From positions 81,599-145,598 of the forward strand of contig NZ_LMDU01000002.1 in NCBI RefSeq assembly GCF_001425165.1: a stretch of 64,000 bases of DNA. The letters are read 5' to 3'. The first letter of the stretch is position 1. Each line of letters starts with the position of its first letter. The stretch comes from Pelomonas sp. Root405 (lineage in GTDB: Bacteria > Pseudomonadota > Gammaproteobacteria > Burkholderiales > Burkholderiaceae_C). The notes under the pieces were generated by a model, which was not told the DNA's origin, did not search any database, and saw only the letters and a program-made list of their open reading frames with translations. A program made the translations under genes and the position numbers. Of the stretch, positions 1 to 64,000 are shown piece by piece.

Positions 1-762
1 ATCGGCGTGGCCGACGGCATCCGGCAGTTGGCCCAGGACATCACCGACAAGATCCGTATCGCCTCCAAGGCCCACATCCGCCGCGCGCCCGCCGCGCCGG
101 CACCGGGCGCTGCGGCTGCGGCACCGGTCAAGGCCGTCACCATGGCCAGCCTGGGCAGGGCGTCGACGGAAAAGCTCATCTTCATCGGCGCCTCCACGGG
201 CGGCACCGAGGCCACCAAGGACGTGCTCGTCAACCTGCCGGCCGACAGCCCGGCGGTCGTCATCACCCAGCACATGCCGCCCGGCTTCACCAAGAGCTAT
301 GCGGCCCGGCTGGACGGCCTGTGCAAGATCCGCGTGAAGGAAGCACAGGACGGCGAGCGCATCCTGCCCGGCCACGGCTACATCGCGCCGGGCGGCATGC
401 ACCTCAGCATCGAGCGCAGCGGCGCGAACTACATCGCGCGTGTTCAGGACGGTGAGCCCATCAACCGCCACAAGCCGTCGGTCGAGGCGCTGTTCCTGTC
501 CGCGGCCAAGGTCGTCGGGCCAAACGCCATCGGCATCATGCTCACCGGCATGGGCGCCGACGGCGCCAGGGCCATGAAGGTCATGAAGGACGCCGGCGCC
601 TACAACTACTGCCAGGACGAGGCGAGCTGCGTCGTCTTCGGCATGCCGCGGGAGGCCATTGCGGCCGGCGCGGCGGACGAGGTGCTGCCGCTGAACCAGA
701 TCGCCAGCAAGGTGCTGGAGCGGCTTCGCGCCACGTCCGGCATCTCGCTCAACCGGGTCTGA
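1..762 (+). CDS. cheB: Chemotaxis protein-glutamate methylesterase CheB (5' end outside window)
   Basis: This is the C-terminal catalytic part of CheB, which demethylates (and deamidates) glutamyl residues of chemoreceptors in the adaptation branch of chemotaxis. The frame is open from base 1, so the start codon and the receiver domain lie upstream. An Ala/Pro-rich linker precedes the methylesterase domain. The catalytic triad is visible: Ser in GASTGG (about nt 187-204), His in QHMPPG (about nt 268-285) and Asp in GMGADGA (about nt 547-567). The gene probably closes a chemotaxis operon lying to the left. Two chemoreceptor genes occur further along in this window. The family call is firm; only the missing N-terminus is unseen. 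Confidence 0.93.
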   Translation: MGVADGIRQLAQDITDKIRIASKAHIRRAPAAPAPGAAAAAPVKAVTMASLGRASTEKLIFIGASTGGTEATKDVLVNLPADSPAVVITQHMPPGFTKSYAARLDGLCKIRVKEAQDGERILPGHGYIAPGGMHLSIERSGANYIARVQDGEPINRHKPSVEALFLSAAKVVGPNAIGIMLTGMGADGARAMKVMKDAGAYNYCQDEASCVVFGMPREAIAAGAADEVLPLNQIASKVLERLRATSGISLNRV

Positions 763-769
763 CGGCGGC

Positions 770-1078
770 TCAGCGCTTGCCGGCGCTGTCCGGCGCGCCC
801 GCCTTGGCCAGCAGCGTCGCGCGGCTGCGCGCCTGCATCACGCGCTCGTCAGGAAGAACCGGCTGGAAACCGTCCAGCGACTTGACCGCCGCCGGCACCC
901 AGACCGTCTGCACGGGGCGGTGCGCCTTGCCGGTCACGACGACGCGGGCCGAGCGGTCGACCGCAGCTTCCTTCAGGTCGGCGTTGAGGTCGTTGAATGC
1001 CTGCGCCGCTGTCGCGCCCAGTCCGAGAACGGTTGCGAGCGACGTGTAAGCGATCCAGCGTGATAGGGGTTTCTTCAT
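770..1078 (-). CDS. Small secreted protein of unknown function
   Basis: A 102-residue protein with a clear N-terminal signal peptide: basic MKKPLSR, a hydrophobic stretch, then an AAQA-like cleavage region at about residue 27. The mature part is short, charged and has no motif I recognise. A good ribosome-binding site (aaggag) lies 8 bases before the ATG. It is divergent from the LysR regulator at 1171 with a 92-bp shared region, an arrangement common for a LysR gene and its target. The cellular role is unknown; location in the periplasm is inferred from the signal peptide. Confidence 0.65.
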   Translation of the reverse strand: MKKPLSRWIAYTSLATVLGLGATAAQAFNDLNADLKEAAVDRSARVVVTGKAHRPVQTVWVPAAVKSLDGFQPVLPDERVMQARSRATLLAKAGAPDSAGKR

Positions 1079-1119
1079 GGTTGACTCCTTCAGTGCTGGT
1101 TATGCTATTCATCCAACGC

Positions 1120-1131
1120 CTTACCGATAAG
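1120..1131. promoter_or_regulatory. Short palindrome in the LysR divergent promoter region
   Basis: The intergenic region between the secreted protein and the LysR gene contains CTTA-N4-TAAG, and a second cttacc lies 16 bases before the LysR start codon. LysR-family proteins often bind interrupted dyads in such divergent regions. The element is short and could be chance. Confidence 0.2.
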
Positions 1132-1170
1132 CGCTAGTTTCTGCACTGATTGGTTGGATAGGCTTACCAG

Positions 1171-2097
1171 ATGGCATCCCTCGACCGCTTTCCGCTGCAT
1201 TACCTCGCCGCCTTCCGCGCTGCGGCCCAGACCGAAAACCTGCGCGCCGCGGCAGAGACGCTGCATCTGACGCACAGCGCGGTCAGCCAGCAGATCCGCG
1301 GGTTGGAGGCGCAACTCGGCTTCGAACTCTTCACGCGCCAGGGTCGGCGGCTCACGCTCAACCCGGCGGGCCAGGCACTGCAGCGCGCCGTCAGCAAGGT
1401 GTTTGCGGAGTTGCAGGCCGGCCTGCTGGCCGCGAGCCAGGCGAACGGCAACACGGCGCAGATGCTGCGCGTGACCTCCCTGCCCTCCTTTGCGCAGCGC
1501 TGGCTGATGCCGCGCCTGCCGCGCTGGCAGGCCTTGCAACCCTGCATTGCGCTGGACCTTCACACCGGCCAGCAGGTGGTCGACCTGGAACGCGAGGGCT
1601 ACCAGATCGGGCTGCGGGTCGGCCGCGGCACTTGGCCGGGCCTCATCACCGAGCGCCTCTTCCATTCGCCGCTGATTGCCGTGGCCGCGCCGGCGCTGGC
1701 GCACCGGCTGATCGGTCAGCCGCCACTTGCGTTGGCCTCACAGCCCTTGCTGGACGATGTGGACGTCTGGCGCGAATGGTTTGCGCTGGCGGGCCTGCCG
1801 GTGGCGCCGGTGGTCGTCGCCAGCTTCAATGATGCCGGTGTGCTGTTGCAGGCGGCCGAGCAAGGCATGGGCGTGGCCCTGGCACGCGAGCTGATCGCTG
1901 CGGACGCGCTGCTGGATGGCCGCCTCGTGCGCGTGGCGTCACAGGAACTGGACCTGGACGCGGGGCGCGACTATCACGTCGTCTATCCCGAGGCATTGCG
2001 CGACGATCCAGCCGTGCGCGCCTTCTGCGACTGGCTGCACGCGGAAATCGCCGCCCTCCAGCAAAGGCTCAGAGAAACAGCTGCTGTAGATCGCTGA
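1171..2097 (+). CDS. LysR-family transcriptional regulator (GcvA-like)
   Basis: A 308-residue LysR-type regulator of normal length. Residues 6-65 form the winged helix-turn-helix with the typical segment LRAAAETLHLTHSAVSQQI, and residues 90-295 form the effector-binding domain. The sequence style (FPLHYLAAFRAAAQ, LTHSAVSQQI) is that of the GcvA/AmpR-like group. It likely controls itself and the divergent secreted protein at 770-1078, but the effector is unknown. Its 3' end overlaps the 3' end of convergent hemW by 29 bp. Confidence 0.9.
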   Translation: MASLDRFPLHYLAAFRAAAQTENLRAAAETLHLTHSAVSQQIRGLEAQLGFELFTRQGRRLTLNPAGQALQRAVSKVFAELQAGLLAASQANGNTAQMLRVTSLPSFAQRWLMPRLPRWQALQPCIALDLHTGQQVVDLEREGYQIGLRVGRGTWPGLITERLFHSPLIAVAAPALAHRLIGQPPLALASQPLLDDVDVWREWFALAGLPVAPVVVASFNDAGVLLQAAEQGMGVALARELIAADALLDGRLVRVASQELDLDAGRDYHVVYPEALRDDPAVRAFCDWLHAEIAALQQRLRETAAVDR

Positions 2098-3253
2098 GGA
2101 AGTCGAAGCCGCGCTCAGTCGGCTGGATGCGTGCGGGGTCTTGCGTCAGCAGGCCACGGCCACGCGCCGTTTCCAGCCCCTTGGCAATGGCAGACATCGG
2201 CAGGCCGGTGCGCTCAAGGAACTGCGTCGTCGTGACGCCCTCTTTGAGACGAAGCGCATTCAACATGAACTCGAACGGCAGATCCTTGCGTACGACCTCG
2301 TGCTCATTGCTGACTTTGTTCTCCTGCGCCATGAAGGCGGCCGGTTCACGCCAGCGAATCTGGCGCAGCACGCGGTTTGGAAAACTCAGCTTGCTGTGGG
2401 CGCCGGCGCCAATGCCGAGGTAGTCGCCGAACTGCCAGTAGTTCAGGTTGTGCGTGCAGCGGTGACCGTCCCGCGCATAGGCCGAGACCTCATAACGTGC
2501 CAAGTCACGGACACCGGTGCGCGCGGTGATGAGGTCCAGCATGTCGCTGGCCAGGTCCGAGTCCGGCAGGCCCGCCGGCGTGCGCGTCGCGAACACCGTG
2601 TTCGGTTCGATGGTGAGGTGGTAGATGGACAGGTGGGGCGGATTGAAGCTCAGCGCCGTGTCCAGCTCACTCGCCAGGTCGTCCAGCGTCTGGCCCGGCA
2701 GCGCATACATCAGGTCGAGGTTGAAGGTGTCGAAGGCGCTGGCCGCCTCGGTCAAAGCCTCGCGTGCCTGCGCCGAACTGTGCACGCGGCCCAGGGCCTT
2801 GAGCTGCGCATCGTCGAAGCTCTGCACACCCACCGACAGCCGCGTGACACCGGCCTGGCGGAAGCCCCTGAAGCGCTCGCGCTCGAAGGTGCCAGGATTG
2901 GCTTCGAGCGTGATCTCGCAGCCGGCCTCCAGTGGCAGGCGCGCCCGAATGTCGGAAATCAGCTGCGCGATCTGCGCCGGGTTGAACAGGCTGGGTGTGC
3001 CCCCGCCGATGAAGATGCTGATGACCGGCCGGCCCCAGATCAGCGGCAGGGCGGCTTCGAGGTCGGCACGCAAGGCGGCGAGGTAGGCGTCGGCCGTGTC
3101 GGCGGCCAGAGCGCCATCCTTGACTTCATGCGAATTGAAATCGCAGTAAGGACATTTGCGCAGGCACCAGGGCAGATGAACGTAGAGCGAAAGCGGTGGC
3201 AGCGCGGGCAGTTGCAAGGTGCCCGGGCGCATCAGGTGGACGACATCAGCCAT
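2069..3253 (-). CDS. hemW: Radical SAM haem chaperone HemW (formerly annotated as HemN-like oxidase)
   Basis: A 394-residue radical SAM protein. The iron-sulfur cluster motif CxxxCxxC is at Cys30, Cys34 and Cys37 (PWCLRKCPYCDF), and a GGGTP SAM-binding element follows. HemW proteins bind haem and deliver it to target haemoproteins, unlike the true coproporphyrinogen dehydrogenase HemN, which is longer. The start is 4 bp after the rdgB stop, so it is the last gene of the kinase-PP2C-rph-rdgB-hemW operon, a conserved Burkholderiales order. The 3' end overlaps the LysR gene. Confidence 0.92.
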   Translation of the reverse strand: MADVVHLMRPGTLQLPALPPLSLYVHLPWCLRKCPYCDFNSHEVKDGALAADTADAYLAALRADLEAALPLIWGRPVISIFIGGGTPSLFNPAQIAQLISDIRARLPLEAGCEITLEANPGTFERERFRGFRQAGVTRLSVGVQSFDDAQLKALGRVHSSAQAREALTEAASAFDTFNLDLMYALPGQTLDDLASELDTALSFNPPHLSIYHLTIEPNTVFATRTPAGLPDSDLASDMLDLITARTGVRDLARYEVSAYARDGHRCTHNLNYWQFGDYLGIGAGAHSKLSFPNRVLRQIRWREPAAFMAQENKVSNEHEVVRKDLPFEFMLNALRLKEGVTTTQFLERTGLPMSAIAKGLETARGRGLLTQDPARIQPTERGFDFLSDLQQLFL

Positions 3254-3257
3254 GACG

Positions 3258-3863
3258 TCAGCCTAGGCGCCAGACCTCGCGCAATTGCCCGATCAGTTGC
3301 GCGGCAGCCAGCGCACGGTGGCTGTGCCGGTTCTTGACCTCGGCGCCCAGGCTGGCCACGGTCTGGCCCAGGGCCGGGATGTGCATCAGCGGGTCATAGC
3401 CGAAGCCGCCCGCGCCGCTCGGCGCCGTCAGGATCTCGCCCGCCCAGCGGCCCATGGCGATCAGCGGCTCGGGGTCCTCAGCGCCGCGCACGGCCACCAG
3501 CGCGCAGACGAAGCGCGCCCGCCGGTCCGCGATGCTGGCCATCTCGCGCAGCAGGCGTTCGTTGTTGGCCGCATCGCTCTTCTCGCCACCAGCATCCAGC
3601 GCGTAACGCGCCGAGCGCACGCCGGGCGCGCCGCCCAGGGCATCGACGCTGAGGCCGGAATCGTCGGCCAATGCCGGCAAGCCACTCAGCCTGGCCGCGT
3701 GGCGAGCCTTGATCAAGGCGTTCTCGACGAAGGTGCCGAAGGGTTCCTCGGCCTCCGGCAGTCCCAGGCTGCCCTGGGTCACCAATTCGATGCCGAGCGG
3801 CGTGAACAGCGCCTGAAGCTCGGCGAGCTTCTTGGCGTTGTTCGAGGCGAGAACCAGCTTCAC
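3258..3863 (-). CDS. rdgB: RdgB/HAM1 family non-canonical purine NTP pyrophosphatase
   Basis: A 201-residue nucleotide-sanitising enzyme that hydrolyses dITP, ITP and XTP to monophosphates, keeping deaminated purines out of DNA. I place the start at GTG 3863 because the conserved N-terminus [15 protein letters not shown] begins there; a longer in-frame extension upstream is shadow sequence of rph. The catalytic region [12 protein letters not shown] and the GVRSARYA element are intact. The GTG overlaps the rph stop codon by 4 bases (GTGA), so translation is probably coupled. Confidence 0.93.
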
Positions 3864-4591
3864 GACTTCAAGGCGAGCTGCTGCGCCGTCAACAACGCGC
3901 GGATGCCCTCGTCGGCCAGGTCGAGCAGCGCATTCATCTCGTCGCGCGTGAAGACAACGCCCTCGGCCGTGCCCTGCAGTTCGACGAAGCCGCCCGACGC
4001 CGTCATGACGACATTCATGTCGGTGTCGCAAGCGACGTCTTCAATGTATTCAAGGTCCAGCAGCGGTACGCCATCGACCATGCCGACGGAGATGGCTGCA
4101 ACGGCCTCCTTGATCGGCGAGCGGGTCAGCTTGCTGTCGGCCAGCAGCTTGTTGACGGCGTCCTGCGCCGCGACAAAGGCGCCGGTGATGGCCGCCGTGC
4201 GTGTACCGCCATCGGCCTGCAGCACATCGCAGTCCAGCGTGATGGTGCGCTCGCCCAGCGCACTCAAGTCGAAGACGGCGCGGAGCGAACGGCCGATCAG
4301 GCGCTGGATTTCCTGCGTCCGGCCGCTCTGCTTGCCGCGCGCGGCTTCGCGGTCACCGCGGGTGTGGGTCGCGCGCGGCAGCATGCCGTACTCCGCCGTC
4401 ACCCAGCCCTCGCCCGAGCCGCGCTTGTGCGGGGGCACGCGCTCTTCGACAGACGCAGTGCACAGCACGCGCGTGCCGCCGAATTCAATCAGTACCGAGC
4501 CCTCGGCATACGCGGTGAAACCGCGGGTGATGCGCACCGGACGCAACTGGTTGGCGGCGCGGCCTGCGCTGCGCGTGAAGATCTTGGTCAT
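3860..4591 (-). CDS. rph: Ribonuclease PH
   Basis: A 243-residue phosphorolytic 3'-5' exoribonuclease that trims tRNA 3' ends. The start is ATG 4591 ([19 protein letters not shown]), matching the family N-terminus; the open frame extends further upstream only as a shadow of the PP2C gene. Phosphate and RNA-binding segments are present: [19 protein letters not shown] and [17 protein letters not shown]. It lies 13 bp downstream of the PP2C gene and overlaps rdgB by 4 bp. Confidence 0.95.
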
Positions 4592-4604
4592 GACAGATGG
4601 AGAG

Positions 4605-5516
4605 TTAGCGGCGATTGGCGCCGCGCCCGCGGATGACTTCGTTGATCTCGCGCACCGAGCGCTCGATCTCCTCGTCGTCCATGCCGGCCATGCCGGCAAG
4701 AAGGTCGGCGTCCAGCGCGCCCTGGATGGTGGACGCGAAGCCCGAGTTGCCGAGGTTCTGCGTCGTGTCGCCGCTGGGGTCGCCCTCCCCTTCCCATTCG
4801 ACGGCCAGCACCGTGACGTTGTCACTGCGCGCGCCGCCGCGGCGCAGAGCCTGCTCGACGAGCTCGGGCGCGGCCTCGGAGATGGGCTGGTCGGACAGGT
4901 GCTCGACGATCTGGGCATCGTCCACGCTGCCCCACAGCCCGTCTGAGCAGAGCAGGAGCCGGTCGGACGGCTCCATCACCAGCGGCCCCTGACAGTCGAC
5001 CATGGGCTTGCCCGGGCTGCCCAGGCAGGTGAAGAGCACGTTGCGGTTGAAATGCTCGCCATTGCGGGCAACGCGGCCGAGGGCTTCCTGCAGTTCGGAA
5101 TAGGAATGGTCGCGGGTGCGGGCGATCAACTTGCCGCCGCGCACGAGGTACAGGCGCGAGTCCCCGCAATGGGCCCACCAAGCCTGGTTGCCTTGCAGGA
5201 TGCAAACCACCACGGTCGTGCGCGGCGTGTCGTTCAGGCCCTTGCTCTGTGCGTAGCGCAACAGTTGCTCGTGGGCGATGACAATACTTTCCTGCAGGAA
5301 GCGCTGCGGGTCGTCGATGACGGGCCGGGCGTCTTGCTGGAACAGCGCGGCCAGTGTCTGCAATGCGATCTGCGCGGCGACCTCCCCTTCGGGGTGGCCG
5401 CCCATGCCGTCGGCCAACGCGAACAGGCCCGCCTCACGCGTGAAGCAGTAGCCCATGCGGTCTTCATTGGTCTCGCGGCCACCGCGACGACTGACTTGAA
5501 AGACGCTGAAACGCAT
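4605..5516 (-). CDS. PP2C-family serine/threonine protein phosphatase
   Basis: A 303-residue PPM/PP2C phosphatase, a metal-dependent enzyme reversing Ser/Thr phosphorylation. The metal-binding aspartates are visible in [26 protein letters not shown] and [10 protein letters not shown]-terminal tail of about 60 residues after the domain is acidic and low complexity. The ATG shares one base with the stop of the upstream kinase (TGATG), so kinase and phosphatase form a coupled pair acting on the same unknown substrates. It sits at the head of a housekeeping operon, as in related Burkholderiales. Confidence 0.92.
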
Positions 5517-6484
5517 CAGGCTTTCGCTCCGGACTTCAGGTTCTCAAGTTGCAGCTTGAGCCGTTCGCTGAACGACAGCTTGGTATAGCGCCGTTCCGTC
5601 TCGCGGGCCAGTTCCTTCTGCAACGCGAACACGCTCTGCGGGCGCGACAGCGGGTCCAGCGACATGCACCACTCGGTCACTTCAAGCAGGTTGTCCGAAT
5701 AGACATTACGCAGCCGAGACAGGCTCAGGGACAGGCGGTCCTTCTCCAAACGCTGCGGCGCATCGTTCGGCGGATAGCCCTGCATGCAGGCATAGATGCA
5801 GGCGCCGATGGCGTAGATGTCGGTCCAGGGGCCAAGCGAGCCGTCGCGGCGATACATCTCCGGTGCGGCAAAGCCCGGCGTGTACATCGGGCGGATGAAG
5901 TTGCCTTCCTTGCTCAGCACTTCGCGCGCGGCGCCAAAGTCCAGCAGCACGGCCTTGTTGTCGTTGGTGATGAAGATGTTGGCCGGCTTGATGTCCAGGT
6001 GCAGCATCTTGTGCTGGTGGACGATGCGCAGGCCGCGCAGGATCTCGTCGAAGAGGCTGCGGATGGTCGACTCGCGGAAGACCTTGTCGCGCTTCATGTC
6101 GCGCGCGGTCACGATGAAGTCCTGCAGCGTGTCGCCCTGCAGGTAATTCATGACCATGTAGACGGTCTCGTTCTCGCGCAGGAAGTTCAGCACCGAGACA
6201 ACGCTGGGGTGCGAGATCTGCGCCAGCGAGCGACCTTCTTCGAAGAAGCTCTTCAGCCCCAGCCGATAGAGCGGCTGCTTTTCGGGTTTGACGCGGGGGG
6301 TCAGCTCGCCTGGCGAGCGTTCGGCCAGCGACGAGGGCAGATATTCCTTCAGCGCGACCAGGTGGTGATCGGGGTCCTCAGCGAGGTAGACCACGCCGAA
6401 ACCGCCCGCCGCCAGTCGCTTGATGATCTGGTAGCCCCCAACCACCGTGCCTGCGGGCAAGGGCGCCGGCTTCGGCTTGGACAT
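5516..6484 (-). CDS. Serine/threonine protein kinase (Hanks-type)
   Basis: A 322-residue cytosolic eukaryotic-like kinase. The start is ATG 6484; the frame extends upstream without family similarity into the yicC promoter. Visible elements: the glycine loop LAAGGFGVVY (residues 24-33), ATP-binding Lys46 in VALKEY, catalytic loop HLDIKPANIF with Asp164, and DFGAA with Asp182. The catalytic loop has HLD in place of HRD, so it is a non-RD kinase, suggesting activation without activation-loop phosphorylation. No transmembrane or PASTA domain follows. It is divergent from yicC with only 45 bp between the starts. Confidence 0.92.
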   Translation of the reverse strand: MSKPKPAPLPAGTVVGGYQIIKRLAAGGFGVVYLAEDPDHHLVALKEYLPSSLAERSPGELTPRVKPEKQPLYRLGLKSFFEEGRSLAQISHPSVVSVLNFLRENETVYMVMNYLQGDTLQDFIVTARDMKRDKVFRESTIRSLFDEILRGLRIVHQHKMLHLDIKPANIFITNDNKAVLLDFGAAREVLSKEGNFIRPMYTPGFAAPEMYRRDGSLGPWTDIYAIGACIYACMQGYPPNDAPQRLEKDRLSLSLSRLRNVYSDNLLEVTEWCMSLDPLSRPQSVFALQKELARETERRYTKLSFSERLKLQLENLKSGAKA

Positions 6485-6529
6485 AATCGCGCTTGAATCT
6501 CTTGTTAACGTCTGTTTTGCGAGTGCGAA

Positions 6530-7444
6530 ATGCCAGTCTACAGCATGACCGGGTATGCCAATTCCCAGGCACAACCCCCTAAAGCCGAGGACGGCAGTCC
6601 CCCGATCCAAGCGTCTATCAGCGTCGAATTGCGCTCGGTCAACGGCCGGTTTCTGGACCTGTCGATGCGCATGCCTGAGGAGATGCGCGGGCTCGAACCG
6701 CAGTTGCGCGAGCTGATCGCCGCGCGTTTCAAGCGCGGCAAGATTGAATTGCGCATCAATACCCAGCGTGATGCCGAGGGCGGCTGGCCGCAGCCGCAGC
6801 CTGACCAGCTCAACCGGCTGGCCAACCTGGACGCCAAGGTGCGCACGTGGCTGCCCCAGGCCGCGCCGCTGTCAGTCCACGAAGCGCTGAACTGGTGCAA
6901 GAGTGGCGCTGCCGTGCCGGCCCAACTGGACGCCACGACGCTGGAGGCCGCTCAGGCCTGTGTGCGGGGTCTGGCCGAGGCCCGCGAGCGCGAGGGCGAG
7001 AAGCTGGTGTCCATCCTGAATGAACGCATCCAGCGTTTGCGCGAGCTGGCTGACGAGGCCGAACCCCTGCTGCCCGCCGTTGTTGCACGCCAGCAGCAGC
7101 GCTTTCTGGAACGCTGGCAGGAGGCGCTGGCCGCCACGAGCGCGAGTGCCACGGTGCCCCAGTCTGCGCTGCAGGAGCGGGCTTTGAACGAGGCGGCCGC
7201 CTTTGCCATCCGCATCGACGTGGCCGAGGAACTGGGCCGCCTGCGCGCCCACCTGGAGGAGCTGACGCGGTTATTGAAGAAGGGCGGCGAACTCGGCAAG
7301 CGCCTGGACTTCCTGATTCAGGAGCTGCATCGCGAAGCCAATACCCTCGGCTCCAAATCCGCGGCGCTGGAATTGACGAATATCTCAGTCGAAATGAAGG
7401 TGGCCATCGAGCAGATGCGCGAACAGGTGCAGAACATCGAATAG
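6530..7444 (+). CDS. yicC: YicC/YloC family endoribonuclease
   Basis: A 304-residue member of the YicC family, with the conserved N-terminus YSMTGYA and ELRSVNGRFLD and the C-terminal block FLIQELHREANTLGSKS. Family members act as hexameric endoribonucleases in RNA turnover; this role is from the family, not from this gene. In many Burkholderiales yicC is followed directly by gmk. Here gmk is about 28 kb away, with accessory genes between. Confidence 0.92.
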   Translation: MPVYSMTGYANSQAQPPKAEDGSPPIQASISVELRSVNGRFLDLSMRMPEEMRGLEPQLRELIAARFKRGKIELRINTQRDAEGGWPQPQPDQLNRLANLDAKVRTWLPQAAPLSVHEALNWCKSGAAVPAQLDATTLEAAQACVRGLAEAREREGEKLVSILNERIQRLRELADEAEPLLPAVVARQQQRFLERWQEALAATSASATVPQSALQERALNEAAAFAIRIDVAEELGRLRAHLEELTRLLKKGGELGKRLDFLIQELHREANTLGSKSAALELTNISVEMKVAIEQMREQVQNIE

Positions 7445-7491
7445 TTTGCCGCGCTGCCGCGGTGATGGTGAATCCGTCTGAAACCAGACAT

Positions 7492-7524
7492 AAAAAAAGC
7501 CCCGGCACCTAGGGCGCCGGGGCT
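7492..7524 (-). terminator. Strong intrinsic terminator of the 7575-8087 gene
   Basis: A perfect 9-bp stem agccccggc/gccggggct (7498-7506 with 7516-7524) is followed on the minus strand by seven T residues (7498-7492). It sits about 50 bp beyond the stop of the minus-strand PEP-CTERM gene and may also slow readthrough from yicC on the plus strand. Confidence 0.85.
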
Positions 7525-7574
7525 CTTCAATCTTCAGGCGGGATCACCAAAGCATGGCGGTCCGCCAAGCGTTT

Positions 7575-8087
7575 TCAGCTGTTGCGACGGCGGCGCGCGG
7601 CGATGAAGCCAACGATGCCGAGGCCAGCGCCGAACAGAGCATAGGTCTCTGGCTCAGGCACCGGCAGTGCGGTGGCCGAAGCCGAAATCGCATAGGCCGA
7701 AGGACCTTGGTTGGCCAAGGCGAAAACGTTGAAGTAGTAGTCGCCAGCACTCAGGTTCGTGAAGTTCCCGGTGGACGTGGACGTGAACGCGAAACCGGTG
7801 ACCACGGCGTCGTCGCCACCGCCCACCACATGATCAGCGCCGGTGCTGACGATGCTGTAGAAGGCCGGCGAGAAATTGCCGAAGAAACCGGTCACGTTGC
7901 TTTGCACCGTCGATGCCGACGCGAGCGAGAACGTGAAGGTGTCGTTCACCAGGCCGGGCGCAAGAATCACATTGCCGCCATTGACGGTGGTCGTACCCAA
8001 GGGGCCCGTACCCAAAGCGAAAGAAGCGGCTTGCGCTGCAAAGCTGCCTGCCAGCAGCGCAGAAGCGACGACGAAAGACTTGACCAT
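7575..8087 (-). CDS. PEP-CTERM sorted extracellular protein (FxDxF-like)
   Basis: A 170-residue secreted protein. The start is ATG 8087, preceded by gggag, and begins a signal peptide (MVKSFVVASALLAGSFAAQA). The C-terminus has the complete sorting signal: VPEPETYALFGAGL, a hydrophobic helix, then basic AARRRR. PEP-CTERM proteins are processed by exosortase and usually accompany exopolysaccharide. The segment VNDTFTFSL resembles the short FxDxF family signature. No exosortase gene is in the window. The function of the mature protein is unknown. Confidence 0.88.
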   Translation of the reverse strand: MVKSFVVASALLAGSFAAQAASFALGTGPLGTTTVNGGNVILAPGLVNDTFTFSLASASTVQSNVTGFFGNFSPAFYSIVSTGADHVVGGGDDAVVTGFAFTSTSTGNFTNLSAGDYYFNVFALANQGPSAYAISASATALPVPEPETYALFGAGLGIVGFIAARRRRNS

Positions 8088-8306
8088 ACCTACTCCCAAA
8101 TAAAAGACCATCAGCTTTAGCAAGGAGCGTGCCATTGGCGTAAACCCTTTCGCCGCCGGCACTTATCGTTGCCGACTTGGCGCGCGTGTAAAAAATATCG
8201 ACAGCAAAGCGGCCTAGGTCCGACCACGAGGTACTGTGTCGCGGATATACCCCCCGCTGAACCACCGGCCAAGCCGCCGACGTTGTTCAGGCGCGCTGAA
8301 ACCGGC

Positions 8307-9848
8307 TCAACTCGCCGGCAGGCGAAACGTCGACACGACCTGCATGAGCCGTTGGGCTTGCTGCTTGAGGCTTTCGGCAGCGGCGGCGGATTCTTCGACC
8401 AGGGCTGCGTTCTGCTGGGTGACCTGGTCGAGCTGCGAAACCGCGTCACCCACTTGGTCGATGCCCTGGCTTTGCTCGGCGCTCGCCGTGCTGATCTCGT
8501 TGATCAGCTGGGTGACGCGCTGGAACTGCTCGACGATGTCCGTCATGGTCTTGCCGGCGGTCCCGGCCAGCTCATGGCCGGCCTCCACCCTCGCGACGCT
8601 GTCGCCGATAAGGTTCTTGATCTCCTTGGCGGCCTGGGCACTGCGTTGGGCCAAGGTCCTGACCTCGCCGGCGACAACCGCAAAGCCACGCCCCTGCTCG
8701 CCAGCGCGCGCCGCTTCCACTGCGGCGTTCAGCGCCAGGATGTTGGTCTGGAAGGCGATGCCGTCGATGACGCCGATGATGTCGGCCATCTTGCGCGACG
8801 CGGCGGTGATCTGCTGCATGGTCTGCAAGACCTCCTGGACCACCTGGCCACCGCTGGAGGCCGCCTGCGAGGCGGCATCGGCCAGGCGCGTGGCGGCACG
8901 CGCGGTCTCGGCGTTCTGCTTGACGGTGGCAGTCAGCTCCTCCATCGAGGCGGCCGTCTCTTCAAGATTGGCCGCCTGCTCCTCGGTGCGCTGGCTCAGG
9001 TCTGCATTGCCGTTGGAGATCTGCGTCGATCCGCTGGCGACCGACTCAGCGCTGTCGCGGACTTGTCCGACGATGCCGGACAGGTTGTCGTTCATTGTCT
9101 TCAAGGCCTCGAGCAGCCGCCCCGTCTCATCCTTGCTGACCGCTTCTATACGACTGCGAAGGTCGCCATCCGCCACCGCCTGAGCGAGCGAAACCGCCTT
9201 GTTCAATGGAATGAGGATGGAGCGGATGATCGTCCAGGCCATCGTCACGCCGACGGCCAGGGCGATGACGATGCCCGCCACGCTGGACCAGAGCACCGTG
9301 CTGGCCGTGACGGCGCTGGCCTTGTAGTCCTGATTCGCCACGTCGAGCTGCACCTTCATCAGCTCACCCACGACCTCGGCAATCGGGTCGATCGCCGGGT
9401 ACAGATCCTTGGCGGCAAAGGCCCGCAAGCCGTCCATGTCGTTCGCCTGCATCAATGCAACCAGCCGCTCGGCGGCTTCATCGGCGCGCTTGAACAACGT
9501 CTCGCCCTTGGTGATCAGGACCTTCTCCCGGTCGATCAGCGTGGTGCCGACATAAGCGCGCCAAGACTTGTCGATCTATGCCCGTGCCTGGGTGATCGCC
9601 TTGATGCCGTCTGCCGCCGAGAAGGCCCCGTCCCGGGTCTTGTGGGCAGCATCGACGATGCCGACCGCATAACCGTCGGCCACATCCTTGAGCTGCTGGA
9701 GCGGCACGACCCGGTCGTTGTACAGCGCTCCGAGCGTGGCGCTGGCTTGTCGTGAATTGCCAATGCCGTACAGCGCAGAGGCGACAAGCAGGATCAGCAA
9801 GACGACAACCATGAGGACCAAACGGCCCTTGATGCTGAGTCGGTTCAC
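8307..9848 (-). pseudogene. Methyl-accepting chemotaxis protein gene interrupted by an in-frame amber codon
   Basis: The two halves are in the same frame, separated only by TAG at 9578-9576. The upstream part (ATG 9848) encodes 90 residues: TM1 (LVLMVVVLLILLVASALYGI) and the first helices of a four-helix-bundle ligand domain. After the stop the frame continues with [22 protein letters not shown]2, HAMP and a full signalling domain with the hairpin tip [20 protein letters not shown]. Without the TAG the protein would be 513 residues, a normal length. Everything downstream looks intact, so the lesion is recent, a sequencing error, or bypassed by suppression. A restart at an internal codon would lack TM1. 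Confidence 0.88.
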
Positions 9849-10009
9849 GGGCTCTCTCCTCCAGATGCCGGCGGTTCTTGGCGCACCTCATCTTCGTCAT
9901 CCGCGGAGGCCGGCCTATGCGCACAAACCCGGCCGGCTGGCCTTCCGATTGCCCGGACGGCTCGGCGGCGCCCCAAGCCGTTCACCCCAACCCTGATTGA
10001 AAGACCTTC

Positions 10010-10261
10010 ATGATCCGCACCCTTCTCCTCGCCGCTGGCCTCACCGCGCTTGGTGTCAGCTTGTCCAAACGCATGTCGCAGCGCTCGTTGCCTATGGCAG
10101 ACGGCCCGCTCGACGCCCAGGAAGACACAAGCGAAAGCCGCCAGAAGGCCGGCGAGCTGCAGCAGCGGCGCGTGCCGCTGGAGGCTGGCATGCCGACAGA
10201 CATGTCCAACGACGCCGACCGCGCACGCCCCGGCTTCGCGGACTACGCCCGCGGCGCCTGA
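10010..10261 (+). CDS. Small hypothetical protein with N-terminal membrane segment
   Basis: An 83-residue protein beginning MIRTLLLAAGLTALGVSL, a short hydrophobic anchor, then a polar, charged, probably disordered tail. A gaaag sequence 8 bases before the ATG could serve as ribosome-binding site. I recognise no family. It ends just before a strong hairpin shared with the convergent gene at 10310. Confidence 0.5.
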   Translation: MIRTLLLAAGLTALGVSLSKRMSQRSLPMADGPLDAQEDTSESRQKAGELQQRRVPLEAGMPTDMSNDADRARPGFADYARGA

Positions 10262-10267
10262 GCCTCA

Positions 10268-10302
10268 AGCAGCACGGCGTCCTGCGCGGGCGCCGTGCTG
10301 CT
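10268..10302. terminator. Bidirectional hairpin between convergent genes
   Basis: A perfect 12-bp stem, agcagcacggcg (10268-10279) with cgccgtgctgct (10291-10302) and an 11-base loop, lies exactly between the convergent genes 10010-10261 and 10310-10801. The T-richness after the stem is weak on either strand, so termination efficiency is uncertain. Confidence 0.6.
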
Positions 10303-10309
10303 GCTTGCT

Positions 10310-10801
10310 TCAGTAGTCAGCCTGCGCGCTGCGCTGCGCCAGCGAACTGGGCGCGTCCAGGTGCGCGTCGTCAGACACGCCGACACCCAGCCGGTCGACC
10401 AACTCGCCGCCCAGCCAGGCGGTGACCAGCGACAAAGCCGCCCCGCCGAAAGACAGAGCCATCGCGGGCCATCCGGGCGCCGCCGGGTTGTCGTGACGCA
10501 GCCATGCGCTCGCCGCAAACAGCACCAGCACAACGACATTGCCACCGGCGTGCAATGCGCCTACGGACTTCGCGCGGGTGCCGCTCGGGATGGCCAACCA
10601 GTCGACCGTGCCAAACGGCGCAGCCAGCAAGCCTCCGACGATCCCGGCCAATATCAGATAGTGGGCGACGATGGCCATCAGGCTGTGGTCGGCGCCGATG
10701 GCGATGAGGTCGAACACCACCGACGCGCCGAGAAGCCCGAGCGGGAAGACCACCAGCATCTGGTGGACCGGGTGCCCAAGCAAACGCGCTTTGCTTTCCA
10801 T
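10310..10801 (-). CDS. DUF2231 family integral membrane protein
   Basis: A 163-residue membrane protein with the DUF2231 N-terminus LGHPVHQMLVVFPLGLLG and four hydrophobic segments. The start is ATG 10801, which has a strong ribosome-binding site (aaggagtt); the longer open frame upstream is not supported. The conserved HPxH suggests metal or haem contact, but no function is established for the family. It lies 19 bp downstream of the DUF4142 gene, so the two form an operon of envelope stress-type proteins. Confidence 0.8.
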   Translation of the reverse strand: MESKARLLGHPVHQMLVVFPLGLLGASVVFDLIAIGADHSLMAIVAHYLILAGIVGGLLAAPFGTVDWLAIPSGTRAKSVGALHAGGNVVVLVLFAASAWLRHDNPAAPGWPAMALSFGGAALSLVTAWLGGELVDRLGVGVSDDAHLDAPSSLAQRSAQADY

Positions 10802-10820
10802 AGGAACTCCTTTCCTGGCC

Positions 10821-11411
10821 TCAGGGCTGGCCCGGCGTGCCGGCGCGGGCCGGCGCACCCAGGCCCTGGACATGCGTCAGGTGCTGCCGCAGTGTCGGCA
10901 GCGTCTTTGCGGCAAAGGCCTTCAGTTCCGCGTCCTGCCCGGAGCCCGCCTGCTTCTCGAAGAGCGCGACATCCTTGCGGTGGGCATCCAGCATTGCCTG
11001 AACATAGAGCCGATCAAACTGCTCACCCGAGGCGCGCTGCAGCTTCTCTGCCAGGTTGCGGTGTTCGGCATCCAGTTGCGTCGGCAGATCCAGGCCTTTG
11101 GCGGCCGCAATGCTCTTCAGCTCCTGGTTGGCCTGGCCATGGTCCTTGACCATCTGCGCGCCGAACTGCTTGACCTGGTTGCTGGCGCCTTGCCGCTGCG
11201 CCAACTCGCCAAGCTGGACTTCCGCCAGCCCGCCCACTGCTGCCTTGACGGCGAAGTTGCGGTCTGCGGCCGGCACGGCCTTGCCGGCCGCAGCGGGTGC
11301 GCTGCCGGCCGCTGCAGGTGTCTGCGCCTGGGCCTGCAGGGGCGCCCAGAGTCCGACCAGCGCGGTCGTGAGCGCCGAGGAAACAAGAAGCTTGGATGGG
11401 AGTCGTTTCAT
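10821..11411 (-). CDS. DUF4142 family periplasmic protein
   Basis: A 196-residue secreted protein: signal peptide (residues 1-29, ending AQAQA), an Ala/Pro linker, then a helical DUF4142 domain (about 50-185). Typical blocks are DRNFAVKAAVGGLAEVQLGELA, QFGAQMVKDHGQAN and a His-containing C-terminal helix. The family has a ferritin-like helical fold and is common in stress-resistant bacteria; its role is not known. The start is ATG 11411 with ctggag upstream. It is followed by DUF2231 in the same operon. Confidence 0.82.
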   Translation of the reverse strand: MKRLPSKLLVSSALTTALVGLWAPLQAQAQTPAAAGSAPAAAGKAVPAADRNFAVKAAVGGLAEVQLGELAQRQGASNQVKQFGAQMVKDHGQANQELKSIAAAKGLDLPTQLDAEHRNLAEKLQRASGEQFDRLYVQAMLDAHRKDVALFEKQAGSGQDAELKAFAAKTLPTLRQHLTHVQGLGAPARAGTPGQP

Positions 11412-11636
11412 GGATTGCTCCAGAGTTGAAAGGCGCCCCGCCGCGGCAAATCGCGCTCCCTCTGCGGCCCCTCGCGGCGCTGCCCTTTGGCGCGCCACTT
11501 CACCCAGTTGGATGACGTAGAAATTACCGGGCCGGCAAACTATTGCCGCATAGCCGCTCATCGCGCGGCCCGTCGCTCGGGGCGCGCCCATTGCCTCGCA
11601 ACGCTGCGGCGCAACGCGCCATCACGGAGCAAGCAC

Positions 11637-12353
11637 ATGGACATGAGAACTCGAATGAGACACAACCGCACAGGCACGCAAACGGCGCCGGCCAAGGCTG
11701 CCAGCATGCTGGCGCCGCCCTGCGATGACCGGTGCGCCTTCGCCACCGACAACCGCGGTGAGCTGGCCGACACGCCGCTGCGCAAGACCTATTGCAGCGA
11801 TGCCGGCAGGCTGGGCTCGGTGCCGCTGGCCGCGCGCCGGAACGGCGCGTCCTCGTCGCGTGGCAGGCGCCCGCACCTGCTGATGGACAAGCTGGGCGAG
11901 CGCCTGGCCTTCGAGCGCACGGGCGTGCGCCTCTACGACGCTCTGCTCATCAAATGCAAGGCGGCCGGCAGTGCCCTTCAGCACAGCGAGATCAGCATGC
12001 TGCGCTACTTCCGTGACCAGGAGGCACAGCATTTCGAACTGCTCGCCAGCGCACTGGAAGAACTCGGCGGCGACAGCACCGCGCAGACGCCGGGCGGCGA
12101 CCTGGTGGGCGTCGAGGGCGCCGGTCTCGTGCAGGCGATGAACGACCCGCGCGCGTCGCTCGCGCAATCGCTGCACGTGATGTTCGACGCGGAGCTGATC
12201 GACAACGCCAGCTGGGAGCTGCTGATCCACCTGACTCGCTCCGCCGGCCACGCCGCCATCGCCGAACGCTTCGAGGCCGCGCTGCGACAGGAGGCGGCGC
12301 ACCTGCGCACCCTCAAGGACCTGGTGACACGGCTGACGCTGTCCGACGCGTAG
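11637..12353 (+). CDS. Ferritin-like four-helix-bundle protein
   Basis: A 238-residue protein. The start is ATG 11637 with cggagc 8 bases upstream. The first 85 residues are polar and lack a known domain; the C-terminal 150 form a ferritin-like bundle with ExxH motifs in FRDQEAQHFELL and LRQEAAHLRTL plus acidic residues in the other helices, as expected for a di-iron or di-manganese site. The proteins of this type that I know are DUF892/ferritin-like stress proteins; the exact family is uncertain. It is divergent from the DUF4142-DUF2231 operon, and the neighbourhood suggests a shared stress response. Confidence 0.7.
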   Translation: MDMRTRMRHNRTGTQTAPAKAASMLAPPCDDRCAFATDNRGELADTPLRKTYCSDAGRLGSVPLAARRNGASSSRGRRPHLLMDKLGERLAFERTGVRLYDALLIKCKAAGSALQHSEISMLRYFRDQEAQHFELLASALEELGGDSTAQTPGGDLVGVEGAGLVQAMNDPRASLAQSLHVMFDAELIDNASWELLIHLTRSAGHAAIAERFEAALRQEAAHLRTLKDLVTRLTLSDA

Positions 12354-12485
12354 GAGGCTGGGAGGCGCAGCGAAGCGTTCCCGCCCCATGCCGAGGCCAA
12401 AGGCTCGCGCCGGCCTACACCAGTGGCACGGGCCGCCGCCTAGCATGCGTGCGGCCGTCAATGTCGACGGCGCCCCAGGCCGTCC

Positions 12486-13619
12486 ATGAAAACCTTCAGC
12501 TGCGAACGTTGCCAGGCGCGCGTCTTCTTTGAGAACGTCTGCTGCGAAGCCTGCAATGCGCAACTGGGCTTCATTCCTGCCGACCTGACCATCGGCTCCT
12601 TCGAGGTAGACGCGACCGGTCGCATGACGCGCCTGGCGCCCGCGACCCACCCGCAGCCGGGCCCGTTGCGCCGCTGCGCCAACCATGTCGCGCCGGTCAT
12701 CTGCAACTGGATGGTCGACGCCAACGGCGCCGAACCGCTGTGCCAGTCCTGCCGCACGACCCGCGCGCGCCCGGCATTGGACAAGGCCGAGAACCGCGGC
12801 TACTGGCGCCGCATCGAGGGCGCCAAGCGTCAACTCGCCTACAGCCTGACGTCCTGGCGCTTGCCGTTTCCGAGCAAGGCGGAGGATCCCGAGCATGGCG
12901 TGGCCTTTGACTTCCTGGAGCAGACTGACCCCGCCAAACGCGTGCTGACGGGCCACGATGCCGGTGTCATCACCCTCAACATCGCCGAGGCCGACGACGC
13001 GCGCCGTGAACAGATGCGCGCCCAGATGCATGAGCCCTATCGCACGCTGCTGGGCCATCTGCGGCACGAGATCGGCCACTACTACTGGGACCGGCTGATC
13101 CGCGCCACCCGCTGGATAGCCGACTACCGCCGCCTGTTCGGCGATGAGCGCGCCGACTACGCGCAGGCGCTCAAGCGCCACTACGCGACGCCACTGGCGA
13201 ACTGGCAGGAGCGCTATGTCAGCGTCTACGCCAGCTGCCACCCCTGGGAAGACTGGGCCGAGTGCTGGGCCCACTACATGCACCTGCAGGACGGCCTGGA
13301 GACCGCTGCATCCTGGGGCATGCAGCTCAACGCCGCCGTACCCAACGGCTTGCCGGTGCGCGCCGAGGTCATCGCCTCCGACGTGGCCGACGTGCCGGCG
13401 CGTGTGGTGCGCAGCTGGCTGCCGATCTCGCAGTTCATCAACGCCATGTCCCGCAGCCTCGGCGCGCGCGACAGCTACCCTTTCGTCGTGCCGCCACCGG
13501 TGCTCGACAAGCTCGCCTTCATCCATCAGGTCATCGACGCGGGCGTGCGCGCCGCCGTGCCCATGAACTTTGACCCAGCAGCCACGCCCGGCTCCTGCAA
13601 GATTCCCTTAGGAGCCTGA
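12486..13619 (+). CDS. Putative zinc-binding metallopeptidase
   Basis: A 377-residue protein with an N-terminal pair of Cys clusters (C6/C9/C20/C23 and C64/C73/C86/C89), probably a zinc ribbon. The peptidase active site is HEIGHYYWD with His194, Glu195 and His198, and further acidic and His residues lie in SCHPWEDWAECWAHYMH. This is the architecture of the putative zinc-binding peptidases (Peptidase_Mx-like). There is no signal peptide, so it is cytosolic. It is followed after 3 bp by a transglutaminase-like gene, so the two are made together. The substrate is unknown. Confidence 0.83.
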   Translation: MKTFSCERCQARVFFENVCCEACNAQLGFIPADLTIGSFEVDATGRMTRLAPATHPQPGPLRRCANHVAPVICNWMVDANGAEPLCQSCRTTRARPALDKAENRGYWRRIEGAKRQLAYSLTSWRLPFPSKAEDPEHGVAFDFLEQTDPAKRVLTGHDAGVITLNIAEADDARREQMRAQMHEPYRTLLGHLRHEIGHYYWDRLIRATRWIADYRRLFGDERADYAQALKRHYATPLANWQERYVSVYASCHPWEDWAECWAHYMHLQDGLETAASWGMQLNAAVPNGLPVRAEVIASDVADVPARVVRSWLPISQFINAMSRSLGARDSYPFVVPPPVLDKLAFIHQVIDAGVRAAVPMNFDPAATPGSCKIPLGA

Positions 13620-13622
13620 CCC

Positions 13623-14498
13623 ATGGTCCGCATCGAACTGCAACTGCAACTCAAGTACGAAGTGAGCGCCCCCGGGGCCGACTTCATCTTCAACATTCAC
13701 CCGGCCTATACAAGCTGCCAGACGGTCTCCGCCGAGCGCCTGCACATCAACCAGGACATCACCTCGGAAGTGCAGACCGACCCAACCACCGGCAACCGGC
13801 ACTTGCGACTGCAGGCTCAGCCGGGCGACCTGGAGATCCGTTACGAGGCCACGGTCGATCTCGTCCACCACCGCATGCAGCCGGCCGATTTGCAGGAGGT
13901 GCCCATCCTGTCGCTGCCGCTGGACGTGCTGCGCTACATCTACCCAAGCCGCTATTGCCAGTCCGACCGCCTGGCCAAGCTCGCCCTGGCCGAGTTTGGC
14001 GCGGTCACGCCGGGCCACCAGCGCGTGCTGGCCATCATCGAATGGATCCAGCAGCGCGTCTCGTTCACCTCCAACACCTCCACCTCCAGCACCTCCGCGG
14101 TCGACACGCTGATCGAACGCACTGGCGTCTGCCGCGACTTCACGCACCTGCTGGTGGCCCTGTGCCGGGCGCTGAACATCCCTGCTCGCTTCACCACGGG
14201 CACCGACTACGGCGCCGACCCTGCACTCGGCCCGCCTGACTTCCATGCCTATGCCGAGGTCTACCTCGGTGACCGCTGGTACATCTTCGACGCCTCCGGT
14301 ACCGCCATCCCGATGGGCTTCGTCCGCTTCGGCACCGGGCGCGACGCCGCCGACGTGGCCTTCGCGACCATCTTCGGCCCTGTCACGCCCTGGGCACCGT
14401 GGATACAGACCATTGCGCTGGCGGACGCCGCTGCCGGCCTCGTGCTGCCACATCACTGCGACCTGGCCTTGTCGACCGACGGGGGCGCTGGCGCATAG
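13623..14498 (+). CDS. Transglutaminase-like cysteine peptidase family protein
   Basis: A 291-residue protein with an N-terminal beta domain (residues 1-100) and a transglutaminase-like core. The catalytic triad is visible: Cys170 in RTGVCRDFTHL, His208 in PPDFHAYAEVY and Asp223 in WYIFDASG. Bacterial members are generally proteases or amidases rather than cross-linking enzymes. There is no signal peptide. It starts 3 bp after the metallopeptidase stop and is certainly co-translated with it; related gene pairs often sit in peptide-processing operons of unknown purpose. Confidence 0.85.
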   Translation: MVRIELQLQLKYEVSAPGADFIFNIHPAYTSCQTVSAERLHINQDITSEVQTDPTTGNRHLRLQAQPGDLEIRYEATVDLVHHRMQPADLQEVPILSLPLDVLRYIYPSRYCQSDRLAKLALAEFGAVTPGHQRVLAIIEWIQQRVSFTSNTSTSSTSAVDTLIERTGVCRDFTHLLVALCRALNIPARFTTGTDYGADPALGPPDFHAYAEVYLGDRWYIFDASGTAIPMGFVRFGTGRDAADVAFATIFGPVTPWAPWIQTIALADAAAGLVLPHHCDLALSTDGGAGA

Positions 14499-14678
14499 GC
14501 GCGCCCTGCCCACGACGAGCGAAACGGTGTCGATTCACTTGACAGTCCCCGTCTCGATATACGCAGTGACGGCGCCCGGTTCCGCACGCGCCTCCCATGC
14601 CAGGCCCAGCACTCACCGTGCCACGGCTCGAACCTTGCATGGCTGCACGCCTGGGATCCACCCAGCCTCAGGAGCATC

Positions 14679-15389
14679 ATGCGATTCACAAGACTTTTCG
14701 GCCTGCGTCACGCGGCCGCCGCAGCCGCGCTAGCCTCCGCAACCCTGGCCGCCGGTGCGGCACCGGTGCTGGTGGACTTTTCCAACTACGGGTCAACGGG
14801 CGTTCACGCCGTGGTCGCCAGCGGCGGCTTCACGTTCACGCCGGCTGCCGGGACCATCGCGGTCGCGGCGAACGGCACCAACTGTTTGCCGACCTGCGCT
14901 GCCAACGGCAGCACCGCGCTGGCTGTGGGCCGGGTCGGGCTCAATCCGCCCAGCGTCGCCCCCGTCACGATGACCACCGCCCTCTATGCGAGCTTTCGCC
15001 TGACCGGCCTGGACTACGCGGAACTGAGCAACAACTTCATCAATGGCTGGAGCGCCTCGTCCATCGAGGTGACGGGCATGCTGCTCGGCGGCGGCACCGT
15101 TTCGCAAACGCTGTCTCTCGACGGCATCAACGACGGCCCTGGCGGCGGCACCGATTTCGAAACGGCTGTGCTCGCAGGCTTCTGGAGCACCAGCGACCTG
15201 GTCTCGCTGCAGTTCGCCGGTTTCATCGGCGCGGACGACAACCAGGCCTTCCAGCTCGACAACATCGCACTCGATGTGACGCGCGTGTCGCAATTGCCCG
15301 AGCCTGGCAGCCTCGCGCTCGGCGGCCTGGCGTTGGCGGCGGCATGGCAGACGCGCCGCCGGGCGGCAGTCGCCCGCCGGTCGAACTAG
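14679..15389 (+). CDS. PEP-CTERM sorted extracellular protein
   Basis: A 236-residue secreted protein: a signal peptide with a long Ala-rich core ending near residue 27, a beta-rich middle, and a C-terminal sorting signal LPEPGSLALGGLALAAAW followed by basic RRR. A caggagc ribosome-binding site precedes ATG 14679. The mature region looks like the generic beta-sandwich type of PEP-CTERM protein. No catalytic motif is seen. It stands alone, with a 180-bp upstream region. Confidence 0.85.
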   Translation: MRFTRLFGLRHAAAAAALASATLAAGAAPVLVDFSNYGSTGVHAVVASGGFTFTPAAGTIAVAANGTNCLPTCAANGSTALAVGRVGLNPPSVAPVTMTTALYASFRLTGLDYAELSNNFINGWSASSIEVTGMLLGGGTVSQTLSLDGINDGPGGGTDFETAVLAGFWSTSDLVSLQFAGFIGADDNQAFQLDNIALDVTRVSQLPEPGSLALGGLALAAAWQTRRRAAVARRSN

Positions 15390-15469
15390 GTCAGACGACC
15401 CGGACAAGCTGATGCGCGACCGGGCCACCGGGCGGCACCCCGCTGCCCTTCCGGTCAAAGGAGCGGCCC

Positions 15470-16195
15470 ATGGCCTCAGGTCTCATCGTACGCAACGCAG
15501 TGCGAAAACTGCTGCAGTCCTCGCCGTCCTACCGCGAGCTTCCTGCCGACAAACAGCGCGAGATCGCCCAGGACACGGTACGTGTGGCGTCTTACATGGC
15601 CGACCCGCACGGCCTGCTGTCCAAGAAGCCGCCCGCGCAAGTAGCTGCACCGCACGCGGCTGCAACCCGCACCGCCGCGAAAGGCGCACGGGGACCGGCG
15701 GCCGCGCATCTGGCGGCGCTGCGCGACCCGCGCGCGGTCGACGCCGCAGCGGCCACGGCCATCATGCTTCAGACAGTCGACTTCCCGGACTTCGTCGGCG
15801 ACCTGGTCAAGGGCGTTTTCAACGCGGTAGTCGACGCGTCGATCCAGCAGATGCAGGCCTACGCCGAACTCATCAAGCAGGTGGCGGACGCCGTCGACCG
15901 ATTCAAGCAAGACAACATCGGCACGGCACAGGCCAGGGACTGGCTCACGCAGCGGTTTGGCGCCGAGCTTGAGCGTGATCCGCGCGGCCGCCTGCGCTGG
16001 TGCGTCGACCCGGATGCCGGCGCCTGTGCAGTAGCTTCGGCACTGCTGCTGTCCAGCCCTACGACCGACACGCGCGAACTTGTGGCCGCAGCCAGGCGCC
16101 GCATGGCAGTGGATCGCCAGCAGCTGCTGGCGACGACGGTGCTGATGGGCATCAACCGGATCGTCGTCACCGACGGCAAGATCCGCCAGCGGTGA
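15470..16195 (+). CDS. Conserved-looking hypothetical protein
   Basis: A 241-residue protein with an ideal ribosome-binding site (aaaggag, 6 bases before ATG). Residues 1-50 are helical, 55-85 an Ala-rich linker, and 95-150 an amphipathic region (TVDFPDFVGDLVKGVFNAVV, then helices). The end, VLMGINRIVVTDGKI, looks like a conserved beta-hairpin. There is no signal peptide or membrane helix. I do not recognise the family. The convergent gene at 16209 is also unknown. Confidence 0.65.
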   Translation: MASGLIVRNAVRKLLQSSPSYRELPADKQREIAQDTVRVASYMADPHGLLSKKPPAQVAAPHAAATRTAAKGARGPAAAHLAALRDPRAVDAAAATAIMLQTVDFPDFVGDLVKGVFNAVVDASIQQMQAYAELIKQVADAVDRFKQDNIGTAQARDWLTQRFGAELERDPRGRLRWCVDPDAGACAVASALLLSSPTTDTRELVAAARRRMAVDRQQLLATTVLMGINRIVVTDGKIRQR

Positions 16196-16208
16196 CGACC
16201 GATCCGGC

Positions 16209-16457
16209 TCAGTACACGAGGGCGAAGGTGACGTAGCCCTCACCAGCCTCGGCCAAGTGTTTGAGGCCCGAGGTGCCGGCACTGATCGAGATGAACTTCA
16301 GGTGGCGCTGCGTTTCCTTGGCATGCTTGGCCAGCAGCAAGGCGGCGGCCATCCTGTCGCTGGCATGTGGCGCCAGGTCGTTGTAGGCCAGTTCGAGGTT
16401 CGCGCCCGCCGTCATGAGCGAATTCAGGAACGGCGGTTGGAGGGTGTTGTTGTGCAC
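16209..16457 (-). CDS. Small hypothetical protein
   Basis: An 82-residue protein starting at GTG 16457, chosen because ggagag lies 8 bases upstream. The sequence is helical at first (LNSLMTAGANLELAYNDLAP, residues 12-31) and carries no recognised motif. It is convergent with the 15470 gene with a 13-bp gap. It could be a partner of that gene, but nothing in the sequence proves this. Confidence 0.5.
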   Translation of the reverse strand: MHNNTLQPPFLNSLMTAGANLELAYNDLAPHASDRMAAALLLAKHAKETQRHLKFISISAGTSGLKHLAEAGEGYVTFALVY

Positions 16458-16498
16458 TTGAGCTCTCCGTGGTTACGGGCAGCATAGTCCTCGACCCG

Positions 16499-16837
16499 TC
16501 AGCGCGGTTGAGCCTCCGGTTGGGCGCGGTTGGCCCGCCAGCACTGGATCAATTGCCGTGCCAGTACCGGCAACTCCCCGCGGCCGACCCGCTTGGCAAA
16601 GCCGAGGCGCTCGCCGGCATAGATGCGGTCATAGGCCATGCGCGACACATGCGCCGGCCAGCCCTGCGCCGCCATCAGCGCCGAGAAGCGCTCCAGCGAA
16701 GGCAGCTCGACCTGCACCGGCCGATCGTCGCTGGCGAATGTTTCCGAAATGACCACCCGCTCCGAACCCTGCGCGCAGGTGATGCGGCGCGGGCCGAAGC
16801 TGGGCAGTGGCAAGGGGCGGCGGTGGCGGAATGTCAT
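16499..16837 (-). CDS. Hypothetical protein, basic
   Basis: A 112-residue, Arg-rich protein; the start is ATG 16837 (MTFRHRRPLPLPSFGPRR). The longer open frame upstream is Cys/Arg-rich shadow sequence. There is no signal peptide, and I recognise no family. It could be a small cytosolic protein; coding potential is moderate. Confidence 0.45.
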   Translation of the reverse strand: MTFRHRRPLPLPSFGPRRITCAQGSERVVISETFASDDRPVQVELPSLERFSALMAAQGWPAHVSRMAYDRIYAGERLGFAKRVGRGELPVLARQLIQCWRANRAQPEAQPR

Positions 16838-16938
16838 GGCCGTGAAGATAGAACCAGCGGCGCCGCGGGGTGCGCTGAAAAACACCGCTTCTGCGGCCTG
16901 GCGTCGGCGGCGGCCGATGAGCCCGCCAAAGATGTGGG

Positions 16939-19900
16939 TTAGGTCACACGGGGACCGGGTTCCGACAGGGCGCGCAGCAGCGGCTGCAACAGCCGGTTGA
17001 CCTCGGTCAACGGCGGCGCGATGACGGCATCGTCGACACCCTGTGCACACGCCGCTTCCAGCGCCGCCGCGGCCTGCTGCAAGGCTTGCATGCCCAGCGT
17101 GCCGGCAACGCTCTTCAGGTCGTGGGCACTGCGCAGGGCAGCCCCCGCGTCGCCGCGGGCGCAGGCCTCCCGCATGCGCGCCGCAAAGTCGACCTCCCGC
17201 TCGCGGAACATGCCGAGTAGCCGCCGGTACAAGGCCTCGTTGCCGTCCACCGCCGCAAGGCCGGCGCTGAGGTCCAGGCCCGACGCGGACGGCAGGGGCT
17301 GGCGTTCGGGCTGCGCCAACGCCGGGCGTACCCAGTGCGCCAGTGTCGCGAACAGCTCGTCCACGCGAAAAGGCTTGGCGACATGGTCGTTCATGCCTGC
17401 CGCCAGCACCTTCTCGCGGTCACCGGCCATCGCGTTGGCGGTCATCGCGATGACGGGCAGCTCCTTGAGCGCGGGACGCTGGCGCAGCGCGCGTGTGGCC
17501 TCGTAGCCATCCATCACCGGCATCTGGCAGTCCATCAGCACGGCATCAAAACGCTGGCTGTCCAGCGCGGCGAGCGCTTCGCGGCCGTGGCCGGCGATGG
17601 TGACGACGATGCCCACACGCTCCATCAGGCTGCAGGCCAATTCTTGGTTGATCGCGTTGTCTTCGACGAGCAGGATGCGCGCGCCGGCCAGGCTGGCCTG
17701 GTGCGCGTGCAGCTTCTCCTGCCGCTGTTCGCTGCGGCGTGGCAGCGCCGCCTTCACGCCCAGCGCCGTGACGCAGGCGTCGAGCAGGGCCGACGGCGTG
17801 ACGGGCTTGGGCAGCAGGGCCGCCACCTGCAGGCCGCGCGCCAGCAGCTGGCGCTCGGCCTGGTCGCGGCTGAAGGCGGTGACCATCAGCACCGTCGGCG
17901 GCGCGTGGCGGCCGGCCATGGCGGCCAGCCGCGCCAGGCACTCGACGCCGTCCATGCCGGGCATGCGCCAGTCCAGCAGCACCAGCTTGAAGGGGCGGTC
18001 GGCGGCATCGGCATTCGCCACGGCCGCCAGGGCCGCCTCGCCATCGGCCGCCACCTCGGCATTCAAGCCCAGCGAGGCCACCAGGGCGCACAGCAGCTCA
18101 CGCGCCGCCGGGTGGTCGTCGACGATAAGCAGCCGGGTACCGCGCAGTTCTGTCGTGTCCAGCACCGGCTGCGCCCCAGGCTGCAGCTCGAAAGGCAAGC
18201 TGAAGTGGAAGCTGCTGCCGCGCGAGGGCTCGCTGTCCACCCAAATCCGGCCGCCCATGCGCTCGACGAGGTGGCGGCAGATTGCAAGGCCCAGGCCCGT
18301 GCCGCCAAAACGCCGGCTGGTCGATGCATCGGCCTGCGTGAAGGGCTGGAACAGGCGCTCGCAGGCCTCGTGGCTCAGGCCGATACCGGTGTCGCGCACC
18401 TCGAAGCCCAGCGTCGCGCGCCGGCCGACGCGCTCGGCCAGCGACACCGCCACGGTCACCTCGCCGCGCTCGGTGAACTTGATGCCGTTGTTGACCAGGT
18501 TCAGCAGGATCTGGCCCAGCCGCGAGGGGTCGCCGACCAGCCCGGTGGGCAGCTCGGCCGGCAGCATGAACAGCAGCTCCAGCCCCTTCTCCTCGGCCGG
18601 CATGCCCACCAGGTTGGCCAGTTGGTCGAACACGTCACCCAGCTGGAAAGGGATGGTCTCCACTTCCAGCTTGCCGGCCTCGATCTTCGAGAAGTCCAGG
18701 ATGTCGTTGATGATGCCCAGCAGCGACTCGGCCGCGCGGTGCACCTTCTCGACGTAGTTGCGCTGCTTGGCGTCCAGCCCGGTCTGCAGCGCCAGGTAGG
18801 ACATGCCGAGGATGGCGTTCATCGGTGTGCGGATCTCGTGGCTCATGTTGGCCAGGAACTCGCTCTTGGCCTGCGTCGCGGCCTCGGCGGCGTGCTGGGC
18901 GCGCTCCAGCTGGCCAGTGCGTTCGTGCACGCGCTGCTCCAACGTGTTGGCCAGGCGGCGCACCTCGGTGCGCGAGCGGCGCAGCCGCACGAGGAAGAAC
19001 ACCGTGCCGACCAGCGCGAGCATGCTGCCGGCCAGCACCGTCCACAGCCAACGCTCCTGCAGCTCCCGGGTCTGCAGCTCAGTGGCCTGCTGCTGGCCAC
19101 GGCGCTGCAGCTCGGCCAGCTCGCGCTGGCGCGCCTCGTCGCGGCGGCGCTGTGCGGCCTCCAGCAGGCGCTCGGCGCTGCGCTCGGTGCTGGCACGCGC
19201 CTGCATGTCGGCGGCGTCGATGGCCAGCCGGTAGGCGCGCTGAATGTCACCCGCGGCCGCCTGCAGCTGCGCGAGCCGGCGCGCGGCGCTGGCAATGTAG
19301 AGCGGCTGCCCGAGTGCGAGTGACTCGGCATAGGCGTCCTCGGCCTCGGCCAGCGCCGCCGCAGAATGCCCCAGCGCCTCTTGGATGCGACTGCGTTGCT
19401 GGGCACCATGGAAGCGGCCGGCGCGCAACTGCGTCGTGGCGAGGATGGCGCGCGTGCGGTCACTTTCGGCCAGCGCCTCCTGCAGCCGCCCCTGGTTCAG
19501 CAGTTGCTCGGCATGGTTGTGCAAGGCGTTGGCAAGATTCACCGGCGTCGCCACCGCAGTGAAGGCGGCGATGGCCTGGGCGACCAAGCGCTCGCCCTCG
19601 CCATGGTCCTTGCGCCGGTGGGCCTCGTTGGACAGGCCGAGCAGCGCGAACCCTTCCTGCAGCTTGGAGCCGGCGGCCAGGGACTGCCGGCGCATCTGCT
19701 CCAGCTGCTCGCCCGCTTCGACGAAGCGCTCGCTCTGCATATAGGACACGGCCAGGCCGTGGTGGGCATAGGCCAGTGCCAGCGTGTCGCCCGAGCGCTG
19801 TGCGGCGTCCATGGACTGCAAGGCCATCGTGGCCGACTCCTCGAACCGGCCGACGCGGCGCAGCACCAAGGCGCCGCGGAACAGGGCCTCGGCCAGCAGG

Positions 19901-20343
19901 TCGGGCCGGTCGACCCCGTCCAGCACGGCGATGCTGTGCGAGGTGACCTCGACGAGGCGCTCCACATGGTTGAGGTTGACCGCGCCCAACGACAGGTTCA
20001 TGTCGGCCTCGGCCTGGCCGGGGCGATCATTGGCCGCGGTGGCCTCGCGCATCGCCTGCTCGGCGCGCGCGACGGCTTCCGCCGAGCGGCCGAGGTGGAT
20101 CTCGATGCGTGCCAGCAGGTTCAGCACCCGCGCGCGGTCTGCGGCCGGCGCATCGGGCGGCAGCTCGGCCTGCAGGCGCTGCGCCTGCACGTAGGACGCC
20201 GGCGCGTCGTTGTCGGCCAGCTTGCGCACGGCGGTGGCGCGCTGGCGCCAGTCGTCAATGGGCGCGGCCACGGCGAGCGTCAGCAACAGCAGCAGCAGCC
20301 AGGCTGCGGCGGCTGCGCCCCATCGCAAGCCGCGCAGCCTCAT
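16939..20343 (-). CDS. Hybrid sensor histidine kinase with periplasmic TPR-like sensor, two receivers and HPt
   Basis: An 1134-residue phosphorelay kinase. Order: signal/TM1 (10-27), helical TPR-like periplasmic domain (30-410), TM2 (433-453), coiled coil, HisKA with phospho-acceptor His502 (SHEIRTP), and HATPase with N-box [17 protein letters not shown] and GGTGLGLAI. Then come receiver 1 (Asp791 in [11 protein letters not shown]), receiver 2 (Asp938 in [11 protein letters not shown]) and HPt (His1074 in [11 protein letters not shown]). All phosphotransfer residues are present. No output domain or response regulator is adjacent. Its ATG overlaps the stop of the TonB receptor by 4 bases (ATGA), so sensing is probably tied to that receptor or its ligand. 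Confidence 0.93.
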
Positions 20344-22940
20344 ATGCGCAGGCTCAGGCTGGTGCCAAGCTGGCGGTCATTCACCCAGGCGTTCTGCGGT
20401 CGGGTCTCGACGCCGAAATGGGAGCGCCGCAGCGTGCCCAGCAGGTTGCCGCCGTCGAGCGACCAGGTCAGCTCGTCGGTGATGCGCCAGCGCAGCGAGG
20501 CATCCAGCCAGCCATAGGCGCGCGTGGTCGTCTGCAGTGCACCCAGCCCCACGACGCTGACCGTGCCGCTCGGGAAGCTGCTGCGCCAGTTCCACGCCAG
20601 CCGCGCCGACCAGGCGCCGTGCTCGTACAGGCCGACGAGGTTGGCACTGCGGCGCGACAGGTTCTGCATCGCCACAGTGGAGCGCAGCGCGCGGTCGTAG
20701 GTGCTGCTGTCGACGAAGGTGGCGTTGGCCTGCAGCCCGAGGCCGCGCCAGGCACCGGGTAAAAAGTCGAGGAAGCGCTGGTAGGACAGCTCCGCGCCCC
20801 GGATGCGGCCGGCGTCGGCGTTGTACGGGCGGTTGACTTGGTAGAGCTGGCCGTCATGCGTCTCCGCCTGGCTGCGCGTGGCAATGAAGCCGTCCACGCG
20901 TTTCCAGAACAGCGTCACCGAAGCGGCATGGCCGGCGCCGAAATTGCCTTCAGCGGCCAGGTCGGCATTCGTCGCCCGCAGCGGCCGCAGCGCCGGGTTG
21001 CCGGCCGTGCCCTGGTTGAGCTGAGGGTTGATGCTGTTCGGCGTCAGCGTGATGGATGGCGACAGCAGGTTGAAGTCGGGCCGCGTGATCGTGCGCGAGG
21101 CGGCCGCACGCAGCTGCCAGGGCCCGCCGGCACGCCAGCGCAGGTTGGCGCTGGGCAGCCAGTCGGTCGTCGTCGTGTCGATGGCCAGCGGCGCGACCGT
21201 GCCGGTGGAAGGCACGCTCTGGTTGCCCGACAGCGTGGCGCGCGTGCGCACCAGGCGCAAGCCGGCCTGGCCGTCCAGGGCCAGCGCCGGCAGCTTCCAG
21301 CCCGCCTCGCCATAGGCGGCGTCGGTAGCTTCGCGGATGTGCCACACGCCCAGCGGCCCGCCCGCCGTGGGCAGCGGCGTGGTGATGCCAAAAGCCGCGC
21401 GCGCCGCCACCGGGTCGCGGGCGTCGGCCAGCGTGTCGGTGAGATAACCCTCGATGCTGCTTGTGCGGCCATCGAGCAAGGGCGAGTAGGGGTAGACGGC
21501 CGTGCGGCCCGGCTGGGTGGCCGCTGGCGTACCCGGCACCGCAATGTCGCCAAAGATCAGGTTGGGCGCGTTGTCGGCCTCGCGGCGCGCATGGCGCCAG
21601 CCGATGGCCACGCGCTCCAGCAGGCCGTTTTCCGGCTGCCACTCGGCGTCGCCCCGGCCCGCGAGCAGGCTGCCACGCAACGGCCGCACCCGGTAGGCCA
21701 TGGACACATAGCGCAGGTTGGCCGGGTTGGCGAGGTCCGTGCCCGCGACCGATGTGGCCGGCACCGCGCCCGCCACGTCGTGCGTGAAGCGGGCTGCGGT
21801 AGCGGCCAGCGTGGGGCCGGCGAAGAACAGGCGGTTGAGGCTGCGCGTGTGGCTGAGGTCGGCGCTCAGCCGCAGCTCGCCTTGCGACCACGCGCCACCG
21901 GCAGCCAGCTGGCGCGTGCGGTCGATGGTGTCGCGCGCAAAGCCGAGGATGGAGACTGGCGCGTTCGTCCACGTGATGCGCTGCACGTCGCGCGTGCCGG
22001 TGAAAAGGGTGACGCTGGCGGGTTCGAAGCCGCTGCCGGCCGCGAAGTTGGGGCCGATGTTGAGCTGCTGCGTGTCCTGCCTCGTCTTCAGCTCCGCGAA
22101 GTGCGCCTCGGCGTAGAGATCGAGGGCGGCGTCGGGGCGCCAGCCCAGCATCAGGCTGGCCGCGCTGCGGCGGCGCCGGCCGAGGTTGGCGCTCTCGCTG
22201 CTGCTGCTCGGCGCGACGGTGTCTTCGCCGGGCACCAGGTCCAGCCGGCAGCCCGACGCGGCGCGCGCGCTGCACAGCATCGGCGAGCCGGTGCTCTTCT
22301 GGTCTTCGCGGTAGGCCCGGTCCTGCAGCACCAGGTTCACCAGCAGCGCCGTCTCGCCCACCGCGGTGGCCGCACCGCCGCCGTAGAGCAGCGCGAACTG
22401 GCCGGCGCCGCGGCCGACGAGATCGCCGTGCAGATGGCGCGCCGACAACGCCAGCATGGGCTGGCGGAAATCGAACGGGCGGCGCGTGCGCAGGTCCACC
22501 GTGCCGCCCAGCCCGCCCTCGATGCGCGAGGCCGCCGAGGTCTTGTAGACATCGATGCCGGCCAGCATGTCGCTCGGCAAGTCGGCGTAGTCCAGCGCCC
22601 GGCCGAAGCCGGCGGTGAACAGCTCACGGCCGTTCAGCGTGGTCTCGATCTGACCCAGCCCACGCACCGTGGCCACCGAAGCCTCGCCGCGGTCGCGCGT
22701 GATCTGCACGCCAGTGATGCGCTGCACCGCGTCGGCCACGCTGAGGTCGGGCAGGCGGTTGATCTCCTGCGCCAGGATGCCGTCGACGATGTCGGCGCTG
22801 CTGCGTTTGCGCTCGGCGGCGGATTCGACGCTGGCCCGCACGCCGATGACGACAACGGGTTCGAGCTTCTGCGCCGACATCGCAGCAGGCGCCAGCAGGG
22901 CAAGGCTGGCGGCTGGCATGACCAGGCCGATCTGCTTCAT
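20340..22940 (-). CDS. TonB-dependent outer-membrane receptor
   Basis: An 866-residue receptor: signal peptide (1-23), TonB-box-like [10 protein letters not shown], plug domain (about 45-165, with [17 protein letters not shown] and [15 protein letters not shown]) and a beta-barrel with the NxxNxxLxP-like block. The barrel is moderately short. It ends LSLRI rather than the usual terminal Phe. TonB receptors import scarce ligands such as oligosaccharides, siderophores or vitamins with energy from TonB; the ligand here is unknown. It overlaps the hybrid kinase gene by 4 bp and is divergent from two lipoprotein hydrolases. Confidence 0.92.
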
Positions 22941-23068
22941 ACGAGGCCTCCATCCGTTGGGCCAGGCTCGTCGGGATGACGACCCTGGCCGGGGATCACC
23001 GCGTTAGGACCGACGCCGGCGTGACGCAACCGAGCGTTCGACTCGTCTTTTATCCCTAAACGAGCCAT

Positions 23069-23093
23069 CTCGACAGTGCCGTCCACTGTCGAG
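23069..23093. promoter_or_regulatory. Perfect 10-bp inverted repeat between divergent TonB receptor and serine hydrolase genes
   Basis: CTCGACAGTG, a 5-base spacer, then CACTGTCGAG. It lies 41 bp before the serine hydrolase start and about 130 bp before the receptor start, in the only region that can hold promoters for both. No T-run follows, so an operator for a dimeric regulator is more likely than a terminator. Confidence 0.55.
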
Positions 23094-23133
23094 CGGCCAG
23101 CTGGTGCGGCGCAGCATCCCGGAGAATCCCGCG

Positions 23134-24288
23134 ATGAGAATCTCCATTGCCCATTGGCTGCTGGTCCCGGTCCTGCTGAGCGGCTGCGCCGTCCGGCCCG
23201 CGTTGGCGCCCGCGCCGCTGGCGCAGGCCGACCAGGCGGTCGAGCGCCTCATCGCGCAGCGGCAGTTGCCGGGAGCCGCGGTCTGGATCGAGCGCGTCGG
23301 CCACGGCAGTCATCACCGCGCCTATGGCCAGCGTGCCGTCGACCCGGTACCCGAACCGCTGGACGAGGCGACCGTCTTCGATGCCGCCTCGCTGACCAAG
23401 CCGGTCGTCACCGCCACGCTGGTGCAGCTGCTGCGCGAGCGCGGCCAACTCGACATGGAAGCGCCGCTGCAGCGCTATTTGCCCGGCTGCGGCGGTGTCG
23501 ACAAGGCCGGCATCACGCTGCGCCAGTTGCTGACACACAGCTCCGGCCTGCCGGCCAGCCTGCCGGGCAATGGCGCCGGCGATTGGGCCGGCCCCGGCGA
23601 CGCCGAGCGCATCGCCTGCGGCCTGCCGCTGACCGCGCCGCCCGGCACGCTGTTCCGCTACTCGGACGTCAACTTCATCCTGCTGGGCCGCATCGTCGAG
23701 CGCGTGAGTGGCTTGCCGTTGGCGCGCCATGCGGCGCAGGCCGTGTTCGCGCCGCTGGGCATGAAGGACAGCGGCTATCTGCCGCTGCAGCGCATGGACG
23801 CGGCGCGCATCGCGCCCACCGAGCGCCTGCCCAGCGGCCAGCTGCTGCGCGGCGAGGTGCACGACCCGACCGCGCGCAAGATGGGAGGCGCCGCCGGCCA
23901 TGCGGGCCTGTTCACGACCACGGCCGACCTGGCCCGCTTTGCCCGCATGCTGCTGACCGGCGGCCTGGCCGAGGATGGCCGCCGCCTGCTGTCGCCCGAG
24001 AGCGTGGCACTGCTGACCACGCCGCAGTCACCCGCAGCGCTGGCCGAGAAGCGCAGCCTGGGCTGGGACATCGCCTCGCCCTTCTCCCGGCCGCGCGGCA
24101 GCCTGTATCCGCCCACCAGCTTCGGCCACACCGGCTTCACCGGCTGCGCCTTCTGGCTGGACCCGACGAGCCGCAGCTTCTTCGTGCTGCTGTCCAACCG
24201 CGTGCATCCGGCGCTGGGGACGAATGTGCTGCCGCTGTACGGCGAGCTGGGCACGCTGGCGGCGCAGGCGGCGGGGGTGGGGCCATAG
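23134..24288 (+). CDS. Lipoprotein serine hydrolase, beta-lactamase class C/esterase family VIII fold
   Basis: A 384-residue exported lipoprotein: lipobox LLSGC with Cys18. The start is ATG 23134, with ggag 8 bases upstream; a start 30 bases earlier is less likely. Active-site motifs of the serine beta-lactamase-like fold are present: SxxK at Ser86-Lys89 (SLTK), YSD at Tyr176, and HTG in FGHTGFTG. This fold includes D-aminopeptidases, esterases and class C enzymes, so the substrate cannot be read from the sequence. It is followed after 46 bp by a second exported hydrolase. Confidence 0.87.
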   Translation: MRISIAHWLLVPVLLSGCAVRPALAPAPLAQADQAVERLIAQRQLPGAAVWIERVGHGSHHRAYGQRAVDPVPEPLDEATVFDAASLTKPVVTATLVQLLRERGQLDMEAPLQRYLPGCGGVDKAGITLRQLLTHSSGLPASLPGNGAGDWAGPGDAERIACGLPLTAPPGTLFRYSDVNFILLGRIVERVSGLPLARHAAQAVFAPLGMKDSGYLPLQRMDAARIAPTERLPSGQLLRGEVHDPTARKMGGAAGHAGLFTTTADLARFARMLLTGGLAEDGRRLLSPESVALLTTPQSPAALAEKRSLGWDIASPFSRPRGSLYPPTSFGHTGFTGCAFWLDPTSRSFFVLLSNRVHPALGTNVLPLYGELGTLAAQAAGVGP

Positions 24289-24334
24289 GCCGATGCCGCG
24301 GCTCGCGTGGCCTGCCTCGGGCACACTCGTTTCC

Positions 24335-25414
24335 ATGCGATCTTTCCTGCGCCTGATCCTCGTCGCCAGCCTCGCCCTCATCGCCAGCTGCGCCAGCAAA
24401 AGCAACTGCAGCGCGCCCTATGCCAATTCGCCCCAGCTGCAGAACTGCCTGTTCGCCAATCCGCCCAATCCCGACACACCGCCGGGGGCCAGCGGCTGGT
24501 CGATCTGGACCCGCTTCCTGTTCAGCAACAAGGTCGGCACGGTGCCGGTGGACGCCATCCCGGTTCGGCAGCTGACCACTGCGCAGCTGGCGGCGCTCGA
24601 CGCCAGCGCCAACCATGTCGTGCGGCTGGGCCATTCGTCTCACCTGCTCAAGCTGCAGGGCAAGTTCTGGCTCATCGACCCGGTGTTCGGCGAGCGCGTG
24701 TCGCCGTTCAGCTTTGCCGGCCCGAAGCGCTTCCATGCGCCGCCGCTGACGCTGCAGCAGCTGCCGCCCATCGAGGGCCTGATCCTGTCGCACGACCATT
24801 ACGACCACCTGGACGTGCCCACCATCGAATACCTGGCGCTGCGCGTGCAGCGCTATTTCGTGCCGCTGGGCGTGAAGGCGCGCTTGGTGGACATGGGCGT
24901 GCCGGCCGAGCGCGTGCAGGAATTCGACTGGTGGCAGGCCGCGGCGCATGCCGGCGTGAAGCTCACGGCGACACCATCCCAGCACTTTTCCGGCCGCACG
25001 CTGAGCGACCGCAACAGCACTCTGTGGGCGTCGTGGGTCCTTGAGAGCGGCGGGCAGCGCATCTATTACAGCGGCGACACGGGTTACTTCGGCGGCTTCA
25101 AGCAGATCGGCGAGCGCTTCGGCGGCTTCGACCTCGCGCTGATGGAAAACGGCGCCTACGACACCTACTGGCCCGCCGTGCACATGACGCCGGAGCAAAG
25201 CGTGCAGGCCTTCATCGACCTGCGCGCCCAGGTGCTGTTCTCGGTACACAACAGCACCTTCGACCTGGCCTTCCACACCTGGCAGGACCCGCTGAACCGG
25301 CTGGCCGACCTGGCCGAGGCCAAAGGCCTGGCACTGGCCACGCCCGAGATCGGCGAGGTCATGACGGTCGGGCAGCCGCGCATCAACAGGCGCTGGTGGG
25401 CGGGCTTGAAGTAG
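24335..25414 (+). CDS. Lipoprotein metallo-beta-lactamase-fold hydrolase (UlaG/NAPE-PLD-like)
   Basis: A 359-residue protein. The start is ATG 24335, beginning a lipoprotein signal (LIASC). The binuclear metal site is visible: SHDHYDHLD, later His in PSQHFSGR and Asp in YYSGDTGYF, and a C-terminal His. Overall the sequence resembles the branch that includes bacterial NAPE-PLD-like phosphodiesterases and UlaG lactonases. The lipid anchor places it in the periplasm. It is probably co-transcribed with the serine hydrolase and convergent with the acetyltransferase gene 10 bp away. Confidence 0.87.
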   Translation: MRSFLRLILVASLALIASCASKSNCSAPYANSPQLQNCLFANPPNPDTPPGASGWSIWTRFLFSNKVGTVPVDAIPVRQLTTAQLAALDASANHVVRLGHSSHLLKLQGKFWLIDPVFGERVSPFSFAGPKRFHAPPLTLQQLPPIEGLILSHDHYDHLDVPTIEYLALRVQRYFVPLGVKARLVDMGVPAERVQEFDWWQAAAHAGVKLTATPSQHFSGRTLSDRNSTLWASWVLESGGQRIYYSGDTGYFGGFKQIGERFGGFDLALMENGAYDTYWPAVHMTPEQSVQAFIDLRAQVLFSVHNSTFDLAFHTWQDPLNRLADLAEAKGLALATPEIGEVMTVGQPRINRRWWAGLK

Positions 25415-25424
25415 CCGGCGGTCG

Positions 25425-25904
25425 TCAGGCCTTGGGGGCGGGCGCGATGTCGAAGTGCAGCACGTCCTCCCGCACGCCCAGCTTGGTATAGAGCGCAATC
25501 GCCGGGTCATCGCCGTGGTCGGCCTGCACGAAGATGACGTAGATGCCGCGCGCCGCGGCCAGTCGCTGCAGCTCGCCGATCATGGCCGTGGCGATGCCCT
25601 GGCGGCGATGCGACTCGGCCACGGCCAGGTCGTAGATATAGAACTCTGAACGCTGCTGCTCGAACTTGGGCAGGACATAGCCAGCCAGTCCACCCACCAC
25701 GTCGTCACCGGCCAGCGCGGCGATGGCGACAAAGGTGGGGCTGGCGATCAGCTGCTGGAGATAGCTGTCGTCCGGTTGCTGCGCCGAGTAGGTGGCCGTG
25801 TCGTCGAAGGCGCGGCCGAAAAGCTCAAGCATGCGACGCAGCGGAAGCAGGTCATCGGCGGACAGAACCTGGGTCGTGAAGGTGCTGGATATGGAGATGC
25901 TCAT
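25425..25904 (-). CDS. AAC(3)-I-type aminoglycoside 3-N-acetyltransferase homologue (GNAT)
   Basis: A 159-residue GNAT enzyme. Long blocks match what I remember of AAC(3)-I enzymes, including [24 protein letters not shown] (acetyl-CoA pyrophosphate loop, residues 99-107), VQAD-GDDPA-ALYTKLG and a C-terminal HFDI. AAC(3)-I transfers acetyl from acetyl-CoA to the 3-amino group of gentamicin-type aminoglycosides. Known clinical forms are integron cassettes; here the gene sits between chromosomal genes with no attC-like site or integrase. It is 35 bp downstream of the CadC-like regulator on the same strand. Whether it confers resistance is not known. Confidence 0.85.
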
Positions 25905-25939
25905 CGCGGTGTTGGAGTGCCGGTCGGCGTGAGTTTCGA

Positions 25940-27853
25940 TCAGCTCGGCGACAAGCCCGGCCCATACCCGTCCAGCTTGAGCTGCTTCAACAGCGCCAGG
26001 AAGCGCGGCTGCTCGCGCAGCCCGGTCCAGCGCGGGTCGTCCTTCAGGAACACCAGCTGCGTGTCCCGCGCGGCATGGGCGCGCTCCAGCGCGTCGAGCG
26101 CCAGCGTCGTTTCACCCAAGGCGTTGTGCAGCACGGCCAGCGAGATCGGTGGCACGAACTGATGGCTTGACCGTTGCAGCAGCCGCGCCAGGATCCCGCG
26201 GGCCTCGGCTGAGTGGCCCAGGCGGGCCAGGTGCATGCCCAGCAATGCCTGAGGCCGGCTGTTGCCGCCGGCTTGCTCGGCGGTGCGCCGCAGCGCCGCA
26301 AGGGCCAGGTCGGGTTGGCCGTCGGCCAGATGCAGCAGGGCCTGGGTGCGGTGGGCCAGGTAGAAATCCGGCGCGATGTCGAAGGCCCGTTGCAGGCGCG
26401 AGCGCGCGGCCTCGCGCTGGCCGCGCGCCAGCAGGTAGCCGGCTTCCAGCGTGTTGAGGAAAGGCGACATCGGGTCCAGCTCGCGCGCCGTGCGCAGGTG
26501 CTGCATGCCTTCGTCGGGCCGGTCCTGCGTCAGCAGCAGCTGGGCTAGGCCGAAGTGGGCCATGGCCACATTGGGGTTCACCGCCAGCGCGCGCCGGAAG
26601 CCACGCTCGGCGCCGGGCCAGTCGAAGTCGAAGTAGTAGAGGCTGAAGCCCTGCTCGGACAGCGCGGCCGCCAGGTCGGGTGCAAGTGCGAGCGCGCGCT
26701 GCACGGCCTGCTTGGCGGGCTGGAAGACATCGCTGGGCGGCGCGTCGGCGGCGAGCAGGGTTTCACGCAGGGCCTCGGCCAGGCCGACATGGGCCAGCGC
26801 GTAGCCGGGGTCCGCCTGCAGCGCCTGGCCGAACAGCGCGATGCTCTTGCGCAGGCTGTCGCCGCGGCGCGCCTGCGCATGCCGCGTGGCGGCCTGGTAG
26901 AACTCGTAGGCGTCGGTGTTGCGGGTGCCGCCGAGCGGCTTGGCCGGCAGGCCGGTGGCCGCGCCGCCGCCGGCCTGCAGGCGGGGTGCCAGCGCCTGCA
27001 GCACGCGGGCGGAGATCTGGTCCTGCATGTCGAAGACGCCGGTGAACTGCGCGTCGAAGCTGTCGCTCCAGCCCGCGCTGCCGTCGCTGGCGCGCAGCAG
27101 GCGGGCGCTGACGCGCAGCTGGCTGCCGCGCCTCTGCAGCGAGCCGTCGACGATCCAGTCCACGTCCAGCTCGCGCGCCGCGCGCACCGGGTCCTGCTCG
27201 CTGCCGGCGTAACGCCGCACGGAGCCCACCGAGCGCACCACCAGCCCCGGCACCAGCGACAGGCGTGTGATGAGGCTGTCGGCCATGCCCAGCTCCAGCA
27301 ACTCGTCGCGGCTTTCGGCGGCCAACGGCTTGAAGGGCAGCACGGCCAGCGTGACGCGGCCGGAAGGCTCGTTGACGGCCGGCGCTGGACGGCGCAGCCA
27401 CCACCATGCGCCGGTCAAAGCGACGGCAGCGCCGCCAGCCAGCGCCCAGCGCCGCGCCGGTTGGCGTGTCGCAACAATCGCTGGCGCTGCTGGCGGTGCG
27501 GGCGGTGCGGGCGGCGGCACGGCGTCGTCCAGCACCGTCACCGGAGCAATGAAACGGAAGCCGCGTCGAGGCACGGTCTGGATGTACCGGCTGCCCGCCG
27601 GCTCGTCGCCCAAAGCGCGCCTCAGGCTGGAGATGGTCTGGCTGAGGTTGTTCTCTTCCACCACCAGGCCGGGCCACAGCTCGCGCATCAGCCGATCCTT
27701 GTCCAGCAGCGTGTCCGGGTGGTCGACCAACAGCTGCAGCGCGCTGAACAGGCGCGGCGTCAGGACCAGCTCGGTGCCGTCACGCTGCAGCACGCGCTGC
27801 TGGGACCGCTGCAGCACGAAATCGCCAAAGGCAAGGAGTTCGGGCGCAGGCAT
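25940..27853 (-). CDS. CadC-like membrane transcriptional regulator with TPR domain
   Basis: A 637-residue one-component regulator. Order: OmpR/CadC-type winged helix (5-103, with [19 protein letters not shown] and [11 protein letters not shown]), Pro/Ala-rich linker (112-130), one transmembrane helix (136-153), a TolB/FlgO-like domain (168-290, [13 protein letters not shown]) and TPR repeats (310-630). DNA binding in the cytosol would be controlled by the periplasmic TPR part. It is divergent from the di-haem cytochrome gene with 129 bp between the starts, its likely target region, and it is followed by the acetyltransferase. Confidence 0.88.
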
Positions 27854-27982
27854 GGCGCGGCTTCACAGGGGTTTCAGGAATCGTTCAGACGCCGTTCAAG
27901 ACGACTGCGGCGCGGGCGGGCCATTGTGGCGTGACGGTCCGCGCCCCGCGGCCGGCGCCATGCCCGAAGGAGACGCACCCCC

Positions 27983-29425
27983 ATGAATGCCATCAACCTC
28001 ACCCTGCTCGCCGCCCTCATGCTGTCCGCCTGCGGCGGTGGCGGCGGTGACGCCGAGGTCGCCGCGCTGGACGAAGACGGCTGCCTGCTCACGCCCGCGG
28101 CCACCTTGGCGTCACACCAGACCAGCACCGTCTGCCGCGGCAAGGCCAACTTCCATGACCGACAACTGCTCGGCCTGGGCGGCAATGGCCGGGCCTGCGT
28201 CGACTGTCACTCAGCGGCCGAGCGCTTTCAGCTCAGCCCCGCCAAAGCTCAGGAACGGCTGGCTGCCATGCTCGCCAGCGGCATCGACGACCCCTTGTTC
28301 CGTGCCATCGATGCAGACGACTTCCGCGTGCTGGGCGCCGCCGCGCGGGACTTCACCAACCTCACCGTCAACGGCCTGGTTCGCGTGACGCTGCCGCTGC
28401 CCGAGAACGTCAAGCTGCTGGACTGTGGTGCCGCGGTGCCCTGCCCGGCCTCGGCGCGGCCCACTGCCGAGACCCATGCCGACATCTGGCGCGCCGTGCC
28501 CTCCATCCTGGACGCCCGCCTCACCGGCCCCGACGGCCAGTCGCCGGCCTGGCCGCGGGGCGCCAACCCCAGCGGCGGCTACCAGCTCGACGGCCGCATC
28601 GACACGCTGCAGAGCCAGGCCCAGAGCGCACTGCGCAGCCATGCCGCCACCACGGTGGACGCGCCGGACACCTTCCTGGACGACCTCGCCGCCTTCCAGA
28701 ACGCCCAGTTCTCCAGCCCCGGCGTGAAGCGCCTCGCCGAGGCCATGGCCAGTGCCGCCAGCGCCGCCCTGCCCGACCCCGACCCGCCGCTGGACGACCT
28801 GGAACTGATCGGCAAGCGCGTCTTCAACCGCGCCTGCGCCCAGTGCCACGGCAACCTCGGCGCCCACCCGAGCGGCAGCGCGCCCATCCGCCAGGGCATC
28901 ACCGGCACGCCAACAGCGCTGGTGCGCTATCACGACATCATCACGGCCTGCCCGCGCCCGGTGGACACCGCCAGCCCGCCGCGCTTCGTGTTTGTCCGGT
29001 GCAGCCCCAGCCAGATGGCGAACGTGCGCACCTACCAGATCACCAACAGCGGCTCGCCGCCATCCGGCACGCCCTGCGGCGGCGCCGCGCCGCAGCCGGC
29101 CTGCGTGACGCGCGTCACCACGTCGGACCCGGGCCGCCTGCTGCTCACCGGCTACCCGACGCCGGGCGGGCCGGGTGACATCCAGAAGATGGACATTCCC
29201 AGCCTGCGCGGCATCGCGCTGACGGCGCCTTATTTCTCCAACAACACCGCCGCCACGCTGGAAGACATGCTGGCGCACTACAAGCAGTTTTTCATTCGCG
29301 TGCAGGTGCAGAACCCCGCCGCGCCGCTGCTGACCACGCAACCGGGCGTGGCGCCACCGGTGATCGACCGGCCCTTCACGGATGCCGAGACGCCGGCGCT
29401 GCTGGCTTATCTGCGCAAGTTGTGA
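27983..29425 (+). CDS. Di-haem cytochrome c lipoprotein (CcP/MauG-like)
   Basis: A 480-residue exported protein: lipobox LSAC with Cys17 followed by a Gly run. Two CxxCH haem motifs are at Cys72-His76 (CVDCH) and Cys285-His289 (CAQCH). The C-terminal half has the peroxidase-like segment MDIPSLRGIALTAPYFSNN followed by TLEDMLAHYKQFF, as in bacterial di-haem cytochrome c peroxidases and MauG relatives. It probably acts in the periplasm as a peroxidase or oxidase of unknown substrate. It is divergent from the CadC-like regulator. Confidence 0.87.
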   Translation: MNAINLTLLAALMLSACGGGGGDAEVAALDEDGCLLTPAATLASHQTSTVCRGKANFHDRQLLGLGGNGRACVDCHSAAERFQLSPAKAQERLAAMLASGIDDPLFRAIDADDFRVLGAAARDFTNLTVNGLVRVTLPLPENVKLLDCGAAVPCPASARPTAETHADIWRAVPSILDARLTGPDGQSPAWPRGANPSGGYQLDGRIDTLQSQAQSALRSHAATTVDAPDTFLDDLAAFQNAQFSSPGVKRLAEAMASAASAALPDPDPPLDDLELIGKRVFNRACAQCHGNLGAHPSGSAPIRQGITGTPTALVRYHDIITACPRPVDTASPPRFVFVRCSPSQMANVRTYQITNSGSPPSGTPCGGAAPQPACVTRVTTSDPGRLLLTGYPTPGGPGDIQKMDIPSLRGIALTAPYFSNNTAATLEDMLAHYKQFFIRVQVQNPAAPLLTTQPGVAPPVIDRPFTDAETPALLAYLRKL

Positions 29426-29490
29426 GGCGCGGGCGGGCGCGAGGCAACGCCTGCGCAGGCCGGGTTGGCAAATTGCCCTAGCCTCGCAGG

Positions 29491-30090
29491 ATGTCCATCG
29501 ATTTCAATGCCAGCCCCGTCGACGTCGCCCGCGAGTTGCTCGGTTGGACCCTGCTGGTCGACGGCGTGGGCGGCGTCATCGTCGAGACCGAGGCCTACGA
29601 CGGCGACGACCCGGCCTCGCACAGCTTCAGTGGCCGCACCGCCCGCAACGCCGCGATGTTCGGGCCGCCCGGCCATGCCTATGTCTACCTGAGCTATGGC
29701 CTGCACTGGTGCCTGAACTTCGTCTGCCGTGAGCCCGGCCATGGCGCGGCGGTGCTGGTCCGAGCGCTGCAGCCGACCCACGGTCTGGACGTGATGCGGG
29801 CGCGCCGCGGCGTGGAGGCGCTGCGCCTGCTGGCCGCCGGTCCGGGCCGGGTCGGCCAGGCGCTGGGCATAGACCGGTCCTTCGACGGCCTGCCGCTGGA
29901 CCGGCCACCGTTCGAGCTGCAGCCGCCGGCGGGCCCTGTCGACGTGGCCAGCGGCGCGCGCATCGGCATCAGCAAGGCTGCAGAGCAGCCATGGCGCTTC
30001 GGCGTGACCGGGTCGGCCTTCCTCAGCAAGCGCATTGAAGCGAGCGCGAAAGAAAAAGCCCCTCGGCCGGCGAGCGGTTCGAAGGGCTGA
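29491..30090 (+). CDS. 3-methyladenine DNA glycosylase (AAG/MPG family)
   Basis: A 199-residue AAG-type glycosylase that removes alkylated and deaminated purines from DNA. The catalytic glutamate is in GVIVETEAYDGDDPASHS; other blocks are the tyrosine-rich GHAYVYLSYGLHWCLN and LLAAGPGRVGQALGI. Length is typical, with a short Lys/Arg/Ala-rich tail. There is no obvious operon partner. Confidence 0.92.
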   Translation: MSIDFNASPVDVARELLGWTLLVDGVGGVIVETEAYDGDDPASHSFSGRTARNAAMFGPPGHAYVYLSYGLHWCLNFVCREPGHGAAVLVRALQPTHGLDVMRARRGVEALRLLAAGPGRVGQALGIDRSFDGLPLDRPPFELQPPAGPVDVASGARIGISKAAEQPWRFGVTGSAFLSKRIEASAKEKAPRPASGSKG

Positions 30091-30338
30091 ATCCACCCGG
30101 GCGGGTGGAGGAGACAAGCAAGGCCTCGACCTTAGCGCGGCCACGCCTTGCGAAGCAGTCAACTTGGCGACTGAAGCGACGCATGAATCATCACGCCCCA
30201 CCATTGCGCCCGCCGCTACCGGGTCCGGCCCCTACGCCTCCCCAATCGGGATGAGACAACGCCTTTGACCTGGGTAAACCTGCGGGCGATGTGCCAAGGC
30301 CTTGCTGGATCGTCGGCCTCAATCACCAAGGGGCCAAC

Positions 30339-31409
30339 ATGGCAGCTCACTCCACCGCCGCGACCCGGCATTGCACAACCCTGTCACTGGCCGCGGGCCT
30401 GGCGCTCGCTGCGGGCCCGGCCGCGGCGAACACCGTCGTGTACGACAGCTTCGACACGCCCGCCTACTCGCTGGCCGGCTACGGTGCCAAATGGGCCAAC
30501 CCCTACGGCCTGGGTGAAATGGCCATCAGCGACACGCGCAATTTCCTGGGCGGCAACTTCGCCATCAAGGCGCCGGTGTTCCAGACGGGTTTCGACTTCA
30601 GCGTCTACGACCACCTCAAGTACATCGCCACCAGCACGCAAAGCTTCGCGGTGCCGGTCGGCGGCTCGCTGACCTTCTCTTCCACCATCACCGCCACGGC
30701 CCACAACACCCAGGCGGCCGGGCGCATCATCAATGGCACCTACATCCAGAGCGGCCTGCCCTACTCGGCACTCGCGCTGGAAGGCCAGCAGGCCGGCGCC
30801 GTGATGAACATGATCGACTTCTCCACCGGCCAGTTGTTCGACTGGTTCATCTCGGGCTCGACCGCCTTCACGCTGATCGAGCGCCTGCCATCGGCCGTCA
30901 CCAACCCGGCTCTGCTGCCCAGCGACCCGAACTACGTCGGCATGGACAAGATGTACACGCAGATCATCAACCAGATCGACATCGGGCCCGGCCCGCACGT
31001 CGCGTCCATCACCTACAGCGACGCCGGCAGCGTCAGCTACTTTCTCGACGGCAAGCTGGTGTCCCAGGTCGACAACGTCGGCATCCCGCTCGACAAGCAG
31101 GCCGGCGCGGCCTGGTCGGGCATCTACCCGTCCTACGGCCCGGGCGAGAACCTGGCCGGCAAGGTCCGCAACCTGACCATCGGCCACGGCCTGTTCAGCC
31201 TGCTCGACGCCTACCCCTTCCAGCACCCCGAGCGGCCCGACCTGGCCGTCTCCATCCCGATGTCCGAGCGCCTGTTTGGCCAAGGCATGGACGCCACCTT
31301 CGACGACTTCACCGTCACGGCCGTGCCCGAGCCACAGAGCTGGGCGCTGCTGATGGCCGGGCTGTTGGTCGGCATTGCCGCGCAGCGCAGGCGCGTGCCG
31401 CGGCGCTGA
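30339..31409 (+). CDS. PEP-CTERM sorted protein, DUF6081-like
   Basis: A 356-residue secreted protein. The start is ATG 30339 because aagggg precedes it and the signal peptide follows (SLAAGLALAAGPAAA). The mature part, starting VVYDSFDTPAYS and containing GLGEMAISDTRNF and DHLKYIATSTQSFAVP, resembles the lectin-like DUF6081 family as I remember it. The C-terminus carries VPEPQSWALLMAGLLVGIAA and basic RRR, the exosortase sorting signal. It has a 248-bp upstream region and no operon partner. Confidence 0.85.
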   Translation: MAAHSTAATRHCTTLSLAAGLALAAGPAAANTVVYDSFDTPAYSLAGYGAKWANPYGLGEMAISDTRNFLGGNFAIKAPVFQTGFDFSVYDHLKYIATSTQSFAVPVGGSLTFSSTITATAHNTQAAGRIINGTYIQSGLPYSALALEGQQAGAVMNMIDFSTGQLFDWFISGSTAFTLIERLPSAVTNPALLPSDPNYVGMDKMYTQIINQIDIGPGPHVASITYSDAGSVSYFLDGKLVSQVDNVGIPLDKQAGAAWSGIYPSYGPGENLAGKVRNLTIGHGLFSLLDAYPFQHPERPDLAVSIPMSERLFGQGMDATFDDFTVTAVPEPQSWALLMAGLLVGIAAQRRRVPRR

Positions 31410-31487
31410 CGCTGCGGCCGCTGCGCGCGGCGGCGCAAGGTCGAATCGGGCCTACATTGCCGGCTGATTTCTCAGCCTGGAGCCGGT

Positions 31488-32831
31488 TTGCCGACTGACC
31501 CGAACCCACCGCCCACCGTCAATTTCTGGGCAGCGCTGCGCTTCTGGCTCAAGCTGGGCTTCATCAGCTTCGGCGGCCCCGCCGGCCAGATCGCCATCAT
31601 GCACACCGAGCTGGTCGAGCGCCGCCGCTGGATCAGCGAGAAGCGTTTCCTGCATGCGCTGAACTACTGCATGTTGCTGCCCGGTCCCGAGGCGCAGCAG
31701 CTTGCCACCTACATCGGCTGGCTGATGCACCGCACGCGCGGCGGCCTGGTCGCCGGCGCGCTCTTCGTGCTGCCGTCGCTGTTCATCCTCATCGCGCTGT
31801 CCTGGGTCTACCTGGCCTGGGGCCAGCTGCCCATCGTGGCCGGCCTGTTCTACGGCCTCAAGCCTGCGGTGACCGCCCTGGTCGTGCATGCCGCCCATCG
31901 CATCGGCACGCGGGCGCTGAAGAACGGCTGGCTGTGGGGCATCGCGGCCGCGGCATTCGTGGCGATCTTTGCCCTGGACGTGCCCTTTCCCGTCATCGTG
32001 CTGGCCGCCGCCCTCGTCGGCCACTTCGGCGGGCGCTGGGCGCCGCAGGTCTTTGCGCTGGGCGGCGGCCACGGCACGGCCGGGCACAGCCATGGCCCGG
32101 CGCTGATCGACGACCACACACCGACACCGCCGCACGCCCGCTTCAGCCGTGCACGACTGGCCCGCGTGCTGGCCATCGGCCTGGGCCTGTGGGGCTTGGC
32201 CATGGCCGGTCTGGTGCTGACGCAGGGCGTGGACGGTGCGCTGGCGCAGATGGGCTGGTTCTTCACCAAGGCCGCGCTGCTGACCTTCGGCGGCGCCTAC
32301 GCGGTGCTGCCATACGTCTACCAGGGCGCTGTCGAGCAGCACCAGTGGCTGAGTGGCGCGCAGATGATCGACGGCCTCGCGCTGGGCGAGACGACGCCTG
32401 GCCCGCTCATCATGGTGGTGGCCTTCGTCGGCTTTGTTGGTGGCTGGACGAAGCAGCTGTTCGGCCCCGATGCCCTCTTCCTGGCCGGCGCAACGGCCGC
32501 GGCCGTGGTGACCTTCTTCACCTTCCTGCCTTCGTTCGTGCTGATCTTTGCGGGCGGGCCGCTGATCGAGTCGACTCACGGCAATCTGAAGTTCACCGCG
32601 CCGCTGACGGCGATCACCGCGGCCGTGGTCGGCGTCATCCTGAACCTGGCGCTGTTCTTCGCCTATCACGTGCTGTGGCCACAGGGCCTCGGTGGCCGCT
32701 TCGACTGGATCGCCGCGCTGATCGCCGTGGCCGCCGGGGTGGCGCTGTTCCGCTTCAAGCTTGGCGTCATGCCGCTGCTGGCGCTGTGCGCCGTGGCGGG
32801 GCTCGCGGCCTCCCTACTGCGCGGACTTTGA
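31488..32831 (+). CDS. chrA: Chromate transporter, two-domain ChrA
   Basis: A 447-residue integral membrane protein of the CHR family with two homologous halves. Half 1 has [15 protein letters not shown] and half 2 has [16 protein letters not shown]; both carry the conserved PGP motif (LLPGPEAQQ and ETTPGPLIM). ChrA exports chromate taken up by sulfate systems. The start is TTG 31488, with ctggag 6 bases upstream. A His-rich loop ([12 protein letters not shown]) separates the halves. There is no chrB regulator nearby. Confidence 0.92.
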
Positions 32832-32928
32832 ACGTAGGGCTGCGCCTACCTGATCGCGCGGCGTCGAGGTATGGCGACCCCTGGCCCGCAGGCCTAAATT
32901 GGAACTGTCGCGAGCCGAGTGGCATCTG

Positions 32929-33009
32929 ATGAAGGTGCTCTACAAGCAGACCGACAAGGACCCGGTGCACGCATCGGGTCTTTTCTTTCCAAGGAGCAGC
33001 CGTGAGTAA
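32929..33009 (+). CDS. Possible 26-codon leader peptide overlapping a terminator
   Basis: An open frame, MKVLYKQTDKDPVHASGLFF and six more residues, spans the terminator hairpin at 32959-32988, and its stop codon overlaps the first codons of the 33002 gene. That geometry is seen in attenuators. There is no clear ribosome-binding site and the frame may be chance. Confidence 0.2.
   Translation: MKVLYKQTDKDPVHASGLFFPRSSRE
32959..32988 (+). terminator. Intrinsic terminator upstream of the 33002 gene
   Basis: Stem gacccg/cgggtc (32959-32964 with 32975-32980), 10-base loop, then ttttcttt. It lies 128 bp after chrA and only about 15 bases before the next start codon, so it either ends the chrA transcript or acts as an attenuator for the small downstream gene. 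Confidence 0.7.
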
Positions 33010-33241
33010 CCCGTTGAGCCAGGTGGGTCAAACCCCGCACCCCGAAGCGTCTGCCAAGCCCGACCAGCCCCCCAGTGAGGCGGGCAATCCCGCGCTTCAG
33101 CATCCCCAAACCACCGCCGAGAATTCAGCCCCCGCCCCCACTGCCCAGCAGCCCGCGGCCAACCCGGCGCCGCCGAAAAAGGCCGAGATCGCCGACCTGA
33201 AGCCCGGCGAGCCGCCACCGGAGTCGAGTGCGGGTTCGTGA
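33002..33241 (+). CDS. Small Pro/Ala-rich, probably disordered protein
   Basis: A 79-residue protein starting at GTG 33002, with aaggag 6 bases upstream. Almost the entire sequence is Pro, Ala, Glu, Gln and Asn (for example PAPTAQQPAANPAPPKK), with no fold or signal peptide. The good ribosome-binding site supports it as a gene, but a terminator directly upstream means expression would need readthrough. It is convergent with the ion channel gene. Confidence 0.5.
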   Translation: MSNPLSQVGQTPHPEASAKPDQPPSEAGNPALQHPQTTAENSAPAPTAQQPAANPAPPKKAEIADLKPGEPPPESSAGS

Positions 33242-33257
33242 ACGGGGCGCGCCGGCG

Positions 33258-33923
33258 TCACTTGCGCAGCGTCAACCCGATCAGCCGCGACACCACGGCG
33301 GCCAGATACATGACGCCGACAAACATCTCCAGCGCCGTCAATGCGCGTGCCAGCGGTCGCAGCGGAATGACATCGCCGATGCCGGTGCTGGAAAGCAGCG
33401 CAAAGCTCAGGTACATCAACTCCGTCCACGTGCGCGGCTGATCAGCATTGATGGCCGCCGAGAAACTGCCCGGCTGCCAGGCCTGCAGTGCGACGAAGCT
33501 GTAGGCAAAGCCCCAGGCCAGCAGCGTGAAGGTGGCGCCGGCAGCGAACAGCTCGTCGGTCGTCGCATGCATGTCGCCCATCATGTAGGCGACCAGGCTG
33601 CCGGCCGCGTAGAAATAGAACAGCGCCTCCAGCGTTGCCGACCAGGGCTGCAGCCAGTGCGTGTCGAACAGAACCTGCAGCAACAGCATGACGATGGCCG
33701 GCAGCGCCAGGCACACGCTCAACCAGGTCAGCCCGGGCGTGCGGCGTACCATGCCCGTGGTGAACACCAGCACGGTGATGCCAAAAGCGCTCAAGGCAAT
33801 CGGCCCGCCGCGCGTCGATTCCAGCAGCGGGTAGAGCAACAGGCCGGCGAGCTGCACGAGCAGCAACACGGCCGACGGATGGCGCCGCGTGACCGCGAGC
33901 AAGTCATTGTGGAAGTAGGGCAT
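33258..33923 (-). CDS. Ion channel family membrane protein (potassium-channel-like pore)
   Basis: A 221-residue membrane protein with about six hydrophobic segments. The last two flank a pore loop with the filter TGIGD (residues 180-184, in LLSSTGIGDVIPL), close to the TVGYGD signature of potassium channels. Bacterial two-TM channel proteins (Ion_trans_2) often have this variant. No cytosolic RCK or cyclic-nucleotide domain is attached. Ion selectivity cannot be told from the sequence. Confidence 0.83.
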   Translation of the reverse strand: MPYFHNDLLAVTRRHPSAVLLLVQLAGLLLYPLLESTRGGPIALSAFGITVLVFTTGMVRRTPGLTWLSVCLALPAIVMLLLQVLFDTHWLQPWSATLEALFYFYAAGSLVAYMMGDMHATTDELFAAGATFTLLAWGFAYSFVALQAWQPGSFSAAINADQPRTWTELMYLSFALLSSTGIGDVIPLRPLARALTALEMFVGVMYLAAVVSRLIGLTLRK

Positions 33924-34079
33924 GGCGCGATTCTGCGTGCGGCCGCTGATGCAAAACCCGTCACCTCTCGCCTTTCATCGAGCTGGGTGAAGATGCAGCC
34001 TGACGGCCCATCTGCCCCGACCCGTGGCCGCGGCCCGGCCCCCTGATTGCCCGGCCGCCAATCACCCCGCGCCTTGACC

Positions 34080-35087
34080 ATGCCCCCATCGCCATCGAGC
34101 CACCCCGACCCCGGCACCGCGCCCTTCTTCGTCGTGTTCAACCACGCTTCCGGTCGCGGTGACCGCGACGAGGTCGGGCCGGCGGTGGAGGCTGCCTGCG
34201 CCACGGCGGGGCGCCGCTGCGAGCTCTTTCCCGTCGACCGGCCGGCCCGCCTGCCGGAAATTGCACGTCGCGCGGTGCAGCGCGCGCGGGAGGCCGGTGG
34301 CACCGTCGTCGCCGCGGGCGGCGACGGCACCATCAATGGCGTGGCGCAGGCGGTGTTGGGCAGCGGCTGCCGCTTCGGCGTGCTGCCGCGCGGCACCTTC
34401 AACTACTTCTCGCGCACCCACGGCATCCCGCAGGATCTCGACGGTGCGCTGCGGGTGCTGCTGACCGAGGACGCGGTGGCCGTGCAGGTTGGCCTCGTCA
34501 ACGAGCGGGTGTTTCTCGTCAATGCCAGCCTGGGCCTTTACCCACAGCTGCTGGAGGAGCGCGAGGCGTGGAAGCAGCAGTTCGGCCGCAGCCGGCTGGT
34601 GGCGCTGGGGGCTGGCGTTCGCACTCTCATGCGCGGCCACCGCAGCCTTCGGCTGATCATCGAGCAGGGTGGCCAGTCGCGCCAGGTCCGCACGGCAACG
34701 CTGTTCGTCGGCAACAACGCGCTTCAGATGGAACAGGTCGGCCTGCCCGAAGCCCGTGCCATCGACGCGGGCTGCCTGGCGGGCGTGGTGCTGAAGCCGG
34801 TCGGGCGCTGGGCGCTGCTGGCGCTGCTGGCGCGCGGCGCCTTCGGCCAACTCGGCGCCGCCGACCAGGTGCAGAACTTCGCCTTCCGCCGCCTCACGGT
34901 GACGGCGCGCAGCTTCGGCGCCAGGCGTATCAAGGTTGCCACCGACGGCGAGGTGCTGCGCATGCAGATGCCACTGCGCTTCGAGGTGGCACCGCATCCG
35001 CTGCTGCTGATCCGCCCGGCCGGGCTGGCGCAGGAGCGGCGCGAGGCCCAGGCTGCCGCGGCCGCCGGCTTGGAGGCAGGCGCATGA
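34080..35087 (+). CDS. Diacylglycerol/lipid kinase family protein
   Basis: A 335-residue DAGK-catalytic-domain protein. The start is ATG 34080; a TTG 33 bases upstream is in frame but less likely. The nucleotide-binding loop GGDGTINGVAQ and the N-terminal FFVVFNHASGRGD are typical. Related enzymes phosphorylate diacylglycerol or other lipids in phospholipid turnover. Its stop overlaps the phosphoesterase start by 4 bases (ATGA), so the two are translated together and may act on the same lipid metabolism. Confidence 0.9.
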   Translation: MPPSPSSHPDPGTAPFFVVFNHASGRGDRDEVGPAVEAACATAGRRCELFPVDRPARLPEIARRAVQRAREAGGTVVAAGGDGTINGVAQAVLGSGCRFGVLPRGTFNYFSRTHGIPQDLDGALRVLLTEDAVAVQVGLVNERVFLVNASLGLYPQLLEEREAWKQQFGRSRLVALGAGVRTLMRGHRSLRLIIEQGGQSRQVRTATLFVGNNALQMEQVGLPEARAIDAGCLAGVVLKPVGRWALLALLARGAFGQLGAADQVQNFAFRRLTVTARSFGARRIKVATDGEVLRMQMPLRFEVAPHPLLLIRPAGLAQERREAQAAAAAGLEAGA

Positions 35088-35878
35088 CGGTGGTGCTGCA
35101 GGTCTCCGACACCCATTTCGGCACCGAACGGCCGGTCGCCGTGGTCGCGCTGCAGCAGCTGAGCGCCGAACTGCGGCCCGACCTGCTGCTGGTCACGGGC
35201 GACATCACGCAGCGCGCTCGGCCCGCGCAGTTCGCGCGGGCCAAGGCAGTGTTCGACCAGCTCGGCGTGCCGGCCCAGCTCATCATCCCGGGTAACCACG
35301 ACATCCCCCTCTACAACGTCTTCGCACGCGCCTTCCACCCTTACGGTCGCTTCGCCGAGGTATTCGGCGAAGCGCTGGAAGGCGAGTACGAGCGCGACGA
35401 CCTGCTCGTCATCGCCATCAACACCACGCGGCGCTACCGGCACAAGCACGGCGAGGTCTCGCAGGAACAGATCGACCGCGTGGCCGAGCGCCTGTCCCGG
35501 GCCAGGCCGGGCCAGCTGCGCCTGGTGGCCGTGCATCAGCCGGTGGCGGTGACGACCGAGTCCGACATCAACAACCTGCTGCGCGGCCATGAACGCGCGG
35601 TGCGCCGCTGGGCCGTGGCCGGGGTCGATGCCATCATCGGCGGCCACATCCACCTGCCCTATGTCCTGCCGCTCAAGCAGACCTGGCCCGACCTGCCACG
35701 CGCCGTGTCGGCAATCCAGGCAGGCACGGCCGTCAGCCATCGCCTGCGCGGCGGCATCTCGAATTCGGTCAACGTGATCCGCACCGGCCCGAAGCCCGTG
35801 GTGGAGCGCTGGGACCTGGACGAGGTGGCGGGCAGGTTCAAGCTGGTGCAGTCGACGCCGCTGAACGTCGAGCGCTGA
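35084..35878 (+). CDS. Calcineurin-like metallophosphoesterase
   Basis: A 264-residue cytosolic phosphoesterase. All metal-ligand motifs are visible in order: QVSDTHFG, VTGDITQRA, IPGNHDIP, VAVHQP and GGHIHLP. The start is ATG 35084, overlapping the lipid kinase gene. The similar CpdA/Icc group cleaves cyclic nucleotides, but other members act on UDP-diacylglucosamine or phospholipids; the coupling to a lipid kinase favours a lipid substrate. That is inference. Confidence 0.88.
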   Translation: MTVVLQVSDTHFGTERPVAVVALQQLSAELRPDLLLVTGDITQRARPAQFARAKAVFDQLGVPAQLIIPGNHDIPLYNVFARAFHPYGRFAEVFGEALEGEYERDDLLVIAINTTRRYRHKHGEVSQEQIDRVAERLSRARPGQLRLVAVHQPVAVTTESDINNLLRGHERAVRRWAVAGVDAIIGGHIHLPYVLPLKQTWPDLPRAVSAIQAGTAVSHRLRGGISNSVNVIRTGPKPVVERWDLDEVAGRFKLVQSTPLNVER

Positions 35879-35995
35879 AGGCGATGCACTCCGTCACGCC
35901 GGGCGGCGCTTCGGCAGCCCCTGCAGGGGTGGCGCCTCCTCGCGCAAGATAAAGTCCGGCCGCTTCGGCTGCGACTGATCGGACACACGCGTCTC

Positions 35996-36616
35996 ATGGA
36001 ATACCCCGGCAATCTCTTCGTCGTCGCCGCACCCAGCGGGGCGGGCAAGTCCAGCCTCGTCAAGGCCCTGCTGGAGCTCGATTCGCGCCTGGCGGTGTCC
36101 ATCTCGCACACCTCGCGCGCGCCGCGCGGCCAGGAGCAGCACGGCCGCGAATACTGGTTCATCACGCCGGACGAATTCCGCGCGATGGCCGAGCGCGGCG
36201 AGTTCTTCGAATGGGCCGAGGTGCATGGCAATCTCTACGGCACCTCGCGCGTCGGCATCGAAAGCCGGCTGCAGCATGGCGAAGACGTGGTGCTGGAGAT
36301 TGACTTCCAGGGCGCGCTGCAGATCAAGCAGCTGTTTCCTTATGCGGTGCTGATCTTCATCCTGCCGCCGAGCTGGGAGGAGCTGAACCAGCGCCTGAAC
36401 CGGCGCGGCGACACGGAACCCGACGTCATCGCCAAGCGCATGGACAACGCCCGCGTCGAGGTGGCGCAGGCTCGGCACTTCGATTTCGTTGTCGTCAATG
36501 CGGTGTTTGATACCGCCGTCTTCGACCTGAAATCCATCGTCCACGCGCAGCGGCTAAAATACGCGGCTCAGCGCCGTAACCGCTCGGCCGTCTTTCAGGC
36601 GCTCGATCTGCCCTGA
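35996..36616 (+). CDS. gmk: Guanylate kinase
   Basis: A 206-residue enzyme converting GMP plus ATP to GDP. The P-loop is at residues 13-20 (PSGAGKSS); GMP-binding elements are [19 protein letters not shown] and the RR-type lid [11 protein letters not shown]. It starts the gmk-rpoZ-spoT cluster, a normal arrangement in this group except that yicC and greB are displaced. Confidence 0.96.
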
Positions 36617-36640
36617 TCACCGAAATACCCTAGGAACACC

Positions 36641-36844
36641 ATGGCCCGCATCACCGTCGAAGACTGCCTGACCAAGATCCCGAACCGCTTCCAGCTCGTG
36701 CTGGCCGCCACCTACCGCGCGCGCATGCTGAGCCAGGGCCACAGCGCCCGCATCGAGAGCAAGAACAAGCCGGGCGTGACGGCGCTGCGCGAGATCGCCG
36801 CCGGTGAAGTCGGCATCGAGATGCTGCGCAAGGTGCCGGTCTAA
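36641..36844 (+). CDS. rpoZ: DNA-directed RNA polymerase omega subunit
   Basis: A 67-residue omega subunit with the typical start [17 protein letters not shown] and the [10 protein letters not shown] block. It assists assembly of RNA polymerase and, in many bacteria, takes part in the ppGpp binding site. It lies 24 bp after gmk and upstream of spoT, a widely conserved link between omega and the stringent response. Confidence 0.97.
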
Positions 36845-36869
36845 GTACCGCCGGCCTCGCTGTACATGA

Positions 36870-36900
36870 AACGGGCGTCCTCGGGCGCCCGTTGCCTTTT
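36870..36900 (+). terminator. Intrinsic terminator after rpoZ
   Basis: Stem aacgggcg/cgcccgtt (36870-36877 with 36886-36893) followed by gcctttt. It lies 25 bp before the spoT start and so probably sets the level of spoT relative to gmk-rpoZ rather than blocking it entirely. Confidence 0.75.
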
Positions 36901-36924
36901 AGGCATCGGCTAAATTCGGCGCAT

Positions 36925-39183
36925 ATGGCCCAACGCTCCCTGACCGCCTGGTTCACGCTGCCTGGATTGCGCCAGCCAGCGCCTCCCACGCCGGCGGAGG
37001 CAGCCTCCTTCGATGCCCTCGCCCCCAAGCTCGGCTACCTGAGCAAGGCCGAGGTCAAGCGTGTGCGCGAGGCCTACAAGTTCGCCGACGAGGCCCACCT
37101 GGGCCAGAAACGCGCCACCGGCGAGCCCTACATCACCCACCCCATCGCCGTGGCTGGCATTTGCGCCGAATGGCGGCTGGACGCCCAGGCGCTGATGGCG
37201 GCGCTGATGCACGACGTGGTGGAAGACTGCGGCGTCTCCAAGACCGAGCTGATCGAGAAATTCGACGCGACGACGGCCGACCTCGTCGACGGCCTGACCA
37301 AGCTGGACAAGCTGCAGTTCTCCACCAAGGAGGAATCGCAGGCCGAGTCCTTCCGCAAGATGCTGCTGGCGATGGCGCGCGACCTGCGCGTCATCCTGAT
37401 CAAGCTGGCCGACCGCCTGCACAACATGCGCACCATGGGCGCGATGGCACCGCAGAAGTCGCGCCGCATCGCCCGCGAAACCTTCGACATCTACGCGCCC
37501 ATTGCCCACCGCCTGGGCCTGAACCAGACCTTCCGCGAGCTGCAGGACCTGTCCTTCCAGTACTTCCACCCCTGGCGCTATTCCGCGCTGAGCAAGGCGG
37601 TCGGCAAGGCACGCGGCAACCGGCGCGACCTGGTGTCGCGCATCGAGGGCGAGATCCGCGCCGCCTTTGCCAAGGCCAGCCTGCGCGTGCAGGTGCAGGG
37701 CCGCGAGAAGACCGTCTACTCGATCTACAAGAAGATGCGCGAGAAGGGCGGCCTGTCCTTCGCACAGGTCAGCGACATCTTCGGTTTTCGCCTCATCACG
37801 GAGGAGCCGCTGCAGTGCTACACGGCGCTCGGCGTGCTGCACCAGCTCTACAAGCCGCAGGCGGGCCGCTTCAAGGACTACATCGCCACGCCCAAGGACA
37901 ACGGCTACCAGTCCTTGCACACGACGCTGATGGGGCCGCTGGCCACGCCGCTGGAGTTCCAGCTGCGCACCGAAGGCATGCACCAGATCGCCGAACAGGG
38001 CGTGGCGGCGCACTGGATCTACAAGAGCCGCGGCAAACAGACCTCGGCGCTCGTGGCGCAGCAGGCCAATGCGCGCTGGCTGCAGAGCCTGATCGACATC
38101 CAGGACGAGACGCGCGACGCCAACGAGTTCCTGGAGCACGTCAAGATCGACCTCTTCCCCGACGCGATCTACGTCTTCACGCCCAAGTCCAAGATCATGG
38201 CGCTGCCCAAGGGTGCGACACCCGTGGACTTCGCCTACGCCATCCACTCCGATGTCGGCGACCACTGCGTGGCCGCCCAGGTCAATGGCGAGGCGGTGCC
38301 GCTGCGGGCTGAGCTGCGCAGCGGCGACATCGTCGAGATCATCACGGCCCCTGGCGCCAGCCCCAACCCGGCCTGGCTGAGCTTCGTGCGCACCGGCCGG
38401 GCGCGCTCCAAGATCCGCCACTACCTCAAGGACCTGGAGCATGAGGAGTCGCGCGAGCTGGGCGAGAAGATGCTCGCCCAGGCCATGCGGGTCGAAGGCC
38501 TGGGCCTGCCCAGCCTGGAGGCGGACGACCCGGCGTCCAACATCTGGCACGAACTCGCCGCCTGGGCCGGCAGCGCCGGCACGGAGCAATTGCTGGTCGA
38601 CATTGGCGCCGGCCGCAAGATTGCCACCATCATTGCCAAGAAGATGGCACGCCTGATGGCCGAGCAGGGCCAGAAACCCGATGCGCTCGCGCTGACGCTG
38701 GGCCGTTTCACCGAGGCCCCGGCCGACCAGGGCAGCGTGACCATCGACGGCAGCGAAGGCGCCTCGGTACAACTGGCCACCTGCTGCCGCCCCATCCCCG
38801 GTGACGGCGTGCACGGCTATCTTGGCCGCGGCGAAGGCCTGGTCGTGCACACGCTGGATTGCCAGGTCGGCAAGCGCCTCTTCCAGCGCGACAGCGAACA
38901 CTGGATCCGCGTCGAGTGGGCGGAGGAGCCGGGCCGCAGCTTCGAGGCCGGCATCACGCTGCTGCTCAGCAACGGCAAAGGCGTGCTGGCCCGCGTGGCC
39001 CAGGCCGTCGCCCAGGCCGAGGCCGACATCACCCACATCGCCATGAGCGATGACGCGCCCCTGCGCGAGACGGCGGAGATGACCTTGCTCATCGCCGTGC
39101 GCGACCGCCTGCACCTTGCCGACGTGTTGCGCGTGCTGCGCCGCACCTCGCCCGTGCAGCGCGTCTGGCGCGTCAAACCCTAG
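36925..39183 (+). CDS. spoT: Bifunctional (p)ppGpp synthetase/hydrolase
   Basis: A 752-residue RelA/SpoT homologue. The start is ATG 36925; a TTG 33 bases upstream is in frame but inside the terminator. The N-terminal HD hydrolase domain is intact (His72, His96-Asp97, Glu100-Asp101 in HDVVED), so the enzyme can degrade ppGpp. The synthetase domain follows (GRFKDYIATPKDNGYQSLHT), then TGS (VFTPKSKIMALPKGATPVDF), a zinc-finger-like region (TCCRPIPGD) and a C-terminal ACT domain. The order of domains and the residues favour SpoT over a RelA with a dead HD domain. Confidence 0.95.
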   Translation: MAQRSLTAWFTLPGLRQPAPPTPAEAASFDALAPKLGYLSKAEVKRVREAYKFADEAHLGQKRATGEPYITHPIAVAGICAEWRLDAQALMAALMHDVVEDCGVSKTELIEKFDATTADLVDGLTKLDKLQFSTKEESQAESFRKMLLAMARDLRVILIKLADRLHNMRTMGAMAPQKSRRIARETFDIYAPIAHRLGLNQTFRELQDLSFQYFHPWRYSALSKAVGKARGNRRDLVSRIEGEIRAAFAKASLRVQVQGREKTVYSIYKKMREKGGLSFAQVSDIFGFRLITEEPLQCYTALGVLHQLYKPQAGRFKDYIATPKDNGYQSLHTTLMGPLATPLEFQLRTEGMHQIAEQGVAAHWIYKSRGKQTSALVAQQANARWLQSLIDIQDETRDANEFLEHVKIDLFPDAIYVFTPKSKIMALPKGATPVDFAYAIHSDVGDHCVAAQVNGEAVPLRAELRSGDIVEIITAPGASPNPAWLSFVRTGRARSKIRHYLKDLEHEESRELGEKMLAQAMRVEGLGLPSLEADDPASNIWHELAAWAGSAGTEQLLVDIGAGRKIATIIAKKMARLMAEQGQKPDALALTLGRFTEAPADQGSVTIDGSEGASVQLATCCRPIPGDGVHGYLGRGEGLVVHTLDCQVGKRLFQRDSEHWIRVEWAEEPGRSFEAGITLLLSNGKGVLARVAQAVAQAEADITHIAMSDDAPLRETAEMTLLIAVRDRLHLADVLRVLRRTSPVQRVWRVKP

Positions 39184-39437
39184 CCATCGGCGCCCCTGCC
39201 GAAGCCGCGGCCCGATCACGGCCGTGAGTGTTTCTATTCGCGTCCCCGGGTTAACCATTGTTTCTGGGCCCGGTATTTGTTTTCGGGATAGCAGACGAGA
39301 CAAAACGAATTTCTCGCGGTTACAGCGCCTGCTTAAGGTCGCACCGCGGTTCGGGAACGGGGCGATGACCCTTGAATCCGAGCCGCGCCGACCGACCCAC
39401 AACAAGCCCGGACCCCCACCGGAGCGCGGAGAGAGAC

Positions 39438-42400
39438 GTGAACAAGTTCAGCAAGCCTGCGGTGGTAACCGCTGTTTCGATGGCCCTGGCCCTGTGGAGC
39501 CAACAGGCTACCGCCCAGCAAGGCACGCCTGCCGCTCCCGAGGCCGCCAAGGCCGATGAAGCCAAGCCCGCGGCGCGCAAACCCACCGCCCCGGTGCAGG
39601 AACTCGAAACCGTGCTGGTCGTCGGCACGCGGCAGTCGCAGCAGTCGGCCAATGCGCGCAAGAAGAACGCCGCCACCGCCCAGGACTCCATCGTGGCCGA
39701 GGACGTCGGCGCTTTCCCCGACCGCAACATCGGCGAAGCCATCTCCCGCATCGCCGGCGTCGCGCTGGACCGCGGTGACTACGGCGAGGGCGTCACCGTC
39801 TCCATCCGCGGCAACAGCTCGGAACTGACCCGCGTGGAATTGGACGGCATGGGCGTGAGTTCCGGCGCCGGCACCAACCTGCTGGGCCGGGGCGCCGAAG
39901 GCGGCGACGGCCGCGGCACCGAGTTCCGCGAACTGCCGTCGGACCTCATCAAGAGCGTCGACGTCATCAAGGGCTCGACCGCGGCCATGACGGAAGGTTC
40001 GCTGGGCGGCGGCATCATCATCCAGACCCGCACCGGCCTGGACTTCGACAAGCCTTACTACATGATCAAGGCCGAGGCCACGCAGAGCGACCTCGTCAAG
40101 AAGACCACGCCTCGCTACAACGTGATCCTGGCCGACAAGTTCTTCGACAAGAAGCTGGGCGTGCTGTTCAACTGGAGCAAGGGACGCACGGTGAGCCAGA
40201 ACCATGCGATCTCGCAGGGCGGCAGCAACAACAACCAGGGTTTGCTGCGTCTGGCCGACTTCGACAACTCGCCCGAGAAGACGTTTGCGTTCAACCCGAA
40301 CACGCTGAACCAGTCCGACCCGACCGCGCTGGCGACGCTGCTGGCCTCGCCCAAGACGACCGCCGCCGGTGGCGGCTTCTTCAATGCCGCCACGCCGCTG
40401 GAAATTCTCACCAAGTCGGCCGCCGCCCAGACGAAGGAGGCCTGCTTCACCGCCTTCCCCAATCTGACACCCACGGAGATCGCCTCCATCCAGGCGGGCA
40501 CGCGCAACGCGACCATCAATGCCGCGATCAACCAGCGCAACTCAGAGCAGATGACCTGCCTGAACCAGTGGAACGACTACCACATGTCCAACGCCGGTGG
40601 CATCCGCTACAACTTGAAGGGCCAGGATGACCGCCGCGACAACGCCGACATCCGCTTCGACTTCAAGGTCAACGACAAGCTGACCGTCTACACCAAGCTG
40701 GCCGCCGCCAAGCGCCATGTGGACGACACGGTGGGCTTCCTGGGCGTGGGCAGCACGCCACTGTTCAACTCCGCCGTCACCGACAACCTCACCACCGGCA
40801 TCCGCACATTGACGCCAGGCGCCTCCGGCAGCACCCTGGCGAGCACCTATTCCTTTCCGCTGGCCACGGCCAACAACGGTGTGACGCGGCCGCTGATGTC
40901 CGGCGCGATGACCACCATCCTGCCGGGCTACACCGTCGATTCGGCGCACCATGTGACCAACTACTCGGTGGACGGCGGCAGCTACAACACCGACACCATC
41001 TTCAGCACGATCGACACCGACACGAAGACGCTGCTTGCCGGTGGCGAATACAACGATGGCCGGCTGAAGGCCCAGTTCATGGGGGGCTACGTCAAGTCCA
41101 CCGCCACGCGCCACGACCGTCGCGCCTCGTTCGGCTACAACTACGGCATCGGCAACTTCGCCCTCCAGCCCAACGGCATCTGGGCCTTCACGCTGCCTGA
41201 GGGCAGCCAGAACGATCAGCTGAACTTCGCGAGGTACGCAACGCTGAACCCGGCCATCGCTGGCGCGGCGTTCAACGCTTCCGCGACCAATCCGGTGAGC
41301 GTGCCGGCCTACACGGCCGCTCAGATGCCGCGTTACACCAACAGCGCGCTGTTGAACGTCATCCGGTCCTTCGACAGCGAGAACTCCGAGAAGCAGGGCA
41401 AGCTCGACCTGTCCTACAACCTCCTCGACAAGGTGCCCTTCCTGACCGCGCTGAAGGGCGGCGTCCAGATGCGCCAGAACGCCAGCAACTTCTGGAACGG
41501 TGGCGGCGGCACCATCAAGGAGCCCGTGGGAACTTACGGCACGGCCGGCTTCGTGCCCGGCGTCTACATGCCGCAGGTCAACACGCGCTTCACCCTCGTC
41601 GGTTGCGAGAACACGCCCGGCTCCCTGGCCGCCGGCGGCAACCCGTGCGCGCCGTACGGCTACGTGCCCAGCAACCAGCTCAACCGCGGTATCGGCGGCG
41701 GCGTGGCGGGCACCACCACGCTGACCCGCGCGCAGTACGAAGAGATCATCCGCCAGACGATGACGCTGGCGCCGGCCAGCCAGTACTACGCCAACGCCAA
41801 GGACCGGCCCGAATCGCTGCTGAACGGCTGGAACCAGATCGACATCGACAAGCTCTTCAACCTGGCCGGTGTTCCGGTGCGCCTGGACTGCTTCCGCCAG
41901 TGCACGGCCACCGACGGCAAGGTCTACGACATGCCGGTCAGCAGCGCCAAGGAAACGGTGACGGCCGCCTACCTGATGACCGATTTCGAGGTCGACCGCG
42001 TGCCGTTCACGAACTGGTCCCTGCCTTTCGGCATGGAAATCGCCGGCAATTTCGGCGTGCGCGTCGTGAAGACGGACGTGGAAGGCACGGGCTACGTAAC
42101 CATCCGCTCGAACCGCATCATCGCGGGCTCGTTCAACCCGGCAAATCCTTACGCCGCCGCGGGCCTGCAGGCCTACTCGCAGACCATGAACACGTCCATC
42201 AAGGACAGCACCACCGATGTGATGCCCTCGCTGAACCTGGCGCTGTGGCCCATCCCGGACAAGTTGGCGCTGCGCTACAGCGTCGGCAAGACCGTCGCAC
42301 GCCCGCCGATCTCGAAGCTGCTGCCCGAAGGGACCTGCAACACGTATGAGTTCGCCACGGGAACCACGGAAGATGACGGCTCGGAAACTGACCAGGGTTG

Positions 42401-43229
42401 CGGCCGTTTCGGCAACCCGGCTCTCAAGCCCCAGACCAACGTCAACCACAACCTGTCGCTGGAATGGTTCCCCAACCGCGACACGCTGTTCTCGGCCGCT
42501 GTCTACAAGCAGCGCGGCCTGATCGGCGCGCCGACGCTGATCGCATCGCGCAACGACGTCAGGCTGTTCAAGGACAGCGCCGCCCTGGACCCCTTCACCG
42601 GAAAGCCGCTGGCCGAGTCGGAGTTCTCGCACACCACCTGGGACAACCAGCCAGCCGCCACCCGCAGGGGCTTCGAGGTCGGCATGAAGACCGCGTTCTC
42701 CTTCCTGCCCTGGGTTCTGCGCTACACGGGCCTCGACGCCAACTTCACCAAGGCCAAGTCCACCCAGGGCCAGCCGGTGCTGGACCTGATCAGCGGCGAC
42801 GTGATGCCGGTCGCGGGCGAGCCCAAGCACTCGTGGAATGCCTCGCTGTGGTACGACGACGGCGGCTTCCAGGCGCGCGTGGCGATGCAGGTGGTGGCCA
42901 AGCGCTACCTGGGTTTCACGCCGGGCGCGAGCAACAGCGCCATCGCCGTCAACAACTACCCATCTGTCGGCACCATTAACTGGCGCCTGCCTTACAACCC
43001 GGGCGCGCCGATCTTTGCTCCGCGCACGGCCTTCGTCGATGCCAAGGTCTCCTACAAGTTCAAGAACGGCCTGGAGATCTTTGCCGACGCGCGCAACCTG
43101 ACCGGTGAGCGCGGGCAGTCGAACACGGGCGGCTACCAGGACTACGCAGACGGCATCCCGAACATCTACAGCGACAACTACAACGGCCGCCGCTACACGA
43201 TCGGCTTCACGCTGCGCAGCCCGCGCTAA
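39438..43229 (+). CDS. Large TonB-dependent receptor (carbohydrate-type)
   Basis: A 1263-residue outer-membrane receptor. The start is GTG 39438, with ggagagag upstream. Signal peptide (1-27), Lys/Ala/Pro linker, TonB-box-like LETVLVVGTRQSQQSA (56-71), plug with AFPDRNIGEAISRIAGVALDRG and SIRGNSSELTRVELDG, and a long barrel ending YTIGFTLRSPR. The size and plug sequence are those of the large receptors used by Caulobacter and Xanthomonas relatives for oligosaccharides. Two Cys pairs occur in extracellular loops. It is followed after 19 bp by a Sel1-repeat gene and sits between spoT and greB, which are neighbours in relatives. Confidence 0.93.
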   Translation: MNKFSKPAVVTAVSMALALWSQQATAQQGTPAAPEAAKADEAKPAARKPTAPVQELETVLVVGTRQSQQSANARKKNAATAQDSIVAEDVGAFPDRNIGEAISRIAGVALDRGDYGEGVTVSIRGNSSELTRVELDGMGVSSGAGTNLLGRGAEGGDGRGTEFRELPSDLIKSVDVIKGSTAAMTEGSLGGGIIIQTRTGLDFDKPYYMIKAEATQSDLVKKTTPRYNVILADKFFDKKLGVLFNWSKGRTVSQNHAISQGGSNNNQGLLRLADFDNSPEKTFAFNPNTLNQSDPTALATLLASPKTTAAGGGFFNAATPLEILTKSAAAQTKEACFTAFPNLTPTEIASIQAGTRNATINAAINQRNSEQMTCLNQWNDYHMSNAGGIRYNLKGQDDRRDNADIRFDFKVNDKLTVYTKLAAAKRHVDDTVGFLGVGSTPLFNSAVTDNLTTGIRTLTPGASGSTLASTYSFPLATANNGVTRPLMSGAMTTILPGYTVDSAHHVTNYSVDGGSYNTDTIFSTIDTDTKTLLAGGEYNDGRLKAQFMGGYVKSTATRHDRRASFGYNYGIGNFALQPNGIWAFTLPEGSQNDQLNFARYATLNPAIAGAAFNASATNPVSVPAYTAAQMPRYTNSALLNVIRSFDSENSEKQGKLDLSYNLLDKVPFLTALKGGVQMRQNASNFWNGGGGTIKEPVGTYGTAGFVPGVYMPQVNTRFTLVGCENTPGSLAAGGNPCAPYGYVPSNQLNRGIGGGVAGTTTLTRAQYEEIIRQTMTLAPASQYYANAKDRPESLLNGWNQIDIDKLFNLAGVPVRLDCFRQCTATDGKVYDMPVSSAKETVTAAYLMTDFEVDRVPFTNWSLPFGMEIAGNFGVRVVKTDVEGTGYVTIRSNRIIAGSFNPANPYAAAGLQAYSQTMNTSIKDSTTDVMPSLNLALWPIPDKLALRYSVGKTVARPPISKLLPEGTCNTYEFATGTTEDDGSETDQGCGRFGNPALKPQTNVNHNLSLEWFPNRDTLFSAAVYKQRGLIGAPTLIASRNDVRLFKDSAALDPFTGKPLAESEFSHTTWDNQPAATRRGFEVGMKTAFSFLPWVLRYTGLDANFTKAKSTQGQPVLDLISGDVMPVAGEPKHSWNASLWYDDGGFQARVAMQVVAKRYLGFTPGASNSAIAVNNYPSVGTINWRLPYNPGAPIFAPRTAFVDAKVSYKFKNGLEIFADARNLTGERGQSNTGGYQDYADGIPNIYSDNYNGRRYTIGFTLRSPR

Positions 43230-43248
43230 TAAGAAAAAGGGAGACAAG

Positions 43249-44778
43249 ATGACCGGCACGCACCGCCCAATCCTTCAACTGAATTGGGCGGCACGCGCCG
43301 TCCTCGCCCTGGCCCTCGCTTCGCCGGCTGCGCGCGCGCAGCAGGCCGACGCCGCCAAGCCGGCAGCCACGCCGAACACGCTGAACGCGGTCAAGGTCAC
43401 CGGCCAGCGCAACGGCGGGGTCGATTCATCGATCATCACCGCCGCCAAGGACAAGATCCTGGGCCGCAACTTCGCCTCGTCCTGCGGCTTCCTGAGCGGC
43501 TACTCGGCCGCCGAGGATGACGTGACCCTGGCCTATATGCGCGACATGGGGATGATGGACAGCCCGTCCAACGAGGCCGAGCGCTTCAGCGACCTCAGCC
43601 CCGATGGCAACGCCAAGACGGGCACCCACCGCAGCCCCCTGGACCCCAGCACCGCCGACCCCAACGACATCAGTGGCACGTCCCCCGCCGTCGCCTGCGG
43701 CGGCGCGGACCGCCGGTTCTCTGCCAGCCGCAACTGGATCGCCCGCAAGGACAAGTCGCTGCTGCAGGCCTTCGAAGCCTATGAGGCCGGCAACTACACC
43801 GAAGCCCGCGCCAAGTTCGAGGAAGGTTGGAACAAGCTCGGCTACGAGGAGGCGGCCATGATGCTGGGCCGCATCCAGCTGCTCGGCCTGGGCACGCCGG
43901 CCAACACACCCCGGGCCATCGAATGGCTGCGCAAGGTGCTGGATGCGCGCTACGACCCGGTCGGCGACCGATTGCGCTTTGACCCGAGCAAGCCCGACCA
44001 GATCAACACCCGCGTCGAGGCCGCGCTGCTGCTGGCCCGCATCCACCTGACCGGCCAGGGCACCAAGCGCGATCCCGCCGAGGCCTACAAGTGGTGGCGC
44101 AAGGCACTGGACTACGGCTTCGAGCCCGCCGGCACGCTGCTGGCCCAGGCTCATCTGAGCGGCATCGGCACCCAAGCCGACGTCAAGCCCGCGCTGGCCT
44201 ATCTGCAGGCCGCCGCTGAGGCGGGCGACGCGACGGCGTTTTACATGCTGGGCCAGCTTTACCAGCACCAGCTGCCCAAGCAGCCGGCCGGCGTGCCGCT
44301 GGACCTGCAGCGCGCCGGCGCCTACTACGGCGCTGCCGCCAAGGCCGGGCATCTGGAAGCCACCTTCGCCGCGGCGCGCATGCTGGATCTGGGCGAAGGC
44401 GTGCCCGCCGCGCCGGAGCGCGCCGTCGTGCTCTACAAGGACGCCGCGCTCAAAGGCCATGCCGATGCGCAGAACGCGTTGGCGACCTTTTTCTACAGCG
44501 GCGAGGTGGTGCCGCAGAACCTGGCCACGGCGCGCCAACTCTTCCAGGCTGCGGCCCGCGGCCGCCAGCCGGATGCCATGTTCAACCTCGCCGTCATGCT
44601 GGCCCAGGGCCAGGGCGGCGACAAGGACATGGCCGCCGCCTACGCCTGGTGCGCACTGGCCAAGGGCCAGGGCCACGCGCAGGCTGCCACCGCCCTGCCC
44701 GCCATCGCCGCCAAGCTCAGCCCGGATGAGAAGGCCCGCGCCGAGGCCATGCTCAAGCCCACGGCCAGGAAGTCCTGA
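43249..44778 (+). CDS. Secreted Sel1-repeat protein carrying a TonB-box-like N-terminus
   Basis: A 509-residue protein with a signal peptide (1-31) and at least seven Sel1-like TPR repeats (about 190-490), for example AAMMLGRIQLLGLGTPANT and AALLLARIHLTGQGTKRDP. Right after the signal peptide it has LNAVKVTGQRNGG (45-57), matching position by position the TonB-box region of the upstream receptor (L-x-x-V-x-V-x-G-x-R). Sel1 proteins are scaffolds for protein-protein contacts. The 19-bp spacing and the aaaaagggag ribosome-binding site indicate one operon with the receptor. It ends directly against the convergent greB gene. Confidence 0.88.
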   Translation: MTGTHRPILQLNWAARAVLALALASPAARAQQADAAKPAATPNTLNAVKVTGQRNGGVDSSIITAAKDKILGRNFASSCGFLSGYSAAEDDVTLAYMRDMGMMDSPSNEAERFSDLSPDGNAKTGTHRSPLDPSTADPNDISGTSPAVACGGADRRFSASRNWIARKDKSLLQAFEAYEAGNYTEARAKFEEGWNKLGYEEAAMMLGRIQLLGLGTPANTPRAIEWLRKVLDARYDPVGDRLRFDPSKPDQINTRVEAALLLARIHLTGQGTKRDPAEAYKWWRKALDYGFEPAGTLLAQAHLSGIGTQADVKPALAYLQAAAEAGDATAFYMLGQLYQHQLPKQPAGVPLDLQRAGAYYGAAAKAGHLEATFAAARMLDLGEGVPAAPERAVVLYKDAALKGHADAQNALATFFYSGEVVPQNLATARQLFQAAARGRQPDAMFNLAVMLAQGQGGDKDMAAAYAWCALAKGQGHAQAATALPAIAAKLSPDEKARAEAMLKPTARKS

Positions 44779-45348
44779 TCAGGCAGCCTGGGGCGGCGGG
44801 TAGGCCACCTCGACCACCTCGATCTTCTCGACACCCACCGGCGTTACCAGATTGAGTTCGTCGCCAACGCGCGCCTTCAGCAGCGTGCGGGCGATGGGCG
44901 ACACCCAGCTGACCTCGCCGGCCAGGCTGTCGGCCTCGTCGATGCCGATGATGGTGATGGTCTTTTCGTCGCCGCGGGCGGTGGCATAGGTCACCGTCGC
45001 GCCGAAGAAGACCTGCTCGCTGCCATGGTGCACGCTCGGGTCGACAACCTCGGCGATGTCCAGCCGCTTGGTCAGGAAGCGCAGCCGGCGGTCGATCTCG
45101 CGCAGCCGCTTCTTGCCGTAGAGGTAGTCGCCGTTCTCCGAGCGGTCGCCGTTCTTGGCCGCCCAGGACACCGTCTCCACCATCTTGGGCCGCTCGACGT
45201 CGATGAGCTGCATGAACTCGGCGCGCAGCCGGGCATAGCCGGCCGGCGTCATGTAGTTGCGCGTGCCCGCCGGCAGGGCCGGCAGCGCCGGGCCGTCGCC
45301 ATCGTCGTCTTCGGCCGCGTCGGATTCCTTGGTGAACGCCTTGCTCAT
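44779..45348 (-). CDS. greB: Transcription elongation factor GreB
   Basis: A 189-residue Gre factor. After an acidic N-terminal extension of about 30 residues come the coiled-coil domain (MTPAGYARLRAEFMQLIDVE, NGDRSENGDYLYGKKRLREI with the DxxE tip) and the FKBP-like C-terminal domain (SPIARTLLKARVGDELNL). GreB stimulates cleavage of backtracked RNA by RNA polymerase. The start codon is 14 bp from the divergent CoA-transferase gene. In relatives it follows spoT directly; here the receptor operon separates them. Confidence 0.93.
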   Translation of the reverse strand: MSKAFTKESDAAEDDDGDGPALPALPAGTRNYMTPAGYARLRAEFMQLIDVERPKMVETVSWAAKNGDRSENGDYLYGKKRLREIDRRLRFLTKRLDIAEVVDPSVHHGSEQVFFGATVTYATARGDEKTITIIGIDEADSLAGEVSWVSPIARTLLKARVGDELNLVTPVGVEKIEVVEVAYPPPQAA

Positions 45349-45362
45349 GCCAACATTGTCCG

Positions 45363-46397
45363 ATGCAAGCCCACTCTCCCACCGGCCCGCTGGCCGGCCT
45401 GCGTATCGTCGAAATGGATGGCATCGGCCCCTGCCCGCTGGCCGGCATGTTGCTGGCCGACCATGGCGCGGAGGTCATCGTCATCGAACGCCCCGGCGGC
45501 CAGGTGTTGGACACGGGCACCGCGCTGGGCCGGGGCAAACGGCGTGTCTGCATTGACCTGAAGCGCCCAGAGGGTCTGGCCGAAGCGCGCGCGCTGATCG
45601 AAGCGGCCGACGCCTTGATCGAAGGCTTCCGCCCCGGCGTCATGGAGCGCCTGTGCCTCGGCCCCGAGTCCTTTGAAGCCCGCCACCCTCGCCTTGTCTA
45701 CGGCCGCGTGACCGGTTGGGGCCAGACTGGCCCGCTGGCCCAGGCGGCCGGCCACGACATCAACTACGTCGCGCTGACCTGCGTGCTGTCGGTCGCCAGC
45801 CGTGCGGGCGTGGCGCCCAGCATCCCGGCCACGCTCATCGGCGACATGGGCGGCGGCGCGATGTTCCTCGCTTTCGGGCTGATGGCTGCGTTGTGGGAGG
45901 CGCAGCGCAGCGGCCGCGGCCAGGTCGTCGATGCCGCCATGGTGGACGGCGTCGGCCTGCTGTCCAGCCTGCTGCACGCCATGCGCGCGGCGGGGCGCAG
46001 GGACGACGCACCGGCGCAGAACTTCTTCCTGCACAGCTCGCCCTTCTACGACTGCTTCGAATGCGCCGATGGACGCTTCGTGTCACTGGGCGCGCTGGAG
46101 CCGCAGTTCTATGCCGAACTGCTGCAGCGCCTCGGCCTGGACGACGTCGACGCCGGCAACCAGCACGACCACCAGCAATGGCCAGCGCTGCGCGAACGCG
46201 TCGCCGCACGCCTGCGCGAGAAGACACGTGATGAGTGGACGGCGCTGCTGGAGGGCACGAATGTCTGCTTTGCGCCCGTGCTCAGCTTGGCGGAGGCGCC
46301 GCTGCATCCGCAGGCCCAGGCGCGCGGCAGCTTCGTCAAGAGCGCCGACGGCCATTGGCAGCCCGCCGCAGCGCCACGGTTTTCACGGGGCGGCTGA
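45363..46397 (+). CDS. CaiB/BaiF-family CoA transferase (alpha-methylacyl-CoA racemase-like)
   Basis: A 344-residue class III CoA-transferase-fold enzyme. Typical blocks: GLRIVEMDGIGPCPLAGMLLADHGAEVI, GRGKRRVCIDLK, YGRVTGWGQTGPLA, the catalytic aspartate in GDMGGGAMFLAFG, and FYDCFECADGRFVS. The length and the GH-N-INY element (GHDINYVA) are those of the AMACR racemases that invert 2-methylacyl-CoA. It probably acts in branched fatty-acid or methyl-branched acyl-CoA catabolism. No link to the sugar genes downstream is evident. Confidence 0.88.
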   Translation: MQAHSPTGPLAGLRIVEMDGIGPCPLAGMLLADHGAEVIVIERPGGQVLDTGTALGRGKRRVCIDLKRPEGLAEARALIEAADALIEGFRPGVMERLCLGPESFEARHPRLVYGRVTGWGQTGPLAQAAGHDINYVALTCVLSVASRAGVAPSIPATLIGDMGGGAMFLAFGLMAALWEAQRSGRGQVVDAAMVDGVGLLSSLLHAMRAAGRRDDAPAQNFFLHSSPFYDCFECADGRFVSLGALEPQFYAELLQRLGLDDVDAGNQHDHQQWPALRERVAARLREKTRDEWTALLEGTNVCFAPVLSLAEAPLHPQAQARGSFVKSADGHWQPAAAPRFSRGG

Positions 46398-46454
46398 AGC
46401 AGCGCGACAAATCAGCCTGCGGACGCGAAGACTGAATTTAATGAAACGCTAATT

Positions 46455-46465
46455 CGGTAAGGCCA
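46455..46465. promoter_or_regulatory. Candidate GntR/FCD operator, distal site of fuc operon (degenerate)
   Basis: cGGTAAGgCCA, differing from the TGGT-N3-ACCA consensus at two positions but identical in GGTAAG and CCAAA to the better sites at 49555 and 49586. Its centre is 74 bp from the second site at 46534, about seven helical turns, which would allow two dimers on the same DNA face. Confidence 0.45.
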
Positions 46466-46528
46466 AACACCTAGTGATCGGCCTATTTAACTGAAATCTC
46501 AGACTTTCCTCTGCTGGCGGCACTACAC

Positions 46529-46539
46529 TGGTCAGACCT
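46529..46539. promoter_or_regulatory. Candidate GntR/FCD operator, proximal site of fuc operon
   Basis: TGGTCAGACCt, matching TGGT-N3-ACC of FadR-subfamily GntR regulators (the family of UxuR, ExuR, LldR and PdhR). It is 27 bp before the SDR start codon, a position suited to repression. No GntR gene lies in the window. Confidence 0.6.
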
Positions 46540-46565
46540 CTTTGCCAGTTTGACCCCTACATCTC

Positions 46566-47339
46566 ATGTCTGCATTTGCCAGCCTGGCCGGTCATCGCGT
46601 CTTGATCACCGCCGCGGCCAGCGGCATCGGGCGCGCCAGCGCCCTCGCCTGCCTGGGCGCCGGCGCTGACGTCATTGCCACCGACATTGATGCCGACGGC
46701 CTGCGCACGCTTGAGCATGAAGCCGGCAGCGCCGCACGCCTGCGCACGGCGCGGCTGGACGTTCGGGACAGCGTGGCCGTCAACGCGCTCGCGACCGAGC
46801 TGCCCCCGCTGCACGGCCTGTTCAACTGCGCCGGCTTCGTGCACCACGGCAGCGTGCTGGACTGCGACGAGGCGGCCTGGGACTTCAGCATGGACCTCAA
46901 CGTGAAGAGCATGCTGCGCACGCTGCGCGCCTTCCTGCCCGGCATGCTGGACCAGGCACAGCGCATGGGCGGCAGCGCCTCGGTGCTCAACATGGCGTCC
47001 ATGGCCTCGTCGGTGAAGGGCTTTCCGAACCGCTTCGCCTATGGCACGACCAAGGCTGCCGTCATCGGCCTGAGCAAGGCCGTGGCGGCCGATTACGTCA
47101 AGCAGGGGCTGCGCTGCAATGCGCTGTGCCCCGGTACGGTCGACACCCCGTCGCTGCGCGGCCGCATCGCCGCTGCCGCCGACCCGGTGCAGGCCGAGAA
47201 GGACTTCATCGCCCGCCAGCCGATGGGCCGGCTGGCGACGGTGGACGACATCGCGCCGCTCGTCGTCTTCCTGCTCAGCGACGCCTCGCGTTTTATCACC
47301 GGCCAGGCGATCAGCGTGGACGGTGGCGTCACCATCTGA
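46566..47339 (+). CDS. Short-chain dehydrogenase, probable 2-keto-3-deoxy-L-fuconate dehydrogenase
   Basis: A 257-residue SDR with cofactor loop TAAASGIGRA (15-24), active-site Ser145, Tyr159 and Lys163 (YGTTK), and the block NCAGFVHHGSVLDCDEAAWDFS found in DHRS6/BDH2-like enzymes. In the Xanthomonas non-phosphorylated L-fucose route a similar SDR oxidises 2-keto-3-deoxy-L-fuconate to the 2,4-diketo acid. The next two genes encode the hydrolase and the dehydratase of the same route, which fixes the assignment. It is the first gene of the operon, behind two operator-like sites. Confidence 0.85.
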   Translation: MSAFASLAGHRVLITAAASGIGRASALACLGAGADVIATDIDADGLRTLEHEAGSAARLRTARLDVRDSVAVNALATELPPLHGLFNCAGFVHHGSVLDCDEAAWDFSMDLNVKSMLRTLRAFLPGMLDQAQRMGGSASVLNMASMASSVKGFPNRFAYGTTKAAVIGLSKAVAADYVKQGLRCNALCPGTVDTPSLRGRIAAAADPVQAEKDFIARQPMGRLATVDDIAPLVVFLLSDASRFITGQAISVDGGVTI

Positions 47340-47372
47340 CATCACCCCAGCCTTCAACCAGAACCACTGCCC

Positions 47373-48227
47373 ATGAAACTCCTCCGCTACGGCCCCGCGG
47401 GCCAGGAACGCCCCGGCCTGCTCGACAACGACGGCCGCGTGCGCGACCTCTCTGCCCATGTCGACGACGTGGCCGGCCACACGCTGACGCCCGAAGGCCT
47501 TGCCAAGCTGCGCGGCATCGACCCGGGCACGCTACCGCTGGTGGACGGCACCCCGCAGCAGGACCTTCGCCTGGGGCCCTGCGTCGGCCGCGTCGGCAAG
47601 TTCATCTGCATCGGCCTGAACTACGCCGACCATGCCGCCGAGTCCGGCCTGCCGGTGCCGACCGAGCCGGTCGTCTTCGCCAAGTGGACCAGCGCCATCT
47701 GCGGCCCCGACGACGACGTGCAGATCCCGCGCGGCTCGGTCAAGACCGACTGGGAAGTAGAGCTGGGCGTCGTCATCGGCCAGGGCGGCGCCTACATCGA
47801 GGAAGCCGATGCGATGAAGCACGTGGCCGGCTACTGCGTCGTCAACGACGTGTCCGAGCGCGAATGGCAGCTGGAGCGCGGCACGCAGTGGGACAAGGGC
47901 AAGGGCTGCGACACCTTCGGCCCCATCGGCCCCTGGCTGGTCACGGCGGACGAGGTGGCCGACCCGCAGCAGCTCGGCCTCTGGCTGGAAGTCGACGGCA
48001 AGCGCTTCCAGAACGGCAACACGCGCACGATGGTGTTCAACGTGGCGCAGATCGTCAGCTACCTCAGCAAGTTCATGAGCCTGCAACCCGGCGACGTCAT
48101 CTCAACCGGCACGCCGCCCGGCGTCGGCCTGGGCCAGAAGCCGCCGCTTTACCTGAAGCCCGGCCAGACGATGCGCCTGGGCATCGAGGGCCTGGGCGTC
48201 CAGACGCAAAAGACCGTTGCCGCCTGA
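47373..48227 (+). CDS. Fumarylacetoacetate-hydrolase-fold enzyme, probable 2,4-diketo-3-deoxy-L-fuconate hydrolase
   Basis: A 284-residue FAH-superfamily protein. The metal site is visible in TDWEVELGVVIG (two Glu) and in the upstream region with YADHAAESGLP and VVFAKWTSAICGP; the C-terminal part has DVISTGTPPGVGLGQKPP. In the L-fucose route this enzyme cleaves 2,4-diketo-3-deoxy-L-fuconate to pyruvate and L-lactate. The family also holds other acylpyruvate hydrolases, so the function rests on its position between SDR (33 bp) and L-fuconate dehydratase (7 bp). Confidence 0.86.
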   Translation: MKLLRYGPAGQERPGLLDNDGRVRDLSAHVDDVAGHTLTPEGLAKLRGIDPGTLPLVDGTPQQDLRLGPCVGRVGKFICIGLNYADHAAESGLPVPTEPVVFAKWTSAICGPDDDVQIPRGSVKTDWEVELGVVIGQGGAYIEEADAMKHVAGYCVVNDVSEREWQLERGTQWDKGKGCDTFGPIGPWLVTADEVADPQQLGLWLEVDGKRFQNGNTRTMVFNVAQIVSYLSKFMSLQPGDVISTGTPPGVGLGQKPPLYLKPGQTMRLGIEGLGVQTQKTVAA

Positions 48228-48234
48228 CTGAGCC

Positions 48235-49512
48235 ATGACACGCATCACCAGCCTGCGCACGGTCGACGTGCGCTTTCCCACGTCCCAGCACCTCGACGGC
48301 TCGGACGCGATGAACCCCGACCCCGACTACTCGGCCGCCTACGTCATCCTGGAGACCGACCAGCCGGGATTGGAAGGCCACGGCCTGACCTTCACCATCG
48401 GCCGTGGCAACGACATCTGCTGCAAGGCCATCGAGTCCATGCGCCACCTGGTCGTCGGCCTGGAGCTGAGCTGGATCGCCGCCGACATGGGCCGCTTCTG
48501 GCGCCATGTCACATCGGACAGCCAGCTGCGCTGGATCGGCCCGGACAAGGGCGCCATCCACCTGGCGACCGGCGCCGTCGTCAACGCCGTGTGGGACCTG
48601 TGGGCCAAGGCCGAGGGCAAGCCGGTGTGGCAGCTGGTGGCCGACATGACCCCGGCGGAGCTGGTGCGCTGCATCGACTTCCGCTACATCACCGACTGCA
48701 TCACGCCGGATGAAGCACTCGCGTTGCTGACCCGTGCCGCCGAAGGCAAGGCCGAGCGCCTGGCCACGCTCAAGCGCGAAGGCTACCCCTGCTACACGAC
48801 CTCCGCCGGCTGGCTGGGCTACCCCGACGACAAGCTGCGCCGCCTGTGCCAGGAGGCCGTCGACGCGGGCTTCAACCACGTCAAGCTGAAGGTCGGCCGT
48901 GACCGCGAGGACGACATCCGCCGGCTGCGCATTGCCCGCGAGGTGCTGGGGCCCGACCGCAAGCTGATGATCGATGCCAACCAGGTCTGGGACGTGCCCG
49001 TCGCCATCGACTGGCTGAAAGACCTGGCCTTCGCGAAGCCCTGGTTCATCGAGGAGCCGACCAGCCCCGACGACGTCGAAGGCCACCGCGCCATCCGGGA
49101 AGCTGTTCAGCCCATGCAGGTCGCCACCGGCGAGATGTGCCAGAACCGCATCATCTTCAAGCAGTTCATGATGCGCGGCGCCATCGACGTGGTGCAGATC
49201 GACAGCTGCCGGCTGGGCGGCGTCAACGAGATCCTGGCCGTCATGCTGATGGCCGCCAAGCTGGGCCTGCCCGTCTGCCCGCACGCCGGCGGCGTGGGAC
49301 TGTGCGAGTACGTGCAGCACCTGTCGATGATCGACTACCTGTGCATCGCCGGCACGCGCGAGGGCCGGGTCATCGAGTACGTCGACCACCTGCACGAGCA
49401 CTTCGTCGACCCGTGTGTGGTGCGTGGTGCAGCCTATATGCCGCCGACCGCGCCGGGTTTCTCGATCACGATGAAAGCCGAGTCGCTGGCGCAGTACCGC
49501 CACGAGGCCTGA
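48235..49512 (+). CDS. L-fuconate dehydratase (enolase superfamily)
   Basis: A 425-residue enzyme that dehydrates L-fuconate to 2-keto-3-deoxy-L-fuconate. The active site of the fuconate dehydratase subgroup is complete: Lys217-x-Lys219 (VKLKVG), metal ligands Asp247 (IDANQVWD), Glu273 or Glu274 (EEPTSPDD) and Glu300 (ATGEMCQN), and general acid His350 (CPHAGGVGLCEYVQH). The length and motif spacing match the characterised Xanthomonas enzyme and human ENOSF1 as I know them. It is the last gene of the fuc operon. Upstream steps (fucose dehydrogenase, lactonase, permease) are not in this window. Confidence 0.92.
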   Translation: MTRITSLRTVDVRFPTSQHLDGSDAMNPDPDYSAAYVILETDQPGLEGHGLTFTIGRGNDICCKAIESMRHLVVGLELSWIAADMGRFWRHVTSDSQLRWIGPDKGAIHLATGAVVNAVWDLWAKAEGKPVWQLVADMTPAELVRCIDFRYITDCITPDEALALLTRAAEGKAERLATLKREGYPCYTTSAGWLGYPDDKLRRLCQEAVDAGFNHVKLKVGRDREDDIRRLRIAREVLGPDRKLMIDANQVWDVPVAIDWLKDLAFAKPWFIEEPTSPDDVEGHRAIREAVQPMQVATGEMCQNRIIFKQFMMRGAIDVVQIDSCRLGGVNEILAVMLMAAKLGLPVCPHAGGVGLCEYVQHLSMIDYLCIAGTREGRVIEYVDHLHEHFVDPCVVRGAAYMPPTAPGFSITMKAESLAQYRHEA

Positions 49513-49549
49513 GATTTCTGGTCGTCGTCCATCCGGTAGGTGTTTTTAC

Positions 49550-49560
49550 TGGTAAGACCG
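49550..49560. promoter_or_regulatory. Candidate GntR/FCD operator, distal site of the PEP-CTERM gene
   Basis: TGGTAAGACCg, identical over TGGTAAGACC to the second copy 31 bp downstream. The surrounding context actggtaagacc is also repeated. Confidence 0.65.
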
Positions 49561-49580
49561 AAAGTGGTTGTTCGCGATAC

Positions 49581-49591
49581 TGGTAAGACCA
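49581..49591. promoter_or_regulatory. Candidate GntR/FCD operator, proximal site of the PEP-CTERM gene
   Basis: A perfect TGGT-N3-ACCA match (TGGTAAGACCA), flanked by GCGATA and TATCGC that extend the dyad. The centre-to-centre distance to the first copy is 31 bp, three helical turns. It lies 40 bp before ATG 49631. Confidence 0.7.
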
Positions 49592-49630
49592 AATATCGCA
49601 AGCTCAACGCGTGCAACCACCGGAGACGAC

Positions 49631-50389
49631 ATGCTCAACAAGACCAAGCTCACACTGGGTGCGGCCCTCATCGCCGCTTCGCAACTGGCTGCCGCTGACG
49701 TGGCCGAGGTCAAGATTTCAAACCTGACCCTGTCCGTCCAGAACGGCGGATGGTGGGCCTACATCCCGTTCGAGGTGGACTGGACGAGCCCTACCGCCGG
49801 CACCTCGGCGGCGCTGGTCAATCCCAGTTTTGCCGACTCAGCTGGCGGCTGGCATGGCTATGCCCTGACCAGTTCCGCCATGGACGGCGCCCACATCGCG
49901 CAGGCGCAACTGACAGCCAAGACCCCCCAGACCGACATCAACGGCGTGGGCGCCTCAGCCAAGGTTGACGTGAACGGTGGCCAGGCGGGCTGGGCATTCG
50001 CCAAGGTTTTTGACGGCCAGATCCTGGTCAGCGGCAACGCCACCGTGACCGTCAGCTTCACGCTGGACAGCCTCCTCGCGACCGGCAACCAGGCCCAGGC
50101 CAACGCCACCATCGAGTTCTGCAGCACCGACTTCGTCACCGACACCTGCGAGGCTGCAAATTACGCGGAAGCCTTTGTCGACGCCACGTCGCCCGCCTAC
50201 ACCGGTCCTTCCATCCTGACGGCGAGCTGGACCAACCTCAGCAACGACAACACCTGGGCCAAGATGCGCATCGGCCTGACCGCGTCCGCCGACTCGCTCG
50301 CCACCCCCGTGCCCGAGCCCACCACCACCGCCCTGTGGCTGGCTGGCCTGGCCGGCATCGGCGCCATCGCGCGGCGCCGCAAGATCTAA
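49631..50389 (+). CDS. PEP-CTERM sorted extracellular protein in the glycan locus
   Basis: A 252-residue secreted protein. The start is ATG 49631, with ccggag upstream; the signal peptide ends near AAADVAE. The mature part is beta-rich with aromatic stretches (GGWWAYIPFEVDW, GGWHGYAL) and one Cys pair. The C-terminus has VPEPTTTALWLAGLAGIGAIA and RRRK. It lies under two operator-like sites, between the fuc operon and the glycosidase operon, so it is probably made with them and may hold polysaccharide at the cell surface; that role is inference. Confidence 0.85.
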   Translation: MLNKTKLTLGAALIAASQLAAADVAEVKISNLTLSVQNGGWWAYIPFEVDWTSPTAGTSAALVNPSFADSAGGWHGYALTSSAMDGAHIAQAQLTAKTPQTDINGVGASAKVDVNGGQAGWAFAKVFDGQILVSGNATVTVSFTLDSLLATGNQAQANATIEFCSTDFVTDTCEAANYAEAFVDATSPAYTGPSILTASWTNLSNDNTWAKMRIGLTASADSLATPVPEPTTTALWLAGLAGIGAIARRRKI

Positions 50390-50445
50390 CACATCGTTCC
50401 GACGGTCCGCAGCCGCCGCCCACGGGGCGCTGAACGGGCCGGCGC

Positions 50446-50487
50446 AGTCGCGCGGCTTCGCAAGAGGCCGCGCGACTTGGTCTTTTT
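50446..50487 (+). terminator. Strong intrinsic terminator between the PEP-CTERM gene and the glycosidase operon
   Basis: A perfect 11-bp stem agtcgcgcggc/gccgcgcgact (50446-50456 with 50467-50477) followed by tggtcttttt. It ends 32 bases before the GH2 start codon, leaving little room for a separate promoter. Confidence 0.85.
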
Positions 50488-50519
50488 GCAAATCGAATCG
50501 ACAAAGAAGGTGTTCGTCC

Positions 50520-53369
50520 ATGGCCCGCGCCGCATCCCTCCTGTTTCACTGGCTGAACGCCTTGCTGCTGCTGACGCTCACGCTGTCGGTCAACACGGCC
50601 CACGCCGCCGGTCACGAGCGCCTGTCGCTGGACGCCGGCTGGCTCTTCCATGCCGGTGACGTCAAGACGCCACCGATCAAGGGCCATGGCGCCAGCTACC
50701 ACCAGGCTAAGGCCGGCGGCGCGGCCGGGGCCGCCTCGCCAGAGTTCGACGACTCCGGCTGGCGCCGGCTGGACCTGCCGCATGACTGGGCCATCGAGAA
50801 CCCGCTGGACCGCAACGAGAACGCGTCGCAGGGCTACCGCGCCCGCGGCTTCGGCTGGTACCGTCGCTATCTGCAATTGCCCGAGTCCGACCGCGGCCGG
50901 CACATCGAGCTGCAGTTCGACGGCATCGCCACGCACAGCACCGTCTGGGTCAACGGCATCGCCGTCAACCGCAACTTCTCCGGCTACAACGGCCGCGCCA
51001 TCGACATCACGCCCTATGTGCGCTACGGCGAGGACGTGAACAGCATCGCCGTGCGTGTCGACGCCGAGGCCCAGGAGGGCTGGTGGTACGAAGGCGCCGG
51101 CATCTACCGCCACGCCTGGCTGGTCAAGCGCGACAGCCTGCACATTGCCACCGACGGCCTGCACGCCAACCCCGTGCAGCGCAACGGCCGCTGGCTGCTG
51201 CCGGTGGAGGTGCAGGTGCAGAACACCGGCGAGGCGCTGCGTGACGCGGTCGTCGAGCTGCGCGTGACCGGCCCGGACGGCGCGGCCGTCGCTCAAGGGT
51301 CGACGCGGGTGCGCGTGGGCGCCCTCGACAACGCGACGGCCAGGCTGGAGCTGGCCGTGCCGGCGCCCAAGCTGTGGTCGCCGAGTTCGCCCCATCTCTA
51401 CCAGGTCAAGGCGACGCTGCGCCAGGCTGGCAACGGCCCGGTGCGCGAGCTCGACGCCACCAGCCTGAAGACGGGTTTCCGCACGCTGCGCTTCGATGCC
51501 GACAAGGGCTTCTTCCTGAACGGCGAGGCGATGAAGCTGCAAGGCGTCTGCATCCACCAGGACCATGCCGGTGTCGGCGTCGCCGTGCCCACCGCCATCT
51601 GGGAATTCCGCCTGCGCCGCCTGAAGGAAATGGGCGTCAACGCGGTGCGCTTCGCGCACAACGCCGTCGCACCCGAGGTCATGGACCTGACCGACCGCCT
51701 CGGCCTGCTGGTCATGAACGAGAACCGCAATTTCAACGCCAGCCCCGACTACATCGCCCAGCTGGAATGGCTGGTGCGGCGCGACCGCAACCGGCCCAGC
51801 GTCTTCCTGTGGTCGATGTTCAACGAGGAGCCGCTGCAAGGCAGCGAACAGGGCCGCGAGATCGCCCGCCGCATGGTGGCCGCGGTCAAGAAGCTGGACC
51901 CGACGCGCCCGGTCACCGGCGGCATGCACGACGGCATCTTTGCGGAGCGCAATGCGTCGCAGGTGATGGACGTCGTGGGCATCAACTACCAGGTCGGGGG
52001 CTATGACCGCTACCACCGCGAGAACCCGAAGCGCGCCGTGAGCAGCACCGAGGACACCGCCGCCTACATGACGCGAGGCGAATGGAAGAGCGACCGCAAG
52101 GCGCAGGTGCTGGGCAGCTACGACGACGAGCCCTCGTCGTGGGGCCAGACCCACCGCGAAGGCTGGCGCCGGATCGCCGAGCGCCCCTTCATCGCTGGCG
52201 CCTTCGTCTGGAGCGGCTTCGACTATCACGGCGAGCCCACGCCCTTCGAATGGCCGAGCGCCAGCACCTTCTTCGGCGCCATCGACCTCTGCGGCTTCCC
52301 CAAGGCAGCCTTCTACATCCGCCAGGCGCACTGGGTGAAGGACCGCACCGTGATCAAGGTGCTGCCGCACTGGAACTGGGCCGGCAGCGAAGGCAAGCCG
52401 GTGAAGGTGATGGTGGCCAGCAACGCGCCGCGCGTGCGCCTGCTGCTGAACGGCCAGGCCGTCGGCGAGCGTGATGTGGACCGCTACGACATGGTCAGCT
52501 TCGACGTGCCGTTCGCACCCGGCAAGCTGGAGGCCGTGGCGCTGGACGGCACGCGTGAACTCGGCCGCGACGCGGTGGAGACCAGCGGCGAGCCGGCACG
52601 CCTCGTGCTCACGCCGGACCGCAAGGCGCTGGCCGGCGACGGCCGCGATGCGCTGCCGGTGACGGTCAGCGCCGTCGACGCGCAAGGCCGCCCGGTGCCG
52701 ACGACGAACCTGCACGTCAAGTTCGAGGTCAGTGGCGCCGGCAGCCTGATCGGTGTCGGCAACGGCGACCCGAACTCGCACGAGTCCTCCAAGGCGCCGG
52801 AGCGCGCGCTGTTCAACGGCCTGGCCCAGGTCATCCTGCAAAGCCGCCGCGACGGCCAAGGACCGCTGACGCTGCGCGCCAGTGCGCCGGGTGTTCAAGC
52901 CGCCGAGCTGGTGCTGGACGTGCAGGCCGCCGCCCAAGTGCCGGCCCTCGCCGCCGCCGAGGCCGTCAACCGCGTCAGCGGCTGGCGCATCTCGCCGCCG
53001 CAGGCCGAGCGGCCCGACCCGAACCAGGTGCTGGCCGAGACGGACATGAACAGCTGGGGCTGGGGTGACACGCCCATCAAGCAGGTCGCCGAGGCCAACG
53101 CCTGGCGCGCCTACCGCGCCTCCATGCGCCTGCGCGCCGACCGCAACGACGGCCGCGGCCGGCTGGTGTTCGGCGAGATCACCGGCCAAGCCGAGATCTG
53201 GGTCGACGGCGTCAAGATCGGCGAGAAGATGTCGCCCGCCGCCGCGCCGCTGAGCGTGCCCCTGGCCGCCGGCGCCGGCTGGCGCACGCTGACCGTGCTG
53301 GTACGCGCCCAGCCCGGCCAACCCTCGGGCCTGACCGGCCGCGTCTGGATGGAGGCTGCCCCGCGATGA
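50520..53369 (+). CDS. Secreted GH2 glycoside hydrolase (beta-galactosidase type)
   Basis: A 949-residue GH2 enzyme with a signal peptide (1-30). The N-terminal sugar-binding domain has FRARG-like GYRARGFGWYRRYL and GIATHSTVWVNG; the TIM barrel has acid/base Glu436 (FLWSMFNEEP) and probable nucleophile Glu511 (SSTEDTAAY). Beyond about 620 come a DUF4982-like and an Ig-like domain (LIGVGNGDPNSHESS), then a C-terminal jelly-roll extension. The galactose-specific layout suggests beta-galactosidase, perhaps removing galactosyl branches. It is the first gene of a three-gene operon; the next gene overlaps by 4 bp. Confidence 0.88.
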   Translation: MARAASLLFHWLNALLLLTLTLSVNTAHAAGHERLSLDAGWLFHAGDVKTPPIKGHGASYHQAKAGGAAGAASPEFDDSGWRRLDLPHDWAIENPLDRNENASQGYRARGFGWYRRYLQLPESDRGRHIELQFDGIATHSTVWVNGIAVNRNFSGYNGRAIDITPYVRYGEDVNSIAVRVDAEAQEGWWYEGAGIYRHAWLVKRDSLHIATDGLHANPVQRNGRWLLPVEVQVQNTGEALRDAVVELRVTGPDGAAVAQGSTRVRVGALDNATARLELAVPAPKLWSPSSPHLYQVKATLRQAGNGPVRELDATSLKTGFRTLRFDADKGFFLNGEAMKLQGVCIHQDHAGVGVAVPTAIWEFRLRRLKEMGVNAVRFAHNAVAPEVMDLTDRLGLLVMNENRNFNASPDYIAQLEWLVRRDRNRPSVFLWSMFNEEPLQGSEQGREIARRMVAAVKKLDPTRPVTGGMHDGIFAERNASQVMDVVGINYQVGGYDRYHRENPKRAVSSTEDTAAYMTRGEWKSDRKAQVLGSYDDEPSSWGQTHREGWRRIAERPFIAGAFVWSGFDYHGEPTPFEWPSASTFFGAIDLCGFPKAAFYIRQAHWVKDRTVIKVLPHWNWAGSEGKPVKVMVASNAPRVRLLLNGQAVGERDVDRYDMVSFDVPFAPGKLEAVALDGTRELGRDAVETSGEPARLVLTPDRKALAGDGRDALPVTVSAVDAQGRPVPTTNLHVKFEVSGAGSLIGVGNGDPNSHESSKAPERALFNGLAQVILQSRRDGQGPLTLRASAPGVQAAELVLDVQAAAQVPALAAAEAVNRVSGWRISPPQAERPDPNQVLAETDMNSWGWGDTPIKQVAEANAWRAYRASMRLRADRNDGRGRLVFGEITGQAEIWVDGVKIGEKMSPAAAPLSVPLAAGAGWRTLTVLVRAQPGQPSGLTGRVWMEAAPR

Positions 53370-56071
53370 ATTGGCTCGACACCTTGCGCAACGCCGCCCT
53401 GGCCCTGCTGCTGACCACCGTCGGCGCGGCGCAGGCTGCCCGCACCGTCACGCCGCTGGACGGCCACTGGCAGTTCACGCGCAGCGACGTGCCCGGTGCC
53501 GCCGAGCCCGCCTTCGACGACTCGGCCTGGGCCGCCGTGACGCTGCCGCACACCTGGAACGTGCCCGACGGCGAGACCGGCGGCACCGCCTACCGCGGCC
53601 CGGGCTGGTACCGGCGCGTGCTCGACATCAAGCCCGGCGCGGCGCAGCGCCGCTTCCTGGAGTTCGACGGCGCAACGCTGGCCGCCGACGTCTGGGTCAA
53701 CGGTCGCCACGCCGGCCGCCACGAAGGTGGCTATGCGCGCTTCCGGCTTGACATCACCACGCACCTGCAGCCCGGCCGCAACCTGCTGGCCGTGCGCGTG
53801 GACAACAGCAAGCTGCCGCATGTCGCGCCGCTGGGCGGCGACTTCACCGTCTTCGGCGGGCTGATCCGGCCAGTGCGCCTCGTCGAGACGCCCGCCACCC
53901 ACATCGAGCTGCTGGACCATGGCGGCCCCGGGCTGCGCTTCGACATCGACAAGCTGGACAACACGAGTACGAGGCTGAAGGTGCAGGTGCAGTTGCGCAA
54001 CGACGGCGCGCAACCTGCCCAGCGCCAGCTGCGCCTGACGCTGCGCGATGCCCAGGGCCGCAGCGTCGCCCAGCAGGTGCGCCAGCTGCGCCTGCCCGCC
54101 GGCGCAGCCGAGACGGTCACCCACCTGTTGACACTGACGAAGCCGCGTCTGTGGCAAGGCCTCAAAGACCCCTATCTATACCGCCTCAGCGCCGAGCTGC
54201 TGGATGGCCGCGAGGTGGCCGATGCGGTGCAGGTGCCGGCGGGCCTGCGCCAGTTCGGCGTCGACCCGCAGCGCGGCTTCCTGCTCAACGGCAAGCCCTA
54301 CCCGCTGTACGGCGTCAACTACTTCCACGCCGGCCGACCGGGGCGCGGCGTCGCCGTGGGCCCGGCAGAGATCGACGAGGACCTGCGCATCCTGATGGAC
54401 ATGGGCCTGACCGGCCTGCGCCTGGTGCACTACCAGCATCCGCCCCACATCTACGAGCGCGCGGACGAGCTGGGCCTGGTGCTGTGGACCGAGATCCCGC
54501 TGAACTCGGCGATGGAGGAAACGCCGGCCTTCCGCGACAACCTGTATGCCCAGCTGCGCGAGCTGGTGCGGCAGAACCACCACCATGCGTCGGTGGCCGT
54601 CTGGGGCATCGGCAACGAGGTCTACCGCGCCGACGAACCCATTCGCGCACTGCTCGCCGACCTGCATGCGCTGGCCAAGAAGGAAGACCCCGCGCGCCTG
54701 ACCAGCTACGCCCACTGCTGCGCGCCGGACGACCACCCGATGGCGCTGGTGGCCGACCTGGCCTCCTACAACCGCTACTGGGGCTGGTACGACGGCCAGT
54801 TCAAGGACATCGGCCCCTGGGCCGACAAGCTGCACGCCAAGCTGCCGGGCAAGCCCATCGGCCTGGGCGAGTACGGCGCCGGCGCCAGCGCCATCCAGCA
54901 GGAAGACCCGCCGCGCCGCCCCGAGCCCGGCGGCCGCTGGCACCCGGAGCAGTACCAGGCGCTGTTCCACGAAACCTATGCCGCCGAGATCGCCAAGCGG
55001 CCCTTCATGTGGGGCACATTCATCTGGCTGGGCTTCGACCATGCCGCCTCCAACCGCCACGAGGGCGACACCACCGGCCGCAACGACAAGGGCCTGGTCA
55101 ACTACGACCGCAGCAGGCTCAAGGACGCCTACCACCTGATGCGCGCCTGGTGGCAACCCAAACCCGTGCTGCACCTCACCAGCAAGCGCCTGGCCAACCG
55201 GCCGGCCGGCAAGGTGGACATCAAGGCCTACAGCAATGCCCGCAAGGCGACGTTGGAACTCAACGGCAAGACGGTAGGCACGGTCGACGTGATCGACCGC
55301 ATCGCCGTCTGGCCGCAGGTCGACCTGGCTGCAGGCCGCGCCAGCCTGAAGGTCAGCGACGACCGTGGCAGCAGCGACAGCGTCGAGTGGCAGATCGACG
55401 GCTGCAGCGCCGATGCGCTGGGCACCCAGCGCGTGCTGCAACTGCCGCGCGAAGGCGCTGCCTACGGCGCCCCGCACGCGCGGCTGCCGCTGGGCCCCAA
55501 GGAGTTCGTGCTGACCTTTGACGACGGTCCCAAACCCGGCACCACCGAGCGCGTGCTGCAGGCACTGAAGGCCGAGTGCGCCAAGGCCACGTTCTTCGTG
55601 AATGGCGAGCCGCTGTACCAGCATGTCGAGCTGGCCCAGCGCGTGAAGTCGGCGGGCCACACCGTGGCCATGCACGGACACAAGCATTCGGCCTTCGGCA
55701 CGCTGCCGGCCAAGGAGCAGCTGGCCGACCTGGAGAACATGCAGAAGGCTTACCGCTACGTCATCGGCGGCGAGCCGGCGGCCTGGCGCTTCCCCTTCCT
55801 GGCCGAAACCCCGGAGCTGCGCGAGGCGCTGGCCAAGCAGAAGGTGACGGTGCTGTCGGCCGATGTCGGCATCGAGGACTGGGTGCAGGGCCAGACGCCC
55901 GAAGCCATGGCCGACCGCCTGCTGAAGGGCCTGCGCGAGAAGGGTGGCGGCATCGTGCTGCTGCACGACGTGCAGGACCAGACCGCCGCCGCGCTGCCGC
56001 TGATGTTGCGCCGGCTCCAACAGGACGGCTGGCGCCTCGTGCATCTGCAATGGCCCGAGTCCACCCGCTAA
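53366..56071 (+). CDS. GH2 glycosidase fused to a CE4 (NodB-type) polysaccharide deacetylase
   Basis: A 901-residue secreted protein with a signal peptide (1-25). Residues 30-690 form a GH2 enzyme with acid/base Glu418 (WGIGNEVYR) and nucleophile Glu502 (GLGEYGAG). Residues 708-900 form a complete CE4 deacetylase: TFDDGP with Asp719-Asp720, HxxxH at His770-His774, RFPF at 808-811, ADVGIEDW, and LLHD with His867. Both active sites look functional. Such a fusion would remove acetyl groups and cleave the glycoside in one molecule. ATG 53366 overlaps the previous stop (ATGA). There is no frameshift or gap at the junction, so this is one polypeptide. Confidence 0.9.
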   Translation: MNWLDTLRNAALALLLTTVGAAQAARTVTPLDGHWQFTRSDVPGAAEPAFDDSAWAAVTLPHTWNVPDGETGGTAYRGPGWYRRVLDIKPGAAQRRFLEFDGATLAADVWVNGRHAGRHEGGYARFRLDITTHLQPGRNLLAVRVDNSKLPHVAPLGGDFTVFGGLIRPVRLVETPATHIELLDHGGPGLRFDIDKLDNTSTRLKVQVQLRNDGAQPAQRQLRLTLRDAQGRSVAQQVRQLRLPAGAAETVTHLLTLTKPRLWQGLKDPYLYRLSAELLDGREVADAVQVPAGLRQFGVDPQRGFLLNGKPYPLYGVNYFHAGRPGRGVAVGPAEIDEDLRILMDMGLTGLRLVHYQHPPHIYERADELGLVLWTEIPLNSAMEETPAFRDNLYAQLRELVRQNHHHASVAVWGIGNEVYRADEPIRALLADLHALAKKEDPARLTSYAHCCAPDDHPMALVADLASYNRYWGWYDGQFKDIGPWADKLHAKLPGKPIGLGEYGAGASAIQQEDPPRRPEPGGRWHPEQYQALFHETYAAEIAKRPFMWGTFIWLGFDHAASNRHEGDTTGRNDKGLVNYDRSRLKDAYHLMRAWWQPKPVLHLTSKRLANRPAGKVDIKAYSNARKATLELNGKTVGTVDVIDRIAVWPQVDLAAGRASLKVSDDRGSSDSVEWQIDGCSADALGTQRVLQLPREGAAYGAPHARLPLGPKEFVLTFDDGPKPGTTERVLQALKAECAKATFFVNGEPLYQHVELAQRVKSAGHTVAMHGHKHSAFGTLPAKEQLADLENMQKAYRYVIGGEPAAWRFPFLAETPELREALAKQKVTVLSADVGIEDWVQGQTPEAMADRLLKGLREKGGGIVLLHDVQDQTAAALPLMLRRLQQDGWRLVHLQWPESTR

Positions 56072-56083
56072 CGATCCAACTCC

Positions 56084-57856
56084 ATGCCCAACCCGTTGAT
56101 GACCCATTTCGCGCTGCTGCCCTTGCTGCTGGCGCTGCAATCCTGCAGCCAAGCACCTGTGGCGACCGCGCCCGCCCTGCCCGCCGCCAAACCGGCACCC
56201 GCCGCGCCGGACACCGGCCCCATCCAGCTCAACCAGGTCGGCTACCTGCCGGGCGGCAGCAAATGGGCCGCGCTGCCCGACGTGGCGGCGGACAGTTTTG
56301 CCGTGATCGATGCGGCCACCGGCCGCGAGGTCTGGCGCGGCGCGCTGGCCCCGGCCCAGCGCTGGGAGCCGGCGCAGGAGGCCGTGCGCCTGGCCAACTT
56401 CTCGGCCTGGCGTCAGCCCGGCCGCTACCGGCTGCAGGTCGACGGCCTGCCGTCGTCTGCGCCATTCGACATCGCGCCCGACGCCTATGTCGCGCTGAAC
56501 GCCGCTGCGCTGAAGTTCTTCTACTTCAACCGCGCCGGCATCGCGCTGGACGCGGCCCACGCCGGCGTCTGGGCACGGCCTGCGGGCCACCCGGATGACC
56601 GCGTCCTCGTGCACGCCTCGGCCGCCGGCCCGGGCCGGCCCGAGGGCACGGTGATCTCTGCGCCCAAGGGCTGGTACGACGCCGGCGACTACAACAAGTA
56701 CATCGTCAACAGCGGCATCACCGTCTACACGTTGCTGGCTGCGTGGGAGCATTTCCCCGAGACCTTCCGCACCCAGAAGCTCAACATCCCCGAGAGCGGC
56801 AACGCCGTCCCCGACATCCTCGACGAGGCGCTGTGGAACCTGGAGTGGATGCTGGACATGCAGGACCCCGCCGATGGCGGCGTCTATCACAAGCTCACCG
56901 ACAAGGGCTTCGACGGCATCGTCATGCCGCACCAGGCCAGGAACGACCGCTTCGTCGTCATGAAGGCCACCGCGGCGACGCTCGACTTCGCCGCCGTCAT
57001 GGCCCAGGCCGCCCGCGTGTTCGCACCCTTCGAGGCGCAGCGCCCGGGGCTGTCGGCGCGCTTCCTGGCAGCGTCCAAGCGCGCCTGGGACTGGGCCCAG
57101 GCTCACCCCGCCGTCCTCTACAAGCAGCCCGCCGACATCCACACCGGTGGCTATGACGACAAGCAGGTGTCCGACGAATTCGCCTGGGCCGCGGCCGAGC
57201 TGTTCGTCACGACCCGCGACCAGCGCTACTGGCAGACTTTTCGCAAGATCGCCCCGCCCATCGAGGTGCCGGGCTGGCCCAACGTCGGCGCGCTGGCCTG
57301 GACCACGCTGGCCCAGCACCGCGACCGGCTCGCCGCAGCCGATCGCGCCTGGGTGCAGACGCAGGTCGTCACGCTGGCCGGCAGCTACGCCGCGCGCTGG
57401 GAGGCCTCGCCCTACCGCGTGGCCATGCAGACCGTGGACTTCCACTGGGGCAGCAATGCGGTCGCGCTGAACCAGGCGCTGATGCTGATCCAAGGCTACC
57501 GGCTGGATGGCGAGCGCCGCAAACTGGACGCCGCGCAGGCCGCGCTGGACCTGGTGCTGGGCCGCCACCCCACCGGCTACGCCATGGTGACCGGCTTCGG
57601 CACGCGCTCGCCGCTGCACCCCCACCACCGGCCGTCCGGCGCCATGCCGCAGCATCCCCCGGTGCCCGGCATGATCATGGGCGGCGCGAACCCGAGCAAC
57701 GGCGACGACTGCAAGATGCCCTACCCGTCCAAGGCGCCGGCCAAGTTCTTCCAGGACGACTTCTGCAGCTACACCACGAACGAGATCGCGATCAATTGGA
57801 ACGCGCCCCTGGTGTACGTCACCGCCGCACTGAGCGCATTGACCCCCGCGCCTTAA
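56084..57856 (+). CDS. GH9 family lipoprotein beta-glucanase
   Basis: A 590-residue GH9 enzyme anchored as a lipoprotein (LQSC, Cys21). Residues 45-130 form the CelD-type Ig domain ([15 protein letters not shown]); the catalytic (alpha/alpha)6 domain has the nucleophile-activating pair Asp199 and Asp202 ([11 protein letters not shown]), the conserved [10 protein letters not shown] block, and proton donor Glu567 ([15 protein letters not shown]). GH9 enzymes cleave cellulose or xyloglucan beta-1,4-glucan backbones, and some act as exo-glucosidases or glucosaminidases. It starts 12 bp after the fusion gene. With alpha-xylosidase and galactosidase nearby, a xyloglucan backbone is the likeliest substrate. 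Confidence 0.88.
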
Positions 57857-57941
57857 GGGCATAGAACGGCGCACGGCCGCGCGCGTTCAACAGGTTGTTG
57901 ATGACAGGCGCCGGGACCACTTGAACACACCGGAGACTCTC

Positions 57942-59498
57942 ATGAACGCCATCGCAAACCTGAAGATCGGTGTGCGCCTGACCATCGGCTTCGCGGCGGT
58001 CATCTCGCTGCTGATCATGCTTGCCGCGATCGGCGTGACCAAGATCAGTGCCATCAGTGCCGACACGGAAATCATCCTGCACGACCGCTTCGCCAAGGTG
58101 GAGCTGGCGCAGACGGTGGAGAACGAAGTCAACAAGCAGCTTCGCGCGCTGAGCACGGCGCTGATCGCCACCGACGCCGCCCTGGCGGAGAAGGAACTGG
58201 CGAAGCTGGAAGCCTCGCTGCCCGTCGTGGCGAATGCCATCGACAAGCTGACGGCCAGCGTGCGCGAAGGCCCCGGCCTGGCAGCGCTCAAGGAAGTGGT
58301 GGAAAGCGGCGCCAGGTTCAAGGCGAAGGAGCAGCAGCTGATCGCCTCCATCAAGGGCGGCAGGGCCGAGGAGGCGCGCGCGTTGCTGATCTCCGACGTC
58401 CTGCCGCTCCAGAGCGCCTACCTGATGGCCATCGAGAGCTTCGCGAAGTCGCAGGCCGACAGCATGGAGGAGTTCGGCACCGACGCTGCCGAGCTGGGCA
58501 GCGGCGCCAAGCTGCTGATGGAGGTGCTGTCGCTGATCGCCGTGCTGCTGGCCATCGTGATCGCCTTTTTACTGAAGCGCTCGATCACCTTGCCGATTGC
58601 CGACGCGTTGCGCATCGCCGAGACCGTGGCGGCTGGCGACCTGACCTCCCGCTTCACGGTGAACAGTCGCGATGAGACGGGGCAGCTGCTGACCGCGCTC
58701 GGGTCCATGAACGAGAGCCTCGTCCGCATCGTGCATCAGGTCCGGCTGAGCAGTGACTCCATCGCCACCGGCTCCCACCAGATCGCCAGCGGCGGCGTTG
58801 ACCTGTCGCAGCGCACCGAAGAGCAGGCCTCTAGCCTGCAGGAGACCGCGTCGGCAATGGAAGAGGTCACGACGACGGTCCAGCGCAGCGCCGAGTCGGC
58901 ACGCAACGCCCGGACATTGGCGGCATCCGCCAGCGCAGTCGCCACCAAGGGCGGCGCCGTCGTGGCTGAGGTCGTCGCGACGATGAAGGACATCAGCGCC
59001 AGTTCACACCGGATCGCCGACATCACCGGCGTCATCGACGGCATCGCCTTCCAGACCAACATCCTGGCGCTGAATGCCGCCGTCGAGGCGGCCCGCGCCG
59101 GCGAACAGGGGCGCGGCTTCGCGGTCGTCGCAGGTGAAGTCCGCACGCTGGCGCAGCGCGCCGCGACGGCAGCCCGCGAGATCAAGGTGCTGATCGCGGA
59201 AAGCGTGGGCCGTGTCGAAACCGGATCACGCCTGGTCGCCGGTGCCGGGATGACGATGGACGAGCTGGTGCAGCAGGTTCAGCAGGTGGCCGCGCTGATC
59301 GCGGAGATCAGCACGGCCACCGAGCAGCAGAGCCTTGGCCTGGGCGAGGTGAGCAAGGCGGTGAACCAACTCGACCAGGTGACCCAGCAGAACGCGGCGC
59401 TTGTCGAGGAATCGGCGGCTGCGGCAGGCAGCCTCAGCCACCAGGCCAAGCGCCTGACCGAGCTGGTCGGCGCGTTCAAGCTGAACGACCAGCCCTGA
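57942..59498 (+). CDS. Methyl-accepting chemotaxis protein
   Basis: A 518-residue intact chemoreceptor. The start is ATG 57942, with ggagact upstream; a TTG 21 bases earlier is less likely. TM1 (about 11-31), a four-helix-bundle-type periplasmic domain, TM2 ([14 protein letters not shown]), HAMP, and a signalling domain with [20 protein letters not shown] and methylation helices. There is no C-terminal CheR pentapeptide. It is 85 bp after the GH9 gene and may sense sugars released by the neighbouring enzymes; the ligand is not known. It converges on the minus-strand GH2 gene 18 bp away. Confidence 0.93.
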
Positions 59499-59516
59499 TC
59501 GAAGCGACGACCCCGC

Positions 59517-62375
59517 TCAGTCGAGGTCGATCACCAGGTCCGCTGCGTTCAGACCGTCGCCGGTGGCGCGCAGCGTGGCGCGGCCGGGGCTGCCGGTGGA
59601 CTGCAGGATGACCTGCGCATGTCCGTTGAAGACGCTGCGCTGCCACGGCGCGGCGGCCGTGGTGGTGCGCAGCGTGAGCCAGCGCCGGCCGCCTTGCGCG
59701 TCGTCAAACAGTTTGCGTGTGCCGCCGGCCGGCGTGGCGAAGACGAGGGTCAGCGTGTTGCTGTCGCTCAAGTGCGCTGGGTCGAGGTCGATCACGCCCA
59801 TGCTGTCCTCGCGGCGCGGCGTCATTGCCTTGCCGTTCAGGTAGACCTGCTGGCCGGGCGTGATGTCGCCGACGAACAGCGCCGCGCGGCCCGACGCCGC
59901 AGCCGGGCGCGCAAAGCTGGCCTGCACGACGTTCCAGGCGCCGTCGGCCGGCTGCTTGTCGGCAGGCAGCCAGGCGAAGGGGTCGCGCCAGGCGGCACTG
60001 CCTGTGTCGGTCAGCAGTGCCGCAGCGTCTTCCGGTTTGGCTACAGCCTTCTGGCGCCAGCCGTTGACGGCGGCGTAGCGGTGGAACTCGGCCGGCTTGT
60101 CGGCCTCGTGCGAGCCGGGGTCGCCATTGCCCATGCCGATCAGCCGCGCCGGGCCCGAGGCCTCGAAGCCGATGCGGTGGCCGGCCGTGGGCACGACGCG
60201 GCCCTCGCGGTCGACCACGCTGATGCGCACCACTGCCACATCGTCGCCATCGGCGCGGATGCGCGTACGGTCGGCCGTCAGCCGCACCGCGCTGCCATTG
60301 CCCGTGGTGGCCACGGTCTCAGTGGCGACCAGCTTGCCGGCCTGGTAGCCACGCGCCACCAGGCTGCCCGGCGCATAGGGCACGCGCCATTGCAGGTGGG
60401 CGTAGCGCGCCAGCGGCTTGCGGCCCAGGGACTGGCCGTTCAGCAGCAGCTCGACCTCGTCGGTGTTGGCGTAGACGCGCACGTCGATGGGCTGGCCGTC
60501 GCGGCCGGGCCAGTTCCAGTGCGGCAGCAGATGCACGGTGGGCGCGGTGGTCCAGGCCGTCCGCAGGTAGTGGCCGCTGTCCTTGAGCAGGCCGGTCGTG
60601 TCCATCATGCCGAACTGCGAGGAGACGGCCGGCCAGCCGAAGGGCGTGGTCTCGCCGCGGTAGTCGAAGCCGGTCCAGAAGAACACGCCGGCGATGAAGG
60701 GGCGCTCGGCGTTGTAGCGCCAGGCCTCTTCGATGGACGCGGTCGACGCGCCGCCGGAGCGCTTGTCGTAGGCGGCGATGTGCACGCGCGCCGGGTCGTC
60801 GGTGTAGACGCCGCGCGTGGCGTAGGTCAGGCCTTCCTCGGTGACAACCGTTGCCCGCTCGGGAAAGCGCTTGTGCATCGCATCGATGTCGTGCTGGGCC
60901 TTGTAGTTGAAGCCGAGCACTTCCGAGCCGACCGCGGTGCCTTCAGGGCCACCGGAGCTGGAGGCCGCCAGCGTGACCGGCCGCGTCGGGTCCATGCGCC
61001 TGACGACCGCCTGCATCTCACGCGCCAGACGCGTGCCGACGGCGCTGTTCTCGATGGCCCATTCCTCATTGCCGACCGACCACAGGATGATGGACGGGTG
61101 GTTGCGGCCGCGGCGCACCAGGCGCTCCATCTCGTCGCGGATCTGCGGCGCGGTGCCCATCATGCGGTGCTCGTCGATGACGAGGATGCCCAGGCGGTCG
61201 CAGGCGTCCAGCAGTTCGGGCGTGGCCGGGTGATGGGCCGAGCGGATGGCGTTCACGCCCATCACCTTGAGCATCTTCAACCGCGCCTCGTGCATGCCGT
61301 CGGACAGCGCCACGCCGATGCCGGCATGGTCCTGGTGGTTGTTGACGCCGTGCAGCTTGACGTGGCGGCCGTTGAGGAAGAAGCCGGCGTTGGCGTCGAA
61401 GCGGATCGTGCGGATGCCGAAGGGCGTGTCGTAGCTGTCGACCACGCGGCCGGCTTGCCTGACGTGCGTCGTCAGCTTGTAGAGCTGCGGTGTTTCCAGC
61501 GACCACAGCTGCGGCGCCGTCACGCGGAGCGTCGCGGCCACGTCGATGCTGGTGTCCACGCCCACGCGCCGGGCCGGCACGCTGGCGCGTGCGACGACGC
61601 GGCCAGCGGGGTCGCGCAGCTCATGCTCCAGGCTGAAGGAGGTGGCGGCCTTGCCTTCGTTGCGCACGGTGGTGTCGACGGCCACATCGGCGACGTTGCC
61701 CTTGACCGCGGCGCGCACGAAGGTGCCCCAGTGGCCGACGCGCAGCGGCTCGGTCTGGGTCAGCCAGACATGGCGGTAGATGCCCGCGCCTTCATACCAC
61801 CAGCCTTCCTGCGTGGTGGCGTCCACGCGCATGGCAACGACGTTGCGGCCGCCGTAGTTCAGGTAGTCGCTGATGTCGACGCGAAAGCTCGAATACCCGC
61901 TGGCCTCGCGGTGCAGGTAGTGGCCGTTGACCCAGACCACGCTGTCGCGGAAGACGCCGTCGAACTCCAGCGCGATGCGCTTGCCCTGGGCGGCGGCGGG
62001 GATGTTGAGTTCGCGCCGGTACCAGCCGACGCTGTTCTCCGGGAAGGCCCGGCCGATGGCCTTGGAACCATGCGCCGAACTGCCGCGCGCGTCGAAGGGC
62101 AGCTCCACCGCCCAGTCGTGCGGCAGGTGCAGGCGGCGCCAGGTGCGGTCGTCGAAGTCGGCGCCCGCAGGGCCGTCGCCAAAGCCGGCCTTGGCGAAGA
62201 AGAAGGCCCGCGTGCTGTGGCTGAAGTCCTGCGCCGGGTCTTGCGCGTGGCCCAGTGCAAAGCGCCAGCCGTCGTCGATGCGCGTGCGCTGGCGCGCGCC
62301 GTCGGCAGACGCAGGGCCGCCAGCGATGGCGAGCACCCATATCAAGAACCAGGTAAAGCGGAAAAGTCTCGTCAT
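59517..62375 (-). CDS. Secreted GH2 glycoside hydrolase, second beta-galactosidase type
   Basis: A 952-residue GH2 enzyme with a signal peptide (1-24). Layout as in the gene at 50520: jelly-roll (GWYRRELNIP, VFRDSVVWVNG), TIM barrel with acid/base Glu437 (LWSVGNEEW) and nucleophile Glu513 (VVTEEGLTY), then DUF4982-like and Ig-like domains (LIGMGNGDPGSHEAD) and a C-terminal extension. The two GH2 proteins are paralogues in layout but differ clearly in sequence. It lies 73 bp downstream of the alpha-xylosidase gene on the same strand, so they probably form an operon. Confidence 0.88.
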   Translation of the reverse strand: MTRLFRFTWFLIWVLAIAGGPASADGARQRTRIDDGWRFALGHAQDPAQDFSHSTRAFFFAKAGFGDGPAGADFDDRTWRRLHLPHDWAVELPFDARGSSAHGSKAIGRAFPENSVGWYRRELNIPAAAQGKRIALEFDGVFRDSVVWVNGHYLHREASGYSSFRVDISDYLNYGGRNVVAMRVDATTQEGWWYEGAGIYRHVWLTQTEPLRVGHWGTFVRAAVKGNVADVAVDTTVRNEGKAATSFSLEHELRDPAGRVVARASVPARRVGVDTSIDVAATLRVTAPQLWSLETPQLYKLTTHVRQAGRVVDSYDTPFGIRTIRFDANAGFFLNGRHVKLHGVNNHQDHAGIGVALSDGMHEARLKMLKVMGVNAIRSAHHPATPELLDACDRLGILVIDEHRMMGTAPQIRDEMERLVRRGRNHPSIILWSVGNEEWAIENSAVGTRLAREMQAVVRRMDPTRPVTLAASSSGGPEGTAVGSEVLGFNYKAQHDIDAMHKRFPERATVVTEEGLTYATRGVYTDDPARVHIAAYDKRSGGASTASIEEAWRYNAERPFIAGVFFWTGFDYRGETTPFGWPAVSSQFGMMDTTGLLKDSGHYLRTAWTTAPTVHLLPHWNWPGRDGQPIDVRVYANTDEVELLLNGQSLGRKPLARYAHLQWRVPYAPGSLVARGYQAGKLVATETVATTGNGSAVRLTADRTRIRADGDDVAVVRISVVDREGRVVPTAGHRIGFEASGPARLIGMGNGDPGSHEADKPAEFHRYAAVNGWRQKAVAKPEDAAALLTDTGSAAWRDPFAWLPADKQPADGAWNVVQASFARPAAASGRAALFVGDITPGQQVYLNGKAMTPRREDSMGVIDLDPAHLSDSNTLTLVFATPAGGTRKLFDDAQGGRRWLTLRTTTAAAPWQRSVFNGHAQVILQSTGSPGRATLRATGDGLNAADLVIDLD

Positions 62376-62769
62376 GGCGGCGGTTGAAACGTCCTTGTGA
62401 TCAATGCTGGGATGCCGACCAACGCGGCATCCCTAAGCTCCGTGGGCCTCAGTCGCCCCAGCGCAGCTCACGCCCTTGGCCCAGCACCGGACTGCGCTGG
62501 CCGTCCACGTCCAGTGCCCAGTCGCGCAACGCGCCTTCGGTGACCTCGGCCGTGTACTGCCCACCGCTGCGGCTGACCCTGCCGCGTGCCGCGACGCTGC
62601 CGTCCGGCCCCACGACCGTGAAGCCCGCGCTCTGGCCGTCGGCCAGCTCGAACACGCGCAGCACCGTGCCGCTGGCGTAGTCGTAGTCCGGCTTCTCGGT
62701 CTCGGCGCCCCAGGGGATGACGCTGCCCGGTGCGGCATAGAGCGGCATGCTGAGGAAGCCATGCGTCTC

Positions 62770-62968
62770 CTTGTGCCAGCGCCCACCCGGCTTCTTCTCG
62801 CCGCTGAGCAGGTGGGTCCACGTCCCTTCGGGCAAGTAGAAGTCCACCTCCCCGCTCTCCGTGAACACTCTTGTGCCAGCGCCCACCCGGCTTCTTCTCG
62901 CCGCTGAGCAGGTGGGTCCACGTCCCTTCGGGCAAGTAGAAGTCCACCTCCCCGCTCTCCGTGAACAC
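62770..62968. repeat. Perfect 100-bp tandem duplication in the GH31 gene (frame-breaking)
   Basis: Bases 62770-62869 recur at 62870-62968 with a period of 100 bp. The unit encodes the conserved C-terminal segment FTESGEVDFYLPEGTWTHLL. Because 100 is not a multiple of three, the reading frame changes. Confidence 0.95.
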
Positions 62969-63131
62969 GGGTGCCACCAGCAGGCTTTCGCCGAGCTGGT
63001 ACTGCCGGTCCAGCGGCGCGCAGGCTGGGTCCTGCGGATGCTCGATGAGCATCGCGCGCATCAGCGGCACGCCCGTCTCGGTCGCCTCGTGAGCCTTGGC
63101 GTAGAGATAGGGCATGAGCTGGTGCTTGAGC

Positions 63132-63443
63132 TGCGTGAAGGTGCGCAGCACGTCGCAGCTTTCTTCGTCCACGAGCCATGGCACCCGGTAGCTGCTGCTG
63201 CCGTGCAGGCGGCTGTGCGAGGACATCAGGCCGAACTGGATCCAGCGCTTGTAGACGGCCGGCGGCGGGTTGCCTTCGAAGCCGCCGTGCGTGAAGGTGC
63301 GCAGCACGTCGCAGCTTTCTTCGTCCACGAGCCATGGCACCCGGTAGCTGCTGCTGCCGTGCAGGCGGCTGTGCGAGGACATCAGGCCGAACTGGATCCA
63401 GCGCTTGTAGACGGCCGGCGGCGGGTTGCCTTCGAAGCCGCCG
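63132..63443. repeat. Perfect 156-bp tandem duplication in the GH31 gene (in frame)
   Basis: Bases 63132-63287 are repeated exactly at 63288-63443. The unit encodes 52 residues containing AVYKRWIQFGLMSSHSRLHG, a conserved strand-helix of the GH31 barrel that occurs once in other family members. Confidence 0.95.
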
Positions 63444-64000
63444 ATGTCGTGGCTCCAGAAGGCGAAGCCGCAGGACGTGAGCGACAGGCCGCCTCTCAGG
63501 CTCTCAGCCATGGACTCGAAGGTGCTCCAGCAGTCGCCGCCCCAGTGCACGGGGAAGCGCTGGCCGGAGGCGTAGGTGGAGCGGGCGAAGACGATGGCGT
63601 CCTTGCCCTGCACTTCTTGCAGCAGTTCGAAGACGGCTTCGTTGTATTGCAGCGCGTAGAGGTTGTGCATCTCGACGGGGTCGGAGCCGTCGAAGTAGGT
63701 CACGCCTTCGCTCGGGATGCGCTCGCCGAAGTCGGTCTTGAAGCAGTCAGCGCCTTGCGCGATGAGGCGACGCAGGTGGCTCTGGTACCAGGTCTTGGCG
63801 GCGGGGTTCGTGAAGTCCACGATGGCCATGCCGGGCTGCCACTGGTCGGTCTGGAAGGTCAGGCCGTTGGTTCGCTTGATGAAGTAGCCGTTCTTCACGC
63901 CTTCGGCGAACAGCGGCGACTTCTGCGCCACATACGGGTTGATCCACAAGCTGATCTTCAGGCCCTTGTCGTGCAGCCGCTGGAGCATGGCCTCGGGCTC

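Follow-up and report, generated by a model that had tools for sequence, protein, structure and literature searches.

The segment described here raises the question of why genes for the oxidation of L-fucose stand beside a group of glycoside hydrolase genes, and which glycan such a combination could serve. The window, that is, the whole stretch of 64,000 nucleotides that was analysed, carries these genes in its last part. A preliminary description of this DNA had proposed a xyloglucan system paired with L-fucose oxidation, and the core of that proposal is supported: the GH9 enzyme is closest to BoGH9A, the GH31 enzyme matches alpha-xylosidases, a GH95 protein encoded elsewhere in the genome (GH95b) is closest to PDB entry 7kmq, and the content of contig C4 fits. 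On sequence evidence we consider it likely that the segment is part of a dispersed xyloglucan-utilisation system, combined with L-fucose oxidation, in a Roseateles/Pelomonas-type bacterium. Gene content, signature residues, fusions, synteny and co-occurrence were computed, and all substrates and steps named below are inferred. The features are:

46566..47339, + strand: SDR, by context a predicted 2-keto-3-deoxy-L-fuconate dehydrogenase (Pfam adh_short_C2, 180 bits)
47373..48227, + strand: FAH-fold hydrolase, predicted 2,4-diketo-3-deoxy-L-fuconate hydrolase (best PDB match 8gsr)
48235..49512, + strand: L-fuconate dehydratase (FucD), MR/MLE (2hne/1yey, 555 bits)
49631..50389, + strand: PEP-CTERM protein gene, absent from the first annotation (Pfam PEP-CTERM)
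50446..50477, + strand: terminator-like hairpin with a 14-pair stem (terminator scan)
50520..53369, + strand: GH2a, beta-galactosidase of GalA type (NCBIfam GalA, 1073 bits, cut-off 900)
53366..56071, + strand: GH2-CE4 fusion gene (Pfam/NCBIfam)
53366..55399, + strand: GH2b module of the fusion, predicted beta-hexuronidase (NxK 573-575, R564, Y471, E418, E502)
55400..56071, + strand: CE4 deacetylase module of the fusion (Pfam PF01522, 86 bits, CE4 motifs intact)
56084..57856, + strand: GH9, predicted endo-xyloglucanase (best PDB match 6dht, BoGH9A)
57942..59498, + strand: methyl-accepting chemotaxis protein (domain matches to 4HB, HAMP and MCPsignal)
59517..62375, - strand: GH2c, beta-galactosidase of GalA type (NCBIfam GalA, 1061 bits, cut-off 900)
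62449..64000, - strand: GH31 alpha-xylosidase, YicI type (NCBIfam alpha-xylosidase), mis-assembled and extending past the window
62770..62968, no strand: perfect 100-base tandem duplication in GH31, likely an assembly artefact
63132..63443, no strand: perfect 156-base tandem duplication in GH31, likely an assembly artefact

The predicted L-fucose oxidation genes

The earlier calls of an SDR, a FAH-fold hydrolase and an L-fuconate dehydratase agree with the Pfam and NCBIfam matches. The L-fuconate dehydratase that marks the non-phosphorylated L-fucose pathway is present, since FucD aligns over its full length with 2hne, which we take to be the enzyme of Xanthomonas; against 4ip4, an unnamed MR/MLE protein, it scored 714 bits. 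The SDR had other SDRs as its best PDB matches (2ag5 and 8xwk/8y11), and none of the 25 NCBIfam models listed for it was matched at its own cut-off. An L-rhamnose pathway was rejected because the dehydratase reached only 65 bits with the L-rhamnonate dehydratase model (cut-off 393); despite this rejection the FAH-fold protein is nearest to a rhamnose-pathway enzyme, scoring 438 bits with the NCBIfam model for 2,4-didehydro-3-deoxy-L-rhamnonate hydrolase, below its cut-off of 500. The likeness to the L-fucose oxidation pathway with the Xanthomonas dehydratase thus lies in the 555-bit match of FucD and in its SDR and FAH-fold partners, whereas here the AKR and the lactonase are on another contig and all enzymes except FucD are assigned by family and context.

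The fucose genes had been described as directly upstream of the GH2 genes. The order is correct, but the PEP-CTERM gene and the hairpin are located between FucD and the first GH2, and because these two intervene the fucose genes probably have their own transcript, apart from the GH2-GH9 genes. The terminator scan found 2 sites against a mean of 6.8 in shuffles, so that it is by stem length alone that the hairpin stands out. Relatives of the PEP-CTERM protein with at least 40% identity occur in 4 of 14 Burkholderiales loci (among the best 80 of 332 relatives), and the gene is thus retained beside the locus in some relatives. In R. saccharophilus DSM 654, a Roseateles, fucose genes, PEP gene, two GH2 genes and GH9 follow one another in this order. 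Scans of the window for tRNAs and for Rfam families at the gathering score were both negative.

The glycoside hydrolases and the GH2-CE4 fusion

The remaining gene calls were likewise supported by Pfam and NCBIfam matches, although the number of GH2 genes has to be corrected to three, fusion included. Against the PDB, GH9 scored 445 bits with the xyloglucan-specific BoGH9A (6dht) of Bacteroides ovatus, its best solved relative, and 286 bits with the next best; it differs from BoGH9A in coming from another phylum and in having relatives that can be fused to CE4. By eye, the N-terminus of GH9 is of lipoprotein type, and that of GH2a resembles a signal peptide. The chemoreceptor has a 79% relative at the same position in locus L076.

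The GH31 protein as assembled in the window scored 692 bits with the NCBIfam alpha-xylosidase model (cut-off 606), and the intact GH31 of a congener (L051:7885-10131) 1128 bits. The window copy has been mis-assembled: the 139 codons of its C-terminal part (62449-62868) are read in a different frame, and an N stands just beyond the window end, inside the gene. A second copy, 96-97% identical, lies at the end of contig C7 and contains a 99-base repeat around an N. The two duplications were rejected as a real feature of GH31, since they are perfect, a near-identical copy lies at another contig end and the repeat on C7 spans an N. They are best read as artefacts of the two near-identical copies.

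The preliminary description implied that the fused GH2 is a beta-galactosidase, but GH2b carries the residues of beta-hexuronidases instead. The NxK group of GH2 beta-hexuronidases is defined in the accessible part of PMC12243196, and its NxK, Arg and Tyr signature is found in 29 of 29 GH2b relatives of at least 45% identity and in 31 of all 32 examined (L097 and L100, whose matches are too short, were omitted). GH2a and GH2c lack the N, the K and the R, and among 43 comparable distant GH2s only 6 have both N and K. Both the best sequence match and the best fold match of GH2b is Tannerella forsythia TfGUS mL1 (8DHE). GH2b resembles this and other GH2 beta-glucuronidases over the full length (36% identity in the fold match) and has the catalytic Glu pair, NxK, Arg and Tyr in common with them; unlike them it lies beside xyloglucan genes, is fused to CE4 and probably has a galacturonide as substrate. 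The structure model of the whole fusion (pLDDT 74.5, active-site loops below 50) was uninformative on the pocket.

Among the assayed GH2_3 hexuronidases of NxK type, 33 are glucuronidases and two galacturonidases, as far as the available text of PMC12243196 goes. Since most are glucuronidases, the galacturonide preference of GH2b is read from the xyloglucan context alone. In the list of xyloglucan side chains consulted, galacturonic acid is the sole uronic acid, and according to the accessible part of PMC4844278 root-hair xyloglucan contains it. Because of that list, GH2b is likely to be a xyloglucan beta-galacturonidase.

The CE4 module (model pLDDT 91) has the metal triad and five motifs that we take to define the family (D41 D42, H92 H96, R130, D160 W161, H189 D190), invariant in 14 of 14 aligned proteins. 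Proteins of other genomes join the same CE4 type to GH2b, to a GH9 of the kind seen here (with either module first) or to a SASA esterase; in view of the last two fusions the module is likely to be a xyloglucan deacetylase. CE4 enzymes are known for xylan, chitin and peptidoglycan, and xyloglucan, if the prediction is true, would be a new substrate for the family; since one CE4 type is repeatedly fused to enzymes of xyloglucan type, the prediction is easily testable.

Both modules can be read differently. An ordinary beta-galactosidase that removes the galactose of xyloglucan would agree with the database names of several GH2b relatives and with the 557 bits scored by GH2b with the NCBIfam LacZ4 glucuronidase model, below the cut-off of 950. 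The constancy of the signature in close relatives, its absence from the two GalA-type enzymes and its rarity in distant GH2s argue against this, as do 26 of the 30 best fold matches, which are chains titled beta-glucuronidase (the other 4 are Bacteroides fragilis chains titled putative beta-galactosidase), and we regard it as improbable. The CE4 module could be a peptidoglycan or chitin deacetylase with no role in xyloglucan use, as its closest folds are mostly peptidoglycan deacetylases and it occurs alone in five congeners without GH2b (G006, G013, G015, G018 and G019). The fold search did not separate peptidoglycan, chitin and xylan enzymes, however, and the acetylxylan esterase 7fbw is also close. 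The fusions speak for a xyloglucan deacetylase, and so do the stand-alone copies in congeners, since 8 of 13 have a GH9 no more than about 3 kb away, in the same orientation on their contig, including those of four of the five genomes without GH2b. A CE4 module unrelated to xyloglucan therefore appears improbable.

Partner genes on other contigs and in related genomes

A fucosidase and a fucose transporter had been predicted to lie beyond the window, and candidate genes for both are present (GH95/GH29, and sugar ABC transporters on C4); for the L-fucose dehydrogenase sought there, C4 offers a candidate AKR resembling L-galactose dehydrogenases. The genome has two GH95 genes, both on C4, and two GH29 genes. 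GH95b scored 807 bits with 7kmq and 578 with the next match; 7KMQ is the Xanthomonas xyloglucan fucosidase XacAfc95, and a known polymorphic GH95 residue is not decisive for galactosidase versus fucosidase activity (both from the available part of PMC8245568). For GH95a the nearest relative is FucOB rather than the xyloglucan enzyme. A pattern search for a GH95 motif gave no match. Three further features of C4 are:

C4:7178-10189: TonB-dependent receptor (Pfam, 126 bits)
C4:34450: GH35-type gene (500.3 bits, reaching the cut-off of 500)
C4:10243: GH35-type gene (482 bits, below the cut-off of 500)

C4 also carries genes for a GDSL esterase, two sugar ABC systems, the AKR (109 bits with L-galactose dehydrogenases, its closest relatives; no NCBIfam model listed at its own cut-off), a lactonase-like protein (215 bits, below the equivalog cut-off of 400), a tagaturonate-reductase-like protein, a mutarotase and an FGGY sugar kinase. 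An AmpG-like MFS carrier scored 131 bits, below its cut-off of 350. On C14 we found GH74-like, GH5, GH29, GH43, GH97, GH31 and SASA esterase genes. Of the genes by which xyloglucan loci of Cellvibrio/Xanthomonas type are recognised, a GH31 alpha-xylosidase, GH95 in the genome region, GH35 and a TonB-dependent receptor are present, and candidate endo-xyloglucanases are the window GH9 as well as the GH74-like and GH5 proteins of C14. A stretch near the end of C2, the contig that contains the window, recurs without mismatch as bases 40-152 of C4, but the junction is not unique and C7, with its second GH31 copy, is an equally possible neighbour of C4.

Relatives of GH2b were compared in the best 80 of 332 loci, many of which end at contig ends. 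Record title and GH2b identity served to select fourteen Burkholderiales loci. Among the remaining 66 are relatives from Alphaproteobacteria and distant GH2s, including two from Pelomonas (L118 and L124). Within these 80, the Burkholderiales loci have GH2b near GH9 in 10, GH2a in 10, GH31 in 7 and CE4 in 6, against 0, 1, 0 and 0 of the other 66. Several alphaproteobacterial loci place GH2b near GH74-like, GH29, GH35 or SASA genes, and in Brevundimonas locus L086 it is joined with AKR, lactonase, SDR, FAH, GH74-like, GH29 and SASA genes, with a UxaA-type protein where FucD would stand. L072 and L099 have GH2b without any of the window or C4 genes tested, and L072 has a GH29. A single contig of congener G009 carries the fucose genes, GH2a, GH2b, ABC systems, AKR and lactonase (G009:C2:65816-92099) and, at 107 kb, a relative of GH95b; G008 has GH95b some 6.5 kb away from the GH2 genes. 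The UxaB-like protein, GH95b (at least 82%) and GH2b (at least 70%) occur in the same 8 of 20 congeners, a count made without kinship correction and with cuts set after the lists were seen; FucD occurs in those 8 and in G010.

A predicted route for acidic xyloglucan

Under the proposed scheme, the lipoprotein-type GH9 would cut the xyloglucan backbone and the TonB receptor would carry the oligosaccharides into the periplasm, where L-fucose (or L-galactose) may be taken off by GH95, acetyl groups by the CE4 domain and galactose by GH2a, GH2c and GH35. GH2b would release a uronic acid in beta linkage; the most likely one is galacturonic acid from acidic side chains of the root-hair type. The remaining oligosaccharide could then be imported by the AmpG-like carrier and lose its xylose to the YicI-type GH31 in the cytoplasm. 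Free L-fucose would be taken up by an ABC system, oxidised by the AKR and lactonase of C4 and converted by FucD, SDR and FAH hydrolase to pyruvate and lactate, while L-galactose would use the same first two enzymes and continue via tagaturonate and altronate. It is a tentative possibility that GH2b-CE4 represents the missing beta-galacturonidase for acidic (root-hair, moss) xyloglucan, acting after defucosylation by GH95 and tied to a xyloglucan deacetylase, in genomes where each of the two cap sugars, L-fucose and L-galactose, is burnt by a route of its own, with the first two enzymes in common. If so, it would show how root bacteria use the xyloglucan form reported from root hairs and provide a tool enzyme for mapping acidic xyloglucan; among 10 of the 11 titles returned by a full-text literature search, none names a bacterial enzyme for this polymer.

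Two other assignments of the same genes have to be weighed. The hexuronidase, GH95 and the L-galactose/L-fucose routes might serve the use of a different acidic glycan with fucose, for instance rhamnogalacturonan II or arabinogalactan, and have no more than the chromosome region in common with the xyloglucan genes. Rhamnogalacturonan II contains L-galactose, fucose, galacturonic and glucuronic acid, so its make-up fits, and GH95a is nearest to FucOB; moreover, a GH2 beta-galacturonidase and beta-glucuronidase of Bacteroides thetaiotaomicron act on it, according to the accessible text of PMC12243196. The company of GH2b in relatives points the other way, that is, to GH9, GH2a and GH31 in the Burkholderiales loci and, in several loci of Alphaproteobacteria, to GH74-like, GH29, GH35 or SASA genes, which leaves such a glycan with a low probability. 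Rather more room, though still an unlikely reading, is left for a general L-fucose operon that merely adjoins xyloglucan genes. It would account for the hairpin between the two gene groups, for the two GH29 genes elsewhere in the genome and for the arrangement in congeners, as 2 of the 14 Burkholderiales loci (best 80 of 332) have FucD next to GH2 genes and, of the 8 congeners that possess FucD as well as GH2b (at least 70%), five have the two on different contigs (G002, G008, G011, G012 and G016). In three (G000, G003 and G009) the two are adjacent, however, and the adjacency retained in G003 and G009, the grouping in L086 and the shared occurrence of GH95b, GH2b and FucD in 8 of 20 congeners favour a functional link between L-fucose oxidation and xyloglucan use.

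Contrary to the earlier statement that the locus does not resemble that of Cellvibrio in gene content, its content, taken together with that of C4 and C14, resembles the Cellvibrio and Xanthomonas loci, the likeness being in GH31, GH35, GH95 and TonB receptor as well as GH74-like and SASA esterase genes. As far as the available text of PMC8245568 goes, the Xanthomonas citri XyGUL holds GH31, GH35, GH95, TonB transporters, an acetylesterase, GH74 and an MFS carrier, parts that are spread here over C2, C4, C7 and C14. GH2 is nowhere mentioned in the main text of that paper, whereas here GH2a, GH2b-CE4, GH2c and a BoGH9A-like GH9 are found, with L-fucose and probable L-galactose catabolism alongside. 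The Cellvibrio japonicus XyGUL has GH31, GH35, GH95 and a TonB receptor, the last found here on C4, and the accessible part of PMC4285296 mentions no CE4, hexuronidase or fucose-oxidation genes. The predicted pairing of uronidase and deacetylase is thus unmentioned for either locus in these portions of the two papers.

Use of galacturonate via UxaC was rejected, as the UxaC model finds no such gene in this genome (0 of 1), though it does in 7 of 14 control genomes. Galacturonate therefore needs another route, and KdgD of the oxidative uronate route is present above its cut-off. C4 has proteins of dehydrogenase, L-galactonate dehydrogenase, tagaturonate reductase and altronate dehydratase type, none above its model cut-off, and probably holds an L-galactose route. 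The same four enzyme types occur in the Luteolibacter lgu and Phocaeicola vulgatus L-galactose pathways in the available part of PMC12632266; in comparison, those of C4 lie beside xyloglucan genes and are joined by a lactonase and a mutarotase.

Predicted xyloglucan genes in the window and on other contigs

Judged from sequence, the 5.81 Mb genome of Pelomonas sp. Root405 (G000; 18 contigs) would encode a xyloglucan system with fucose oxidation, a reading that is well supported and of a known kind. The window spans bases 81599-145598 of contig C2. What is new compared with known xyloglucan systems is, at the level of predicted activities, a hexuronidase-CE4 fusion and a probable L-galactose branch. 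Within the library searched, the literature pairing xyloglucan with fuconate concerned fungi or gut bacteria, as far as titles tell.

BoGH9A, a xyloglucan-specific enzyme, is the closest match of the window GH9 (445 bits, against 286 for the runner-up), and the window GH31 is an alpha-xylosidase by a model match above cut-off. The GH2a gene overlaps that of GH2b, the GH2 module of the GH2-CE4 fusion, by 4 bases on the + strand, and the GH9 gene starts 12 bases downstream. The gene calls of the preliminary description were borne out by Pfam and NCBIfam, while its GH31 had been mis-assembled and two features between the fucose genes and the GH2 genes had been missed:

49631-50389, + strand: PEP-CTERM protein gene
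50446-50477, + strand: terminator-like hairpin

The protein encoded at 49631-50389 is a candidate, putative surface xyloglucan binder. Elsewhere in the window, a DUF6081 domain lies in a PEP-CTERM protein (30339-31409), a hybrid histidine kinase containing an Hpt and two receiver domains adjoins a TonB-dependent receptor (16939-22940), and a TonB-dependent receptor of 1249 aa, with a gene for a Sel1-repeat protein after it (39480-44778), lies upstream of the xyloglucan/fucose locus. The PEP-CTERM gene at 49631-50389 is kept beside FucD (the L-fuconate dehydratase gene) or GH2a in several congeners.

Contig C4 contributes two GH35-GDSL-GH95 sets and a GH1-MFS fusion, along with an FGGY kinase, a TonB receptor and a ROK regulator. 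The best match of GH95b is 7KMQ (807 bits), the xyloglucan fucosidase XacAfc95 of Xanthomonas; 4ufc, an alpha-L-galactosidase, comes next at 578 bits (PMC8245568). For GH95a the closest match is FucOB. A third group of xyloglucan-type genes (C14:558917-589466; L040/L041) contains GH74-like genes, GH5, two GH29, GH43, GH97, GH31-PA14 and a SASA esterase, and GH2c has a partial relative there (79%).

Several C4 genes are unusual in their own right. A single 853-aa frame joins a GH1 glycosidase to an MFS sugar carrier, with GH95 and GH35 genes alongside (L037:15459-18020). LamG, PKD, Ig-like and cytochrome c domains are combined in one protein of 1445 aa (L039:1495-5832); its 90% identical version in congener G008 (C27:202529-206872) is encoded in the fusion locus, flanked by GH9 and GH2c. 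Two tryptophan-halogenase-like flavoproteins adjoin the C4 xyloglucan gene groups (L037:191-1714, L039:5829-7334), and their relatives also occur near such groups in congeners, as well as at loci of Sphingobium and Novosphingobium.

C4 bases 40-152 are identical to a stretch close to the end of C2, the contig of the window, and congener G005 has the same gene order from the TonB receptor through GH31. The neighbour of C4 could equally be the end of C7, where a second GH31 copy is accompanied by an AmpG-like MFS carrier (131 bits against a cut-off of 350) and a further GH9. The position of GH31 copies at contig ends in two species (G000 C2 and C7 ends; G002:C28 start and G002:C29 end) suggests that assemblies in the genus break where GH31 is present in near-identical duplicates.

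Predicted fucose and probable L-galactose catabolism

FucD aligns end to end with the L-fuconate dehydratase 2hne (555 bits) and is closer still to 4ip4, an unnamed family member (714 bits). The window SDR and FAH proteins would fit their fucose pathway roles by family, with scores below the model cut-offs. The upper half of the pathway may be supplied by C4, which is a candidate on sequence grounds: its aldo-keto reductase is nearest to L-galactose dehydrogenases (109 bits), its Amidohydro_2 protein is nearest to L-fucono-1,5-lactonase (215 bits against a cut-off of 400) and is the sole genome match to that model at E 1e-10, and it also encodes a RhaM-type mutarotase and the ABC sugar-transport genes of two systems.

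Adjoining these genes are those for a zinc alcohol dehydrogenase and for tagaturonate-reductase-like and galactarate/altronate-dehydratase-like proteins, a set resembling the route by which Luteolibacter and Phocaeicola use L-galactose (PMC12632266), and an L-galactose branch is probable in G000. In congener G009, relatives of the C4 upper-half and L-galactose-type genes, the window fucose genes, GH2a and GH2b lie on one contig at 65.8-92.1 kb.

The GH2-CE4 fusion

GH2b carries the hexuronidase signature N573, K575, R564 and Y471 along with both catalytic Glu residues. The full signature is kept in 29/29 relatives of at least 45% identity and in 31/32 of all sequences examined. At the Asn/Lys sites GH2a has Ser/Phe and GH2c has Ser/Gln, and both have Thr at the Arg site; the Tyr is present in GH2c. 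Both Glu aligned in 43 of 46 distant GH2 loci, and six of these 43 had N and K.

By sequence and by fold, the best match of GH2b is 8DHE, the beta-glucuronidase TfGUS mL1 (PMC10162664). GH2b is likely a beta-galacturonidase in its xyloglucan context, because D-galacturonic acid is the sole uronic acid in the list of xyloglucan side-chain sugars given in PMC4844278; it is reported there from root hairs, where a fucosylated form also exists. The galacturonide role is inferred from context; among assayed GH2_3 members, glucuronidases outnumber galacturonidases by 33 to two (PMC12243196).

The CE4 motifs are intact in 14/14 aligned sequences. The CE4 domain of the fusion, used as a query, matched 179 proteins, and among the 120 matches listed CE4 was fused to GH2 in at least 22, to GH9 in at least four and to a SASA esterase in at least two. 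In the GH9 fusions CE4 precedes GH9 three times and follows it once, and the GH9 parts share 63-76% identity with the two GH9s of G000; the SASA parts share 37-39% identity with the SASA esterase on C14. In Aquabacterium, G001, G002 and G005, CE4 stands as a gene of its own, with GH31, GH2, GH9 and MFS genes next to it. For eight of the 13 stand-alone congener copies (G001, G005, G009, G011, G013, G015, G018, G019), the same contig and strand carry a GH9 no more than approximately 3 kb away. The full fusion is found in two of the 20 genomes of the genus set, G000 and G008.

Co-occurrence and gene context

Across these 20 genomes, a UxaB-like protein is present in eight. With identity cuts chosen after the lists were inspected, the same eight have GH95b at 82% or more (any match, 16/20) and GH2b at 70% or more, and seven of them have GH9 at 73% or more (any match, 17/20). 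GH2b versions of 54-56% identity occur in G001 and G005, and G002 has one as its second copy. FucD is found in the eight and in G010. The identical 8/20 split has p = 8e-6 when genomes are treated as independent and kinship is ignored. Three of the eight (G000, G003, G009) have FucD next to GH2b, whereas the remaining five have the two on different contigs.

Gene context was counted in the best 80 of 332 GH2b relatives' loci, scoring neighbours of at least 40% identity in the fetched flanks. The 14 Burkholderiales loci had GH9 in 10, GH2a in 10, GH31 in seven and CE4 in six, and the 66 others had GH2a in one and GH9, GH31 and CE4 in none. At two GH2b loci (L072, L099), and likewise at those of many alphaproteobacterial relatives, no neighbour among the window and C4 genes tested was present in the fetched flanks, which counts against the xyloglucan reading. 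A metagenome-assembled locus (L076) has the window order GH2a-GH2b-GH9-MCP-GH2c-GH31, including the chemoreceptor. In the alphaproteobacterium Brevundimonas (L086), GH2b occurs with AKR, lactonase, UxaA-type, SDR, FAH, GH74-like, GH29 and SASA genes; five further alphaproteobacterial loci (L087, L089, L092, L093, L094) have GH35, some also with GH74-like, GH29 or GH31-like relatives. Several GH2b hosts bear root strain names (Root1444, Root1217, Root1237, Root343), a hint that is biased by sampling.
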